This document shows positions 1 through 64,000 of a DNA stretch of 64,000 bases, piece by piece. Source of the stretch: Cephalotus follicularis (Eukaryota > Streptophyta > Magnoliopsida > Oxalidales > Cephalotaceae); assembly GCA_001972305.1 (NCBI GenBank), contig BDDD01002058.1, positions 1 to 64,000 of the forward strand, in the 5' to 3' direction. Made by a program: the position numbers and the translations under genes. Each line of letters begins with the position of its first letter. Within the stretch, counting starts at the first letter, position 1. The notes under the pieces are model-generated. The model had not been told where the DNA came from and ran no database searches. It saw nothing but the letters and a program-made list of their open reading frames with translations.

Positions 1-241
1 TGATCCCTTATTGTTACATGGTCGTAGTGGAACCAGTTAAAATGAACCTATGTTAATTTCAGTTTATGACATTTGGATTATGTTTTATGTTTAAGGTTTC
101 CGATATGATCAGTTTTTATATGTTTTAGTTAAGCTTTAAACCATCACGTTTTTAAATAAAGATGAATTTTTCAATATGATATGATATGTTTAGATCAGTT
201 ATATGCACCTGTGACGACTCCCACGTCTCGGGGGTGTTACA
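1..241 (+). repeat. 3' end of a gypsy-type LTR (element begins off-window)
   Basis: The segment ends in a terminus like those of the other gypsy LTRs here (CTCGGGGGTGTTACA). The next base begins sequence that matches the middle of another LTR (5766 onward). This is what one expects if an element or solo LTR, mostly left of the window, inserted into the 5' LTR of G1. It resembles but does not equal the G1 LTR end at 1940-2214, so it is a different subfamily. No coding sequence. Confidence 0.7.
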
Positions 242-2214
242 TTATCATTCTTGGGTTATCCAACTTATTTGAAATAAACCCAGTTTTATAAGTATGCTCC
301 TTTGGATTTTATGAACTTTGTTATGTTTCGGGTTTTGACACGTTCTGGAACTAAAGTCGGTTTTGACATTTTTACGAAATTAAATTTTCTGACTTCATAT
401 ATGCTCATTTCTGAGTTGTTTATGAAATGCTATGTGATCATCTCTTTTATGGTGAATTAAAATGAGTTGATTTCTGATTGTGAAAATGTTCGGATTTCTT
501 CGTTTTGGGTCATTATCCTCCGATTTTATTGAAATGAATTCAGATATGTTTTCCGTATGGATTCTTCGTTTTGACTATTATGTTTCGATATGATTCAAAT
601 AAAATCCGTTTTATTACTTTGTGAATATAGTTAAAGATTACTGGTTTTATTTTTGGATATGAGCATGACTTTCACTATCGAGAGTATGTTAAATGGGCAT
701 GACTTTCCCTATCGAAAGTATGCTGATTTTATGAAATGATATGTATATGTTTTGAAGTATGTTAAATGGGCATGACTTTCCCTATCGAAAGTATGCTGAT
801 TTTATGAAATGATATGTATATGTTTTGAATTGGTTTTGGAGTAAACCAATATATGAAATGATTTTGATAAATCATTATTTTCAAAATTCTAAGCTTTGAT
901 ATGGTGATATACTGAGCTTTTATAACCACCTATGGGGGTACCATAGGCATGCTGTGAGCCTGGCACGGGGGCATGACACTTTCCGTAACGGTGTGATTGG
1001 TTTACGGCGTCTCTCTGTGATATCCGTAGATCGGATTTGGGATAGAGGCGTATGGATCGATCCTAGTTATGTGTTTTTGGGATATGTTATGATATGGGGA
1101 TTGTATGTGTAGTGCCGTACATTGCAATTCTATTTGGCAATGTGGAATTAGCTACTCCCTTGCTACTATGTGTTTCTGATATGTTTTGGTGCTCAGTTAT
1201 GGAACCTATATTTTGGGAAAGATATGCTTTATGTTTTCAAAGTATGAAACTTATGTTTTGAAAGGTTTCGTGTATGTTTTGAAAGTTATGGAACCTATGT
1301 TTTAGAAAGGTATGCTTTACGTTATCAAAGCTATGAACTTGGTTTATATGTTTTGCCGTGGGCATTTACAAGTATGTTCAAACTGATTTATTGCTTAAGA
1401 TTTCTGTTTTGAGTTAACTTTGAAATCTTACGGCTTTTATCGTTATCGTTTACTGTTTATTTTGTTTTGTTCCGAATTCAGTTTGTTTCGTACTGTTCAG
1501 AAACTGTTTTTCTTTGGTTTCGCAAAATGTTCTACTATGTTTCGTAAAGTGTTTCGTTTCATAAAATGCTTTGTATCGTATTGTGTTTGTTTCAGATACT
1601 GTATCAAGCATGATATGGTTTTATTTCAGATACTGTTTCATTTTGGTAAACTGCTTTGTTTCGAATACAGTTTTGTTTCGTTCTGTTATGATTCGTAACT
1701 GATCTGTTATGATTCGTAACTATTCTGTTTTGATTCGTATTTGTTTTGATTCGTATTTATGTTGTTTCGTAATTGATTTGTTTCATAAACTGTTTGTAAA
1801 CTGTTTTATGATTCTATATCCGTACTGAGGTTTGCTCAGCCGCGTTTTTGTTTTCCATGCGAAAGGTTTTCAGGGACAGCATGGGCAAGTGTGATGAGAG
1901 AGTTACCCTATGTCAGAGGATCATCTAGGAGTTTGATCCGGATATGTTTTTAGTGGTGTTATGTTCATATATAGGCCAGTTATCTAAACAGTATGATGAT
2001 TTTTGGATTATGACATTTTGGGTTATGATAAAGTTTTCAGATTATGTTTCAGATTCAGTTTATGTTTCATGATGATACATGTTTTCAGACTTTTTAGAAC
2101 CACCACGTATTGATGATGATTAAGATTAAGATCTTGATATGTTTTAGCTCAGTTTTGTGTGACACACCGATCCCGAATCGGGAGTGATCCCGGTTCCGAA
2201 TCGAGGGTGTTACA
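242..2214 (+). repeat. G1 5' LTR, missing its first part
   Basis: It ends in GAGGGTGTTACA just before the primer site. From 242 it aligns with the 3' LTR from about 5766. A 73-bp unit is repeated in tandem (683-755 and 756-828). A short hairpin-like block, ACTGAGGTTTGCTCAGC, lies at 1824-1840; its counterpart occurs in Z. The region 1200-1800 is rich in degenerate TATGTTTTG and TGTTTCGTAA repeats. No coding sequence. Confidence 0.8.
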
Positions 2215-2218
2215 GTTA

Positions 2219-2231
2219 TGGTATCAGAGAA
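2219..2231 (+). other. G1 primer-binding site (initiator-Met tRNA type)
   Basis: TGGTATCAGAGAA follows the LTR end by four bases. The first eleven bases match the standard plant initiator-Met primer-site core TGGTATCAGAGC; the last core base is changed. Confidence 0.8.
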
Positions 2232-2387
2232 TAGTTTTTCTTTCCTTAGAAGACCTATCTAGGTTTGACCTGTGAGATGGGTAGACATTTGGGTTAGGGC
2301 TATTCCTTAAGAGTGGTTTCGATATGTCCTTTGTATTCAAGTTTTCTGCCTCTGTTTGTTTTTCTCCGTTTCGGTTTTGTTTCTTTG

Positions 2388-2450
2388 ATGACACGAAGAG
2401 TCCGAAGACTACGGAATGTTAATCCGGAGGCTGACTTAGCTGTTTCATAA
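2388..2450 (+). pseudogene. Possible remnant of the gag start in G1
   Basis: An ATG about 170 bp after the primer site opens a short basic peptide beginning MTRRVRRLRN, closed by TAA after 20 codons; a second in-frame stop follows soon after. The position and basic start resemble the gag start of Z (MVRTRN, about 170 bp after its primer site). No gag domain follows, because the sequence turns into degenerate repeats. This is inference from position and composition only. Confidence 0.35.
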
Positions 2451-2489
2451 GAGGATGCACGGTATGAGCCAACTGTATAGCGATTAAAA

Positions 2490-2880
2490 GACTGAACGAA
2501 CGAGCCGTAATGCTAAGCGATCGATCGAATGGGCCGAAAAGCATAAGTGTTGTCTGAATAGCTTCCGTCTCGAACAGTGGTTGATCGAGATAGAATATGA
2601 ATGGTCTTTGTGAATTGATAGTGTTTGGATGGCTAGTGTATCGTTATCGATCGCATCGTATCGTTAAGGACTATTATTGAACAGATCGTGATCGTAAGGA
2701 CCATTGTTGAACGGATAGTGATCGTGTGACCCGTTATCGAACGAACAGGATCGAATGGATCGTTATTGATCAGACAGTGATCGTAAGGGTCGTTACTGAA
2801 CGGTTAATGATCGGATGGACTGTTATTGAATGGATGGGCATTGCATGGATGATCGAAATAGTTTGTGAATGAACAGACAT
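2490..2880 (+). repeat. Degenerate GATCG-rich tandem repeats in the G1 internal region
   Basis: Units of roughly 45-55 bp repeat imperfectly around GTGATCGTAAGGACCRTT and TATTGAACGGAT. They replace what should be gag coding sequence. Spacing and sequence differ from the phased TCGA palindromes elsewhere in the window. Confidence 0.6.
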
Positions 2881-4040
2881 GACTGTTAACAACTTATATA
2901 TGCTGATATGGGATAGTATATGTATTTAGTCAACCCCTCGATGTCAACTACATATGGAGTTTACCTCTAGATTCCTAGTGGAGTGCTACATGGCTATGAA
3001 TCATAAACGGATATGGATTGTATATGGACATGGACCGCAAACGGATATGAAATGTAATAGATATAGCACGGTCATGGATTTATATGGATAAAAGGCTTTG
3101 GATGATGACATATGGTGGAGTTACTAATGGCAGGTTATGTTATGGCTTATATAGATATGATATGGCATTGTTCACATATTTTATGCTAGATATGCATCTC
3201 ACATGATCGATTTTATATATATCTGCTACACCTCTGCACACATTTATTGCTTATGATAATGGTTATGGATTTGTTTATATGATTTGTAAAGAGTGCCTTT
3301 TGTTTATAAACTAAACTGTATAGATTTATGAGACTTGTTATGTATAAGAGGTAACTTAAGAGATATGTTTATTCAGTTATCGACCTGCCGACATGTGGCA
3401 GTGCTTATGATATGTGTGTTGATGTATTGGATATGCCTAAGTTCATACTTGAGAGATTGGAATAATGATTCGGATTTAAATTGTGGTTTACTGAGGGCGG
3501 AGCCCATTTATAACTGATTGTTCGTCCTTCAGGAGTGTGAATATAAATTGTGTTTTCTTTACAGGGGGCATATGTCCGATAAACGAATACTACATGCCCA
3601 ATTGTTGGGAGATTATAAGAGTTAGAATGTACTCAATTGATTATTTCAGTGACATGATTATCTTTTGGATGCTTATGATATTATTGGATATGATTAAGCC
3701 AATCTTTGAGAGTATTGAAAGGATTGTACTTCGCGTGTAAATGGTATTTTTGATTTAGTTGTGATGTAGTCTGGTGTGGGTTGAACCCCAGCGTATAGAT
3801 TGTGATGAGATATGAGATTTGATCTCCAAACATATAAACTGTGGTTTATCAGGTGGCATGGAGTCCGATAAACGAATACATCATGCCCGATTTTCGAGAA
3901 ATTCTAAGAGTATGGTTGTAATGGTTATCCATACTGTTTTTACATGTGGTTTGAGGTTTCCGTTGATATGATATGGTATGTTCCGTTGGGTTAATCTGTT
4001 TGCTTCAGGTTAGTAGCTGTTTAGATTTCGGGACGAAATC
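2881..4040 (+). other. Non-coding remainder of the G1 internal region
   Basis: AT-rich sequence without a long reading frame. A block around 3482-3630 recurs diverged at 3841-3920; both copies share CGATAAACGAATAC and nearby CATGCCC. No retroelement protein motif is visible. The small open frames here have no recognisable content. Confidence 0.6.
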
Positions 4041-4059
4041 TTTTTAAGGGGGGTGGAGT
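4041..4059 (+). other. G1 polypurine tract
   Basis: TTTTTAAGGGGGGTGGAGT lies directly before the 3' LTR start TGTAATATCC and after TTTCGGGACGAAATC. The latter is the typical end of plant gypsy coding regions and also occurs in Y (16560 region, minus strand). It would prime plus-strand DNA synthesis. Confidence 0.85.
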
Positions 4060-6248
4060 TGTAATATCCTGTTTTTCCGTATAGAATTTTTGGGCTTTTC
4101 GATTTGTTTCGTGTGGGCTGCAGTTTGTTTTTCGGTTTGTGGACTGTCCGTTTTTCGGTTTGTTTTGCTTTTGGCTAGGCTAAGCGGGTTTTAGTCTTAG
4201 CCAATGAGTTTTGATATTATGTCCATGATTTGATAAAATAATTTTTTGGCTTTTTATTTTTTTGTATTAAAACCCATTTTCAGCATTTTTAACAAAAGAA
4301 AACCCTTTTAGCATTTTTAGAAGTCAAAAACCCAATTTTGTGTTAAAACTTGTTTCTCTCCCTCTCTCTCTCTCTCTCTCTCCCGACCATCTATCTCTCT
4401 CTCCCGTTCTCTCTCCTCCTCTCACCTGCTGCCGTCACCGTCAGTGCCGATATGGCACCGGTCGAACCCCCATGACGCCCTGAGTCCACCGGTCCCAACC
4501 CCTGCACCGACAGACGTCTCCACCGGCGTGCGCGATGACTTCTCTCTCCCGGACCTGTTTGGCGTCGTTTCTCCCTCTCCGGTGATCGGCACGACAAACC
4601 AGTCACATATTTGGCATCCTGACGATGAGATGAAGCGAACCCGACCGACCTCGACCACTGACGACGTCGAAAAAGCATATCGGCGCAATGACAAGCCGCG
4701 AATAAAGGCGTTCGTTCCGGCCAAACGCGGCGGATTCACGGAAAACGTGCCCCAGATATGGAATCACCGGCCTCAAACGGTCCAAATCGGCCCCTGTTGG
4801 TGACTGACTGGCGACGCGTGACAGACACGCGGTGGCCAGCGGTGGCGCGTGAGCCCACGCGCCGGCGACCCTCCGGCGAGAAATTTTTTTGGACAGTTTC
4901 CGACTCCGCTCTTCTCATAGGTGTGATCCGCTCCAGTTCCGCGATGTGATTATTGCTCTGTGCTCCGTTTCGACTGCTTTCCGTAAACTCTGAACCTTAC
5001 TCCGTTACATTCTGTTTTCAATTGAATTATGTATTTATGTAATCGTTTTATGATATTATGAGCTGAACTAGTATTATGATTCATAATTGGAAGAATTGGA
5101 CAAATTGGACTTAGCTTAGTGGATTCGAAATTATGTTTAGATGAGACTTCTACGAATTGGACTTAATAAACCTATTATTATGTTATATGGTCATGATTAG
5201 TGTATAATGACCCATGAGTTGAGGTCTGATGTTATTTCAAGTCCTTATGAGAACGATTTTGTTTCTGTTAGATGTTTGCAACAACCGATGAGCGGTTTAG
5301 AGAAGTCTTGATATATGTTCTCATGGTTATTTTTGGTGATCGCATGAGGTATGGATCTTCGTTCTTTGATACACTCTGGTGATTTTATTAAAATAAATCA
5401 GTTATGTGTTTTTGGTGAAAATGTACGGATTTACGTTTCTTTGATACCCTCCTATCTGTTTTCACTGTGACAAATAAAAGATAGTTTTACTTTACGAATG
5501 ATGTATGGATCATTCTTTCTTTGACGCTCTTATCGATTTTATTTGAGTAAAGTCAATTTTACTGTTTAATGATTATGTACGGATTTCTATCATTCCTTGG
5601 CTATCTGATGATCGAACTAAAATCAGTTTTATGTTATGTTCTCATTTTATAGACTTCGTTATGTTTTATGATATGTTTCAGAAATAAAGTACGGATGCTT
5701 TCGTTCTTTGGCTATCTTTCTGATTTGATCGTAATAAATTCAGTTTCTGTTTTGGAAGTACTAATTTTATCGTGCTTGGGTTATCGAACTTATTTGAAAT
5801 AAACCCAGTTTTATAAGTATGCTCCTTTGGATTTTATGAACTTTGTTATGTTTCGGGTTTTGACACGTTCTGGAACTAAACTCGGTTTTGACATTTTTAC
5901 GAAATTAAATGTTCTGACTTTATATATGCTCATTTATGAGTTTTTTATGAAATGCTATGTGATCATCTCTTTTATGGTGAATTAAAATGAGTTGATTTCT
6001 GATTGTGAAAATGTTCGAATTTCTTCGTTTTGGGTCATTATCCTCCGATTTTATTGAAATGAATTCAGATATGTTTTCCGTATGGATTCTTTGTTTTGAC
6101 TATTATGTTTCGATATGATTCGAATAAAATCCGTTTTATTACTTTGTGAATATGGTTAAAGATTACTGGTTTTATTTTTGGATATGAGCATGACTTTCAC
6201 TATCGAGAGTATGTTAAATGGGCATGACTTTCCCTATCGAAAGTATGC
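4060..6248 (+). repeat. G1 3' LTR, truncated at its 3' side
   Basis: It starts TGTAATATCCTG after the polypurine tract. A CT microsatellite (about 4356-4382) is followed by a GC-rich tract (about 4422-4930), then AT-rich sequence that aligns with the 5' LTR from about 5766. It stops at 6248 inside the repeated GAAAGTATGCTG, where copia integrase sequence begins. The overlapping short frames in the GC-rich tract lie on both strands and match nothing I know, so I read it as LTR leader sequence, not a captured gene. Confidence 0.8.
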
Positions 6249-8308
6249 TGCCAAAGTATTTTTGGGCCGAAGCCACAAACACCGCATGCTATATTTTAAA
6301 TAGAACATCAATAAGGCCTATTCTCAAAAAGACTCCATACGAGTTATGGAAGGAGAGAAAGCCTAGCATTAGCTACTTTCGTGCCTTCGGATGTAAATGT
6401 TTCATTCACAACAACGGAAAAGACCAACTTGGTAAGTTTGACTCCAAAGCGGACGAAGGTATATTTCCTGGCTACTCCCTCTCTAGTAAAGCTTATAGAT
6501 GTTTCAATAAGCGTACTTTATTAGTAGAAGAATCTATGCATGTTATTTTTGATGAGTTGCATGATTCAAGTTCACATGTGCATGATAGTATAGATTTTCA
6601 TGGACCATCGGAGGACCTAGATATAGAACCTAAGGAAAATTACAAAAAAGAACTTATGGACAAGACTTATAAGGTAGTTAGAGACCACCCACATGAGGCT
6701 ATCATAGGTGACATTCAACAAGGCATTAGAACTAGATCTAGAGCAAACACTTGTAACTATGTTGCATTCCTATCTCACCTAGAACCCAAAAACTTTGTAG
6801 AAGCGGAAAAAGATGAATATTGGATTTTAGCTATGCAAGAAGAGCTAAACCAATTTGATACAAACAAAGTTTGGTTTTTGGTACCTAGACCAAAGGACCA
6901 TTCGGTTATAGGAACCAAATGGGTTTTTAGAAACAAGATGGATGATCAAGGAACCATTATTAGAAATAAGGTTAGACTAGTTGCCCAAGGCTATTCACAA
7001 GAAGAAGGAATAGACTATGACGAGACTTATGCCCCGGTTGCTAGACTAGAATCCATTCGCTTGTTGCTTGCATTTGCATGTTTTAATAATTTCAAATTAT
7101 ATCAAATGGATGTAAAAAGCGCATTTTTAAATGGTTTTATTAAAGAAGAGGTATATGTTGAACAACCTCAAGGTTTTGAGGACCCTCACTTTCCAAATCA
7201 TGTTTTCAAGTTAAATAAGGCTTTATATGGACTCAAACAAGCCCCTCGTGCTTGGTATGAGCGATTGACAAAATTTTTAATTGAAAACGATTTTAAATGT
7301 GGAATTGTTGATATCACTCTTTTTACAAAATTCAAAGGTAATGATTTACTTGTTGTTCAAATTTATGTTGATGATATTATCTTTGGATCTACTAATGACT
7401 CTTTATGCAAGGAATTTTCAAATACAATGAAAGCTGAATTTCAAATGAGTTTAATGGGAGAGCTCAACTATTTTCTTGGACTACAAGTCACACAAAACAT
7501 AGATGGGATCTTCATCAACCAAACAAAATATACAAAGGATATACTCAAGAAGTTTGGGATGGAGAATGCTAAAACGAGCAAGACACCTATGAGTACCTCT
7601 ACAAAGCTTGACAAAAATGAACAAGGTAAATGTATCGATCAAAAGCTTTATAGAAGTATGATAGGTTCTTTATTGTACTTAACCGCAAGTAGACCCGATA
7701 TTTTGTTTAATGTGTGTTTGTGTACCCGTTTTCAATCCAATCCTAAAGAATCCCATTTATTTGCTGTGGAAAGGATTTTTAAATATCTTGCATACACTCC
7801 TACATTAGGTTTATGGTATTCCTGAGACTCTAGCTTTGATTTACATTCATACTCGGATGCCGACTTTGGTGGTTATAAAGTAGACCGCAAGAGCACTAGT
7901 GGCTCATGCCAATACCTAGGAAGCATGCTAGTCTCTTGGTTTAGTAAGAAGCAAAATTCAGTAGCTTTATCTACCAATGAAGTTGAGTATATTACAGTAG
8001 GTAGTTGTTGTGCTCAAATTCTTTGGCAAAAGCAACAATTAGTTGATTATGGTATATGTGTTAAGGATGTATCTATCAAATGTGATAACACTAGTAGCAT
8101 TTGCCTTGCTAAGAACCCAGTCCATCATTCTAGGACAAAGCATATTGACATTAGATGCCATTTCTTAAAAGAACATGTAGAATGTGGTGACATTGTTTTA
8201 GAGTATATTCCCACCGAAAAACAAGTGGCGGATATTTTCACCAAACCTTTAGATGAGAATTATTTTTCTAAGTTTAGAAGAGAATTAGGTTTATGTGAGC
8301 TTGAATGA
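6249..8308 (+). pseudogene. P pol fragment: integrase C-terminus, reverse transcriptase, RNase H
   Basis: The reading frame continues from the G1 LTR into copia pol at the integrase motif PKYFWAEATNTACYILNR. Next come GCKCFIHNN, the linker, and the RT domain with GTKWVFRNK, MDVKSAFLNG, YGLKQAPRAWY and the catalytic YVDD (7364-7375). RNase H follows with DADFGG and TKHIDIRCHF, and the protein ends at 8308. The only interruption is a TGA at 7823-7825 after GLWYS, where relatives have Arg; the frame resumes unchanged. The same TGA occurs in M. The protein would copy element RNA into DNA inside virus-like particles; here it lacks protease and the integrase core. Confidence 0.9.
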
Positions 8309-8397
8309 TGTTTATTATGTTTGAATGATATGATTGATTGAATGCATATTTGTTATTGTTCTGTTTTTGGCTTGATTTTCTGCTCTGCTTTACAAAA

Positions 8398-8685
8398 GAG
8401 TCGACTTCTTTTCTGGAAATTCTATGCTTTACAAAATAAAGTCGACTTCTTTTCTGAAATTTTTTTTTGCCTTATGAAAATCACGTCGATCCTTTTTGAA
8501 AAACGTTGATCTCTTTGAAACACGTCGACTCCTTTTCAAATGCGTCGATGCTTTTCAAAACGCAACGTTTTCTGTATCGATTTCTTCCGTTCATTTAAAA
8601 GAACGTGTCGACTTCTTTTTAATCACGTCAACGTCTTTTACTCAGAAATCGACTTCTTCATAAAATCGTCGACCTCATGTTCATT
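8398..8685 (+). repeat. Phased TCGA-palindrome array between pol and the post-pol gene of P
   Basis: Repeated units such as CACGTCGACTCCTTTTCAAA, GTCGACTTCTTTTCTG and GCGTCGATGCTTTTC fill the spacer. TCGA or TTGA cores at 8486, 8506, 8525 and 8545 are 19-20 bp apart, the spacing seen in the LTR arrays. M has a counterpart at the same place (27930-28195). Confidence 0.7.
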
Positions 8686-8880
8686 TCTCACCTTACCCCC
8701 ATTTCTGAGTTTTCAAAAAATTTCTACACTCTTTGTTTTTCTGTCAAAAATCGTTCTATTAGGTCGTAAACCACTCTCTAATTCCTTCTCCATCTTCAAA
8801 AACAGTTTTCATTTCATCCAAATCATCTGTTTTTATCATTCTCTGTGTCTTTCCATTGTGAATGCCAACTGTTTGTAAAA

Positions 8881-10206
8881 ATGGTTAGATCAAAGTTTGC
8901 TGCCAAAAAGAAGGGTGCTTCATCTTCTCAGCCACCGAAATCTGCTAAAAAGCAGAGGCTTGAGATTAGAGAACCTTCCCCTGATCCTGCTCTCCAATCG
9001 GATTCCAAATCCGAAGAGCAAGCCCCTGTCCCATTGAGAAATATTGTTTTTGTGGACAAAAGAGTCATGGGAGGCAGAAATATCGACTTGGATTTCTGTT
9101 CCTCCGAGTTTTCGTTTGTTTCCTGGTTAGATAATCTCCATCTCCTCCATCTTGTTCAAATTTCTGAGCCTTTTTACATCAAATTGGTCAAGGAATTTTA
9201 TTCTAACCTTAGGATGGTTTCTAGCCCCAATGAGGAATTTGCATTGTCCTCATCTGTTAAAGGGGAGAGAATTTATCTAAATGCTAGGATTCTAGCATCC
9301 ATTCTACACATTCCACATACCGGTTTATATGTCTTTGAACACAAAAAATGGCCGGAGGTTGAGGGTTTTCACCCTAACCAAATTTTGTCTATTTTATACC
9401 CAAATGATCCAAATGTTCATCCTAATATGGCACTGACCACCAATAGATTGTCAGTGGACCATAGGCTTCTCCACCATCTTATTGTGCATCAAATTCTACC
9501 CACCGGTGGAGGGTATGCAAAATTGTCTAGGATGCAAGTCTTTCTCATGTGGTGCATCCTTTCCAAAATTGAGTTTTATTTTCCTCTCCTCATGCACAAG
9601 ACTATGGTTAGAGCATTCTCACAACAGAAATCAGTTCTACCATTTGGCTCCATTCTTACCAAAGTCTTCCAACATTGTCATATTCGGCTAGAAGGAGAGA
9701 TAACAACCAAATTGAAGAAAGAAGACACGTACAACAAGAGTACTTTGAATCGGATGGGGTGGAAGAAACAGGAAGGGATTTGGACCTATTGCCCCAAAGT
9801 GGATCAAGGGCCAAGGATTGCTATTGAAGAACAAGAAGAGAATCCTCATTGGGAAGCTCAAGGTGAAGCTGCTCCTGCTCAGGCTCAAGCTCAAAGCTCC
9901 TCATCCACCACTGATTATGATAGGGTGATGGAGTTCATGCGTTCTCAATTTGCTTCCATGCAAGCCTCGCTTGAAAATAAATTTGAGCAAGTCAACACGC
10001 GACTCACTAGATTGGAGAACGATCATAAAATACTTCATTCCGACTACGAAAATGTTCATGACACCATCTACTACGATCTAAAAGTCGTTAAGAGGTGTCT
10101 AAAAAGAATGGAACGAAAGCTTGTCGATTCCAAGACTATTGATCGTTGCGAAGAGACTTCGGGCGATGAATCCGATTCCGATGCTTCTCCTCCTGCTGAT
10201 GCCTGA
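8881..10206 (+). CDS. Post-pol ORF of P (putative plant transposon protein-like, coiled-coil end), intact
   Basis: This open frame encodes 441 residues from MVRSKFAAKKKG to a TGA at 10204-10206. An in-frame ATG 12 codons upstream (8845) is an alternative; I chose 8881 because the M homolog also aligns best from an equivalent Met (MTKTK). Basic N-terminus, then IREPSPDPALQSD, then a conserved core (VDKRV, SWLDNLHLL, FYIKLVKEFYSNLR, RILASILHIPHTGLY, LLHHLIVHQILPTGGGYAK) resembling the 'putative plant transposon protein' domain found in retroelement-linked ORFs. The C-terminal third has heptad-like coiled coil (MEFMRSQFASMQASLENKF, then TRLENDHKI) and an acidic tail. I see no signal peptide or membrane segment. 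It occupies the place of the Sirevirus envelope-like gene. Function unknown. Confidence 0.8.
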   Translation: MVRSKFAAKKKGASSSQPPKSAKKQRLEIREPSPDPALQSDSKSEEQAPVPLRNIVFVDKRVMGGRNIDLDFCSSEFSFVSWLDNLHLLHLVQISEPFYIKLVKEFYSNLRMVSSPNEEFALSSSVKGERIYLNARILASILHIPHTGLYVFEHKKWPEVEGFHPNQILSILYPNDPNVHPNMALTTNRLSVDHRLLHHLIVHQILPTGGGYAKLSRMQVFLMWCILSKIEFYFPLLMHKTMVRAFSQQKSVLPFGSILTKVFQHCHIRLEGEITTKLKKEDTYNKSTLNRMGWKKQEGIWTYCPKVDQGPRIAIEEQEENPHWEAQGEAAPAQAQAQSSSSTTDYDRVMEFMRSQFASMQASLENKFEQVNTRLTRLENDHKILHSDYENVHDTIYYDLKVVKRCLKRMERKLVDSKTIDRCEETSGDESDSDASPPADA

Positions 10207-10861
10207 TCTTGTTGTTGTTTTCTGTTTTGTTTCTTGCTGCTAGTTTTGTTTTCATTTGTGTTGTAATGAAACTAAGTGTGTATGTATTGTTTTGTAAGAC
10301 AATGTTTTGTTAATGAATTTATGATATTAATGAAATGTTTATGTGTTTATGAAATTGTGTTTATGAGATGATGTTTATACAGTTTTATGAATTGTGTTTA
10401 TGATTGTATGAATGAGTTATTTAATTTATGATATAATTGTGTTGAATGAATTATTGCCGATAATTATGTTCATTGCCGATATTTTGATATTTTTATGCAT
10501 AATGCCTATATTCACTCTCTTTACCCTTGCTTTTATTAAGGGGGAGCTAATGATTTCTGCCTTTTGTAGAACTTTTTGATGCTATACAAAAAAGGGGGAG
10601 AAATGCTAATGGCTCAAAAGAAAATGGGGAGAAATATGTTATGCTTGGGAAGAAATGCTAACACTTGATTTTGGGAGAAAAGGCTCAATATGAGAGATTA
10701 AGACTAAGACTCATAACTCAGTGCTTATTTGATATTGCATGAACATTACAATGCTTACATTATAATTTGTCTCTATTGGTATTCACTTATATTTTTAAAT
10801 TGGTATTAATTTAATTTATGCCTTTTGAGTAAATTTTTGTCATCATCAAAAAGAGGGAGAT
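10207..10861 (+). other. P 3' untranslated region with repeated polypurine tracts
   Basis: Four purine tracts lie between the post-pol gene and the LTR: AAGGGGGAG near 10540, AAAAAAGGGGGAGAAATG near 10587, AAATGGGGAGAAAT near 10623, and AAAAAGAGGGAGATT just before the LTR, preceded by CATCATC. Several polypurine tracts are a reported feature of Sireviruses; the last is the functional position. The rest is AT-rich with TTTATGA repeats. Confidence 0.8.
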
Positions 10862-12143
10862 TGTTGACGATTTAGTCTCAATCTTAGTTTTGATGATAAC
10901 ATATTTGCATTTAACAAGTTTACTTGATGTGCAAGAAAATACAAGTTCAATACCAAAGCAAAAATACCATCTGTAGAAGAAGACATCGACTTTCAAGGAA
11001 TAACATCGACGTCCGTACAGGAAGACATCGACTCCTTTAAAGAAGACATCGACGCCTTTCATGCCAGAAGTTACAGGACAATTTGGAGTAAAGACATCGA
11101 TGTTTATCAGTAAAGACATCGACGTCCGTACGAAAGAAGTCGATCCCTATCTTAAAGACATCGACGGCTTTAGGTGCCAAAGTTACAGGACAATTTGGAG
11201 TGAAGACATCGATGCTTATCAGTAAAGACATCGATGTCCATACGAAAGACATCGACGCCTTTCAATAGACATCGACGCCTTTCTAGAGCTACCTGCATTT
11301 CCCAGAAAATACATCGACTCCCACAGAAGAAGACGATGTGATGTTCAAAGATTCAAATCCTGGAGTTTTTCCAGAAATGACATCGACGCCTTTAAAAAGA
11401 CATCGATGTCTTTTTAAATGAACAAGACCCGGGAAACATGGAACGGCTAGTACGAGCACTTCCAACGGCTATCAACTATAAAGACATCGACGCCTTTTCT
11501 AAAGAAGTCGACGTCTTTATGTCAGCAGAAGACAAATTCAAAGATTGCAACAACACATTATTAAATCAAAAGCTTCCATGATTTATGCAACGGCTACAAA
11601 TCTTTTATGGCTATAAAAGGAAGATTGAAACCTAAAAAGAATAACAACAATTCAGAATTATTCACATCAATCACACAACATCAAGAGAAATATCAAATTC
11701 AAGCATACTTGTGTAAAAAGCTCAAAGTGCTCTATATTGCCCTACAAAGCTTCTAAGCTTTATTCTTTGAGATTTTCAGAGTGTTTCATATTGAGAGCTG
11801 GATTATTCATATCAACCTATTTGAGAGGTTATTTTGTAAACACTTTCAATTACTTGTAAAAGAGGAGAATCCTCTAAGGCTTTGAGGTCAAAGTTTTGTG
11901 ATTGAGGTCAATCACGAATTTGCGAGGTGTAACGAATTGCTGCCTTAATCAATTCGAGATAGTGGAAACTCAAGGAGCTCCCTTGGGAAAAGTGGACGTA
12001 GGCAAGAGTTAGCCGAACCACTCTAAATTCGGAGAAGTTTTTCTATCCCTTCACTATTTACTTTGAAAGTTTTTAATTTCCCGATTTTACTTAAATATTC
12101 AATTCACCCCCCCTCTTGTATATTGCAAGAGTGTTTTATTTCA
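10862..12143 (+). repeat. P 3' LTR with a class-A TCGA array
   Basis: It starts TGTTGACGATTTAGTC and ends TTTTATTTCA, matching M's 5' LTR in reverse. From about 10980 to 11520 it contains some twenty palindrome units of the type AAAGACATCGACGTCTTT. Several neighbours are 20-22 bp apart. An ACCCCCCCT tract near its end (about 12107) corresponds to the 21-G run in M. Confidence 0.85.
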
Positions 12144-12413
12144 GTACCCTAAAGCGCAGACGCTTGAATCTGGGCGTCGACGGTTTGAGTGTTTCTTCAA
12201 CTTCTCCAAACGCTTCACCGGTAGACGCTTAGGCCCTTGTCTCGACTGCCTCTTAAAGCGCTGACGGTTTAACCTTGGGCGTCGACAGTCTGACCTGAAT
12301 CTGCAGAATTCTTGCTGTTTTGCTTATTTCATGGCATTCTTGCACATCAAGAAACTTTGTTAAACACAAATATGTTATCATCAAAACTTAGGATTGAGAC
12401 ATAAATGTCAACA
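12144..12413 (-). repeat. N: 5' end of a minus-strand Sirevirus LTR, truncated
   Basis: Read on the minus strand it starts TGTTGACATTTATGTCTC then TTTTGATGATAACATATTTG, the Sirevirus LTR start also seen in P and M. It is cut after about 270 bp, at the end of P. Unlike P and M it carries class-B palindromes (GCGTCGACGG, AAGCGCTGACGGTTT) instead of class A. The right edge abuts pararetrovirus sequence. Confidence 0.75.
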
Positions 12414-13579
12414 ATTATAAACCAACTAATTCAATTTGCCCCAAATCATTAGTAAACTTAACAAAAGGAGAAACAACAATAATGAAATGTGTAACAAATG
12501 ATTCAAATATTTTAGTTCCCCAAAAGATTAAATGGATTGATATAAATATTCCTGAGGATTGGTCCATACAATCCGATACTATTGCTCCCAGTCATGAAAA
12601 TATTGAAAATACTTCCTTACATTCAATAACTCAAAATGATGAAGGTTTAGTAAAAATTATGTTTGATAAAACTATCAAAACTCATTCTACTTTAGAAGAC
12701 TTAAAAGAAAATTTTAATTACTTAGACATTTGTGATGAAAATTTAGATAAAAATTATCATCAATTTCAACCACATAAAGCCTCAACCTCTAGTGTCAGAT
12801 CAGAAAAACTAAATTATTTTGATACCAAAAATAAATTATTAGAAATTTCAAGTCAGTCAAGTATTTTAAAAGGAATTTATACTCAATATGATCTTAAAAA
12901 TTCTCAAAATAACTCTTAAGAGATTAATGAACCCATTTCTCCCACATATTCTGAAATGAAACCCCCTTCTCAATTAATGACAATAATAATTGATGAACCT
13001 TTTGAAATTAATACCGATCTAATAAGAAAAGATTTTCTTCAAGAAAAATATTTACGGAAAAGATACAGATTCTTTAAAAAATATTCTGAGACTGAACAAA
13101 ATAATATTTGAACAACGTGGTATGAGTACATGATTAAAATCAAAGCTCATGTTATGTTTTTCGATTATTTAAAAATTTACATCAACCAACAAGAAAATAA
13201 AAAATATTTTGAAGAAGAAAATTTAGAAGAAAAAATCATAGAAAATAAAACATTGAAAACAGAAAAAGATAAAGAAGATTCTGAGAAAATTAAAATAAAA
13301 AATGTTACACCAGAAATTCAACATAATGAAAAACAAACAATTGGTATGATTAATACTGAAAAACAAAAAGAATCTAGTCTATTATTACAATTAGCTGATA
13401 AAATTGATAATCCAGAACTTAAAAAAGAATATTTATTAAAATTAAAATATTTAATAATGAATGAACCTACAACATCAACAAATCAACCTTACACTTCACA
13501 AAAAATATTTCAAAGATTTAATACACCATCACAAAACTGAACTTTACAGGATTTACAAAAACAAATCAAAGAAACTAAA
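12414..13579 (+). pseudogene. Endogenous pararetrovirus piece 1 (upstream coding region, degraded)
   Basis: AT-rich + strand coding sequence in three frame segments (12482-12919, then a stretch to a stop near 13110, then 13130-13540), broken by stops. It contains WIDINIPEDWSIQ, a Lys/Glu-rich stretch, and LLQLADKIDNPELKKEYLLKL. Placed upstream of the protease piece (23949-24431), it fits the region between movement protein and protease of a Caulimoviridae polyprotein, petuvirus- or florendovirus-like. This rests on motif style and order. Y interrupts it at 13579 with TSD CTAAA. It is not functional. Confidence 0.65.
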
Positions 13580-16542
13580 TGTCACACCCCGTTATTTCCA
13601 TTCCATTAAAGACAACATATGTGGTGATATCAGTTATAAGATAATAATCCAACATTCTACATTTAACGAATTCGTTAACATAAGCGGAAGCATTCATAAA
13701 CTGGATTACATAAAATTTTATCCGCACGCATCTCATACTACGTGCATATTCAAAACCAACAATAATCCTTTTACATAAAGAAAGTAAAACAACAACAACG
13801 AAGTGTGATCTTTCAATACAATACAAACAAAACGAATAAAAACCTTAACAAGAAATAGAAGCTCTCCAATAAGCTTCAGCCGCACTTCTCGAATGCCTTC
13901 ACTTAATATGAAATTGTAGGGGTTAGCCGTTGTCCTCACTTCGCTAAGTGGGAATAATGCATGAGAAGGAATATATAAATGCAACATGCATGACATTTTA
14001 TTTTTTTTAAAATAACATATTTAAGTATTTCAATACATAAGCAATCATGCCAAGTATCCATAGACAATACAATTCAAGAATACCGCACAAGGGTAAAATC
14101 AATCCATACTATGGTTGGGTGACACATGTCGCTAACTCCTAGCACTAACTGCGCACCACCTAACTATCACCTTACACTCCGAAGATGATAGATCAAGTAA
14201 CATTTACTACCGGCGTTAGCGGGCAGTTTAACAAATAAGATCTGCAAGGCAGATAAGTTTGGGTGAATACTCTAGCCAACTCCTGGCACCTAGGATCACC
14301 TCCGTAGCCAGTGACCTCTGCCATCACTCGACTAACGGCATTAAGCATAGACAAAGAATTCAATCAATTCAATAACAATATCACATATATAATGTATGCA
14401 ATATAGTAGTAGTTTTCTTTAGAAACATTTAACATTTCAATAACTGTGCATCTCCTTGGAGGAAATAGTATTCAATACGGTAATGATGCCTCTCTTGGAG
14501 GAAAATCAGAAATCATTAGGTTTCATTTGAAAATGATAGTTGAAATCATTAATTTTGCATATAGCACTTAGTAGGTTCAATCTTTTGAAGTAAGAGAACA
14601 ATAATGTTTATGAACACTCAAACTAGTATATATTAATTATAACAGTAGCATATACAGCAAAATAGTAAGGACAACAGCAATTCAAGGATTCAATAAGGTC
14701 ATTAGCATACTATAATCATTCTTGCACAACTCCCACAAGGAGTGCATACGTTGTTTAATTTCTCAAATGTAATTATATAAGGCCAGGATTGACTGTCACA
14801 ATCATCCCATATGGAGGCCAGGGTAATTACATTCAATTTAATGCTTAAACAGTACCTATATCAGAAATTTATCTTAGGACAGTCGGCTGTTCTCAAGAAC
14901 AGTCGGCTGTTTTGATTTAGTAGTAGACTGATTTGATTAAGTAGTCGACTGTCGTGAAGAACAGTCGACTGCTTTGCCCAGAATTTGACAGCCAGTAACA
15001 GGGCATGCATATTCAAGGTCCAAAATACTAACTCAACCACACATGCAATCAAACAGGAAATTATCCACACATGATATGCACATTATATCTTCGAAAACAT
15101 GTCAGTACCCCTACCTTAAACGCTATCCCGAAATCAATTTCGATTGATTTCTCTCTGTAGTGTCCAAGTCCTTCAACAAACTCAATCTTCCAATCTCAGT
15201 AGGAATTTATCTATACCATTACATGTTCGAAGGTTCAGACATTTAACCAGCAAGTTTAACTAATTATCCAGTTACAATTTACTACTCCATCGGCAGCCTA
15301 TCAACAAATCCATTAAGTCTCACTTTCACATTTTTAAACAACTTCTCATTTCATCTTAATTTTCAGGTTTAATCATTCGTACTCATGTCAACAGTGGATA
15401 TATATTACTAATATTAGTACGTTTAATCCACTAACAACCTAATATCCAACTAGTAGCTCATCATTAGCTCATAAGTTTCAACTCTTATTGAACCATTTAC
15501 CATTTCTATCTCAATTCAAACTTATTAACTCTTAATCAGGTTGACAGTGGTTATTATACTTAGATTCAGTAACTTAACTATCATCCTTATAACCATGGCA
15601 ATGAATTCGGATTAGGGACTTACCAGGAAAATCAAAGCTTCCAAGTCTCTTTGAACACTCAAATCCTCAAAATGCAACTCCACCGAATCTTCAGCAAGAG
15701 CCCCTCTATCCTTAGTGTTTCTAACTCTCAAAACACTCAGGCAGCCTCTGTTTATAAGGGAAAAAGTATTCACAATCCCGTTTTCAGTTATTAACTCTCC
15801 ATTCAACACTTCCTATTTCTCTCTCTCTCATGTTCACTTCTCTCTCACTCTTTTCTTCTCCCAGTTTCTGTCTTGCAGGTTGCAGGTCTGCAGAGTACAT
15901 GCAAGGCACTCTTCTTGCATGTTATGGCAGCTGCTGACTCGCATAACACTTGTCCCTCATGCAATGCCACAGTTCTGTCTCACATGCATGCACAGACACA
16001 TGTTCTGTGCCGTTCCAGTCGACTGTGTAGGAAGTCTAGAGGGGGGGTGAATAGACTTATAAAAATTAATCTAGCAAATATACCACTAATTTAAAATAAA
16101 TACACAAACACACAATGCGGAAAGTAAAGAGTGTAGGGTTTAGAAGCCGGCTGGAATTGCCTGTACCTGCATACACAGCCTTGGCACAACTTTGGACACA
16201 AGATAAAGTGAGTAAATGCATTTGTAACTTAAGGAATTTATGCATAGAAGTAATATACGTTTGTTAATCATCAAAATAACATGTGATAAACAAATAATCG
16301 GGGTGGCAAAGGCCAACAGACTGTATTCACTTGGCAGTCTACTATCCACTCCTCGCATCAACCAGTCGACTGTTCCCCTGTGACAGTCGGCTGTCGATGG
16401 CTGATTTTTGGTTATTTAGGTTTATTCCCTTAGTTAAATTCACAACCACAATCAATATAACAATTGGACATTAAATTCAAGTAAGTTCATATTTTATTCA
16501 TCAAGAGTACAATATACACGGATTGAAATTGCGGTTATTACA
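13580..16542 (-). repeat. Y 3' LTR (left copy), carrying a 293-bp insertion
   Basis: It matches the right LTR throughout except for the insertion at 16026-16318. It contains class-C palindromes AACAGTCGACTGTT: TCG(A/G) cores at 14883, 14903, 14945, 14965, and at 16366 and 16387. The dyad GGTTAGCC ... CGCTAAG lies near 13920-13950. Confidence 0.95.
16026..16318. mobile_element. Small solo LTR, 293 bp
   Basis: The segment is absent from the right LTR of Y, begins TGTAGGAAGTCTAG, ends GGCCAACA, and has the 5-bp duplication GACTG on both sides (16021-16025, 16319-16323). A GAGGGGGGGTGAATAG tract near one end resembles, on the minus strand, the CACCCCCCC end of copia LTRs. It is too short to code and may come from a terminal-repeat-in-miniature (TRIM) type element. 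Confidence 0.8.
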
Positions 16543-16562
16543 TTCCCCTCTCCTTAAAAAAT
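16543..16562 (-). other. Y polypurine tract
   Basis: On the minus strand, TTTTTTAAGGAGAGGGGAA immediately precedes the LTR start TGTAATAACC and follows TCGGGGACGAAAT, as in other plant gypsy elements. Confidence 0.85.
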
Positions 16563-16581
16563 TTCGTCCCCGAATTTAGCT

Positions 16582-17792
16582 TTACATTCCAAATAAGTGA
16601 GGAAATGTCTCCATCATTTCGTCTTCACGCTTCCACATAGCTTCCTCTGCTCCGTGAAAACGCCACAGTACTTTTACCATAGGAATAGTCTTATTCCTCA
16701 GCACCTTCTCCATTCGATCCACTATCTTCGTCGGCCTTTCTTCATACGACAATTTATTACTGATGAATCCATGGTTGTAGCTCAATATGTGAGATGGGTC
16801 AGGTACGTATTTCCGTAACATGGAAACATGAAATACATTATGCATATTCGACAACTGGGCGGTAGTGCAATCTGATATGCCACATCCCCCACTCTTTCCA
16901 GAATCTCATAGGGTCCAATATACCTTGGAGCCAACTTCCCCTTGAGGCCAAAACGGTGTATCCCTTTCGAAGGCGAGATCTTCAGGAAAACATGATCTCC
17001 CTTTTCTAATTCTAGCTTCCTCCTCTTGACGTCGACGTAACTCTTTTGCCGGCTCTGGGCAGCTAGCAGTCTCTTCTTGATTATTTCCAATTCATCAGTA
17101 GTCTCTTATACCAAGTCTGGTCCCAACACTTGTCTCTCACCTACCTCGTCCCAGCAAATAGGCGATCTACACTTTCTCCCATACAAGGCTTCATAGGGAG
17201 CCATTCCATTGCCGGTGTGAAAACTGTTGTTGTAGGAGAACTCAATCAGTGCCAGATGATCCTCCCAACTCCCAGTAAAATCAATCATGCAAGCTCGCAA
17301 CCTATCCTCCAGAGTCTGGATGGTACGCTCGGACTGTCCGTCGGTCTGTGGGTGGAACGCAGTGCTGAAGTTCAATGTTGTTCCCATCGCTGCTTGGAAC
17401 TTCTTCCAGAACCTCGAAGTGAACCTAGCATCTCGGTCACAAACAATACTGACTGGCACTCCATGCAAACTCACTATCTCCCGGATATACAATCGAGCAA
17501 GTTTCTCGATAGAATACGTCATGTTCATTGGAAGAAAGTGAGCGGACTTAGTGAGCCTGTCCACTACAACCCACACTGCTTCGTGCTGATTCCTTGACCT
17601 TGGTAATCTCGACACGAAGTCCATGGTCACATGCTCCCATTTCCACTTAACCACTGGCAACGATTGTAGCAATCCCGCAGGTTTCTGATGTTCATCCTTC
17701 ACTCTCTGACAGGTCAAACATCTTGCTACGTATTCAGCAATCTCTCTTTTCATACCACTCCACCAGTAGTTCTTTTTCATGTCATGCCACAT
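16582..17792 (-). pseudogene. Y integrase with chromodomain-like C-terminus, broken
   Basis: The integrase core shows CLTCQRVK (zinc-binding end), TMDFVSRLPRS, the catalytic Asp of CDRDARFTSRFW, and HPQTDGQSERTIQTLE with the catalytic Glu. Then come YGRKCRSPICW, the [14 protein letters not shown] motif, [16 protein letters not shown], and a VKVLWRFHGAEEAMW segment typical of Tekay chromodomain ends. An in-frame stop sits at 17106-17108, and one base is missing near 16860. The enzyme would insert element DNA, and the chromodomain would guide it to chromatin. Confidence 0.9.
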
Positions 17793-17885
17793 CTTGGAAC
17801 TTCCAGGGTGAACATTGTATTTTGACTTGTGGGCTTGTTGCAGTAGTTAATTTCTGATGCTCTCGTCATCCGTAACACATATCCT

Positions 17886-19511
17886 TCATCGGAACCTCAA
17901 TATGCCATCATTATGAATGGAGAATTCAGAATCAGTGACTAGGTTCTCATGAATACTCCATAACTCAGTGTCACTACATTGAACAGTCAGAATACGCTCC
18001 AGAAGTTCCTGTTGTGCTCTCAGATTTGCCACAATAACTCCTCGGGAAACCATGAACGGATTCCATCTCTGAAATTCCTCCAATAGCTTCCACTGTGAAA
18101 CCATTGTGCCAGCAATCATTGCCTTGCGACTCAGCGCATCCGCCACTACATTCGCCTTTCCCGGGTGGTATTGAATGTTGCAGTTGTAGTCATTAAAGAA
18201 TTCCACCCATCGTCTCTGTCTCATGTTGAGCTCATTCTGGGAAAACAAATACTTTAAACTTTTATGGTCAGTAAAGATCTCAAATTGAGCACCATAGAGG
18301 TAGTGCCTCCATTTATGCAAAGCAAACACTATGGCTGCCAACTCAAGATCGTGTACGGGATAGTTTTCTTTGTACGGTTTTAACTTCCTCGATGCGTATG
18401 CAATCACCCTACCATGTTGCATAAGAACACATCCCAATCCTTTCCCAGAAGCATCAGTATAGACAGTAAAACCCTTATTACCCTCTGGTAATGCCAACAT
18501 TGGCGCTGAAATCAACCGACTCTTCAACTCTTGGAAACTTTCCTCACAGGAATCATCCCACACAAAACTTGACTTCTTCTGAGTCAACTGTGTCAATGGT
18601 GTGGCAAGCTTCGAAAACCATTTGATGAAGCTTCGATAGTATCCAGCCAATCCCAAGAAACTACGAACCTCAGTAACGTTTCTCGGCTTGGGCCAATCAA
18701 TAATACTTTCTATCTTCGAAGGATCCACCGACAATCCTTCACTCAATACTATGTGACCTAGGAAAGTCACATGATCCAGCCAAAATTCGTACTTGTTGAA
18801 TTTGGCGTATAGCTGTTCCTTCCGTAGTGTCTTCAATACAATTCTCAAGTGATGCATGTGTTCCTCAATGCTCTTCGAATAAATCAGGATGTCATCTAGG
18901 AATATAACGACAAACTGGTCAAGATAGGGCTGGAACACTTTGTTCATCAGACACATAAAGGTTGCAGGAGCATTTGTCAAACCAAACGACAGTATTAGAA
19001 ATTCGTAATGCCCATATCTGGTTCGAAATGCGGTCTTCTCCACATCACCTTCTCTGATCCTCAATTGATGATAACCTGTTCTCAGGTCAAGTTTGGAGAA
19101 TACAGTAGAGCCTTGCAATTGGTCGAAAAACTCCTCAATATGTGGCAGAGGATACTTGTTCTTCAACGTTACCTGATTTAGCAACCTGTAATCGACGCAT
19201 AACCGCATCGATCCATCTTTCTTTTTCACAAACAAGAACGGTGCTCCCCAAGGTGACACACTCGGTCTGATAAAGCCCTTATCAAGGTAATCCTGCAATT
19301 GAATCTTCAACTCCTTCAGTTCGGCAGGAGCCATTCGGTACGGTGCTTTGGATATAGGAGCAGTCCTAGGCAATAGTTCAATGCTGAACTCTATATCTCT
19401 CTTCGGTGGCAACGAAGTGAGATCATTCGAAAATACATCAGGAAATTCACATACAACAGGGACTTGTTCAATACTAGGTGTACCTTTCGTATGATCAATC
19501 ACATACGCCAA
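17886..19511 (-). pseudogene. Y reverse transcriptase-RNase H
   Basis: One open stretch of 541 codons covers the end of the protease linker and the whole RT and RNase H. Motifs in order: [61 protein letters not shown], catalytic FLDD (18891-18902), [17 protein letters not shown], RNase [20 protein letters not shown] and [13 protein letters not shown], then [14 protein letters not shown]. It is in frame with the protease upstream (one TAG at 19542-19544) and with integrase downstream (stops at 17886-17888 and near 17846). Confidence 0.93.
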
Positions 19512-19541
19512 ATAGCCTTCACATCCTTGCTTTAGATACTT

Positions 19542-20156
19542 CTATGCTCGAGTATATGAAATGATCAGAGCAGAATCATTCTTCTCTTCGATAAACTTGC
19601 ACTCAGTCCCATCTTGAAGATAAAATGTCATCATCTTGTTGTAGCAATCAACACAAGCATAATGAGCATACAGCCAGTCCATCCCCAGGATCACATTGAA
19701 ATCCCAGATAGGCAATACTATCAAGTCAGCAGATAACTGAATCCCGGCTACCGTGATTTCACAATCTTTCATTATGGTGTCAGATGGAAGACAAGTACCC
19801 GCAGGAGTACTAACCTCCAATACATAAGGTAATCTAGAAGTAACACCATGCAAGTTGCAAGCAAATTCAGATGCAATGAATGAATGTGTCGCACCAGGGT
19901 CAATCAACACATGAGCTAGTATGCCAGATATAAAAATGGTGCCTCCCACAACAGTAGTAGATTCTGGCACATCATCTCTAGATAAGGTGTAGACCCTACC
20001 TTTCACAATCCCTTTCGCGGTGTCCTTCTGCGGTTGAGCAGCCGCAACACTACCACTCGCACCAGCACTTCCCTGTTGGCCGCGTGCCTGATCCCTCATC
20101 ATTGGACAACAATTCAGCATATGATCTTGTGAACCACACCTCAAGCATTTCCCCAT
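19542..20156 (-). pseudogene. Y zinc knuckle and aspartic protease
   Basis: It starts with the nucleocapsid CCHC knuckle (CLRCGSQDHMLNCC), then a linker, then the retropepsin motif VLIDPGATHSFI and the second conserved patch ILGMDWL. This is the normal gag-protease join of gypsy elements. The piece is in frame with gag upstream, separated from it by two stops, and with RT downstream. Confidence 0.9.
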
Positions 20157-20336
20157 CTTTTTCCAGCACTCAGTCTCATCATGGTTTTGACGACCACAAA
20201 AAGTACATCCACCCGAATTCTGTTGACTGCTTCGGCTAGGAGTCCTTGATCATGAGTTACTACGTCGAGAACCTCCTTGCCCCCGGTTACCAGACTTTGA
20301 CGATTTAGCAGGATTATTACTCCCTTGCCCCTGTGA

Positions 20337-21127
20337 CTATGTGGCCCTCGATTGATTAGTATGAGACCGTTCCGCTCTCCTTTCATTAGCATCGGCTTCC
20401 AGAACCATCGCCCTTTCAGTAATATCTACAAAAGAGGTCAGCTGCAACATTAACAGTTTAGATTGGATATCAGGTCGAAGGCCTTTTAGGAACCTTCGGA
20501 TCATTCTCGATTCACCCTCCAGAAGATAAGGTGTATGTCTTTCCGGCTCCACAAATCTAGTCTGGTACTGAGCTACCGTCATGTCCCATTGGCGTAACTC
20601 CATCAGTTCGGTCTCCCTCCGGTCACGTTCTTTCTGTGGCACATAAGTTGTAAGGAAATCAGACTGAAATTTGTCCCAAGTCCTGTCAAGTCCACGAGAT
20701 TCCCACTTTGCTTCAGTCCTTTCCCACCAATAAGTAGCCTCGCCCCATAAGCGGTATATAGAAAAGTTGAGTTTCTGCTCATCAGTGCACTCCAAAACAG
20801 CAAATATTTTCTCCAAGTCTCTAATCCACTGCTCGGCCACAGTAGCATTCAGTTCACCATTGAAAATCGGACGATTCTGTCTCATGAACAGCTCCAAATC
20901 TCTGCCAAATCCTCCTGTATGACAAGCTTCATGAGCATGCTGATAGGCCCGGTTAGCCTCGTACATCTGCCGTATCTGTTCCATGTTCGCTGCATTGGCT
21001 TGAATCTACTGCTGGAAAAGATCGACCATGCGGTAATATTACTCCTCTCTTCTTGCACTAGAGGAATATTCACTCCTTCATTTGCTGGCTCGTGCACTGG
21101 CGGTGCTGACTCCTTCATTGGCTCCAT
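20337..21127 (-). pseudogene. Y gag (capsid)
   Basis: The capsid region includes FMRQNRPIFNGELNATVAEQWI and WERTEAKWES, followed by FLTTYVPQKERD and FLKGLRPDIQSKL, a normal plant gypsy gag. The true start lies near MEPMKESAPPVHEP (21127), but a frameshift near 21000-21040 and a TAG near 21010 separate it from the main frame. A further stop ends the frame at 20337. Capsid would form the particle around element RNA. Confidence 0.88.
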
Positions 21128-21245
21128 GCCTTCCTCTTCTACCTCTTCGAAGATCCATTCGGTTTCCTATATGGAATGACATAATCATTAGGAAACAAGT
21201 CACTTAATTTCCAAGTAACTTATCCCAGCAAGCACATATGGAATA

Positions 21246-21258
21246 TGCTCTGATACCA
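21246..21258 (-). other. Y primer-binding site
   Basis: On the minus strand TGGTATCAGAGCA follows the LTR end after four bases; perfect initiator-Met tRNA type. Confidence 0.9.
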
Positions 21259-21262
21259 TGCT

Positions 21263-23948
21263 TGTCACACCCCGTTATTTCCATTCCATTAAAGACAACA
21301 TATGTGGTGATATCAGATATAGGATAATAATCCAACATTCAACATTTAACGAAATCGTTAACATAAGGGGAAGCATTCATAAACTGGATTACATAAAAAA
21401 TTATCCGCACGCATCCCATACTGCCTGCATATTCAAAACCAACAATAATCCTTTTACATAAGGAAAGTAAAACAACAACAACGGAGTGTGATCTTTCAAT
21501 ACAATACAAACAAAACGAATAACAACCTTAACAAGAAATAGAAGCTCTCCAATAAGCTTCAGCCGCACTTCCCGAACACCTTCGCTTAATTTGAAATTGT
21601 AGGGGTTAGCCGTTGTCCTCACTTCGCTAAATAGGAATAATGCATGAGAAGGAATATATAAAGGCAACATGTATGACATTTTATTTTTTTAAAAATAACA
21701 TATTTAAGTATTCCAATATATAAGTAATCATGCTAAGTGGCCATAGACAAAACAATTCAAGAATACCGCACAAGGGTAAAATCAATCCATACTATGGTTG
21801 GGTGACACATGTCGCTAACTCCTAGCACCAACTGCGCACCACCTAACTATCACCTTACACTCCGAAGATGATAGATCAGGTAACATTTACTGTCGGCGTT
21901 AGCGGGCAGTTTAACAAATATGCTCTGCAAGGCAGATAAGTTTAGGTGAACACTCTAGCCAACTCCTGGAACCTAGGATCACCTCCGTAATCAGTGACCT
22001 CTGCCATCACTCCACTAAAGGCATTAAGCATAGACAAACAATTCAATCAATTCAATAACAATATCACATATATAATGTATGCAATATAGTAGTAGTTTTC
22101 TTTAGAAACATTTAACATTTCAATAACTGTGCATCTCCTTGGAGGAAACAGTATTCAATACGGTAGTGATGCCTCTTTTGGAGGAAAATCAGAAATCATT
22201 AGGTTTCATTTGAAAATGATAGTTGAAATCATTAATTGTGCATATAGCACTTAGTAGGTTCAATCTTTTGAAGTAAGAGAACAATAGTGTTTATGAACAC
22301 TCAAACAAGTATATATTAATTGTAACAGTAGCATATACAGCAAAATAGTAACGATAGCAGCAATTCAAGGATTCAATAAGGTCAGTAGCATACCATAATA
22401 ATTCTTGCACAACTCTCACAAGGAGTGCATACGTTGTTTAATTTCTGAAATGTAATTATATAAGGCCAGGATTGACTGTCACAATCATTCCATATGGAGG
22501 CCAGGGTAATTACATTCAATTTAAGGCCTAAACAGTACCTATATCAGAAATTTATCTCAGGACAGTCGGTTGTTCTCAAGAACAGTCGGCTGTTTTGATT
22601 TAGTAGCCGACTGTTTGTTCTTAACAGTCCACTGGTTTGATTAAGTAGTCGACTGTCGTGAAAAACAGTCGACTGCTTTGCCCTGAATTTGACAGGCAGT
22701 AACAGGGCATGCATATTCAAGGTCCAAAATACTAACTAAACCACACATGCAATCAAACAGGAAATTATCCACACATGATATGCACAATATATCTTTGAAA
22801 ACATGTCAGTACCCCTACCTTAAACGCTATCCCGAAATCAATTTGGATTGATTTCTCTCTGTAGTGTCCAAGTCCTTCAACCAACTCAATCTTCCAATCT
22901 CAGCAGAAATTTATCTATACCATTACATGTTCGAAGGTTCAGATATTTAACCAGCTAGTTTAGCTAATTATCCAGTTACAATTTACTACTCCATCGGCAG
23001 CCTATCAACAATTCCATTAAGTCTCACTTTCACATTTTTAAACAACTTCTCATTTCATCTTAATTTCCAGGTTTAATCATTCGTACTCATGTCAACAGTG
23101 GATATATATTAATAACATTAGTACGTTTAATCCACTAACAACCAAATATTCAACTAGTAGCTCATCATTAGCTCATAAGTTTCAACTCTTACTGAACCAT
23201 TTACCATTTCTATCTCAATTCAAACTTATTAACTCTTAATTAGGTTGACAGTGGTTATTATACTTAGATTCAGTAACTTAACTATCATCCTTATAACCAT
23301 GGCAACGAATTCGGATTAGGGACTTACCAGGAAAATCAAAGCTTCCAAGTCTCTTTGAACACTCAAATCCTCAAAATGCAACTCCACCGACTCTCCAGCA
23401 AGAGCCCCTCTATCCTTAGTGTTTCTAACACTCAAAACACTCAGGCAGCCTCTGTTTATAAGGGAAAAAGTATTCACAATCCCGTTTTCGGTTATTAACT
23501 TTCCATTCAACACTTCCTCTTTCTCTCTCTCACATGTTCACTTCTCTCTCATTCTTTTCTTCTTCCAATTTCTGTCTTGCAGGTTGCAGGTCTACAGAGT
23601 ACATGCAAGGCACTCTTCTTGCATGTTATGGTAGCTGCTGACTCGCATAAAACTTTTCCCTCATGCAATGCCACAGTTCTGTCTCACATGGATGCACAGA
23701 CACCTGTTCTGTGCCATTCCAGTCGATTGTATTCACTTGGCAGTCGACTGTACACTCATCGCATCAACCAGTCGACTGCTCCCCTGTGACAGTCGGCTAT
23801 CGATGGCTGATTTTTGGTTATTTAGATTTATTCCCTCAGTTAAATTCACAACCACAATCAATATAACAATTAGACATTAAATTCAAGTGAGTGCACATTT
23901 TATTCATCAAGAGTACAATATACACGGATTGAAATTGCGGTTATTACA
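21263..23948 (-). repeat. Y 5' LTR (right copy)
   Basis: It matches the left LTR without the 293-bp insertion. Between 22565 and 22675 six class-C units follow each other with cores at 22565, 22585, 22607, 22628, 22649 and 22669. Further pairs lie at 23723/23744 and 23772/23793. The GGTTAGCC...GCTAA dyad lies near 21605-21635. Confidence 0.95.
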
Positions 23949-24431
23949 CTAAACAAGAATTACAAAAATTTAAACAAAAAGCAAAGAAACAAATAACAAA
24001 CTTAGAACAAATTTTATTACAAAAACATTCATCTTTATCCTCTTCTGACAAATAAATTGAACCAATTGACCCTATTAATACAGAAAATCAAGAAGAGACA
24101 TCAACAAAATTTATCGATTTAATAGAAAGAATGACAAATCAAAAATGGCATATTAATATTACCATTGTAGTACAAGATTCTTTTAAACTTCAAACTATCG
24201 CCCTAATAGATTCAGGTGCACAAATGGATTGTATTTAAGAAGGTTTAGTCCCAACAAAATACTTTGAAAAAACCAAACAAAGATTATCTACTGCTAATGG
24301 TGAAAACCATAGTGTTAAATTTAAAATTCCAGATGTCCACATTTGCAATGATGGCATCTATATAAAACAAACTTTTATATTAGTCAAAGATTTAGACATA
24401 TGTATAATCCTAGGCCAACCATTTTTGCAAT
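23949..24431 (+). pseudogene. Endogenous pararetrovirus piece 2: aspartic protease
   Basis: The frame resumes after Y and continues piece 1 in register across the CTAAA duplication. It has a Lys/Gln-rich coil, a TAA, then the protease: WHINITIVV, the active-site motif ALIDSGAQMDCI (Asp-Ser-Gly at 24209-24217), EGLVPTKYFEKT, and the second patch ILGQPFLQ. The pattern with Cys and Gly-Leu after DSGA is characteristic of plant pararetroviruses rather than of gypsy or copia proteases. TAA at 24236-24238 and a later stop make it non-functional. Reverse transcriptase should follow, but X2 begins instead. Confidence 0.8.
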
Positions 24432-25633
24432 GAGTGATGGTATCTAATGGAGGGTTGGGAATGCGCGCCCAACTTACCGACTTAGACTCACATCACTCAT
24501 GACTCAAGTAATCAATCGGTCAGTATAATCATTAAAAGCGTCTTCAAACACTTGAACACCTCAAGTGAGGCACCAGTCAAGTGGCAATGTGAAAAGAAGT
24601 TGAAAACCAGCTTTAAACAGTCAAAAACTCCACTCAGCCCGAAAGGCGTCGATGTCCTTGGCAAAAGAAATCGATGCGTATCAGGGCATGCCTTTGAAAA
24701 CGGTAGAAGGACATCGATGTCTTTCTCAATTTACCAAAGCCGCCGATGTCCTTGGACAAAGTCGTCAACGCGCTTCAATAAAAATGACCTGGGAATGCGC
24801 ATCGATGTCCTGCGTCGATGCCTTTTCTGCGAAAGGACATCTCAAGGCAAAGACGTTCAAAGACATCGACATCTTTGCTGCGGAATCAAGGAGGTTGCAT
24901 CCCAAAGCGAAACACGTCGATGTCCATGGACAAGGGGATCGATGTCTTCGCTGGGAATGGTCGATTTTGTGCAGAAAAACAGCAATTTCTGCCAAAATAA
25001 AATTTAAAGCCATTCTTTGAAAACCAAGGTTTAAAAGCAATCATTTAAGGTTAGTAAAACTTGTTACAGCCTTCAAAATTCAGTTTCAATCTTCTTAGAT
25101 CAATTAGAGCAAGGAAAATCAATGAAACCCTAGTTTCACAATTCATTTCCATTCAATCATTCAATCACTCAATCAATCATGCATTTAAGCAATAGGTAAT
25201 TCGATTAGGGAAGTCCTACCTTCAACAAAGCTTCAAAAGTTGAGCTAACGATCGGTCAATGGCCAAAAACACTCAAGAATCGGCTGCTATGCCACTCAAT
25301 CGGCAACCCACACTTGCAATCGGTATCCTAGTTGAAGGAGATGCAATCTGGCTGCTAGGGAGATGGAGGGAGGCTGCCAGCGAGAGAGAGAGAGAGAGAG
25401 AGAAGGATAGAGAGAGGGAGAAGAATGAGGGAAATGAGAGGAATGGTTAAGGAATTGGCTTATATAGCCGATTCCGCCAACTCTCCGAAACCCAGCCCAA
25501 AATCCTGACTATACATGCATTTCACCAATACAAAAACAATAGGTATAGGAATACCTCAATTCAATACAATTTGATACGGTCCAATACGATACAGTATGCA
25601 TGAACAGTACATAAGGGAATTCGGGTCGTTACA
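24432..25633 (-). repeat. X2: truncated LTR of family X
   Basis: It matches X1 from about 44592 and 50676 onward and keeps the sense start, TGTAACGACCCGAATTC on the minus strand. The sense 3' half is missing, and its left edge is fused directly to pararetrovirus sequence. Class-A palindromes (GGCGTCGATGTCC, ACATCGATGTCTTTC) run from about 24645 to 24960. A GA microsatellite lies at about 25383-25403. It probably inserted into M's 3' LTR (putative duplication ATGCT at 25634, partner deleted). Confidence 0.8.
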
Positions 25634-25980
25634 ATGCTTTTCTTCAAAAATGACCTATAACTTTTTGGCATAAACACATCGATGTCTTTGTAAAGGGATT
25701 GATGTCTTTGAGTTAAACAGTCGATGTCTTCTCTGAAATAGATCAATGTCTTTGAATGAAAACTACCTGTAACTTTCTTTGCTAAAGAAGTCGATGTCTT
25801 CTCTGAAAAGGATCGATGTATTTAGTGAAAAATGACCTGTAACTTTAGGTGCTAAAGACGTCGATGTCTTTTGAGAAAAAGAATGATGTCTTTCCTGAAT
25901 AACCACCTTGCACATAAAATAAACTTGTTAAAAGCAAATATGTTATCATCAAAACTAGGATTGAGACTAAAACGTCAACA
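25634..25980 (-). repeat. M 3' LTR, only its first 347 bp
   Basis: The minus-strand start TGTTGACGTTTTAGTCTC matches M's 5' LTR, with the same class-A units, e.g. ATCGATGTCTTTG. It stops where X2 begins; the rest of the LTR is deleted. Confidence 0.9.
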
Positions 25981-26170
25981 ATCTTCCCCTTTTTGATGAC
26001 GACAAAAATTTGCGCATAAAAGTATAAAAAAGAATGATATGTATTGAAAGTAAAAAATAAGATTGAAAAACTTACTAAATCGTGCAAAATTTTCATTTTT
26101 AAAGCTATCTCCCCCTTTTTTGGATAGCATCAAAAAGACAAATGCAAAAGTAAGCTCCCCCTTAATAAGA
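25981..26170 (-). other. M polypurine tracts
   Basis: Three purine runs on the minus strand: AAAAAGGGGAAGAT at the LTR edge, AAAAAAGGGGGAGA near 26110, and AAGGGGGAG near 26153, the same set as in P. Confidence 0.85.
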
Positions 26171-26448
26171 GAGGGATGTGACATATTACATCATAAGAAC
26201 AATATAACATCAAGATTCAAAACATCATAACAGCAAGAATATTAAAATTATAGCAAACTCAGAATGTCATACAAAACATAAACATTAGTTTTCATAAAAA
26301 CAATACAAACACTTGTTCAAAGTACACACCATAACACTTGTTCAAATTACAAAACATAAATTGTTCAAATTACACAACATAAACACAATCAAGATTCAGA
26401 ATGTTCAGATTCATCTCCAGAAGTTTCTTCGTATTTGTCAATCATTTT

Positions 26449-27729
26449 TTATTCGGCAAGATTTCGTTCTAGATGTTTGAGACGTCTCTTGGTTACATGT
26501 AAATCATAGTATATCGTGTCTTCAATGGTCTCAAAATCTGTGCGAATTATCTTGTGATCTTTCTCCAAGAGATCAAGTCGAGAGTTGAGAGAATTGAACT
26601 TGCCATCGATTGACGCTTCCATTGAATCGAATCGGACATTTAGAGCATCAAAGCGAGAACTCATAAATTCAACAAGACGATCATACTTGGAGGTAGAAGT
26701 GGAACCACAAGTATGAGAACGAGGACGAGAAGGAGCAGCTTCTTGACCAGTTTCTTGAGCTTCCCACAGAGGTATTTCTTCTTGCTCCTCTTGTTTGATT
26801 CTCTGACTTTGATCACTTTTTGGACAGTAAGTCCAATTCCCCTCCTGCTTCTTCCAACCCAATCGATTAAGAGTGATTTTGTTGTAGGTGTCTTCCTTTT
26901 TCAATTTCGTTCCAATCTCCCCCTCAAGACAAACTTCATGGTAAAGGAAGATTTTGGTTAAAATGCAACCAAAAGGAAGGACAAATTTCTTTTGGGTAAA
27001 AGCACGGACCGTTGTATGGAGCATAAGCAATGGATAGCAAAACTCGATTTTGGAAATGATGCACCACATTAAAAATGCTTGCATCCTAGTGAGTTTTGCA
27101 TATCCACCACCGGTAGGAAGTAGCTGGTAAACAATAAGATGGTGTAAGAGACAATGATTGACAGGTAGTTTATTTGTACAAAGAGTCATATTAGGATGAA
27201 TGTTTGGATCATTTGGGTAAAGGATTGACAAAATGTCATTTGGGTGGAATCCCTCAACTTTTGGCCACTTATTGTATTAAAAAATATACAAGCCGGTGTG
27301 AGGAATATGAAGGATTGAGGCAAGAATCCTAGCATCTAGGAAGATTCTTTGGCCTTTAATGGAGGAAGACAGGGCGAATTCTTCATGTGGACTAGAGACA
27401 ATACGTAAATTCATATAAAACTCTTTAACAAGTTTAACATAAAACAAATCTTGGATTTGCACAAGAGTAAGAAGATGCAAATTGTCAAGCCAAGAAACGA
27501 AAGCAAATTCATTTGAACAGAAAGACAAATCTATGTTCCTACCTCCTATTACCCTTTTATCAACAAAAATAGCACTTCGGAGGGGAATGATTTCCTCGGA
27601 TTCGGAATCCGATTGAAGAGCAGGATCGGGAGAAGGTTCCCGAATATTAAGCTTCCGTTTTGAAGCAGGTTTCTCTTGCTTGGAGGAGCTAGCAGCCCTC
27701 TTTTTACCAGCATGTTTTGTCTTAGTCAT
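26449..27729 (-). pseudogene. M post-pol gene, one stop
   Basis: It is homologous over its length to the open P gene (IREPSPDPALQSDSESEE, SWLDNLHLL, VKEFYMNLR, RILASILHIPHTGLYIF, LPTGGGYAKLTRM, LNRLGWKKQEGNWTYC), with a coiled-coil C-terminus of somewhat different sequence. A TAA after HIPHTGLYIF (27274-27276) breaks it; the frame continues unchanged afterwards. It lacks P's acidic tail and ends at 26449. Conservation in two diverged copies supports a genuine element gene. Function unknown; envelope-like position but no visible membrane segment. Confidence 0.82.
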
Positions 27730-27929
27730 TTTATCAAACAGGTGAAGTGCACAACACAAAAAGTTAAAACTGAAAGAAATAAGGAATTGGAGGACAAAAA
27801 CTGAACTTTGATGATGAGAGAAGAATGAGTAGAGTATGTTATTTAAAGACTAGAATGATTTTTAAAATTTTAGAAAGAAAAAAAATGCGGAGAAATCGTC
27901 CAGATGTGTAATAGTGAGATATAAAAGTT

Positions 27930-28195
27930 GTCGATGTGTTTTTATGAATAAGTCGATGACTGACAAAAAGACGTCGATGTGATTTCAAAAGCATCGACGT
28001 TTTCTTTAAAAAAAACTTAATGAAAAGCATCGATGTGGAATAAAAGAAAACGATGCATTTTTAAAAAAACATTGATGTGTTTTTTAAAGAGATCGGCGTG
28101 TTTTATAAATGAACATCGACGTTTTATAAAGAGATTGACACGTTTTAAAATCATCAATGTGATTGAAAAGAAATCGATGTGTATTGACAGAAACA
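27930..28195 (-). repeat. Phased TCGA array between pol and the post-pol gene of M
   Basis: About a dozen units such as GTCGATGTGTTTTTATG, GCATCGACGTTTTC and CATCGATGTGGAATAAA, with TCGA-like cores about 20-22 bp apart. It lies in the same place as the P array (8398-8685) although the spacer sequence is otherwise diverged. Confidence 0.7.
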
Positions 28196-28288
28196 ACACA
28201 ATAACAAAAAAAAAAGTAAAAACAAACAGTCAAAATCAAACACATACATTTAAACAATCAATCAAACAAAAACATGAATAAAAAACAT

Positions 28289-28722
28289 TCAATCAAAGTT
28301 ACATAAACCTAGTTCTCTTCTAAACTTAGAAAAGGTATTTTCATCTAAAGGTTTGGTAAAAATGCCAGCTACTTGTTTTTCCGTAGAGACATATTCTAAC
28401 TCAATATCTCCATTTTCAACATGTTTTCTTAAAAAGTGATACCTAATGTCAATGTGTTTTGTCTTCGAATGATGAACAGGGTTCTTAGCAAGACAAATAC
28501 TACTCGTATTATCACATTTTATAGGTACATGTTTCACAAAAACACCATAATCTATCAACTGTTGTTTTTGCCATAAAATCTCTGCATAACAACTACCTAC
28601 AACAATATATTCTACCTCAGTGGTAGAAAGAGCAACATAATTTTGCTTTTTACTAAACCACGATACAAGCATACTCCCTAGGTATTGGCATGAGCCACTA
28701 GTGCTCTTGTGATCAACCTTAT
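28289..28722 (-). pseudogene. M RNase H and pol C-terminus
   Basis: It continues M pol after the T insertion: the T-flanking bases encode the residues between DADFSGYK and VDHKSTSGSCQY. Then come SWFSKKQNYVALSTTEVEY, CDNTSSICLAKNPVHHSKTKHIDIRYHF, VSTEKQVAGIFTKPLDENTFSKF, ending LGLCNFD and stop. It is very close to P (8308 end). RNase H removes RNA from the RNA-DNA hybrid during replication. Confidence 0.9.
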
Positions 28723-31700
28723 TGTTGGAGTAGGGGTGTCCCTACATGCCACGTTTTGGTATTCAGCTTGTACAAACACTTTCTATTTATATGATCTGTA
28801 TTCACTTTATGTTTGTGTGCATATTTAATTTAACAATGGCAAACCATACTATATGTATTATCCCAAACCATATTAAATGGATCAGGTGATCACCATGTCA
28901 TCCGAGTACACATATAGTGCCCTGTCGTAAAAGGGTTGGATCTCAGGCCTGAGAGGTTATGAGAATGAGATCCTTACTCCCTTCTGAAAAAATGTTCCAA
29001 GTCACAGGTTCACTTTTTGGGCAATCGATGAATCGTAAAGACTTGTTGTATTATGCTTGCTCCCGGGGAATGTGGAGGATGGATCATCTCGTTGCCATTT
29101 GGGTTTACCCTAAAGCTAATGCGGGGTGCATGCAAGGAGCATTGTCACTGAACAGACCCACCATAGGAAACCTTTTTGGAAAGTCTTACCTATGTCAATA
29201 GGATTCCTATAGTATCGGTAATGTATAGTCTATGGTAACTAGTAGACCATTCATGGAGCTACGTTGTGTACTTAAACCTGAGCGGCTGGCATGCATTATG
29301 TTACAACTGCTTGACTTTGATTTCCACCTTCCCCAGCACTAGCCACGTGCTGTCAAAAGGGTTGTCTTTGGGTCTTGTGGAAACTTCATTGAGATGTATG
29401 GGCGAGTTCACAATAAGGAATCGTCACACCCGTAAGAGGGTGATCGACTCTATATTATTTATGTCCGTTGTAGACTTAAAATTCCTGGCCAGGTATAGGC
29501 AGACTGGAATAGGGTTTTCTGGGATAGTGTGCCGATAGTCTCAGTGCGTACATGAATTTATAGTTATCACGGCTTTACCTGGGGGTGACATTATTCCAAA
29601 CCCTAGGTCACGGTCAGAGCTAAGTATGACATAGGATACATGACACATATGCCATTGACTGGATAAAGTACTGGTTTATCGGATAATGACTTATAGACAT
29701 GGGTGATACCATGGATCCGAGGGGCACCTTCCTCTTACCATACCATAGCAATTGTAGGTGGAGATTTGAATAAAAACTCTTCCTCCAATTGTGTAGTTTT
29801 ATAGAACCTTTGAACTGGAAAAAGTGCCTCCATAATACATCTTAACCGTGCCAAGGAAAGCATCATTTGTGAAGGTGAAAGTCTTGGAGCTCAAGGAAAG
29901 GAAATCTCAAACTTGAAGGAGTAAAGACTTGAGGTATTTTCTTACTTCCTTCTTCTTTACATGCTATATGGATGTGGTGTGTCACACCCCGTCTTTCCAC
30001 AACATAAAAGTGGTAAAGCAATCAACATGAAATAATCCAGATCATGCAAATTACCAACAAATAAAACCTTCAATAGCGGAAGCAATAACTTAACGAGCTG
30101 AATATAAAAACACATCACGCATCCCATACTACGTGATGCCCGATAACCAAACACAACTGTTGATCGCTCAAAACAGAGCGTGAAACGATACATCAGTGTG
30201 AAATAAAAAGATATCAATTATTATAAAATCCAATAACATGATCAGTGTTCAGTAACCAGAATACATAAATAAAGAGATAACAAGCCTTCTTTTTAAATCT
30301 CCGTGCATGCTCCATGTCAAGACCACTCCATCAATCTGTTATAGTAGGGGTTAGCCTTTGTCCTCACTCGGCTAAGTGAATAAACCCATAAAATACAGTT
30401 CGAGTTATAAGATAAAGAGTATCATGAATGAATGCATATGATGAGCCATGACGTGTAATTTCTTTCAGTAAAATACCTCCGTGTGTACATATAAAATATG
30501 TGCATGCTCACAATACAAGTATAACTCATAAGTTATATCAACACAGGCAGTAAATATGTTGCCAAAAAGGAACCAGACAAACCAGTCGTCATGACCGTCG
30601 CCACCTCCTGGCCCCAACGTCACGCACTCTTGCTTTAACCCAAACGGTTTTGGAGCAAGTCCTCAGTAAGTCGTTTAGCACGGCGACTAAACCAACAGCA
30701 AGTTACTAGCACAGTGGCTAAGTAATCAACAGGTTATTAGCACGATGGCCAATAATCAACAGGTTATTAGCACGATGGCCAATAATCAACAGGTTATTAG
30801 CACGATGGCCAATAATCAACAAGCACAAGTATTTCACAGTACAAGTCAAGCAATTACATATAATTACTTGATCAACTATATTTGTTAAAAATATATTTTT
30901 CCGTTCACAAGTTGTAATAAGTCATAACTTAAAATAATACAGTTCTCTGTTATTGGAAATACTTCCCCAATCATTTGAAAATATATAAATTCCTGTGTTG
31001 ACAAATATACATTTTCGTACCCAAATGATCATAATAATCATGCAAGTTTTTCAAAATGGTTTAACACTTTTAGGAAAGCAACCATAATGCAATCACAGTA
31101 ACAAAACGGTCATATGCTCAGAATGCATCTAGGTTCGTTTTTAGAGTCATTTCGGGTCTAACGGGTCCCATTCGAGCAAAATCCCACTGTCCAGGAGGAA
31201 AGACGTCGATGTCATCCCTAAAGGCGTCGATGTCTTTTAGCCTAAAGCATAAACCCTATATACAATTATTTCCAGGCGTATTCGAACCAAAGACGTCGAT
31301 GTCTTTTACAAAGACGTCGATGTCTTTTTCATACCAGAGAGCATCAGTTTGCAAGTCTTGGTTTTAGAGGGTAAAATCCAACCTTTTAATCCCTCCTATA
31401 AACGAATATTACTTCATAAACGTATAGGGTATGCTACTGGTTAGTAGGGATACAACCATAACATTAATCCGAAATCAACAGGTGATTCCAAGTGGCTAAA
31501 AATCCATTTGGAATGAACATCACAGTTCACACGATTTCCCAGAAAAGGAGTCGACGTCTTCTATAAGGACGTCGATGTCTTTACAACACAGAACAGGGTT
31601 TTCACGATTTTAACATGCCAGGCAATTATCAAATCCCCCTCCCACACACATATTCATGTAATCATACGTGCAAGATCAATTTAGTGTATCACAGTAACAC

Positions 31701-33043
31701 TTCAACAAGTCCAGAATCACAGTCCAATCAATAATCATGCAATTCATCATTCTATTTATTAACTTAGAACTCAAAAATGCATATATAAATTCATCACTTT
31801 CCCCTACCTTAATGTTCCAAGTTAGGAACTGGAAAGTCCACCTCTTTAAGTATCCAAACAGGTCACAGCAGCCTCTCTAGGTCCGTCCCGTAGCTGCACC
31901 AGTGGTTCCAAGGTCCAAGCTCCAAGCTCCAAGCACAACAATGGCACACACACACACTGTTTCTCTTTCTCTCTTTCTTCTGATGTTATAAAACGAGAGA
32001 GATAGGTGGGGAGGGTCGTTCTTATGCAGATTTCCCCCACCTAACACCCTTCTTCTGTCATTTAACAGCCACCCCCGAGATCTCTCCCACTCTCTCTCTT
32101 TCTGCATTTCTTTTTATTTTCTATTCTTTCCTTTTGCAGGTTGCATGATAGGATGGCATAAATCCTTGCATGTTCCATGTGAGGTTAGGTTTTAGTGCTT
32201 CTGGTCAGTACACAGACATGCTCAACACGTCGAATCGCACTTGAAAAGGCGTTAGGTAAAGCCTTTAAGCAATTCTCCTGCATGTTATTCTGCCGACGAA
32301 GAACGTGCTGGCCATTCATACAAAGGCGTCGACGTCTTCCCTTGGACGTCGATGTCTTTTGCATTTTGTAAGAAGGTGTAGATGCCTTCTTCCGTTATCG
32401 ATGTGCATGTCCCTTCAAACACGTGTGCCCTGGCTCCCAAAGGCGTCGATGTCTTTTCCAAAGACGTCGATGTCTTTGTCCCAGAACGTTGCCGTTTCTA
32501 GCTTTAACATACACATTCCATTTCCAAGTCAATAAATAGGGTTTTTAGGTATCATTTGAGCTCAAAACTCAACATTCTCATTAAATCAAGTTTAATGATT
32601 ACATCATAAATCAAAATATTACATCCAGGAAAATACCGGGCATTACATGGTGTGTGAGTTGTTCCTAGAGCTTTGCCAAGCTCTAGATGATTTGTTTTTT
32701 ATGCAGTTTGTGTGTTCTTGCTAGGGTTATACCGAACCCTAGCTCTCCTTTAGGGTGAGACATCGGTTGGGAATGGTTTAGGGTATGGTGTGCATTACCC
32801 TATCCATTCACCATGTTGGCCATTTTTGGGGTTGGAAAACCCTAGGCCAACCGAACCCTCACATGCTTGGTTCGGCCATATGGTCTTTCTAATGACCAAT
32901 TAGTGATCCTACGGCCAACTTGGGACATTTCTATGCAATGGTTATGGGTGGTCCTTATGCCAGAATAATATTTTCAAAATTATACACCCTAAACCCTAGT
33001 TGCCGGAAACGTTTTTCTTCCGCTGCATTCCCAGGTTCTAACA
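28723..33043 (+). repeat. T 5' LTR, with V inserted and a 0.8-kb deletion
   Basis: It matches the 3' LTR on both sides of V. At about 29724 it jumps from the position equal to 40239 to that of 41042, so roughly 0.8 kb present in the 3' LTR is missing. The element-specific length is about 1.65 kb against 2.44 kb for the 3' LTR. Confidence 0.92.
29980..32647 (-). mobile_element. V: solo LTR, gypsy type, in T's 5' LTR
   Basis: It begins TGTCACACCCCG and ends GGGCATTACA, with TGGTG on both sides (29975-29979, 32648-32652); T's 3' LTR has the empty site. No internal region. It holds three exact 30-bp tandem copies (30727-30816), the GGTTAGCC...GGCTAAG dyad near 30350, and five pairs of class-A palindromes with TCGA starts 31206/31227, 31296/31317, 31551/31572, 32329/32349 and 32446/32467. 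Related to W and C. Confidence 0.95.
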
Positions 33044-33045
33044 AG

Positions 33046-33057
33046 TGGTATCAGAGC
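33046..33057 (+). other. T primer-binding site
   Basis: TGGTATCAGAGC, perfect initiator-Met type, two bases after the 5' LTR end. Confidence 0.92.
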
Positions 33058-35186
33058 CCCTAATTCGAATTAATTGTACCATTTATTATGTATCTTTCCA
33101 TATTGGAGAGACTTTGTATCTTGGCCAAAATTTTGAGTCCCAAACCCTAAAGTGAAATGGGATGCTAGGGTTGCAAAATTCTGGTTTTCAACTTTTGGTT
33201 GATTCAATTTCCATTTGGTTGATCTTATGTGGTAAGACTAGTTCAATGGATTGTATGATGAACCAAAGCAATCTACATTGGGTGTTTATGATGCTAGGGA
33301 GCATTCAAGCATTCCGATGTAATGCTTGGGATCTCAAACGAACCTAAATTAGTCATTGAACGAGAGGTTCAAAGTGACGTAAAAATCTGTTTTTTTAAAC
33401 AGCTGGAATGTGCTGACTTCCTGCAAAGATTTTTTGCACTACCTTCAGTGCAATCTTTCTTATAGTGGTCAAAGTATTTTGTTACGTTGGTTAGTGACAA
33501 TTTGAGTGTCGGTATTTCCTCTAAAGTGTCCGGCATCGGTTGCTGTGAAACTTGGAAATTTCTGCACTCCTATTGACAATTCCCAATATAATAAATACAT
33601 TAATTAATATATGTTTCCAGAAAGCTTTTGGATTGCTTCTGAAAGTTTTTTCAGTGCGGTTTTCGCACAGAACATGTATGGAAATATTATTAATGGGATA
33701 GGCATAGACCGGGGTGGTTTAGACAGAGTTTTGGACACGATACCACGTAACGTGTCATAAAAAATATTGTATTAAAATATTCATTAAAAATATTCATTAT
33801 TTTTACAATGCAATGTATTTTCACTAATAATTTTTGGATGGACCAAGGATTAATTTTAGCAAGGAACTATATAAGGGTATAGTAGGTTTTCATTTATCTA
33901 ATGGGAGTCGGGTTTTGAAATTGGTTATTTTTACCAAAATGCCCCTAGACATTCTTTTCTTTTCTACGTGTTTATTCATTAAATATAAAGTGTATATTTT
34001 TTGAATTTCTTATGCATGCTGGTAGATTGGGGACTAGACCTATCTTCTGATTTCTTTTGTGAATGAAATTTAATTGCTTTATTTACTTGGTTTATCATTT
34101 GGTCTGTAAAAGGGATGCCTGTGCACACCAATTTTTTTTCTTATCTTTTATTTATTGAGTATAATAAATTGTCTTCTCCCCCTTGTATTCTTATTTTTGA
34201 AAGTTACTAAGGACGTAATTTATTTAAATTTTGATACAATGGAGCTTGAAGAGGAGATCATGAAAGATGCAAGACCAAGTGAAGACCATGTATGCATGGT
34301 GTAATGTGTAATAAAGTGGAGATTAAATTTTGTTTTCACCTAGGAGACCAAGTGGTCACGTTATGGCACACGTGATCACGTAGATAGTTAAAGTCCCCAG
34401 TCAGGCCACTTTTTAGGCTGCATGAGATGGATGAATTTTTTTTATGTTTCCATACACGTCCAAGCATGTTAAGCCGTTATCAAATGGAATTTGAAGATTA
34501 AAATTAATCTAATAATGGTTTTGGCTAAATAAAATGTGAGACCCTAAAATTCCTCCAAACTAAAAATAATAAGTCCATAAGCGATGTGAGCACATGGGTG
34601 CTCCGCCGTTGGCCTTCCACTCTTTCATTTACTAGTATGGATATATTGGGGATATCAATGCCTCAGCAGAGGTCCCCCGTATGACCATTTCTTTTAAATT
34701 CTGGTGTGGGGTGCACTGGGAGGAAATAAGCAAGTTTTGGCATTCTGACCAGCCTCCTGGTGGATATCAAAACTGGTTTATGTCGTTGAGGGCTGTGGGT
34801 ACGGACTTATACCGAGTTCATACTATTAGCGCCACCATAACAGTAGATTGTATGGGTCGGGAGGCCGAATGATGTATCAGATCTTGCATTTCAAGGGCGA
34901 GGCCCTAATGCAAATCGGCCTTTAAAGCCCACCTATTTGGTATTATGGTTTGTCCAGCCCCCAGTGCATACCATAATATGCGAAATAGATTTTCCGATCC
35001 CCACTAGGAAGCGGGAGCTTCCTGAATTCCACATATGGAGGTGTGGGATACGATTAGAATAGTGGGAGGAGCCATAACTTCTAAAGACCAAGGGTTATGG
35101 TAATAACATAAAAATTGAATAATCTGCTAATTTTTCTTTCTTGTTTCCTCTCAATAGGTTGCTTGTATATCATATCTGTTTTCAAT
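33058..35186 (+). other. T leader, non-coding
   Basis: About 2.1 kb between primer site and gag. AT-rich, no long frame and no recognisable repeat. I see nothing specific in it. Confidence 0.6.
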
Positions 35187-36062
35187 ATGGCTGTTAGCAC
35201 CGCAATTGCACGTATTCTTGAAACGAACAAATTGGATGGTTCTAATTTCTTGGACTGGTAGCGCAACTTGCGCTTGCTACTCACGAGCATGAAGCTCAAT
35301 CATGTTATGACAGATACCGCCCCTACACTGGGAGCTCATCCTACAGAGGAACACAAGGCCTATGTGGCCAAGTGGTTAGATGATGACCAGCAGGCTCATT
35401 GCCTAGAGATTGCGGGTATGGTCCCGGAATTGCAAAGACAGCACGAGCAACTGGACACCTTGGGAGCCATACTTCTTCGGCTAAAGGAGTTGTATGTTGC
35501 AAGGTCGAGGACTCAGAGGTTTAACCTCTCTCGACGTCTCTTCTGGATGAAAATGGCAGAGGGTTCTTAAGTCCATTCTCATGGATTGAAGATGATAGAT
35601 TTGATAGAGCAGCTGGCTCAATTGGATCTTATTATGGATGACGATTATTATATCGATCTTATGTTGTCCTCCCTCCCATGCTCATACTCCCAGTTCATCA
35701 CGAATTTCTACATGAACAAGGTGGAGTGTACTCTGCCTGAGTTAGTGGAAGTGCTTTGGACTGCCGAAGCGGATATGGATCATGGTAAGTTCGAATCCAA
35801 CATGATGTTTATACCTTCCACTTCCTCCCGGACAGCCCCTAGGTGGGGTGGACATAAAAAGTCCAAGTCTAAGGGCAAGGGCAAGGCGCCCAAGAATCCC
35901 AAAGGGAAGAAGGGGAAGGCACCACAAGGAGTGGTGAGGGATGCTGTCCATGATAGAATTCCCCAGCTTTCTGATGAGAAAGAATGCTTCTACTGCGAGA
36001 AGCAAGGACATTGGAGAGCTTAGTGTGTTGAATTTCTCAAGTCCACATCTGGAGGTGCCTCA
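35187..36062 (+). pseudogene. T gag with broken zinc knuckle
   Basis: The frame starts ATG at 35187 (MAVSTAIARILETNKLDGSN), the usual copia gag start followed by a Trp-containing FLDW. It continues in one frame to the Lys-rich linker (KKSKSKGKGKAPKNPKGKKG) and the CCHC knuckle CFYCEKQGHWRA. Stops: TAG 35259-35261, TAA 35568-35570, and TAG 36021-36023 just before the last Cys of the knuckle. Apart from these the frame is unbroken into protease. Confidence 0.9.
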
Positions 36063-36077
36063 GGTTCAGGTACTTTT

Positions 36078-37536
36078 ATGATTGAGTCTTTTCTAGCTTA
36101 CAATGTTAGTTCAACTTGGGTTGTTGATTCGAGTTGTGGGACTAACATCTGTAATTCTTTGCAGGGACTAAGAAATGCTAGACAGCTGGAAGCTGAAGAC
36201 CAGTTGGACTTACGTCTTGGTGATGGGTCGAGGATCCACACTACTTTTGTTGGCGTTTTTGATATGTCTTTTGTCAATGGTTGTATTTTGGAACTTGATC
36301 CATGCTACTATGTAGCGAACATTGTAAGAAATGTAATTTCTATATCATATTTGTATAGGAAGGGTTGGGAGCTCACTTTTTCTGCATTGACTAGCAATCT
36401 TATACATAACAATGTTCAAATGTGTACGGGCCACATTGATAATGGTAAATATGTTCTAGATATTAATCAACAATTTGCATTAACAATTCAAAAGGGAAAT
36501 AGCAGTAAAAGACCAAGAGAGAATGATGAAATAAATCCTTCTTACCTATGGCATTGTAGATTAGGTCATCCTAGCGAGGCTAGACTAACATGCTTGTTTA
36601 AGGATGGACTTTTGGACATCCAGGACGTGGAGTCCTTTCCTACCTGTGAACCATGGTTTATTGGTAAGATGACCAAATCTCCCTTGTCCGGGCAAGGAGA
36701 AAGGTCAATGGACATACTTGAGCTTGTCCACACCGACGTCTGCGGACCTATGTCTGTCAATGCGAGAGGAGGTTTTTCCTACTTCATTACCATCACCAAT
36801 GATTTTATCACGGTTTGGATATGTGTTTTTGATGAAACACAAGTCTGAATCCTTTGAGAGGTTCAAGGAATTTAGACTAGAAGTAGAAAATCAAAGAGGT
36901 AAACCCATTAAATCACTTCGCTATGATAGAGGAGGTGAATACCTATCTGCAAAATTCCAAGGTTATCTAAGAGATAACGAAATTCTCTCTCAATGGACCC
37001 CTCCAAGAACACCACAGCATAATGGTATATCCGAACGGAGGAACAGGACCTTGATGAACATGGTCCGGTCCATGATGTCTTTTACAGATCTCCCGATCTC
37101 CTTATTGGGTTATGCACTGGAATCAGCAGTGTACATCCTAAATCGGATTCCTTCAAAATCCGTCCCCTCCACACCATATGAGATGTTTAAAGGGAGGAAA
37201 CCAAACCTAAGTCATTTGAAGGTTTGGGGGTGTCCGGCTTATGTGAGGAGGCAGGAGCCTTCTAAGCTGGAGGCACGAGCGGATCGTTGCCGGTTTTTGG
37301 GGTATCCTAAGGAAACTAAGGGATACTACTTTTACCATCCCAGTGATCAAAAGGTGATTGTATCGCGTTCTTCTCATTTCCTAGACTCAGAATACCTGCT
37401 TGCAGGGAGCAGTGGGAGCATGGTGGAATCGAGAGAATTACCACCTGGTGAAAGCCCACAGGACGATGAGGAATTAGAGGTTCCTACTTCTAGAAACACA
37501 GTTGGGGAGGGTTCCCAACCTGAGATGGATTCTTAG
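36078..37536 (+). pseudogene. T protease, gag-pre-integrase and integrase
   Basis: The protease motif reads WVVDSSCGTNIC: the catalytic D-S/T-G has become D-S-S (36126-36134). The pre-integrase zinc motif follows (LWHCRLGHPSEARL), then HTDVCGPMSVNARGG. A frameshift near 36805 moves the integrase into the next frame: SLRYDRGGEYLS, WTPPRTPQHNGISERRNRTL with the catalytic Glu, then the GCPAYVRR C-terminal region. TAG at 37534-37536 ends it, in frame with RT. Confidence 0.9.
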
Positions 37537-37551
37537 AAAGGCACTCCTCAT

Positions 37552-38655
37552 TTGAGGAGATCAGGCCGAGTTTTCACAGAGCCTAAGAGATATGGGTTTC
37601 TCGTTGAAGGCACTGATGAACCCAATGACGTCGATGAAGATAAGCCTGTCAGCTACCAGGAAGCAGTGAAGAGCATTGAATCCAGGGTATGGTTAGAAGC
37701 CATGAAATCCAAAATGGATTCCATGTACGCCAACAAAGTATGGAACTTGGTCGAAGCACCAGATGGGATTACTCCTATTGGGTTCAAATGGATCTTCCAG
37801 AAGAAGATTGGCGTCGATGGTAAGATAGAGACCTACAAAGAGCAATTGGTCACGAAAGGTTATAGGCAACGTCATGGGATTAACTATACCTAAAACTTCT
37901 CGCCAGTCACTGTGCTTAAGTCCATTCGGATACTGCTTGCGATTTCCGCTCATTGCGATTATGAGATATGGCAAATGGATGTCAAGACTACCTTCTTGAA
38001 TGGCTATCTTGATGAGGACATTTATATGTCCCAACCCGAGGGGTTTACATTCGAGGAGCATCCACAAAGTGTGTGTAAGCTCCATAGGTCTATATATGGC
38101 CTAAAGCAAGCATCCGGTAACGGGAACATCTTTTTTGACAAAGCCATAAAGGCTTTTGGCTTCATAAAAAATATAGATGAGCCTTGTATTCACCGAAAAC
38201 AAGATGACCTCAGACTTACTTTCTTGGTACTATACGTGGACGACATACTACTCATAGGGAATGATGTAGGTATGTTGCAGTCCGTCAAAGTATGGTTATC
38301 CAAGAACTTCTCCATGAAGGATTTGGGAGAAGCATCCTATATACTTGGTATAAAGATCTACAGGGATAGATCTAATAGGTTGCTTGGACTTTCCCAAAGC
38401 CAGTACATCAGCAAAGTGCTGAAAAGGTATGGCCTTGAGAATTCCAAACGTGGGTTGTTGCTCATAGGACAAGGAATTCACCTTTCTAAGAGGATGTCTC
38501 CACAGACAGCTGAGGAAAGAGAACGCATGAGTAGGCAGCCTTATGCTTTGACTGTGGGCTCCATCATGTATGCCATGCTATGTACTAGGCCTGATGTCGC
38601 TTTTGCCTTGGGAAAGGCAAGTCGATTTCAGTCCGACCCCGGTGAGAAACATTGA
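37552..38655 (+). pseudogene. T reverse transcriptase
   Basis: Motifs: GFKWIFQKKIG, MDVKTTFLNGYL, SIYGLKQASG, catalytic YVDD (38233-38244), MKDLGEASYILGIKI and SIMYAMLCTRPDVAFA. Stops at 37891-37893 (TAA) and 38653-38655 (TGA) are in frame with the rest. The usual RWY after KQAS is altered to GNGN. Confidence 0.9.
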
Positions 38656-38729
38656 GAAATTGTCAAAGGAATTTTAAAGTACCTGAGAAGGACTCAGGAT
38701 ACTTTCTTGACATATAGAGGGACAGTGTA

Positions 38730-39224
38730 TTGAGACTCGAGGGCTTTACAGACTCTAGTTTCAATAGTGATCCGGATGATCACAAGTCAGTTTCAGGATT
38801 TGTATTCGGACTTAATAGAGGTGCAGTCAGGTGGAGGAGTTCGAAGCAGGAAACTACTGCGGACTCCACCACAGAATCAGAATATGTAGCTGCCTCAGAT
38901 GCTGCAAAGGAAACAGTTTTGATGCGAAATTTCATTGCTGAACTTGATGTTGTTCCAACAATCACACTTCCAATTGTGGTGTACTTTGACAATGATGGGG
39001 CTATTGCACAAGCCAAGGAACCCAGGTCTCACCACCGCTCCAAGCATATACAGCGTCAATATCACCTGATCAGAGAGATCATAGAGAGAGGAGACATCAC
39101 TTTAGAGAGATTTGCCTCAGAGGCAAATTTGCCAGGCCCACTGATCAAAGCCATGAGCAGTACATTACTCGAGCGACACTGGAGCTCGATGGGCTTAGGC
39201 TATAGGTCTTCGTGGCTTGAAGGG
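38730..39224 (+). pseudogene. T RNase H
   Basis: FTDSSFNSDPDDHKSVSGFV, RWRSSKQETTADSTTESEY, YFDNDGAIAQAKEPRSHHRS and HIQRQYHLIREII are the copia RNase H blocks. A frameshift between 38655 and 38730 separates it from RT. Just downstream, AAGCGGGAGATTG (39229-39239) is the polypurine tract at the LTR edge. Confidence 0.88.
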
Positions 39225-39237
39225 CCAAGCGGGAGAT

Positions 39238-41679
39238 TGTTGGAGTAGGGGTGTCCCTGCATGCCACATTTTGGTATTCAGCTTGTACAAACACTTTCTA
39301 TTTATATGATATGTATTCACTTTATGTTTATGTGCATATTTAATTTAACAATGGCAAACCTTACTATATGTATTATCCCAAACCATCCTAAATGGATCGG
39401 GTGATCACCATGTCACCCGAGTACACATATAGTGCCCTGTCGCAAAAGGGTTGGATCTCATGCCTGAGAGGTTATGAGAATGAGATCCTTACTCCCTTCT
39501 GACAAAATGTTCTAAGTCATAGGTTCACTTTTTGGGCAATCGACGAACCGTAAAGACTTGACGTATTATGCTTGCTCCCGGGGAATGTGGAGGATGGATC
39601 ATCTCGTTGCCATTTGGGTTTACCCTAAAGCTAATGCCGGGTGCATGCAAGGAGGATTGTCACTGAACAGACCCACCATGGGAAACCTTTTTGGAAAGTG
39701 TTACCTATGTCAATAGGATTCCTATAGTATCGGTAGTGTATAGTCTATGGTGATTAGTAGACCATTCGTTGAGCTACATTGTGTCCTTAGACCTGAGCGG
39801 CTGGCATGCATTATGTTGCAATTGCTTGACTTTGATTTCTGCCTTCCCCAGCACTAGCCACGTGCTGGCAAAAGGGTAGTCTTTGGGTCTTGTGGAAACT
39901 TCATTGAGATGTATGGGCGAGTTCGCAATAAGGAATCGTCACACCCGTAAGAGGGTGATCGGCTCAATATTATTTATGTCCGTTGTAGACTTAAAATTCC
40001 TGGCCAGGTATAGGCAGACTGAAATAGGGTTTCCCGGGATAGTCTACCGATAGTCTCAGTGCGTACATGAATTTATAGTTATCGCGGCTTAACCTGAGAG
40101 TGACATTATTCCAAACCCTAGGTCGTGGTTGGAGCTAAGTATGACGTAGGATACATGACACATATGCCGTTGACTGGATAAAGTATTGGTTTACTAGATA
40201 ATGACTTATAGACATGGGTGATAACATGGATCCAGGGGGTGATAAGGAATCACACCGAGGTCATTTTAATAGTCGGGGACTATTAATGTAGTCGTACCAG
40301 AACTCCGGGATGTTCTGGGAAACTTATAGTCAAACCGGGGTACAAGCGGGCTTTCGGGTCCCTACTATTTTTGGATCATGTTGATATGTGCGGGGCACAT
40401 GTCATTGAGTAAGTGGATAGAACCCGAGAGGTGTTACTTAGCCTATGAATATTTATTTTTCTAGACTTTATTCTTTTCTAAGGAAGTGAAATCGAGCTAC
40501 ACCATAAATAGGTCATTCCGGGCTGAGGGGTATTTTGGTCATTTGTGAAAAGATGACTTTTCATGGAGAGAGAGACCAATTGGGCCAAACCCTATATTTG
40601 TCTTGCTAGGGTAGGGTCGGCCCAATTGGTGGCTTAGTCACTTTAAAGTGACTAATTAGTTACTTTGGTGTAACTAGATTTTCCTAGTTTGGTTATAAGG
40701 GTGGTTGACTAAGTCAATTACTTAGCCATGAAGCAAAGCATTCCCTGGCTTAAAATTAACCTTATGGCTGGCCATGTGGAGGGAGAATAAATCTTGGTGT
40801 GTTGTCATCTTCTAAGTGGATTAGAGGATATGTATGTGAAGATATTTGTTGCACAATACAAGTTGAACACGGCAACACATGAAAAATAGGCTAAGTGCAT
40901 TTGATCTCTTTGCATCTCTCTTGCACTCTCTCCCACGGGCTTCTCTCTCTTTTCTTCTCTTCATCTTCTATACTGGTTTGAATAAGATAGCACCACCATG
41001 GTTGCCTAGAACTTCATTGTTCAAGAAGAGAAAAGCTTAAACACCTTCCTCTTACCATACCATAGCAATTGTAGGTGGAGATTTGCATAAAAACTCTTCC
41101 TCCAATTGTGTAGTTTTATAGAACCTTTGAACCAGCAAAAGTGGCTTCATAATACTTCTTAGCCGTGCCAAGCAAAGAATCATTTGTGAAGGTGAAAGTC
41201 TTGGACCTCAAGGAAAAGAAATCTCAAAGTTGAAGGAGTAAAGACTTGAGGTATTTTCTTACTTCATTCTTCTTTACATGCTATATGGATGTGGTGTGTG
41301 AGTTGTTCTTAGAGCTTTGCCAAGCTCTAGATGATTTGTTTTTTATGCAGGTTGTGTGTTCTTGCTAGGGTTATGCTGAACCCTAGCTCTCCTTTAGGGT
41401 GAGACATTGGTTGGGAATGGTTTAGGGTATGGTGTGCATTACCCTATCCATTCACCATGTTGGCCGTTTTTGGGGTACCCTAGGCCAATCGAACCCTCAC
41501 ATGCTTGGTTCGGCCATATGGTCTTTCTAATGACCAATTAGTGATCCTAGGGCCAACTTGGGACATTTCTAGGCAATGGTTATGGGTGGCCTTTATGCCG
41601 AAATAATATTTTCAAAATTATACACCTAAACCCTAGTTGCCGGAAACTTTTTCTTCCGCTGCATTCTCAGGTTCTAACA
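39238..41679 (+). repeat. T 3' LTR (complete, 2442 bp)
   Basis: TGTTGGAGTAGGGG to GGTTCTAACA, followed by the CTTAT duplication. It contains the roughly 0.8-kb segment (40240-41041) lacking in the 5' LTR. That segment has no direct repeats at its edges, so a deletion in the 5' copy fits better than an insertion here. Confidence 0.93.
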
Positions 41680-43555
41680 CTTATAGCCACTAAAGTCAGC
41701 ATCCGAGTATGAATATAGGTAAAACCCAGAGTCTCAAGAATACCATAAACCTAGAGTAGGTGTATATGCAAGGTATTTCAGGATACGTTTAACAGCAAAA
41801 AAGTGTGATTCTTTAGGGTTTGATTGAAAACGTGCACACAAACAAACACTAAACAAAATATCAGGTCTACTAGCAGTTAAATATAATAACGAATCTATCA
41901 TGCTTCTATACAGCTTTTGATCAACATTTTTACCTTGTTCCTCCTTGTCAAGCTTTGTAGAAGTGCTTATAGGAGTCTTACTTGTTTTTGAGTTCTCCAT
42001 TCCAAACTTTTTGAGTATTTCCTTTACGTACTTAGCTTGGTTGATGAAGATTCCTTCTTTGGTTTGCTTAACTTGAAGCCCAAGGAAGAAGTTGAGTTCT
42101 CCCATCATGCTGATTTCAAACTCTGACTTCATGATGTTAGAAAACTCCTTGCACAAAGATTCGTTAGTTGATCCGAAAATAATATCATCAACATATATTT
42201 GTACTACTAGTAAATCATTTTCTTTTGATTTTGTAAAATGTGTTATATCAACATTTCCACGTTTAAAATCATTTTCAACCAAAAAATTTGTTAACCTCTC
42301 ATACCAAGCTCGAGGAGCTTGTTTAAGACCATACAAAGCCTTATTGAGTTTAAAAACATGGTTTGGAAAGTAAGGATCCTCAAAACCTTGAGGTTGTTCC
42401 ACATATACTTCTTCTTTTATAAAACCATTCAAAACAGCACTTTTTACATCCATTTGATATAATTTAAAATCTTTAAAACAAGCAAATGCAAGTAACAAAT
42501 GCATAGATTCTAATCTAGCAACAGGTGCATACATTTCATCATAATCTATACCTTGTTCTTGTTAATAACCTTGAGCAACTAGTCTAGCTTTATTTCTAAC
42601 TATTACTCCTTGATTATCCAACTTATTTCTAAATATCCATTTAGTCCCTATCACCGAATGATCCTTAGGTCTAGGCACTAGAAACCAAACCTTATTACGT
42701 TCAAACGGGTTTAAGTCCTCTTGCATAGCTACCATCCAGTTTTCATCTTTTTCAGCTTTTACAAAGTTCTTAGGCTCAAAGTGAGAAAGAAAAGAAACAT
42801 AATTACAGGTATTTGCTTTAGACCTAGTCATAACACCATGTTGAATTTTACCAATTATGGCCTCATGAGGATGGTCATTAACTACTTTAAAGGTCTTATC
42901 TACAAGATCTTGTTGGTGGCTATTCTTAGAATATATATCTATGTTCTCAGAAGGTTCATGAAATTCTATGCTATCTTGCATACATGTACTTACATCAATT
43001 GACTCATCAAAGACAATATGCATAGACTCCTCCACTAGCAATGTACATTTATTAAAACAACTATAAGCTCTACTAGTAAGAGAGTATCCAAGAAATATAC
43101 CTTCATCCACTTTTGAGTCAAACTTACCAAGTTGATCCTTTCAGTTGTTGTGAATGAAGCACTTGCATCCGAAGGCACGGAAGTGACTTATGTTAGGCTT
43201 TCTCTCTCTCTCTCTCTCTCTCCATAACTCATATGGAGTCTTTTTGAGAACTGACCTTATTGATGTTCTATTTAAAATGTAACATGCAGTGTTTGTGGGT
43301 TCGGCCCAAAAATATTTTGGAAGGTTATTTTCGCAAAGCATGGTTCTAGTCATTTCTTCTAAGGTTCTATTTCTCCTCTCAACAACAACATTTTGTTGAG
43401 GAGTTCTAGGAGTTGAAAATTCATGTTTAAAACCATCTTCTATGCAAAAGTTATCAAAAATGTGATTTTTGAACTCTTTACCACGATCGCTTCTTACTTT
43501 CAAAATAGGAAATCCTTTTTCTTTTTGAAGTTGTTTACAAAAATTTGTAAAGAAT
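41680..43555 (-). pseudogene. M integrase core to reverse transcriptase
   Basis: One frame without frameshifts but with three stops: TGA 43141-43143, TAA 42562-42564 and TGA 41734-41736. Motifs on the minus strand: VRSDRGKEFKNHIF, FSTPRTPQQNVVVERRNRTL, PKYFWAEPTNTACY, GTKWIFRNKLDNQG, MDVKSAVLNGF, YGLKQAPRAWYERL, YVDD (42184-42195), MMGELNFFLGLQV. A GA microsatellite (43200-43222) adds Arg-Glu codons in frame (ELWRERERERKPN against ELWKERKPS in P). The last TGA matches the one in P. Confidence 0.92.
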
Positions 43556-46500
43556 TGTAACACCCCGCGCCCGCAGGGCGAACACGTGGCATTACTCTCA
43601 ATCCAATAACAATACAATGGTCGGGACTAGCAGTATAAAAACACGGAAAAACTTAAAACTTTGCAATACATACCATTAAGCTGAAGATACAAAACAACAA
43701 TCCATCCTTACAATACAATACAATACAATCCTTTACAATACCAATCTTTTACGATACCAATCTTTTACAATACACTTATTAACTCTTCAAAATAGTATTA
43801 TAAAGAGCTATGTCAGATCCAGACGATCCCCACGGTCGATGGAGTCTTCAATCCTTCGGTCTGCTGCTACCCGCTGCCCTCCCTATGTCGCACACAAAGG
43901 TACAACATAGCCCCACCCCGAAGGATGGGGTTAGCCACACTGGCTAAGCAGAAACCTCATGCAGCATGTATGCATGTACAGTGTGCAATGTCAGTGACAA
44001 TATATTCCATAACAATGTGCGGTGTACAATATCAATGCATGACATGGCAAATGCATATGTACTGTTGGCGATCAGACTACCAGTATGACAATGGCCCATA
44101 ACGAGCATACAAATAGGATCTATAACAATCAATCAATCGCAGACACTCAATGGTGGTGTATAAAACACCCAATCAATCAATCAATATCCTATAGAGCATG
44201 CGACCCCGGTCAATACAATGTCAATCAGTTAGCAGTGATCAATCCCACGAAAGGTGGTCCTTCAAAAAAGGTGAGAGATCTACCTATTGTCTCAAACTGA
44301 TCAGGTTTGGGACTCATAGGTCTTCCAGCCTAGGGCTGGGACAATACAATATGGATGAGATACAACCATGGGGGAGCTACTATACCGTTAGGGAGCTACG
44401 ACCCTCTGTGAGCATCAATCGTCAATCAATCGATACCGCTCGTTAACGGGTCAATACAATAAATGAAATGATTGACGGAATAGGTGGACAGAGTCAACCT
44501 AACATGTCGACGCGAATCATAAGGTCGCTCTATAGAATCCATACAATAAAATAAATCAATCAATCAAGTCAGTACAATGTCAAATAAAGTAAATGAGTGG
44601 TGGTGTCTAATGGAGAAATGGGAACGTGCATCCATCGTACCGACTTAGACTCACAACAACACTTATGACTCAAGCAATCGATCAATGTATCAATACAACG
44701 TCGAAGCAAAGTCAATAAGTGGTGGGGCCTAATGGAGAGATGGGAATGTGCGTCCATCGTACCGACTTAGACTCATAACAACACTTATCACTCAAGCAAT
44801 CTGTCACACCCCGCCTTTCAATTCCATAATAGACAAGCATATATGGTGATATCAGAAAAAAATATAATCCAGCATTTCATTCAACATTTCATAAATAAGC
44901 GGAAGCATTCGTATCAAGATTATAAAACATAAGTCATCCGCACGCAGCCCATACTACGTGCGTATACAATCCATCAAATTATCCTTATACATAAGGAAAG
45001 TACAACAGTAACGGAGTGCGAACTGTTCAATACAAATACGGTACATCAAAAGAATAACAACCTTAAGTAGATAAAACTCTCCAAGCTTCATCAACACATC
45101 CCGTACGTCTTCGTTTAATCTGAAATTGTAGGGGTTAGCCGTTGTCCTCACTTGGCTAAGTAGGAAGATAAGCATGTAATTGAATCTATAAATGTAAATA
45201 TGCATGACAGTTTAAATGAAATGCCACATATATATATATAGTATTCGAATATATACGCAATCATGCCAAGTGGCCATAGACAGTACAATGCAAGAATACC
45301 GCACAAGGGTACAATCAATCAGTACAGTGGTTTGGGTGTCACATGTCGCTAACTCCTAGCACCAACTCTGCACCACCTATCTATCACCCTACACTCCGAA
45401 GATGGTAGATCAGGTCAATTACTACCGGCATTAGCGGGCAGTTAAACAATCAAGTTCTGCATTGCAGACAGTTTGGGTGGATACTCTAGCCAACTCCTGG
45501 CACATAGGACCTAGCTAGTGATGTCTCCTATCACTCGACTAACGGCAATAGCATAGACAATCAATTCATTCAATTCAGTGACAATATTACATATAGCTAT
45601 AATATGCAATATTATAGTAGTTTTCATTTTTAGAAAACATAACAGTTCAGTCAGTGGTTCTCTTGAGAGAACTAAACAGTAACAGTGCCTCTATTAAGAG
45701 GAAAATAGCAGTTGTATACGATAAGATTTTCTATTAGAAATCCGTTGTAGAAAATCATTAATTATGCTTTAAGCATTAAGTTGGTAAAATCCTTGAATAC
45801 ATGTATATGACAGTGGTAATTTCATTAAATAACAGTAACAATAGTTATAATATAGCAGATCAAGGATATTTGCAACCACAATCAAGTCAATCAATCAATC
45901 CGAACATTTCTATTCTTACTGTTCTAAAGCGTCGACTGTTGCTGTGTAAGTGTCGACGGTTGTTGTCTAAGCGTTGACACTACACGCATGATCAAGGCTT
46001 AAGCGTCGACATTCTAAGCCTTAACAGGCGTTTTCCACACCAAAGCGTCGACGGTCTTAATTTAAGCGTCGGCGCTTCTGGCGTTCTTACGAATTCCAGG
46101 AGCAAAATCAAAACAGGGGATGCATAAAATCGACCCAAACTCAGTTCAATTCTACATGCAATCAAGTATCAACCATCACAACATATTATACATGTTATAT
46201 GTTCAAAACATGTCAAAACCCCTACCTCAATCGTTATCCCGAAATCAATTTAGAATTGATTTCTCTCTTTAATGTCCAAAGTTCTTCACTCCGATTTAAT
46301 CTTCCAATTTGTAGTAATTAGCCTGAACAATCGCATGTTTACAGGTCTATAAATCAAAACCAGTAAGTTTATTCGGTTAACTAATCATGATAACATCAAG
46401 GAATCGAATCAGAAGTTTACCATTAGCTCTATATTTCATCTTTCATGAACAATCTTAACAATTCAAGTTCTAACCCCCAGGTTTCCTCTATAGTTGTTTG

Positions 46501-47220
46501 TTAATAGAGAATATGTATAGCTAATCATCAAAATGATACATCCTTACAACGTTAACTATATAGAGGAACTCGGATTAGTAACTTACCAACTTCCCAGGTG
46601 ATGCTCCAAGTTCAATTCTTTTGAACTTTAGGCTCCCTCAACCTCTAGCAATCTTCCAACAATTGTCCAGGTTGTCTCTCAATCTTTCAGTGTTTTCTAA
46701 CACTCTCATCCAATCTCTCACAGATGGTTTAAAAAGGTCAAAAGTGTGTCCTTCAATTCTCCAGATTCCTCCAACCTTCAAAGCACATTTCTCTCTCTCT
46801 CATGCATGCACTCTTCCTTTTGTTCTTTTCTTTGTTTTCTGGCAGGTTGCAGGTTACAGGTGCAGAGAGACATGCCAAGCTCCTTGGTCTGGCATTATCA
46901 ACAGCTGGTAACGTTTCCTTCCATGATTGACACATCTCCGGACACTTAGCTTGAAAGGAAAACCATTTGGCGCCGCTGCTCTGTTCTAACAGGCGTGTGT
47001 CACATTCCTGACACCGCGCAAAGCATCGACGGTTTTCTCTCTAGCGTCGACGGTTTGTGCGTCATAACTCAGCCTTCAACTGTGCGTTCTGTGCACATGT
47101 CAGGGCTCAAAGCGTCGACGGTATGACTTTAGGCGTCGGCGGTTTGGCACCAGAAATTATTTCCTTAGTTTTTATCTAAGAATTTTATTCCAACATCATT
47201 CTATTCAAAAGGTAACCAAC

Positions 47221-50200
47221 TGTCACACCCAGTTCCCATAACAATAATAAAAGTGGCGGCAATCAACATATAAATCCGGCTTATGCAATTTACCATAAAT
47301 TTAAAACTTTCCATAGCCATTAACAACTTGCAGAAGCATTTAAATATAAGCCGAATTAAAACGTAACATGCATCCCATACCACATGCTACAACAATAAAC
47401 ATCATCAAAGTTAACTGCCCTTAAACGGAGCGTGAACAATATTCATCAATACATCGATTCATTTATTACAATGATCCATTATCGTTTCTCGAAAGTAAAA
47501 ACAACATAAAACTCCATTTTGCTCCACGGAACTCAACGGTAACAATCCACTGAATCAACCTGAAATTAATCTGAAATTGTAGGGGGTTAGCCTTTGTCCT
47601 CACTCGGCTAAGTATAAATACAGTTCGGTTTCAAAGATAATGCATGTCATGTATGAATGCACAGTGATGCAGTACGGTATATATAACAGTATAACATATA
47701 TGTATCTATATATGCATATTCACAGTAAAGGCGCAACCCGTTAGGGCTACACCAACACAATCACGGTCATGTCCTCAGCGGACCAGTCACAAATCATGTC
47801 CTCAAAGGACCGAACAAACCATCAGTTATGCCTCAACGGGCCAACAATCCAGTAATACATGTCACAGCGGACAAACAACCCAATACGGTCAATCAATCAT
47901 GTCACCACGGACAACACCCTATGCGGGGATGCTTCCACTCTGTGTTTAGCACCCGGTCACTTCCACTCTGTGTTTAGCAACCCAGCTACTTCCGCTCTGC
48001 ATTTAGTAACGGCCACAACAGTCAATCAGTCACATCGGACAAACAATACATCAATCATGTCACATCGAACAAACAATCCAATTCAAGTTGCTTACACAAC
48101 AGTGCTTAGCAACCGGTTACTTACACAACAGTGCTTAGTAACCAAAAGGGAGTCCCTGGCTACTTACTCAACAGAGCTTAGTAACCATTGTATGGGAAAC
48201 CCAAGCTACTTACACAACAGAGCTTAGTAGCTTCCGTATATGGAATCTCTGGCTACTTACTCAACAGAGCTTAGCAGTGGAGTTCCTGGCTGCTTACTCA
48301 ACAAAGCTTAGTAATCCAAAAGGGAGTCCCTGGCTACTTACTCAACAGAGCTTAGTAACCATTGCATGGGAAACCCTAGCTACTTACTCAACAGAGCTTA
48401 GTAGCTGCCATATATGGAATCTCTGGCTACTTACTCAATAGAGCTTAGTAGTGGAGTTCCTGACTACTTACTCAATAGAGCTTAGCAGCCAAACACAATC
48501 AATCAATCCATTACAAGTAATTATTAACAAATATAAGACTCGTAAACAATACATTTCCAAATGTACATAGGTACTTTTAAAACGGTGCACAGTCTTGGCT
48601 ACTTACCCAACAGGGCTTAGCAGTCGTCACAAGTTTCTCAATCCCTTAAAACCACTTTCACAATCCTTTTGGAAAACATACATTTCCATATAACAATGAT
48701 TTAATAAACCATTTATATGCTTCTAAAATGAAGAACATTTTAGAAAATAGGTGATAGCTCAATCAACCATCGTATGCAATGCCAACATATGCTCAATAAT
48801 GCAAACGGGCTTTATTCGCGTCAACATGCACCATATAGGCGTTAATGTTCAACCCAGTCACTTAAGCGTCACCGCTTAACTCTTAGTGTCAATCCTTTCA
48901 ACCAGAAACTTTACGCGTCAATATCTCATCCATTTGGAGTCGATGCTCTGAGGTAGGAACCTCAGGTATCAACAGCACACGTGTCCATTCTCACATACAA
49001 CGAATCATGGCGTCGACGTTTTTTTGTAAGCGTCGACGTTTATCGTGAACCAAGACTCATTGTCCATATAACAATCCATAGCATCGACGCTTCTTTCCTA
49101 AGCGTCGACGGTTAAGCGAACCAAAACACGGTTCCCTCAACACGCCTCAAAACCAATAGAGTTCAAGCATACCACACATACAATCTGATCTACAATCATT
49201 GTAAAACACGATATGCATGATGGGTTAACTATTCATAGTAACCCTAACACAGTCACACAATCCATAATCCACAGTCCACAACAATTCTACGACACGATAT
49301 GCATAACAGGTTAACTACTCACAGTAACCCTAACACAGTCACACAATTCACAATTCGCAAACCATGCATTTCATCAATGACATTACAATATTATTGAACT
49401 GAAACTTGCATGTATAGCTTTCCCTACCCCTGATTCAAAGCTAGGAATCGCAGTAGCAGCAGCACAGTCGAGCCGCAGGTTTAATTGCTGAACCTTTCCA
49501 ATAACCGTTGAACCAAAGCCGGTTCTTGCTAATTAATCCTTTCCACTGCCAAATCCAATTGCCGCACACACACTGCACATACAACACATTTCTGTTATGT
49601 TTGACACACAAAACATTTTCGTCGCCGAAACGCCGGCCGGATTCTGACCGACACGACCAGACGGTGAAACACCCGTCAACGGGTTCCATATTGAACGGTC
49701 TACTCAAAACCGGTCAAGACTCGCCAGGAATCGGCGCCGACGGTCGGCAGTGAGTCGTGACTCACTGAGTCAACTCGTCGGACCTCCACAGGTCCGATCA
49801 CCACCCAAAAATGCCACACATTCACCAGTCCTACACACCCATGCCCGTGACTCGCCAAGACTCAGCGCCAAAAGCGCGGTCTCAGGCGGCCGTGAGTGGA
49901 CTCGCTGAGTCGACTCAGTTAACTGATTCCGGACGTTTCCGGCCGAATCACGCCTCACCGGTGGTCGAAATGGGTAGAGTGGGACTTCTACACCATAACC
50001 CACACCACCCGCGACGCTAACGGTGCCGGGAAATGCCGGGAGGAGGCGCGACAATGGCGGTAAAGGAGAAGAAAAAGAAGAGAAAAAGAGAAGAAGGGGG
50101 AGGAGGTTACCGGTCGGTGGCGTGCCTGGGTTGACCAGCGTGCTCTCCCGGTCCGGTAGCTGGCTCCGACGTCCTCTCTCTCCCTCTGCTCTGATCTCTC

Positions 50201-50593
50201 TCCCAATCTCTCTCTTTCTCTGGCGCAGGCGCCTGGTGCGCCCGATGTCTCTTTCTTTGCACGGGCACGTGATGCGCCCGTGTCTCTCCCTCTCCCTTCC
50301 TTTATTTTGCTTCTCCCTTAGTATTTTCTGGTAAAACACTAAGGTCTGGGTCCCGATTTTTCCGCGAATCACGACATAAATTATCCGAACAACCACCAAA
50401 ATAATCACGATAATATTGCGAGCATTTGGGCTTTATTATCGCGCATTAAAAATAGGCTTTATTAGCCATCTTAGCTAACACGATTACGACTTAAATGCGT
50501 GATGCCTTTTTATTACTCCGGCTCTATCGATTTTATTACGATCGTACACGCACCAATTTCATAATAATTATTTATGAAATTCGGGGCGTTACA
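47221..50593 (-). mobile_element. W: solo LTR, gypsy type, innermost insertion
   Basis: It begins TGTCACACCCAG, ends TTCGGGGCGTTACA, and is flanked by CCAAC (47216-47220, 50594-50598). It contains a degenerate tandem array (about 48060-48500), the GGTTAGCC...GGCTAAG dyad near 47585, class-B pairs at 49013/49033 and 49084/49105, and a GC-rich tract (about 49540-50340) with CT runs. The overlapping open frames in the GC-rich tract occur on both strands and look like LTR leader, not gene. Confidence 0.95.
48060..48500. repeat. Degenerate tandem repeats in W
   Basis: Around ten copies of a unit containing CTACTTACTCAACAGAGCTTAG, with variable linkers such as TAACCATTGCATGGGAAACCC; copies run 50-65 bp apart. 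Confidence 0.8.
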
Positions 50594-51563
50594 CCAACAT
50601 AATATCTCAAAAGGTATATTTTATTCATCATTGGATACAAAATACATGAATTGAAATTTCGGTTATTACACAATCAATCAATGTGTCAATACAATCATTA
50701 ACACCGTTTCAAACACTTGAACACCTCAAGTGAGGCTCTAATCAAGTGACAATATGAAAAGAAGTTGAAAACCAGCTTTAAAGTAGCTAAAACTCCTTTC
50801 AGTCCAGTAGGCGTCGATGTCCTTTGTGAAAGACGCCGACGCATCTATAAAACGTTGGAAAGACGTCGATGTATTTGAAAGACATCGATGTCTTTCCCTA
50901 TTTGTGTAGAGATATGGCCGAAAGACGTCGATGTCTTTGAAGAAAGACGTCGACGCGTTTCAATAAAAATAGCCTGGGAATGCGCATTGATGTTCGGCAT
51001 CGATGTCTTTCCTGGGAAAAAACATCTCGAGGCAAGGTCTTCGATGTCTTTGCTACGGAATCACAGATACAACACTCTGAAGCGAAAGACATCGACATCC
51101 TTGGGCTAGGGGTGAATGTCTTTGCTGGCAGGGTCAAGTTTTGTGCAGAAAAACCAGCCAATCTCATAGCAAAATACAATTTAAAGCCATTATTTGCAAA
51201 CCAAGGTTTAAAATCAATCATTTGAGGTTAGCAAAACTTGGTACGACCTTCAAAATTCGGTTTCAATCCTTCTAGATAAGTTAGATCAAGGAAATCAATA
51301 AAACCCTAGTTTTTCAATTCAATGTAATACAATCACTCAATTCAATCAATCATTCAATCAATTGTGCAATTAAGCATTAGACAATACAGTAGGGAAGTCC
51401 TACCTTTAATGAAGCTTCAAAAGTTGAGCTTCCAATAAATTGATCGGCAGAAATCGCCAAAAACCCACTACTTCTTGTTCAATCGGTAAGCCAAGACTTG
51501 CAATCGCTATTCTTGTTGATGGAGATGCAATCCAGTTGCAAGAGGGAGATGGAGGCTGTCCAG

Positions 51564-51601
<38 letters not shown>

Positions 51602-51819
51602 AGGAGAAGAATGAGAAATGTGGGAGAAATGAGAGAAAGAATTGACTTATATAGTCGATTCAGTCAACTCTCCGAAACTCAGCCCAAAATCCCGACTATA
51701 CATGCATATAACCAATACAATAACAATAGGTATAAGAATACATCAATTCTAATTCGATATAGTACAATTCGGTACAATGTATGCATGAAGAGTACAAAAA
51801 GCGAATTCGGGTCGTCACA

Positions 51820-52560
51820 AGAATGGCAAGACTTCACTTTTATGTGCTAAAAAGAAAACCCATGTGTACCTAGTGTAGTCATCAACAATAACATAAGCAT
51901 ACGACTTACCACCTAAGCTTCTTATGTTTATAGGTCCGAAAAGATCCATATGAAGTAGTTCAAGTGGCCTAGTAGTTGAGACAATGTTAATAGATTTAAA
52001 ACTTGTTCTAGTTTGTTTTCCTTGTTGACAAGCGTCACAAATCTTATCTTTTTGAAAATTTTATTTGCGAAGACCTTTAACTAAGTCATGTTTTAAAATC
52101 TTTGAAATTTTTCTCATACTAACATGTCCAAGCCTTTTATGCCACATCCAACTATCTTCGTTTAAAGAAACTAGGCATTTAACGTTTTGGTTTTGAAGAT
52201 CATCTAGGTCTATTACATAAACATTGCCTTCTCTTTGTCCTATAAACTTAGTGGTATTATTGTATTTGTCAATGACTCTACATGATAGATTTTTGAAAAT
52301 AACTCTATAATTCTTGTCACATAATTGACTTACGCTCAAGAGATTGTGTTTGAGTCCTTTAACATGCAATACATTAGTAATAGTAAAATTTTCGTTACCT
52401 ATGGATCCAGTTCCAATGATTTGTCCTTTTGCGTTATCTCCAAAGGTTACGTTTCCTCCGTCTTTTGGTTCCCAGGTTATAAAAAGACTTTTGTTACCCG
52501 TCATGTGTTTGGAGCATCCGCTATCAAGGTACCAGCTATTCCTTTTCTATGATGTCTTCA
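51820..52560 (-). pseudogene. M protease, pre-integrase and integrase N-terminus
   Basis: Protease motif WYLDSGCSKHMTGN (Asp-Ser-Gly at 52517-52525), then NVTFGDNAKGQIIG, the pre-integrase zinc motif WMWHKRLGHVSMRKI, a TAA (52061-52063), CDACQQGKQ, and the integrase start LHMDLFGPINIRS with VDDYTRYTWVFFL. The frame runs into the X1 duplication AGAAT and resumes at 43555 as FFTNFCKQLQKEKG. The empty site is therefore exact at protein level. Confidence 0.92.
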
Positions 52561-52729
52561 GGCACATCTACAAAACAAATGAGTTTAAGTTGAAGACTTT
52601 GGTACCCAAGTTACTTTGGGTCCAGGGGGGTTAGTGATAAACGTTCCTTTTGGAACCCATATAGTTCTTATCTTAAACATTTGATTTCTATATAACATGT
52701 TTTGTTTAAATTTATTTCTCTTATATATG

Positions 52730-54228
52730 TCATTTTTTTTTATGATAACAGTTGTGTGTAGTGTGACCATTTTTATTGCAATAGTTACAAGTTATGCTAG
52801 ATGGGGTCTTTTTAATATCTTTCTTTTCAAGATATTTTTGAAAGTGCTTAACATTGTTCATCTCATCATAACCTAGGCCAGCTTTATTGAAACTACATCT
52901 TTGAAGACCTAAAAGGTTGTCAAGTTTATCACTACTGTTTGAAAACTTTGAAAAAGTTTTCTTAAGAGTATCAACTTCTAATTTAAGAGTTTCATTTTCT
53001 TTTTCAAGAGATATAATCTTATCATCTAAAGACTTATTTGATAAACATTCTATCTCATGTTTTAAACTAACATTCTCTTTATTGACTGCTTTTATTGTCT
53101 TTTTGAGTGATGCATTTTCTAGACTAAACTGTTCAAGTAATTCAAGAAGTTCACTTACCTCATTTTCATCTTTGTCTTCATCGAGATCATCGATTGCCAT
53201 CAACACCAATTGTGCTACTTCTTGGTTCTGCTCTTCTTCGGAGCTGGATTCATCACTGTCCGACCATGTAGCTAGCATTGCTCTCTTCTTTTTGATTGTT
53301 TCTTTGGCTTTCTTTAATCTTGGACATTCACTTTTGTAGTGTCCGAGTTTGTTGCATTCGAAGCATATGATTTCTTCTTTCTTCGTCTCAAATTTTGAAA
53401 GAGTTGACTTCTTGAAGTTTTTGCTGCCAAACTTCTTCTTTGCTAAGAACCTTTTGAATCTCCTTGTTATTCAGGCCATCTCATCATCACTCTCTTCTTC
53501 GCCTGAGTCTACTGTAGAAGATTTGAAAGCTATGACTTTCTTTTTCTTCTTGTCTTGTTCTTCATCATCTTCATGATTTTTTATCATCATTTCGTGTGTC
53601 ATGAGTGATCCAAGAAGCTCTTCAAGTGGCAATGTGTTAAGGTCCTTTGCTTCCTTTATGGCAGTGACTTTAGGCGTCCAACTCTTAGGTAGACACATGA
53701 GTATCTTTCTTACCATCTCACTGTTAGTGTAGCACTTATTTAAAAATTGCAATGAGTTTATAATATCGGTAAAGCGAACAAACATACTAGACATATTTTC
53801 ATTGTCTTTCATTGAGAACATTTCATATTCTCTAACTAGCATTTTATTTTAGCGTCTTTTACCTGATTGGTTCCCTCATAAGTCACCTCAAGTCTATACC
53901 ACATCTCCTTTGTGGTAGCACATGAGGAAACTCTATTCAATTCGTTCGAATTCAAGGCACATATTATTACATGTTTAGCTTTCGCGTTAAGTTGTACCTT
54001 CTTTCTATCCTCACCCGTATATAGACTTCTGGGTTTAAGAGATTTGACACCTTCTTTTGATATAGTTTGAGGAAGTTCAGGGTCGTCAATGATGATGTCC
54101 CATAAGTTGAAGTCAAGTGCTTGAATGAAAATAGTCATCTTTGCTTTCCAGTGACTGTAGTTGTTACCGTTGAAGAAAGGAGGCTTTGAGATAGACATCC
54201 TCTCTTTGTTTGTCATATTCAATTCCAT
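52730..54228 (-). pseudogene. M gag with two zinc knuckles
   Basis: It starts MELNMTNKERMSISKPPFF with FNGNNYSHWKAKM, a typical copia gag start. A frameshift near 53840 is followed by MLVREYEMFSMKDNENMSSM, a stop (53471-53473), the first CCHC knuckle (53324-53365, CFECNKLGHYKSEC), a long acidic then coiled-coil stretch (SLEKENETLKLEVDTLKK), and a second knuckle (52748-52789, CNYCNKNGHTTHNC). Two knuckles and a long coiled coil are known features of Sirevirus gag. Confidence 0.9.
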
Positions 54229-54270
54229 TGCAGATCTTTGTAACCTCTAACAATTAAGAAATAAGGTTAA

Positions 54271-54286
54271 CCGCTATGATACCAAT
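54271..54286 (-). other. M primer-binding site, one base changed
   Basis: On the minus strand ATTGGTATCATAGCGG follows the LTR end: TGGTATCATAGC against the standard TGGTATCAGAGC, so one mismatch. Confidence 0.85.
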
Positions 54287-55633
54287 TGAAATAAAATAAT
54301 AATAGCTCTTGAATAATACAATAGGGGGGGGGGGGGGGGGGGGGTGAATTGAATATTAGAGCAAATACAAACAAATAAAAATTTAAAGTAAAGAGAATAG
54401 GGATAGAAAGATTCTATGTTTTTAGAGTGGTTCATATAACTCTTGCCTACGTCCACTTTTCCCAAGGTAGCTCCTTCAGTTTCCACTAGCTCGAATTGAT
54501 TAAGGAAGCAATTCATTACACCTCACAGTGTTGTGATTGACCTCAATCACTAGACCTTGACCTCAAGACCTTTAGAGGATTCACTCTCCTCTGTTACAAG
54601 TGTTTGTAAAGTGTTTACGATGTAACCTCTCAGTAGGTTATAATTTGCTTACAATAAAGAACAAGGGAGAATTACAGAAATGACTAAGGAAATAAATAAA
54701 GCTTTGAAGCTAAGAGCACTTTAGACTTTGTAGAATGTAACTTTGCTTGATTGCTTGAGTTCTTTGTTTCTTGGTGATTTCTGAAGGCTTGGGCCTTCCT
54801 TTATTTAGCCAAAAAATCCATGTATCCGTTGCTTAAATCATGGAGGTTGAGATTTGAAAAATTGATGATTTGTTGTAAATCTGTTATGTAGCCGTTGGAG
54901 CAAAGCCGTCGATGTCTTTGATAAGCGTCGATGCCTTTACCAGTTAACTAGCCGTTGCGAGCATCCAGGGCGTAATTTTTGTTGAAAGACGTCAATGTCT
55001 ATAAATGGCGTCGATGTCTTTTCTGGAGTTGTCGCCAGGATTTGAAGATATGAGCAACACATCGATGTCTGTAATGGGCGTCGATGTCCTTTATGGAAAC
55101 ATAAAAGTTATGAGAAACACATCGATGGCTTTGTAAAGGGATCGATGTCTTTTGATTCGACGTCAATATATTCTTAGAATCGGATCGATGCTTATCTTCA
55201 AAAATGACCTGTAACTTTTTGGCATAAACACATCGATGTCTTTGTAAAGGGATCGATGTCTTTGAGTTAAACAGTCGATGTCTTCTCTGAAATAAATCGA
55301 TGTTTTGAATGAAAATTGCCTGTAACTTTCTGTGCTAAAGACGTCAATGTATTCTCTGAAAAGGATCGATGTCTTTAGTGAAAATTGGCACGTAACTTTA
55401 GGTGCTAAAGACGTCGATGTCTTTTGAGAAAAAGATCGATGTCTTTCATGAATAACCACATGTAACTCCTGTTTCTTTAAAGGCGTCGATGTCTTCCTTC
55501 AATAGCGTCGATGTCTTTTATGTAAAACTGTCTTTTGCCTTTTGTGAGATTTCAAGTATCTTGCACATAAAATAAACTTGTTAAAAGCAAATATGTTATC
55601 ATCAAAATTAGGATTGAGACTAAAACGTCAACA
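54287..55633 (-). repeat. M 5' LTR with class-A TCGA array
   Basis: The minus-strand start TGTTGACGTTTTAGTC lies at 55633 and its end TTTTATTTCA at 54287. From about 54905 to 55512 there are some twenty-five units of AAAGACRTCGAYGTCTTT type, for example TCGA at 55233 and 55253. A 21-base G run lies at 54324-54344. Confidence 0.93.
54324..54344. repeat. Homopolymer of 21 G near the end of M's 5' LTR
   Basis: P has a run of about seven C at the equivalent place, so this run has expanded, or is inflated by sequencing or assembly. Confidence 0.9.
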
Positions 55634-55869
55634 CAAATTTACAAAATTTATGTACTCCTTTATAGAGAAGATTAACAAAAACTCCCCCTCGTTGGACAAA
55701 CGAACATACCCAATTAATTAAACAAATAAAATTATATGCTAAAGAAATCCCATGTTTACATTTAGCATCACCATTAACATTTAAAATTATTGAAACAGAT
55801 GCCTCAGACATTGGTTATGGTGGTATACTAAAACAACTAATAGATGATAAAGAACAATTAGTACAATAC
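55634..55869 (+). pseudogene. Endogenous pararetrovirus piece 3: RT end and RNase H start
   Basis: The + strand frame reads PPRWTNEHTQLIKQIKLYAK, IPCLHLASPL, and the RNase H motif ETDASDIGYGG (55792-55824), followed by EQLVQY, where X3 starts. The TDASDxGxGG pattern with this linker is that of plant pararetroviruses. It lies where such sequence would be expected after pieces 1 and 2, but the RT core that should come between is absent. A frameshift or stop precedes it. Confidence 0.75.
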
Positions 55870-56665
55870 TGTAACACCCCGTGCCCGCTGGGCGGATACG
55901 TGGCATTACTCTCAATCCAATAACAATACAATGGTCGGGACTAGAAATATAAAAATGTGGAAAAACTTAAAACTTTGCAATACATATCATTACGCGGAAG
56001 ATACAATACAACAATCCATCTTTACAGTACAATGCAATACAATCCTTTACAATACCAATCTTTTACAATACACTCATCAACCCTTCAATACAACACTACT
56101 AAGAACTCTGTCAGATCCAGAAGAACCCCTCGGTCGATGGAATCTTCAATCCTTCGGTCCGCTGCAACCTGCTGCCCTACCTATGCCGCACACAAAGGTA
56201 CAACACAGCCCCACCCTGAAGGATAGGGTTAGCCACACAGGCTAAGCAGAAACCTCATGCAGCATGTATGCATGTACAATGTGCAATATCGGTGACAATC
56301 TATGCAATAACAATGTACGGTGTACAATATCAATGCATGATATGGCAAATGCATATGTACAATTGGCGATAAGACTACCCGTATGACAATGGCCCATAAC
56401 AGAGCATACGGATAGGTTCTATAACAATCAATCAATGGCAGACACTCAATGGTGGTGTATAAAACACCCAATCAATCAAATACAATATCAATCAGTTAGC
56501 AGTCATCAATCCCACGGAAGGTAGTCCTTAAAAAAAATGGGAGATCTATCTACGGTTCTCAGATTGATCAGGTTTGGGACTCATAGATCTTCCAGCCTAT
56601 GGTTGGGTCAGTACAATCTCGATGAGCTACAACCGAAGGAGCTACTGATACCGTTAGGGAGCTAC
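55870..56665 (-). repeat. X3: partial LTR of family X
   Basis: It starts TGTAACACCCCGTGCCCG and follows X1 from 43556 closely to about 44395, then stops at GGGAGCTAC, where another element begins. The GGTTAGCC...GGCTAAG dyad lies near 56228. Possible target bases AATAC precede it; the other end is not in the window. Confidence 0.85.
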
Positions 56666-57062
56666 TGTCAAGACCCGTTCCCGCTAACTCTAAGGGACAT
56701 GTGCCCTGACCGGGGATGGCGCTCCTCTTGCCAACAACCCTCTTAAACTGTAACTGCCCGAGGAGAAAGCTTGGGTGGGGCTGGGCTGGGCGCGCGGCTA
56801 ACTGGGCAGCAGGGGCAGAGGACCCAACACCTCTCCCGCTCATGTCCAGCGCTACATCAAAACAAAAATCCAAACGCGCCGTATAACTTAAGCTAAAAGA
56901 TTCACTCAACCAAGGCCCTAAAACGTTTCGCATTACTTAAGCCACACGTGCTCCTCACATGGACTTAACATAACGCGCAAAGTATGCCCAGGGAGAGCAC
57001 ACACGTGCAACTCACGAGCACACCCAAGCAACATGCCTGGGGAGAAATGCACGTACACCACA
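56666..57062 (-). repeat. U: LTR end of an unidentified family
   Basis: It starts TGTCAAGACCCGTTCCCG, i.e. an LTR end GGGTCTTGACA on the minus strand, right after GCTAC in X3. GC-rich at first, then mixed. It is cut at 57062 by Z. No match elsewhere in the window, no coding sequence. Confidence 0.55.
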
Positions 57063-59663
57063 TGTAATATCCCGTTTCGATGCTTACATGTTTTATGTTG
57101 GGTTTATACCATTTGATATATGCTATGGTTTGTGAACGCTTTGATTCTTAGCTTGAAATTCTTTTATTTTTGTTTTCTGGGCACAAAGCGCCGACGCTCT
57201 TATTAGAATCGCCGACGCTTTGGGTGCTGTGTGACACGTTGACGCTTAAACGTGTGACATTGATGTGTTTTGTATTTAAGTGCTTAACTGTCGACGCTTT
57301 AAAGTAAACTGTCGACGCTTTAGTAGGTTTTCCATACCAGTTTGGATGGTGACATGTTTAAGGAAAAATGGGGTTTTTACCATTTTTGTTGATCTGATTT
57401 TCCTTCTATGCTCGAAACCGAATCTGCATGAAAGGAAACTTATTAGTTGCACGATTTTACCATTAATTTTACTCGTTTTTCTGGTTTTGAAAATCTAAGT
57501 ATTATTTTGAAAGAAAGCTATATGCACAATTTGACAAACACAAACAGCAACTTTGCAAGCATTTTTCTACACCGATTTTGACGTCTTTTGAAGGTAATTT
57601 CTAAACGAAAGTTGTAGTATGCACTATGTAGTTTCTATACCACCCATTAATTCGTATTGAAACAGGCTAGAATTTAATCGTGAGCATGATTTTAGAAGCC
57701 TGTTGAAACTAAATTTCTTCTGTTATCAATATATGTTCATGGGTTTTATGCATAACTTGTAATATTAATGTTTAAAAACAAAGAATATCATGTTATTGAC
57801 GTATGTATATATATCACTGTTTTACGGATTATACATAGGAAAAATCAGATTATAGTTCATGACTTTGTAAACTATTTTAAAAACCATGTTTTGACATAAA
57901 CATGCTATGCTAAACTTGTTATTTTCATGATTGTGTATTTATAATCACCATATTGATAGTTACAGACTCATATGACATGTTTTTAAGTTTGGTTATTGCT
58001 ACTATAACTTCTGTATATGAAAAGTAGGAGTTGTTCATGAAATTGAAAATGTTTTCTGCAACTGGTACTGTGTGTTTGACGCAAACCGTCGACGCTTGTA
58101 TTTTAAGCGTCGCCGCTTTGTACTTTTTTGTGCTGTGGTCAGTCGACTCTTTGCTCGACGCTTTGTCCTTTTGTGTAATGAAACCGTCGATGCCTAGGAA
58201 CAAACTGTCGACGCTTTGTCTGGCAGTTTCGATAATTGCTACATTTTATGTTATGTGATGTTTGGACTCATATGTTTAGGTATTAATATCGTTCGTGGTG
58301 GAGTTTAGGACACTTCTAGGGTGCTTTTGTCCGGTATTCTAGATTGTTTAGATTTTCGATCTGCTAAGGCACGGATTCTTCGATTCTTGGATATTCCTTC
58401 GGTTAAATTAAATAAAGTTAATTTTTACTGATACATCGTTCTTGAATGGATTTATGCATTTATGATTATACTCTTGGTTTTATTCAGAATAAAATTCATA
58501 TTTTGATTGGATATACTCATTTTGATAATAATATTACTGAAACAAATTTATTATCGTTACATCGGATACATATTTTCTGTTATAAAAAAATGTGTTATTG
58601 CTTGGACATGGCTTCCACTTTAGGGAGTATGTTATACTTCAGATACAGATCGGATTTTGATTTTGATTTTTGAGTATGATCCTCTTTAAATAATTTCAGA
58701 TATGTCTGGAGACAGTTTACATAAGTATGTTTTAGAATTTTTTTCGAATTAAACAATGCTTTAGCATAATAACATACAGAGAAAAACCCTACCTATGAGG
58801 TATCATAGGGATGTTCTTTGGCACGGAGGACATGACACCTACCGTGGCGGTGTGATCGATCTACGGCGTCTCTTTTAAATATGTATCCTGAGAGTAGGAT
58901 ATGGATNNNNNNNNNNNNNNNNNNNNNNNNNNNNNNNNNNNNNNNNNNNNNNNNNNNNNNNNNNNNNNNNNNNNNNNNNNNNNNNNNNNNNNNNNNNNNN
59001 NNNNNNNNNNNNNNNNNNNNNNNNNNNNNNNNNNNNNNNNNNNNNNNNNNNNNNNNNNNNNNNNNNNNNNNNNNNNNNNNNNNNNNNNNNNNNNNNNNNN
59101 NNNNNNNNNNNNNNNNNNNNNNNNNNNNNNNNNNNNNNNNNNNNNNNTTTTCATAAAGTTATGATGATTTTATAACTGCTCATTTTTAAATATTCTGTTT
59201 TACATTTCAAGAATATTTACTATGTTACTTTGCTGAATTCCAAAGTTTCAAGATATTTTGTTTACCGTTTAATGTTTTAATTCTTTATCCGTGCTGAGGT
59301 TTGCTCAGCCGTGTTTTGTTTCTATGCGGCAGGTTTCCAGAAGGATGGGGGAAACGTGTGATGAGAGTTACCCACTTGTCAGAAGACCATCTAGGAATTG
59401 GTCTATTGTGTTTACAGTAATATTGATCATGTTTTGGAACAGTGTCAGACTATTTTTCTGCTTACATAATTTTTGAACATCGGATTATGGTTTACTTTTT
59501 TTATTTATGGATGGTTAAATTTTCATACTCTATTTTATATCAATTTGTTATAAGTTATTAGACCACCACATCCGTTTCGCATCAGTCCATTGTTTAGGCT
59601 TTTTCGTTATGTTTCAGTTTGATATTATGACCTGTAAGGGCTCCCACCATCGGGGGTGTTACA
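57063..59663 (+). repeat. Z LTR copy 1 (about 2.6 kb, with an assembly gap)
   Basis: TGTAATATCCCG to CGGGGGTGTTACA. Class-B pairs at 57191/57212, 57291/57312, 58089/58110 and 58187/58208. The hairpin GCTGAGGTTTGCTCAGC lies at about 59292-59308. The gap at 58907-59147 corresponds to about 204 bp in copy 2. No primer site follows. Confidence 0.8.
58907..59147. other. Assembly gap (241 N)
   Basis: Unknown bases only. Copy 2 suggests that about 204 bp belong here (60576-60779). Any apparent open frame across it is an artefact. Confidence 0.99.
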
Positions 59664-59994
59664 TCCAGTTTGGACAGTTTTTACGGATTTGATACCCGAC
59701 GATCCCGTTTTCTCCTAGGATGCATTAGAGCATTTGTATGCATTGCATATGCATTACTTACTGCCTGTTCTTGACTATCTATAGGTTGACTATGATTTCT
59801 AAGTATCGTTACTTTAGAAAGTCTTATATGAGTTGGAACTATTATGTTGAAAACGAAAATATAAGATGAGTGTTATTATATTTTCGAACATATTGTGAAA
59901 GCAATTTCCGCTTACTGAAACTGTTTAAAAGTATTTCTGCTACTGAATATGTATATTTCAAATGTTTATAACCTTCGAAAATATTTTGAAATGA
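59664..59994 (+). other. Unassigned 331 bp between the two Z LTR copies
   Basis: It does not match the LTR part that should precede 59995 (58000-58337) nor anything else in the window, and it has no primer site or frame. It may be an LTR variant region, flanking DNA or an assembly join. Confidence 0.4.
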
Positions 59995-61294
59995 TCTAGA
60001 TTGTTTAGATTTTCGATCTGCTAAGGCACGGATTCTTCGATTCTTGGATATTCCTTCGGTTAAATTAAATAAAGTTAATTTTTACTGATACATCGTTCTT
60101 GAATGGATTTATGCATTTATGATTATACTCTTGGTTTTATTCAGAATAAAATTCATATTTTGATTGGATATACTCATTTTGATAATAATATTACTGAAAC
60201 AAATTTATTATCGTTACATCGGATACATATTTTCTGTTATAAAAAATGTGTTATTGTTTGGACATGGCTTCCACTTTAGGGAGTATGTTATACTTCAGAT
60301 ACATATCGGATTTTGATTTTGATTTTTGATGTGAAAATATGTTTATGATCCTCTTTAAATAATTTCAGATATGTCTGGAGACAGTTTACATAAGTATGTT
60401 TTAGAATTGTTTTCGAATTAAACAATGTTTTAGCATAATAACATACAGAGAAAAACCCTACCTATGAGGTATCATAGGGATGTTCTTTGGCACGGAGGAC
60501 ATGACACCTACCGTGGCGGTGTGATTGGTCTACGGCGTCTCTTTTAAATATGTATCCTGAGAATATGATATGGATCCTTTTGAGGCGTATGAGTATACTC
60601 TAGTTATTGTCAGAATTCAGAAATTCAGTATTTGGGATTGTTTGTGTAGTGCCATACACGACTTTTCCGTCAGAGCATGTGGGCCTCGCGAACCCCTTGC
60701 ACCTATATATGTATGTATGTCAGAATTCTCTGTTATGGAATTATGAAATCAGATAAAGTTTTGAATTTTGATGTTATGTTTTTCATAAAGTTATGATGAT
60801 TTTATAACTGCTCATTTTTAAATATTCTGTTTTACATTTCAAGAATATTTACTATGTTACTTTGCTGAATTCCAAAGTTTCAAGATATTTTGTTTACCGT
60901 TTAATGTTTTAATTCTTTATCCGTGCTGAGGTTTGCTCAGCCGTGTTTTGTTTCTATGCGGCAGGTTTCCAGAAGGATGGGGGAAACGTGTGATGAGAGT
61001 TACCCACTTGTCAGAAGACCATCTAGGAATTGGTCTATTGTGTTTACAGTAATATTGATCATGTTTTGGAACAGTGTCAGACTATTTTTCTGCTTACATA
61101 ATTTTTGAACATCGGATTATGGTTTACTTTTTTTATTTATGGATGGTTAAATTTTCATACTCTATTTTATATCAATTTGTTATAAGTTATTAGACCACCA
61201 CATCCGTTTCGCATCAGTCTATTGTTTAGGTATTCCGTTATGTTTGTGTTTGGTATTATGACCTGTAAGGGCTCCCACCATCGGGGGTGTTACA
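59995..61294 (+). repeat. Z LTR copy 2 (3' half), directly before the internal region
   Basis: It repeats 58338-59663 with only scattered differences, for example a 17-bp indel near 58670/60335, and ends CGGGGGTGTTACA before the primer site. The 61-residue frame at 59291 and at 60923 is identical in both copies; it is a repeat by-product, not a gene. Confidence 0.85.
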
Positions 61295-61299
61295 GATTG

Positions 61300-61311
61300 T
61301 GGTATTAGAGC
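61300..61311 (+). other. Z primer-binding site
   Basis: TGGTATTAGAGC, initiator-Met type with one mismatch, five bases after the LTR. Confidence 0.85.
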
Positions 61312-61467
61312 TATAGGTTTTGTTTCCTTAGAAGTCCTAACTAGGTTGGACCTGTGAGATTAGGTAGACACCGGGTTAGGACTTCTTTGTTATGAACTTT
61401 TGATGTGTCTTTTCATTTTGATACCCTGATTCTTTTGTCTTTATCTTGTCCTGGTTTTGTTGCATAG

Positions 61468-62598
61468 ATGGTACGAACAAGGAATACCCCTCAGAGGACC
61501 GAACTAGTTGTGGCTCAGGATGGAGCAAGAAATGAGTCTGTAATTGACGAGATGGTTAGACAAGCTGTGGCTCAGGAAGTGAACCGAGTGATGCAGCAAC
61601 AGAAAAATCATGAGCACGGTCATCGTGAGCAAGTAGCTGGGGAAAATGTAACCGTTGATGCTCATACAGCTAGGAGAGTTGGAGACCATCCTGATACTCC
61701 AGTTCATGTATGGCTGGAAAGGTTCCAAAAACAGAGACCGCGATCCTTTACTTCGGCGCCAACACCAGTGGAGGCTGAGCATTGGATTGCTCATTTGGAG
61801 AAGATTTTTTATGTGCTGGAATGCGGTGATAATCAGAAGGTTAAGTTGGCTGCGTATAAGCTGGAGGGCGATGCCCAGACACGGTGGAAGACCTTGAAGA
61901 TAGCTAAGGGTGGAGGTTTTGTTGAAACTTTGTCTTGGTCTGATTTCTGTGAGATCTTTTATCAGCAATATTTCCCCACTGCTGATAAAGAGGCTTATGC
62001 TAGGGAGTTTCTAATGACGAGACAGAAGGAAGGTGAGTCTGTTACGGTGTTTTTAGCCCTGTTTACCAGGTTGGCAGGCTTTGCAGGACCTGCAGCGGGG
62101 TCAGCAGCAGAACAGGTAGAAAAGTTTAAATGGAAGTTGCATTACCAGCTTAGGGGTAAGTTGATTAACTCGAGGTTTGCGGATGTGTCAGAGGTTGCAA
62201 ACGCTGCAAAGAACATAGAAATGTAAAGGTTGGATTTTCAGGCTGCTCGTTTAGAAGGAGAAAAGAAGAGAAACAGGGGAGACTCTCAGGGCCAAAACTC
62301 GGGGCAGCAGGGTAAGGGCCGAAATAGTAAGCAGCAAAAGAAAAATAATAACCGAGGAGGGGGACAATCTGGAAATGATCAAAGGCAGAATCAAGGAGCT
62401 ACTGGTGGGGGTAACCCCAATGTTCAGATTGCACAGTGCGAGACTTGTGGGAAGAGGCATCTGGTTGGGACTTGTTACAAGGCTTCGGGGGCATGCTTTG
62501 TGTGCGGACAGCAGGGCCATCATTTTATGGATTCCACAGACCCTCGAGGAAAGGAGAGGAAAGGTAATGGCGGAGACGCGGGACAGCGCAATGTAGGT
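61468..62598 (+). pseudogene. Z gag with altered zinc knuckle
   Basis: It starts MVRTRNTPQRTELVV. Capsid blocks include PTPVEAEHWIAHLEKIFYVL, KLAAYKLEGDAQTRWK and FYQQYFPTADKEAYAREF. A TAA at 62224-62226 interrupts it; the frame continues with LDFQAARLEGEKKR, a Gly/Gln/Asn-rich linker, and a zinc knuckle CFVCGQQGHHFMDS whose last Cys is replaced by Ser. Confidence 0.9.
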
Positions 62599-63090
62599 GG
62601 CCGAGTCTTTGCTTTGACTACTCATCAGGCAGCAGGTGCTTCAGGTACTGTTTTGGGTTATGTCTCTATTTGTAGTCTAATGGCTTATGTTTTGTATGAT
62701 ACTGGATCAACTCACTCTATAGTAGCAAGATCTTTTATTCGGCATCTTGGGGTGCCATCTCGATCTCTGGATCCAGCTTTGGTTCTTTCGACCCCTATGG
62801 GGACATCTGTTGTGATATCTGAATGTTTTCGTGGTTGTCCTATTGTTTTTGATGATCGTGTTCGAGATGCGGATCTTTTCCAATAGATATGCATGACTTC
62901 GACATGATTCTTGGCATGGATTGGTTAGATCGCCATCGTGCCACGATTAACTGTTACACTCGGAGGGTTTTGTTTGGGGATGTGGATAGGCCTGAATTTT
63001 TTATCAGGGTTCACAGTCGAGAAAAGAAGTTAAGGTTATTTCTGCTTTGAAGGCTCGAAAATTTGTAGCTAAGGGTTCTGAGGGTTAAAT
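62599..63090 (+). pseudogene. Z aspartic protease, frameshifted
   Basis: Retropepsin motif VLYDTGSTHSIVARSF with D-T-G intact. One base is missing near 62880, which shifts the second conserved patch (DFDMILGMDWLDRHRA) into another frame. A second shift near 63005 precedes the linker to RT, where a TAA follows AKGSEG. Confidence 0.88.
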
Positions 63091-64000
63091 AGTTGTTGTA
63101 AAAGACGTCTCTAAGGATGAGCCTCATCTTGAGGACTATCCGGTTGTTAGAGAATTTTCAGATGTGTTTCCAGAGGAGTTACCAGGTTTGCCACCACAAC
63201 GGGAAGTGGAGTTTACGATTGAGCTCATTCTCGAAGCGACACCGATATCTAAAACACCTTAAAGAATGACACCATTAGAATTGCAAGAACTGAAGGAACA
63301 ATTACAAGAATTGTTGGATCGAGGTTTTATCCGGCCTAGTGTTTCACCGTGGGGAGCTCCGGTTCTTTTTGTCAGGAAGAAGGACGGGTCTATGAGGTTG
63401 TGCATAGACTACAGAGAGCTTAATCGGATCACTATTAGAAATAAATACCCTTTGGCTAGGATTGATGACCTTTTTGATCAACTCCAAGGTGCACAGTATT
63501 TTTCTAAAATCGATTTGAGATCGGGTTATCATCAGCTACGGGTGAAAGATGAAGACATAGCTAAGACTGCTTTTTGTACACGGTACGGACATCATGAATT
63601 TCTGGTGATGCCATTTGGACTTACAAATGCACTGGCAGTCTTTATGGATCTGATGAATCGGGTGTTTCATGAATACTTGGACAAGTTTGTGATCGTGTTC
63701 ATTGATGACATTCTTGTGTATTCCAAGTCGAGAGAAGAACATGAACCTCAACTTCGGATAGTGCTGGGTATTTTGAGGAAGAATCAGCTTTATGCGAAGT
63801 TTTCGAAATGTGAATTTTGGTTGGAACAGGTAACATTTTTAGGCCATGTGGTTACAGCAGATGGTATTAGTGTGGATCCTGCAAAGGTTGAGGCTATTAC
63901 CAAATGGCTGAGGCCTACTACAGTAACAGAAGTTAGGAGCTTTTTGGGTTGGCTGGCTACTATAGGTGGTTTGTGGAAGGCTTCTCCTCCATAGCCTTGC
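63091..64000 (+). pseudogene. Z reverse transcriptase, partial at the window edge
   Basis: After FSDVFPEELPGLPPQREVEF a TAA replaces the usual Tyr codon before RMTP. RT then reads [66 protein letters not shown] (usually NAPAVF), FIDD (63698-63709), FLGHVV and EVRSFLG. An extra base near 63950 shifts the frame just after FLG. RNase H and integrase would lie beyond the window. Confidence 0.92.

Follow-up and report, generated by a model that had tools for sequence, protein, structure and literature searches.

Phased TCGA palindromes shared by Ty1/copia and Ty3/gypsy LTRs of Cephalotus follicularis: putative cis-regulatory arrays of retrotransposons

Why do the LTRs of copia and gypsy retrotransposons lying side by side in one plant genome carry the same short palindromes at a nearly constant distance? 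The question was raised by a stretch of 64,000 nucleotides of Cephalotus follicularis (contig BDDD01002058.1; hereafter the window), in which an initial annotation had described TCGA-centred palindromes repeated, with few exceptions, at steps of 19-22 bp in unrelated LTR families. The elements of the window are compiled in Table 1.

Table 1. Retrotransposon features of the window and their palindrome sites
Element	Feature	Position	Strand	Remarks
Copia N	RT	6218-7822		
Copia N	Linker array	8401-8672	+	between pol and ENV-like ORF; mixed class A-like and AAG-TCGA-CTT arms
Copia N	PF20167 ORF	8884-10203		
Copia N	LTR	10860-12113	+	class A array 10986-11511 with 17 TCGA; TATA box CTATAAAAGG ~100 bp past array end
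Second copia	LTR fragment	12130-12413	-	class B-like sites 12177, 12282; no pair at 19-22 bp
Gypsy Y	LTR	13580-16542	-	class C sites 14945/14965, 16019, 16366; TCGG site 16387
Gypsy Y	Coding region	17106-21005	-	Ty3-type gag, RT, INT
Gypsy Y	Other LTR	21263-23948	-	class C sites 22649/22669, 23723/23744, 23772, 23800; PBS-like TGGTATCAGAGC immediately inside 21263 (by eye)
X1	Partial gypsy-type LTR	24428-25633	-	joined to copia P LTR; class A array 24649-24964
Copia P	3′ LTR piece	25634-25980	-	same family as M; class A array 25679-25864
Copia P	Linker array	27931-28177	-	upstream of ENV-like reading frames 26449-27849
V	Solo gypsy LTR	29980-32647	-	within copia P pol; class A pairs at 178-316 and 1073-1439 from sense start; conserved block at 30347
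X2	3′ part of solo LTR	43556-44801	-	TSD AGAAT; split by C
C	Solo gypsy LTR	44802-47220	-	TSD CAATC; first 76 bp at 50594-50669; related to Y; class B sites 45932-46051, 47026-47118
W	Solo gypsy-type LTR	47221-50593	-	TSD CCAAC; nested insertion within C; class B array 49013-49108; conserved block at 47583
X2	5′ part of solo LTR	50670-51819	-	class A array 50814-51095
Copia M	5′ LTR	54338-55633	-	class A array 54909-55511
Z	Probable gypsy-type LTR piece	56664-58337	+	extent, orientation and superfamily presumed; class B pairs 57291/57312, 58187/58208

The window contained 47 TCGA pairs at a distance of 19-22 bp versus 2.4 expected, 45 of which were located inside LTRs (one of them a presumed LTR) or in the linkers between pol and ENV. 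No such pair was present in the regions of copia element T and gypsy element G1, for which the absence of arrays had already been annotated. An independent sample of 200 kb gave 53 pairs versus 4.6 (maximum of 10 in 100 shuffles), and its top ranks among the 256 tetramers were held by CGAC, GTCG, AGTC, TCGA and GACT, repeating the result of the window. Genome-wide, 48,687 pairs of CAGTCGACTG were detected versus 166 of the reversed control. Among the 69 forward pairs of this pattern that were listed, all from contig C1, 57 were spaced by 19-22 bp and 12 by 27-28 bp, and none by any other distance within 10-40 bp. The annotated step was thus confirmed: the distribution was not flat in the window, in the sample and for the one genome-wide pattern, and shuffling of the window and of the sample did not reproduce the pairs. 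The proposed phase of 21 bp, equivalent to two helical turns, also held outside the window and near multiples of the step, as palindrome distances clustered near 21, 42, 63 and 84 bp. The steps of 27-28 bp are a misfit with two helical turns and count against this phase.

Each site is a palindrome of 10-18 bp with the core R-TCGA-Y, which was found at 158 of 172 paired TCGA sites (sum of four hexamers). By their arms the sites fall into three classes, ACR (class A), GCG (class B) and CAG (class C), each of which occurs in both superfamilies; part of the data counted here also served to define the classes. Perfect 3-bp arms were seen at 97 among 410 paired YCGR sites, mostly CAG (79), followed by GCG (9) and ACA (6). 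Neighbouring sites used the same class in 72 of 76 classed pairs (A 27, B 11, C 34; mixed pairs A/B 4, A/C and B/C 0), although some of the loci tallied are copies of one family, so that the counts are not independent events; the other 21 of the 97 neighbour pairs included at least one unclassed site. Similarly, three related copia LTRs supplied 40 of the 72 TCGA sites that the window holds within class A LTR arrays, and class A counts are therefore not independent. When two clusters within one gypsy LTR were compared, they belonged to the same class in all seven cases (Y2, C, V, L011, L015, L017, L023). A possible counter-example is L017, where class C sites (2808-2912, 3789-3810) lie near class B sites (4018-4207); the latter may represent a second LTR, judging by eye from a TGTAATGACCC start in opposite orientation at ~3820.

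Class A was carried by copia N, P and M and by gypsy V (and X), class B by copia L005 and gypsy C and W, and class C by the copia linker of L011 (between pol and the PF20167 ORF) and by gypsy Y and L018, the assignment of L018 being taken from the array 206-382 of the same locus, read as its other LTR. N and M were assigned to Ty1/copia by RVT_2 and P, L005 and L011 by homology, while Y and L018, as well as C and V by homology, are gypsy carriers and not Ty1/copia. A PF20167 ORF followed pol in N and L011 above and in P and L005 below the cutoff; these copia carriers may be of Sirevirus rank. The LTR fragment at 12130 matched L005, a copia element with gag and RT, by 82%. A coding link for X via L014 was rejected, since this locus was read as a solo LTR (TSD GAAAT) inside a gypsy gag. 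After masking of the motif no copia-gypsy similarity was left; for class A arrays this test is weak, as ~3 of 21 bases stay unmasked. Exact copies of AGTTACAGG occurred six times, all in copia arrays, and one-mismatch copies were found elsewhere, including the LTRs of Y and C. None of the copies examined showed a complete array module that had passed between copia and gypsy. The annotated sharing of palindromes by the two superfamilies was thereby corroborated; the carriers are unrelated as far as copia and gypsy are compared, whereas not all gypsy-type families are unrelated to each other.

The three annotated classes do exist, yet they follow neither superfamily nor LTR lineage and even differ within one gypsy lineage, related gypsy LTRs harboring different classes at corresponding places. 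Genome-wide, class C at the place typical of the Y lineage gave 5308 forward and 6180 reverse matches versus 12 and 14 (matches, not LTRs). Element C was assigned to class B by its own sites; the label of a quick class caller leaned on one ambiguous half-site. On a midpoint-rooted tree of 12 LTR ends, in which L022 contributed only 57 bases and L018 sat on a long branch, the three classes needed 4 changes, compared with an average of 4.7 after shuffling (55 of 200 shuffles gave a number as low), and clustering of the classes on the LTR tree is therefore not shown. The few LTRs compared suggest switching between classes.

In the N LTR, the array covered positions 127-649 of 1254 and the TATA box followed at 753, a placement as in the Sirevirus model. 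The M LTR (array 123-722 of 1296) had no TATAWAW match, and the gypsy LTRs revealed only AT-rich ones, scattered over different positions (V 861 and 1661; Y2 five; W 1877 and 2909; C from 2042 on), in X1 and X2 upstream of the array. Class A sites of copia LTRs pointed upstream in 34 cases and downstream in one, with three ties. The ratio was 8 to 1 in V, weak in X1, X2 and L014 (13 to 7); in the copia linkers it was the other way round (2 to 9), and for class B site direction was not significant. A directional motif common to both superfamilies was dropped, a clear direction being confined to copia LTRs and V. Arrays upstream of ENV were found at 8401-8672 and 27931-28177 and in L005 (~9370-9490) and L011 (5892-5980).

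Sireviruses are already known to carry palindrome arrays in their LTRs and ahead of ENV. The RM boxes of Bousios et al. (2010, PMC2829016) are high-copy CpG palindromes clustered in the LTR and, where an element has ENV, upstream of it, for which a regulatory role was proposed; a TCGA core is present in two of those listed, Tnd-1 ACAATCGATTGT and Vitis CGGTCGACCG. The arrays described here resemble them in their LTR clusters, in the extra copies upstream of ENV (four linker arrays) and in numbering at least eight copies per element (17 TCGA in the N LTR and 18 in the M LTR, many in imperfect palindromes). They mostly lack the CGG-CCG signature, their core being R-TCGA-Y (Tnd-1 is given in PMC2829016 as an exception to this signature), and differ by the phase of ~21 bp, the three classes in one genome and the Ty3/gypsy carriers. 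RMs were termed Sirevirus-specific among the Ty1/copia elements compared; here, the same classes occur in Ty3/gypsy LTRs. The available text of PMC2829016 yielded nothing on RM spacing or on gypsy RMs, and a whole-word literature search with four motif strings found no paper. Sharing with Ty3/gypsy, phase and class switching thus appear to be new.

With moderate confidence, we interpret the palindromes as convergent cis-regulatory arrays, located in LTRs and, for copia of the Sirevirus type, additionally right before the ENV-like ORF. The symmetric R-TCGA-Y site would suit a protein binding as a dimer, and a step of ~21 bp would place neighbouring dimers on the same side of the helix, where they could touch and bind cooperatively. 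The arm adjacent to the core (GACR, GCG or CAG) would define at least three specificities, neighbours using the same one. Ty1/copia and Ty3/gypsy elements would have reached these independently and related gypsy LTRs would have switched among them repeatedly, which is expected if the binders are host factors exploited for transcription; elements may change the factor when one becomes unavailable or dangerous. As to its nature, CBF/DREB is a candidate only. The PLACE sites CBFHV (RYCGAC) and CRTDREHVCBF2 (GTCGAC), named in the available part of PMC9138379, resemble the core, and RYCGAC was present on one strand of 138 of 172 paired TCGA sites versus 163 of 687 single sites. However, 20 of the 172 paired sites read ATCGAT, a misfit, and neither arms nor phase are part of the listed site.

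Alternatively, the palindromes could act as RNA, transcribed hairpins feeding small-RNA silencing or serving the element RNA, as proposed for maize Sirevirus. Compared with 25-60 dinucleotide shuffles, all 16 folded array stretches had an energy below the mean on either strand, with z from -1.2 to -8.1 for sense and from -1.8 to -12.5 for antisense, and small-RNA hotspots over Sirevirus palindromes are described in the available parts of PMC5311732 and PMC10760457. The sense strand, however, was the weaker folder by z in six of seven class A LTR stretches (N LTR -6.8 versus -12.5 antisense; the exception was X1 with -4.9 versus -3.8), because GACA..CGTC gives A-C mismatches in sense and G-U pairs in antisense. 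This disfavours a sense-RNA hairpin as the selected product. Moreover, hairpins need no 21-bp phase, no shared classes and no class differences between related LTRs, and we consider a role as RNA unlikely.

The arrays might also be a neutral by-product, in which slippage or unequal exchange multiplies short units, template switching copies arrays or motifs from one element to another and the step simply equals the unit length. TRF units of 20-22, 70 and 111-112 bp in copia arrays and the near-uniform class A direction in copia LTRs would agree with tandem growth. Class A steps are looser (19-22 bp, with 19 frequent by inspection of the listing), and as the 18-bp palindromes of this class nearly abut, part of its spacing is set by unit length. 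On the other hand, spacers of adjacent class B and C units showed at most a slight excess of similarity over spacers taken from different arrays, a result that old duplications with decayed spacers would also fit. The slight excess was seen at a few spacer positions. That the step arose by tandem duplication alone is thus disfavoured for classes B and C; in class A, whose spacer measures only ~3 bp, it may apply. The lack of masked copia-gypsy similarity (a weak test in class A), the confinement of exact AGTTACAGG to copia arrays and the CpG kept in CAG-NNNN-CTG sites, of whose 12 commonest cores TCGA, TCGG, CCGA or CCGG accounted for 90 sites and TCAA or TTGA for 6, likewise make a purely neutral origin improbable.

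Still less probable is an element-encoded factor binding the arrays in trans in the manner of VANC anti-silencing, with gypsy elements exploiting it. In the available text of Hosaka et al. (2017, PMC5735166), VANC targets of VANDAL transposons are arrays of a short motif in the same orientation; they share with our arrays the dense, noncoding setting and a motif identity that changes between related elements, and Sirevirus-type elements contain the extra PF20167 ORF. VANC targets differ in that they belong to DNA transposons, with family-specific motifs and an element-encoded factor. Outside its own family the VANC21 motif is rare, while here three classes occur in both superfamilies, and gypsy Y had no extra ORF of at least 150 aa on its own strand in the interval from INT to the LTR. 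A chromatin role without activation, through binding of an insulator, a silencer or a protein that positions nucleosomes, is very improbable, for the arrays also lie just before the ENV-like ORF, an expected place for a promoter, even though the CpG core, the A/T-rich outer arms of class A and the retention of arrays on solo LTRs would suit it.

Returning to cis-regulatory arrays read by host factors, we tentatively extend this interpretation to a regulatory code shared by retrotransposons across the genome: the two superfamilies may have converged on three palindrome codes recognized by paralogous host readers at two-turn spacing on one helix face, and LTR lineages may move from code to code in an arms race, with all site clusters of an LTR rewritten at once. 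If true, unrelated retrotransposons within a single host converge on the same DNA-binding proteins, and their control regions could be seen to evolve by moves between a few discrete codes. Which host factors drive plant retrotransposons would then become a directly testable question: since the arrays are short, abundant, phased and class-specific, class baits could pull out the factor, and spacer length would provide a built-in test of cooperativity.

The initial annotation had described TCGA cores at 23 positions, of which 20 proved to be TCGA, two TCGG and one TTGA. Its claim that these cores recur in pairs or runs at a step of 19-22 bp was borne out in the window, where 47 such pairs were observed versus 2.4 expected from 200 shuffles (maximum 8). 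The pairs were also at home in LTRs, as it had proposed: 45 of the 47 resided in LTRs (that of gypsy-type element Z being an inferred one) or in the linkers between copia pol and an ENV-like ORF, while none was found in the regions of copia T and gypsy G1, nor in positions 1-8380. Outside the window, the excess was repeated in a 200-kb sample made up of 20 stretches of 10 kb picked blind by contig number (53 pairs versus 4.6 in 100 shuffles, maximum 10). Bins of this sample away from multiples of 21 also exceeded the shuffles, by smaller factors (for example 23-39 bp, 35 versus 21.1; 45-60 bp, 48 versus 19.6). CGAC, GTCG, AGTC, TCGA and GACT were the top five of its 256 tetramers by 19-22 bp enrichment. 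Palindromes of 10 bp centred on TCGA numbered 61 versus 10.5 expected, the best ratio among 16 cores. For palindromes of at least 10 bp, pair distances grouped at 19-22 (32 pairs), 40-43 (16), 62-64 (12) and 82-85 bp (9). Smaller groups were seen at 27-29 (3), 48-50 (9) and 69-71 bp (7), and one pair each at 53, 79, 89 and 90 bp.

Searches were extended to the genome (1,577,397,061 bases, 9,746 contigs; the window lies in contig C2058). Exact AAAGACRTCGAYGTCTTT occurred 51,413 times versus 187 for the reversed control, CAGTCGACTG-N(0-30)-CAGTCGACTG gave 48,687 matches versus 166, and the class A pair pattern (classes are defined below) 8,786 and 8,905 matches versus 36 and 39. Among the 69 forward CAGTCGACTG pairs listed, all on contig C1 and in part copies of one LTR, the spacing was not flat, in agreement with the annotated phase: 57 pairs showed distances of 19-22 bp (19 bp, 3; 20 bp, 12; 21 bp, 40; 22 bp, 2), four 27 bp and eight 28 bp, and none any other distance within 10-40 bp. 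Where class C arrays on this contig step by 27-28 bp, inserts resembling CTGATGCGTGTTGTGA or its reverse were recognised by eye in several cases and perhaps represent a second site.

The form R-TCGA-Y was exhibited by 158 of 172 paired TCGA sites versus 242 of 687 single ones (sums of the listed hexamers, window and sample). Perfect 3-bp arms flanked 97 of the 410 YCGR sites that had a partner at 20-22 bp (CAG 79, GCG 9, ACA 6, three others once each) versus 62 of 1,828 unpaired YCGR sites, with CAG again most frequent (11). Since the perfect-arm counts of the paired sites concentrate in few arms, the arms mainly represent three classes, with GACR as class A, GCG or CCG as class B and CAG as class C; a large number of individual sites are imperfect palindromes. 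Ninety-seven neighbour pairs comprised 27 A-A, 11 B-B, 34 C-C and 4 A-B combinations, and in the remaining 21 one or both sites had no class; a step of exactly 21 bp was found in all 11 class B, 23 of the 34 class C and 10 of the 27 class A pairs. In CAG-NNNN-CTG sites the CpG core is mostly retained (TCGA 45, TCGG 24, CCGA 17, CCGG 4 versus TCAA 4 and TTGA 2 among the 12 commonest cores listed), which is only suggestive because the background CpG observed/expected ratio is 0.66. The class A sites of the copia LTRs share one direction, and AGTTACAGG occurs in the gaps of these arrays; elsewhere in the window there is no exact copy of it, one-mismatch copies being present. In the gypsy-type LTRs X1 and X2, CTATATAAG stands at the same place within a short inverted repeat, some 167 bp after the sense start; in contrast to copia N, it precedes the array.

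The window contains nested LTR retrotransposons. End sequences and target site duplications (TSDs) judged by eye place W (TSD CCAAC) within C (CAATC), C within X2 (AGAAT) and X2 within copia M, while V is inserted in copia P, whose LTR adjoins X1. RVT_2 is present in copia N and M; downstream of pol, a PF20167 ORF was detected above the cutoff in copia N and below it in copia P. Gypsy Y encodes gag, RT and INT of the Ty3-type.

Coordinates of features in the window and in loci (L) of the 200-kb sample
Element or locus	Position	Feature
Window	8884-10203	ENV-like ORF, up to 93% identity to predicted Cephalotus follicularis proteins
Copia LTRs	10986-11508, 25679-25861, 54909-55508	Class A sites; AAAGACA half upstream in 34/35 untied
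Copia class A arrays	11069, 11181, 25766, 25836, 55208, 55319	Exact AGTTACAGG in gaps
V	30702-30821	LTR-internal tandem repeat of other kind, 30-bp unit
W	48087-48493	LTR-internal tandem repeats of other kinds, units 29, 46, 93, 174 bp
Copia M	54324-54344	G21 run (C21 on sense strand), LTR 3′-end; a poly-C-rich signal is reported for Sirevirus
G1	58907-59147	241 N within first LTR, either assembly gap or withheld stretch
Y2 (one LTR of Y)	146-223, 1277-1297 from sense start	Site clusters, class C
C LTR	179-268, 1246-1362 from sense start	Site clusters, class B
L005	4195-4333	Class B sites of LTR
L011	5892-5980	Class C linker
L014	3289-5709	X-like solo LTR in broken gypsy gag, TSD GAAAT (by eye)
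L017	~3820	Junction of a class C with a class B array at LTR-start-like TGTAATGACCC in other orientation; read as two LTRs (by eye)

Each class was found in both superfamilies. Class A is carried by copia N, M and P and by gypsy V, and also by gypsy X if its LTR ends, which resemble those of Y and G1, are trusted. Class B occurs in gypsy C and W and in copia L005, where the LTR sites are followed on the same strand by copia gag and RT, and where more B-type sites, part of them with altered cores, stand ahead of an ORF with a weak PF20167 match at the locus end. Class C is present in gypsy Y and L018, both with PBS, gag, RT and INT, and in the copia linker of L011, which lies between the pol end and a PF20167 ORF (E 8.7e-18). 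Unmasked, copia and gypsy arrays aligned strongly (best E 1.3e-12). When 18 bp were masked per site, the best copia-gypsy match (E 0.010) lay outside the copia array. This comparison suggests that the arrays have nothing beyond the sites in common; it shows little more, because about 3 of 21 bases remain in class A arrays.

The LTRs of Y and C are homologous over the last 1.1 kb and a block adjoining the second cluster, and their site clusters reside at matching places, despite which they belong to different classes. Window and sample together contain 13 occurrences of a 23-bp block, AAGTGAGGACAAMGGCTAACCCC, with up to two mismatches; the LTR 3′-end followed 352-416 bp downstream of its start at ten of them and was not found within 900 bp at three. 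Its bearers include V and L012 (class A), C, W and L022 (class B) and Y, L011, L015, L017, L018 and L023 (class C). Both clusters were of the same class in all seven gypsy LTRs compared (Y2, C, V, L011, L015, L017, L023). On a tree of 12 LTR ends, thin evidence in itself and with one row of only 57 bases, the classes need four changes, but one fully supported side unites five C rows with one B.

In form and place, the closest known structures are the repeated motifs (RM boxes) of Sirevirus (PMC2829016). Relative to the literature searched, the arrays in Ty3/gypsy LTRs, the 21-bp phase, the three discrete classes common to both superfamilies and the class differences inside one LTR lineage appear to be new, for one genome covered by the window, the 200-kb sample and a few genome-wide patterns. 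We infer a mechanism in which the symmetric sites would be bound by symmetric dimers, and the two-turn spacing without spacer conservation suggests that neighbours may touch on one face. That arrays keep to a single class would point to a single protein for each of them, and that unrelated elements have identical classes but otherwise nothing in common would point to host proteins. Where the class changes and the position does not, the place would be important and the code may be exchangeable. Finally, the location of arrays before the TATA box in copia N and before ENV-like ORFs suggests that they may serve promoter control.
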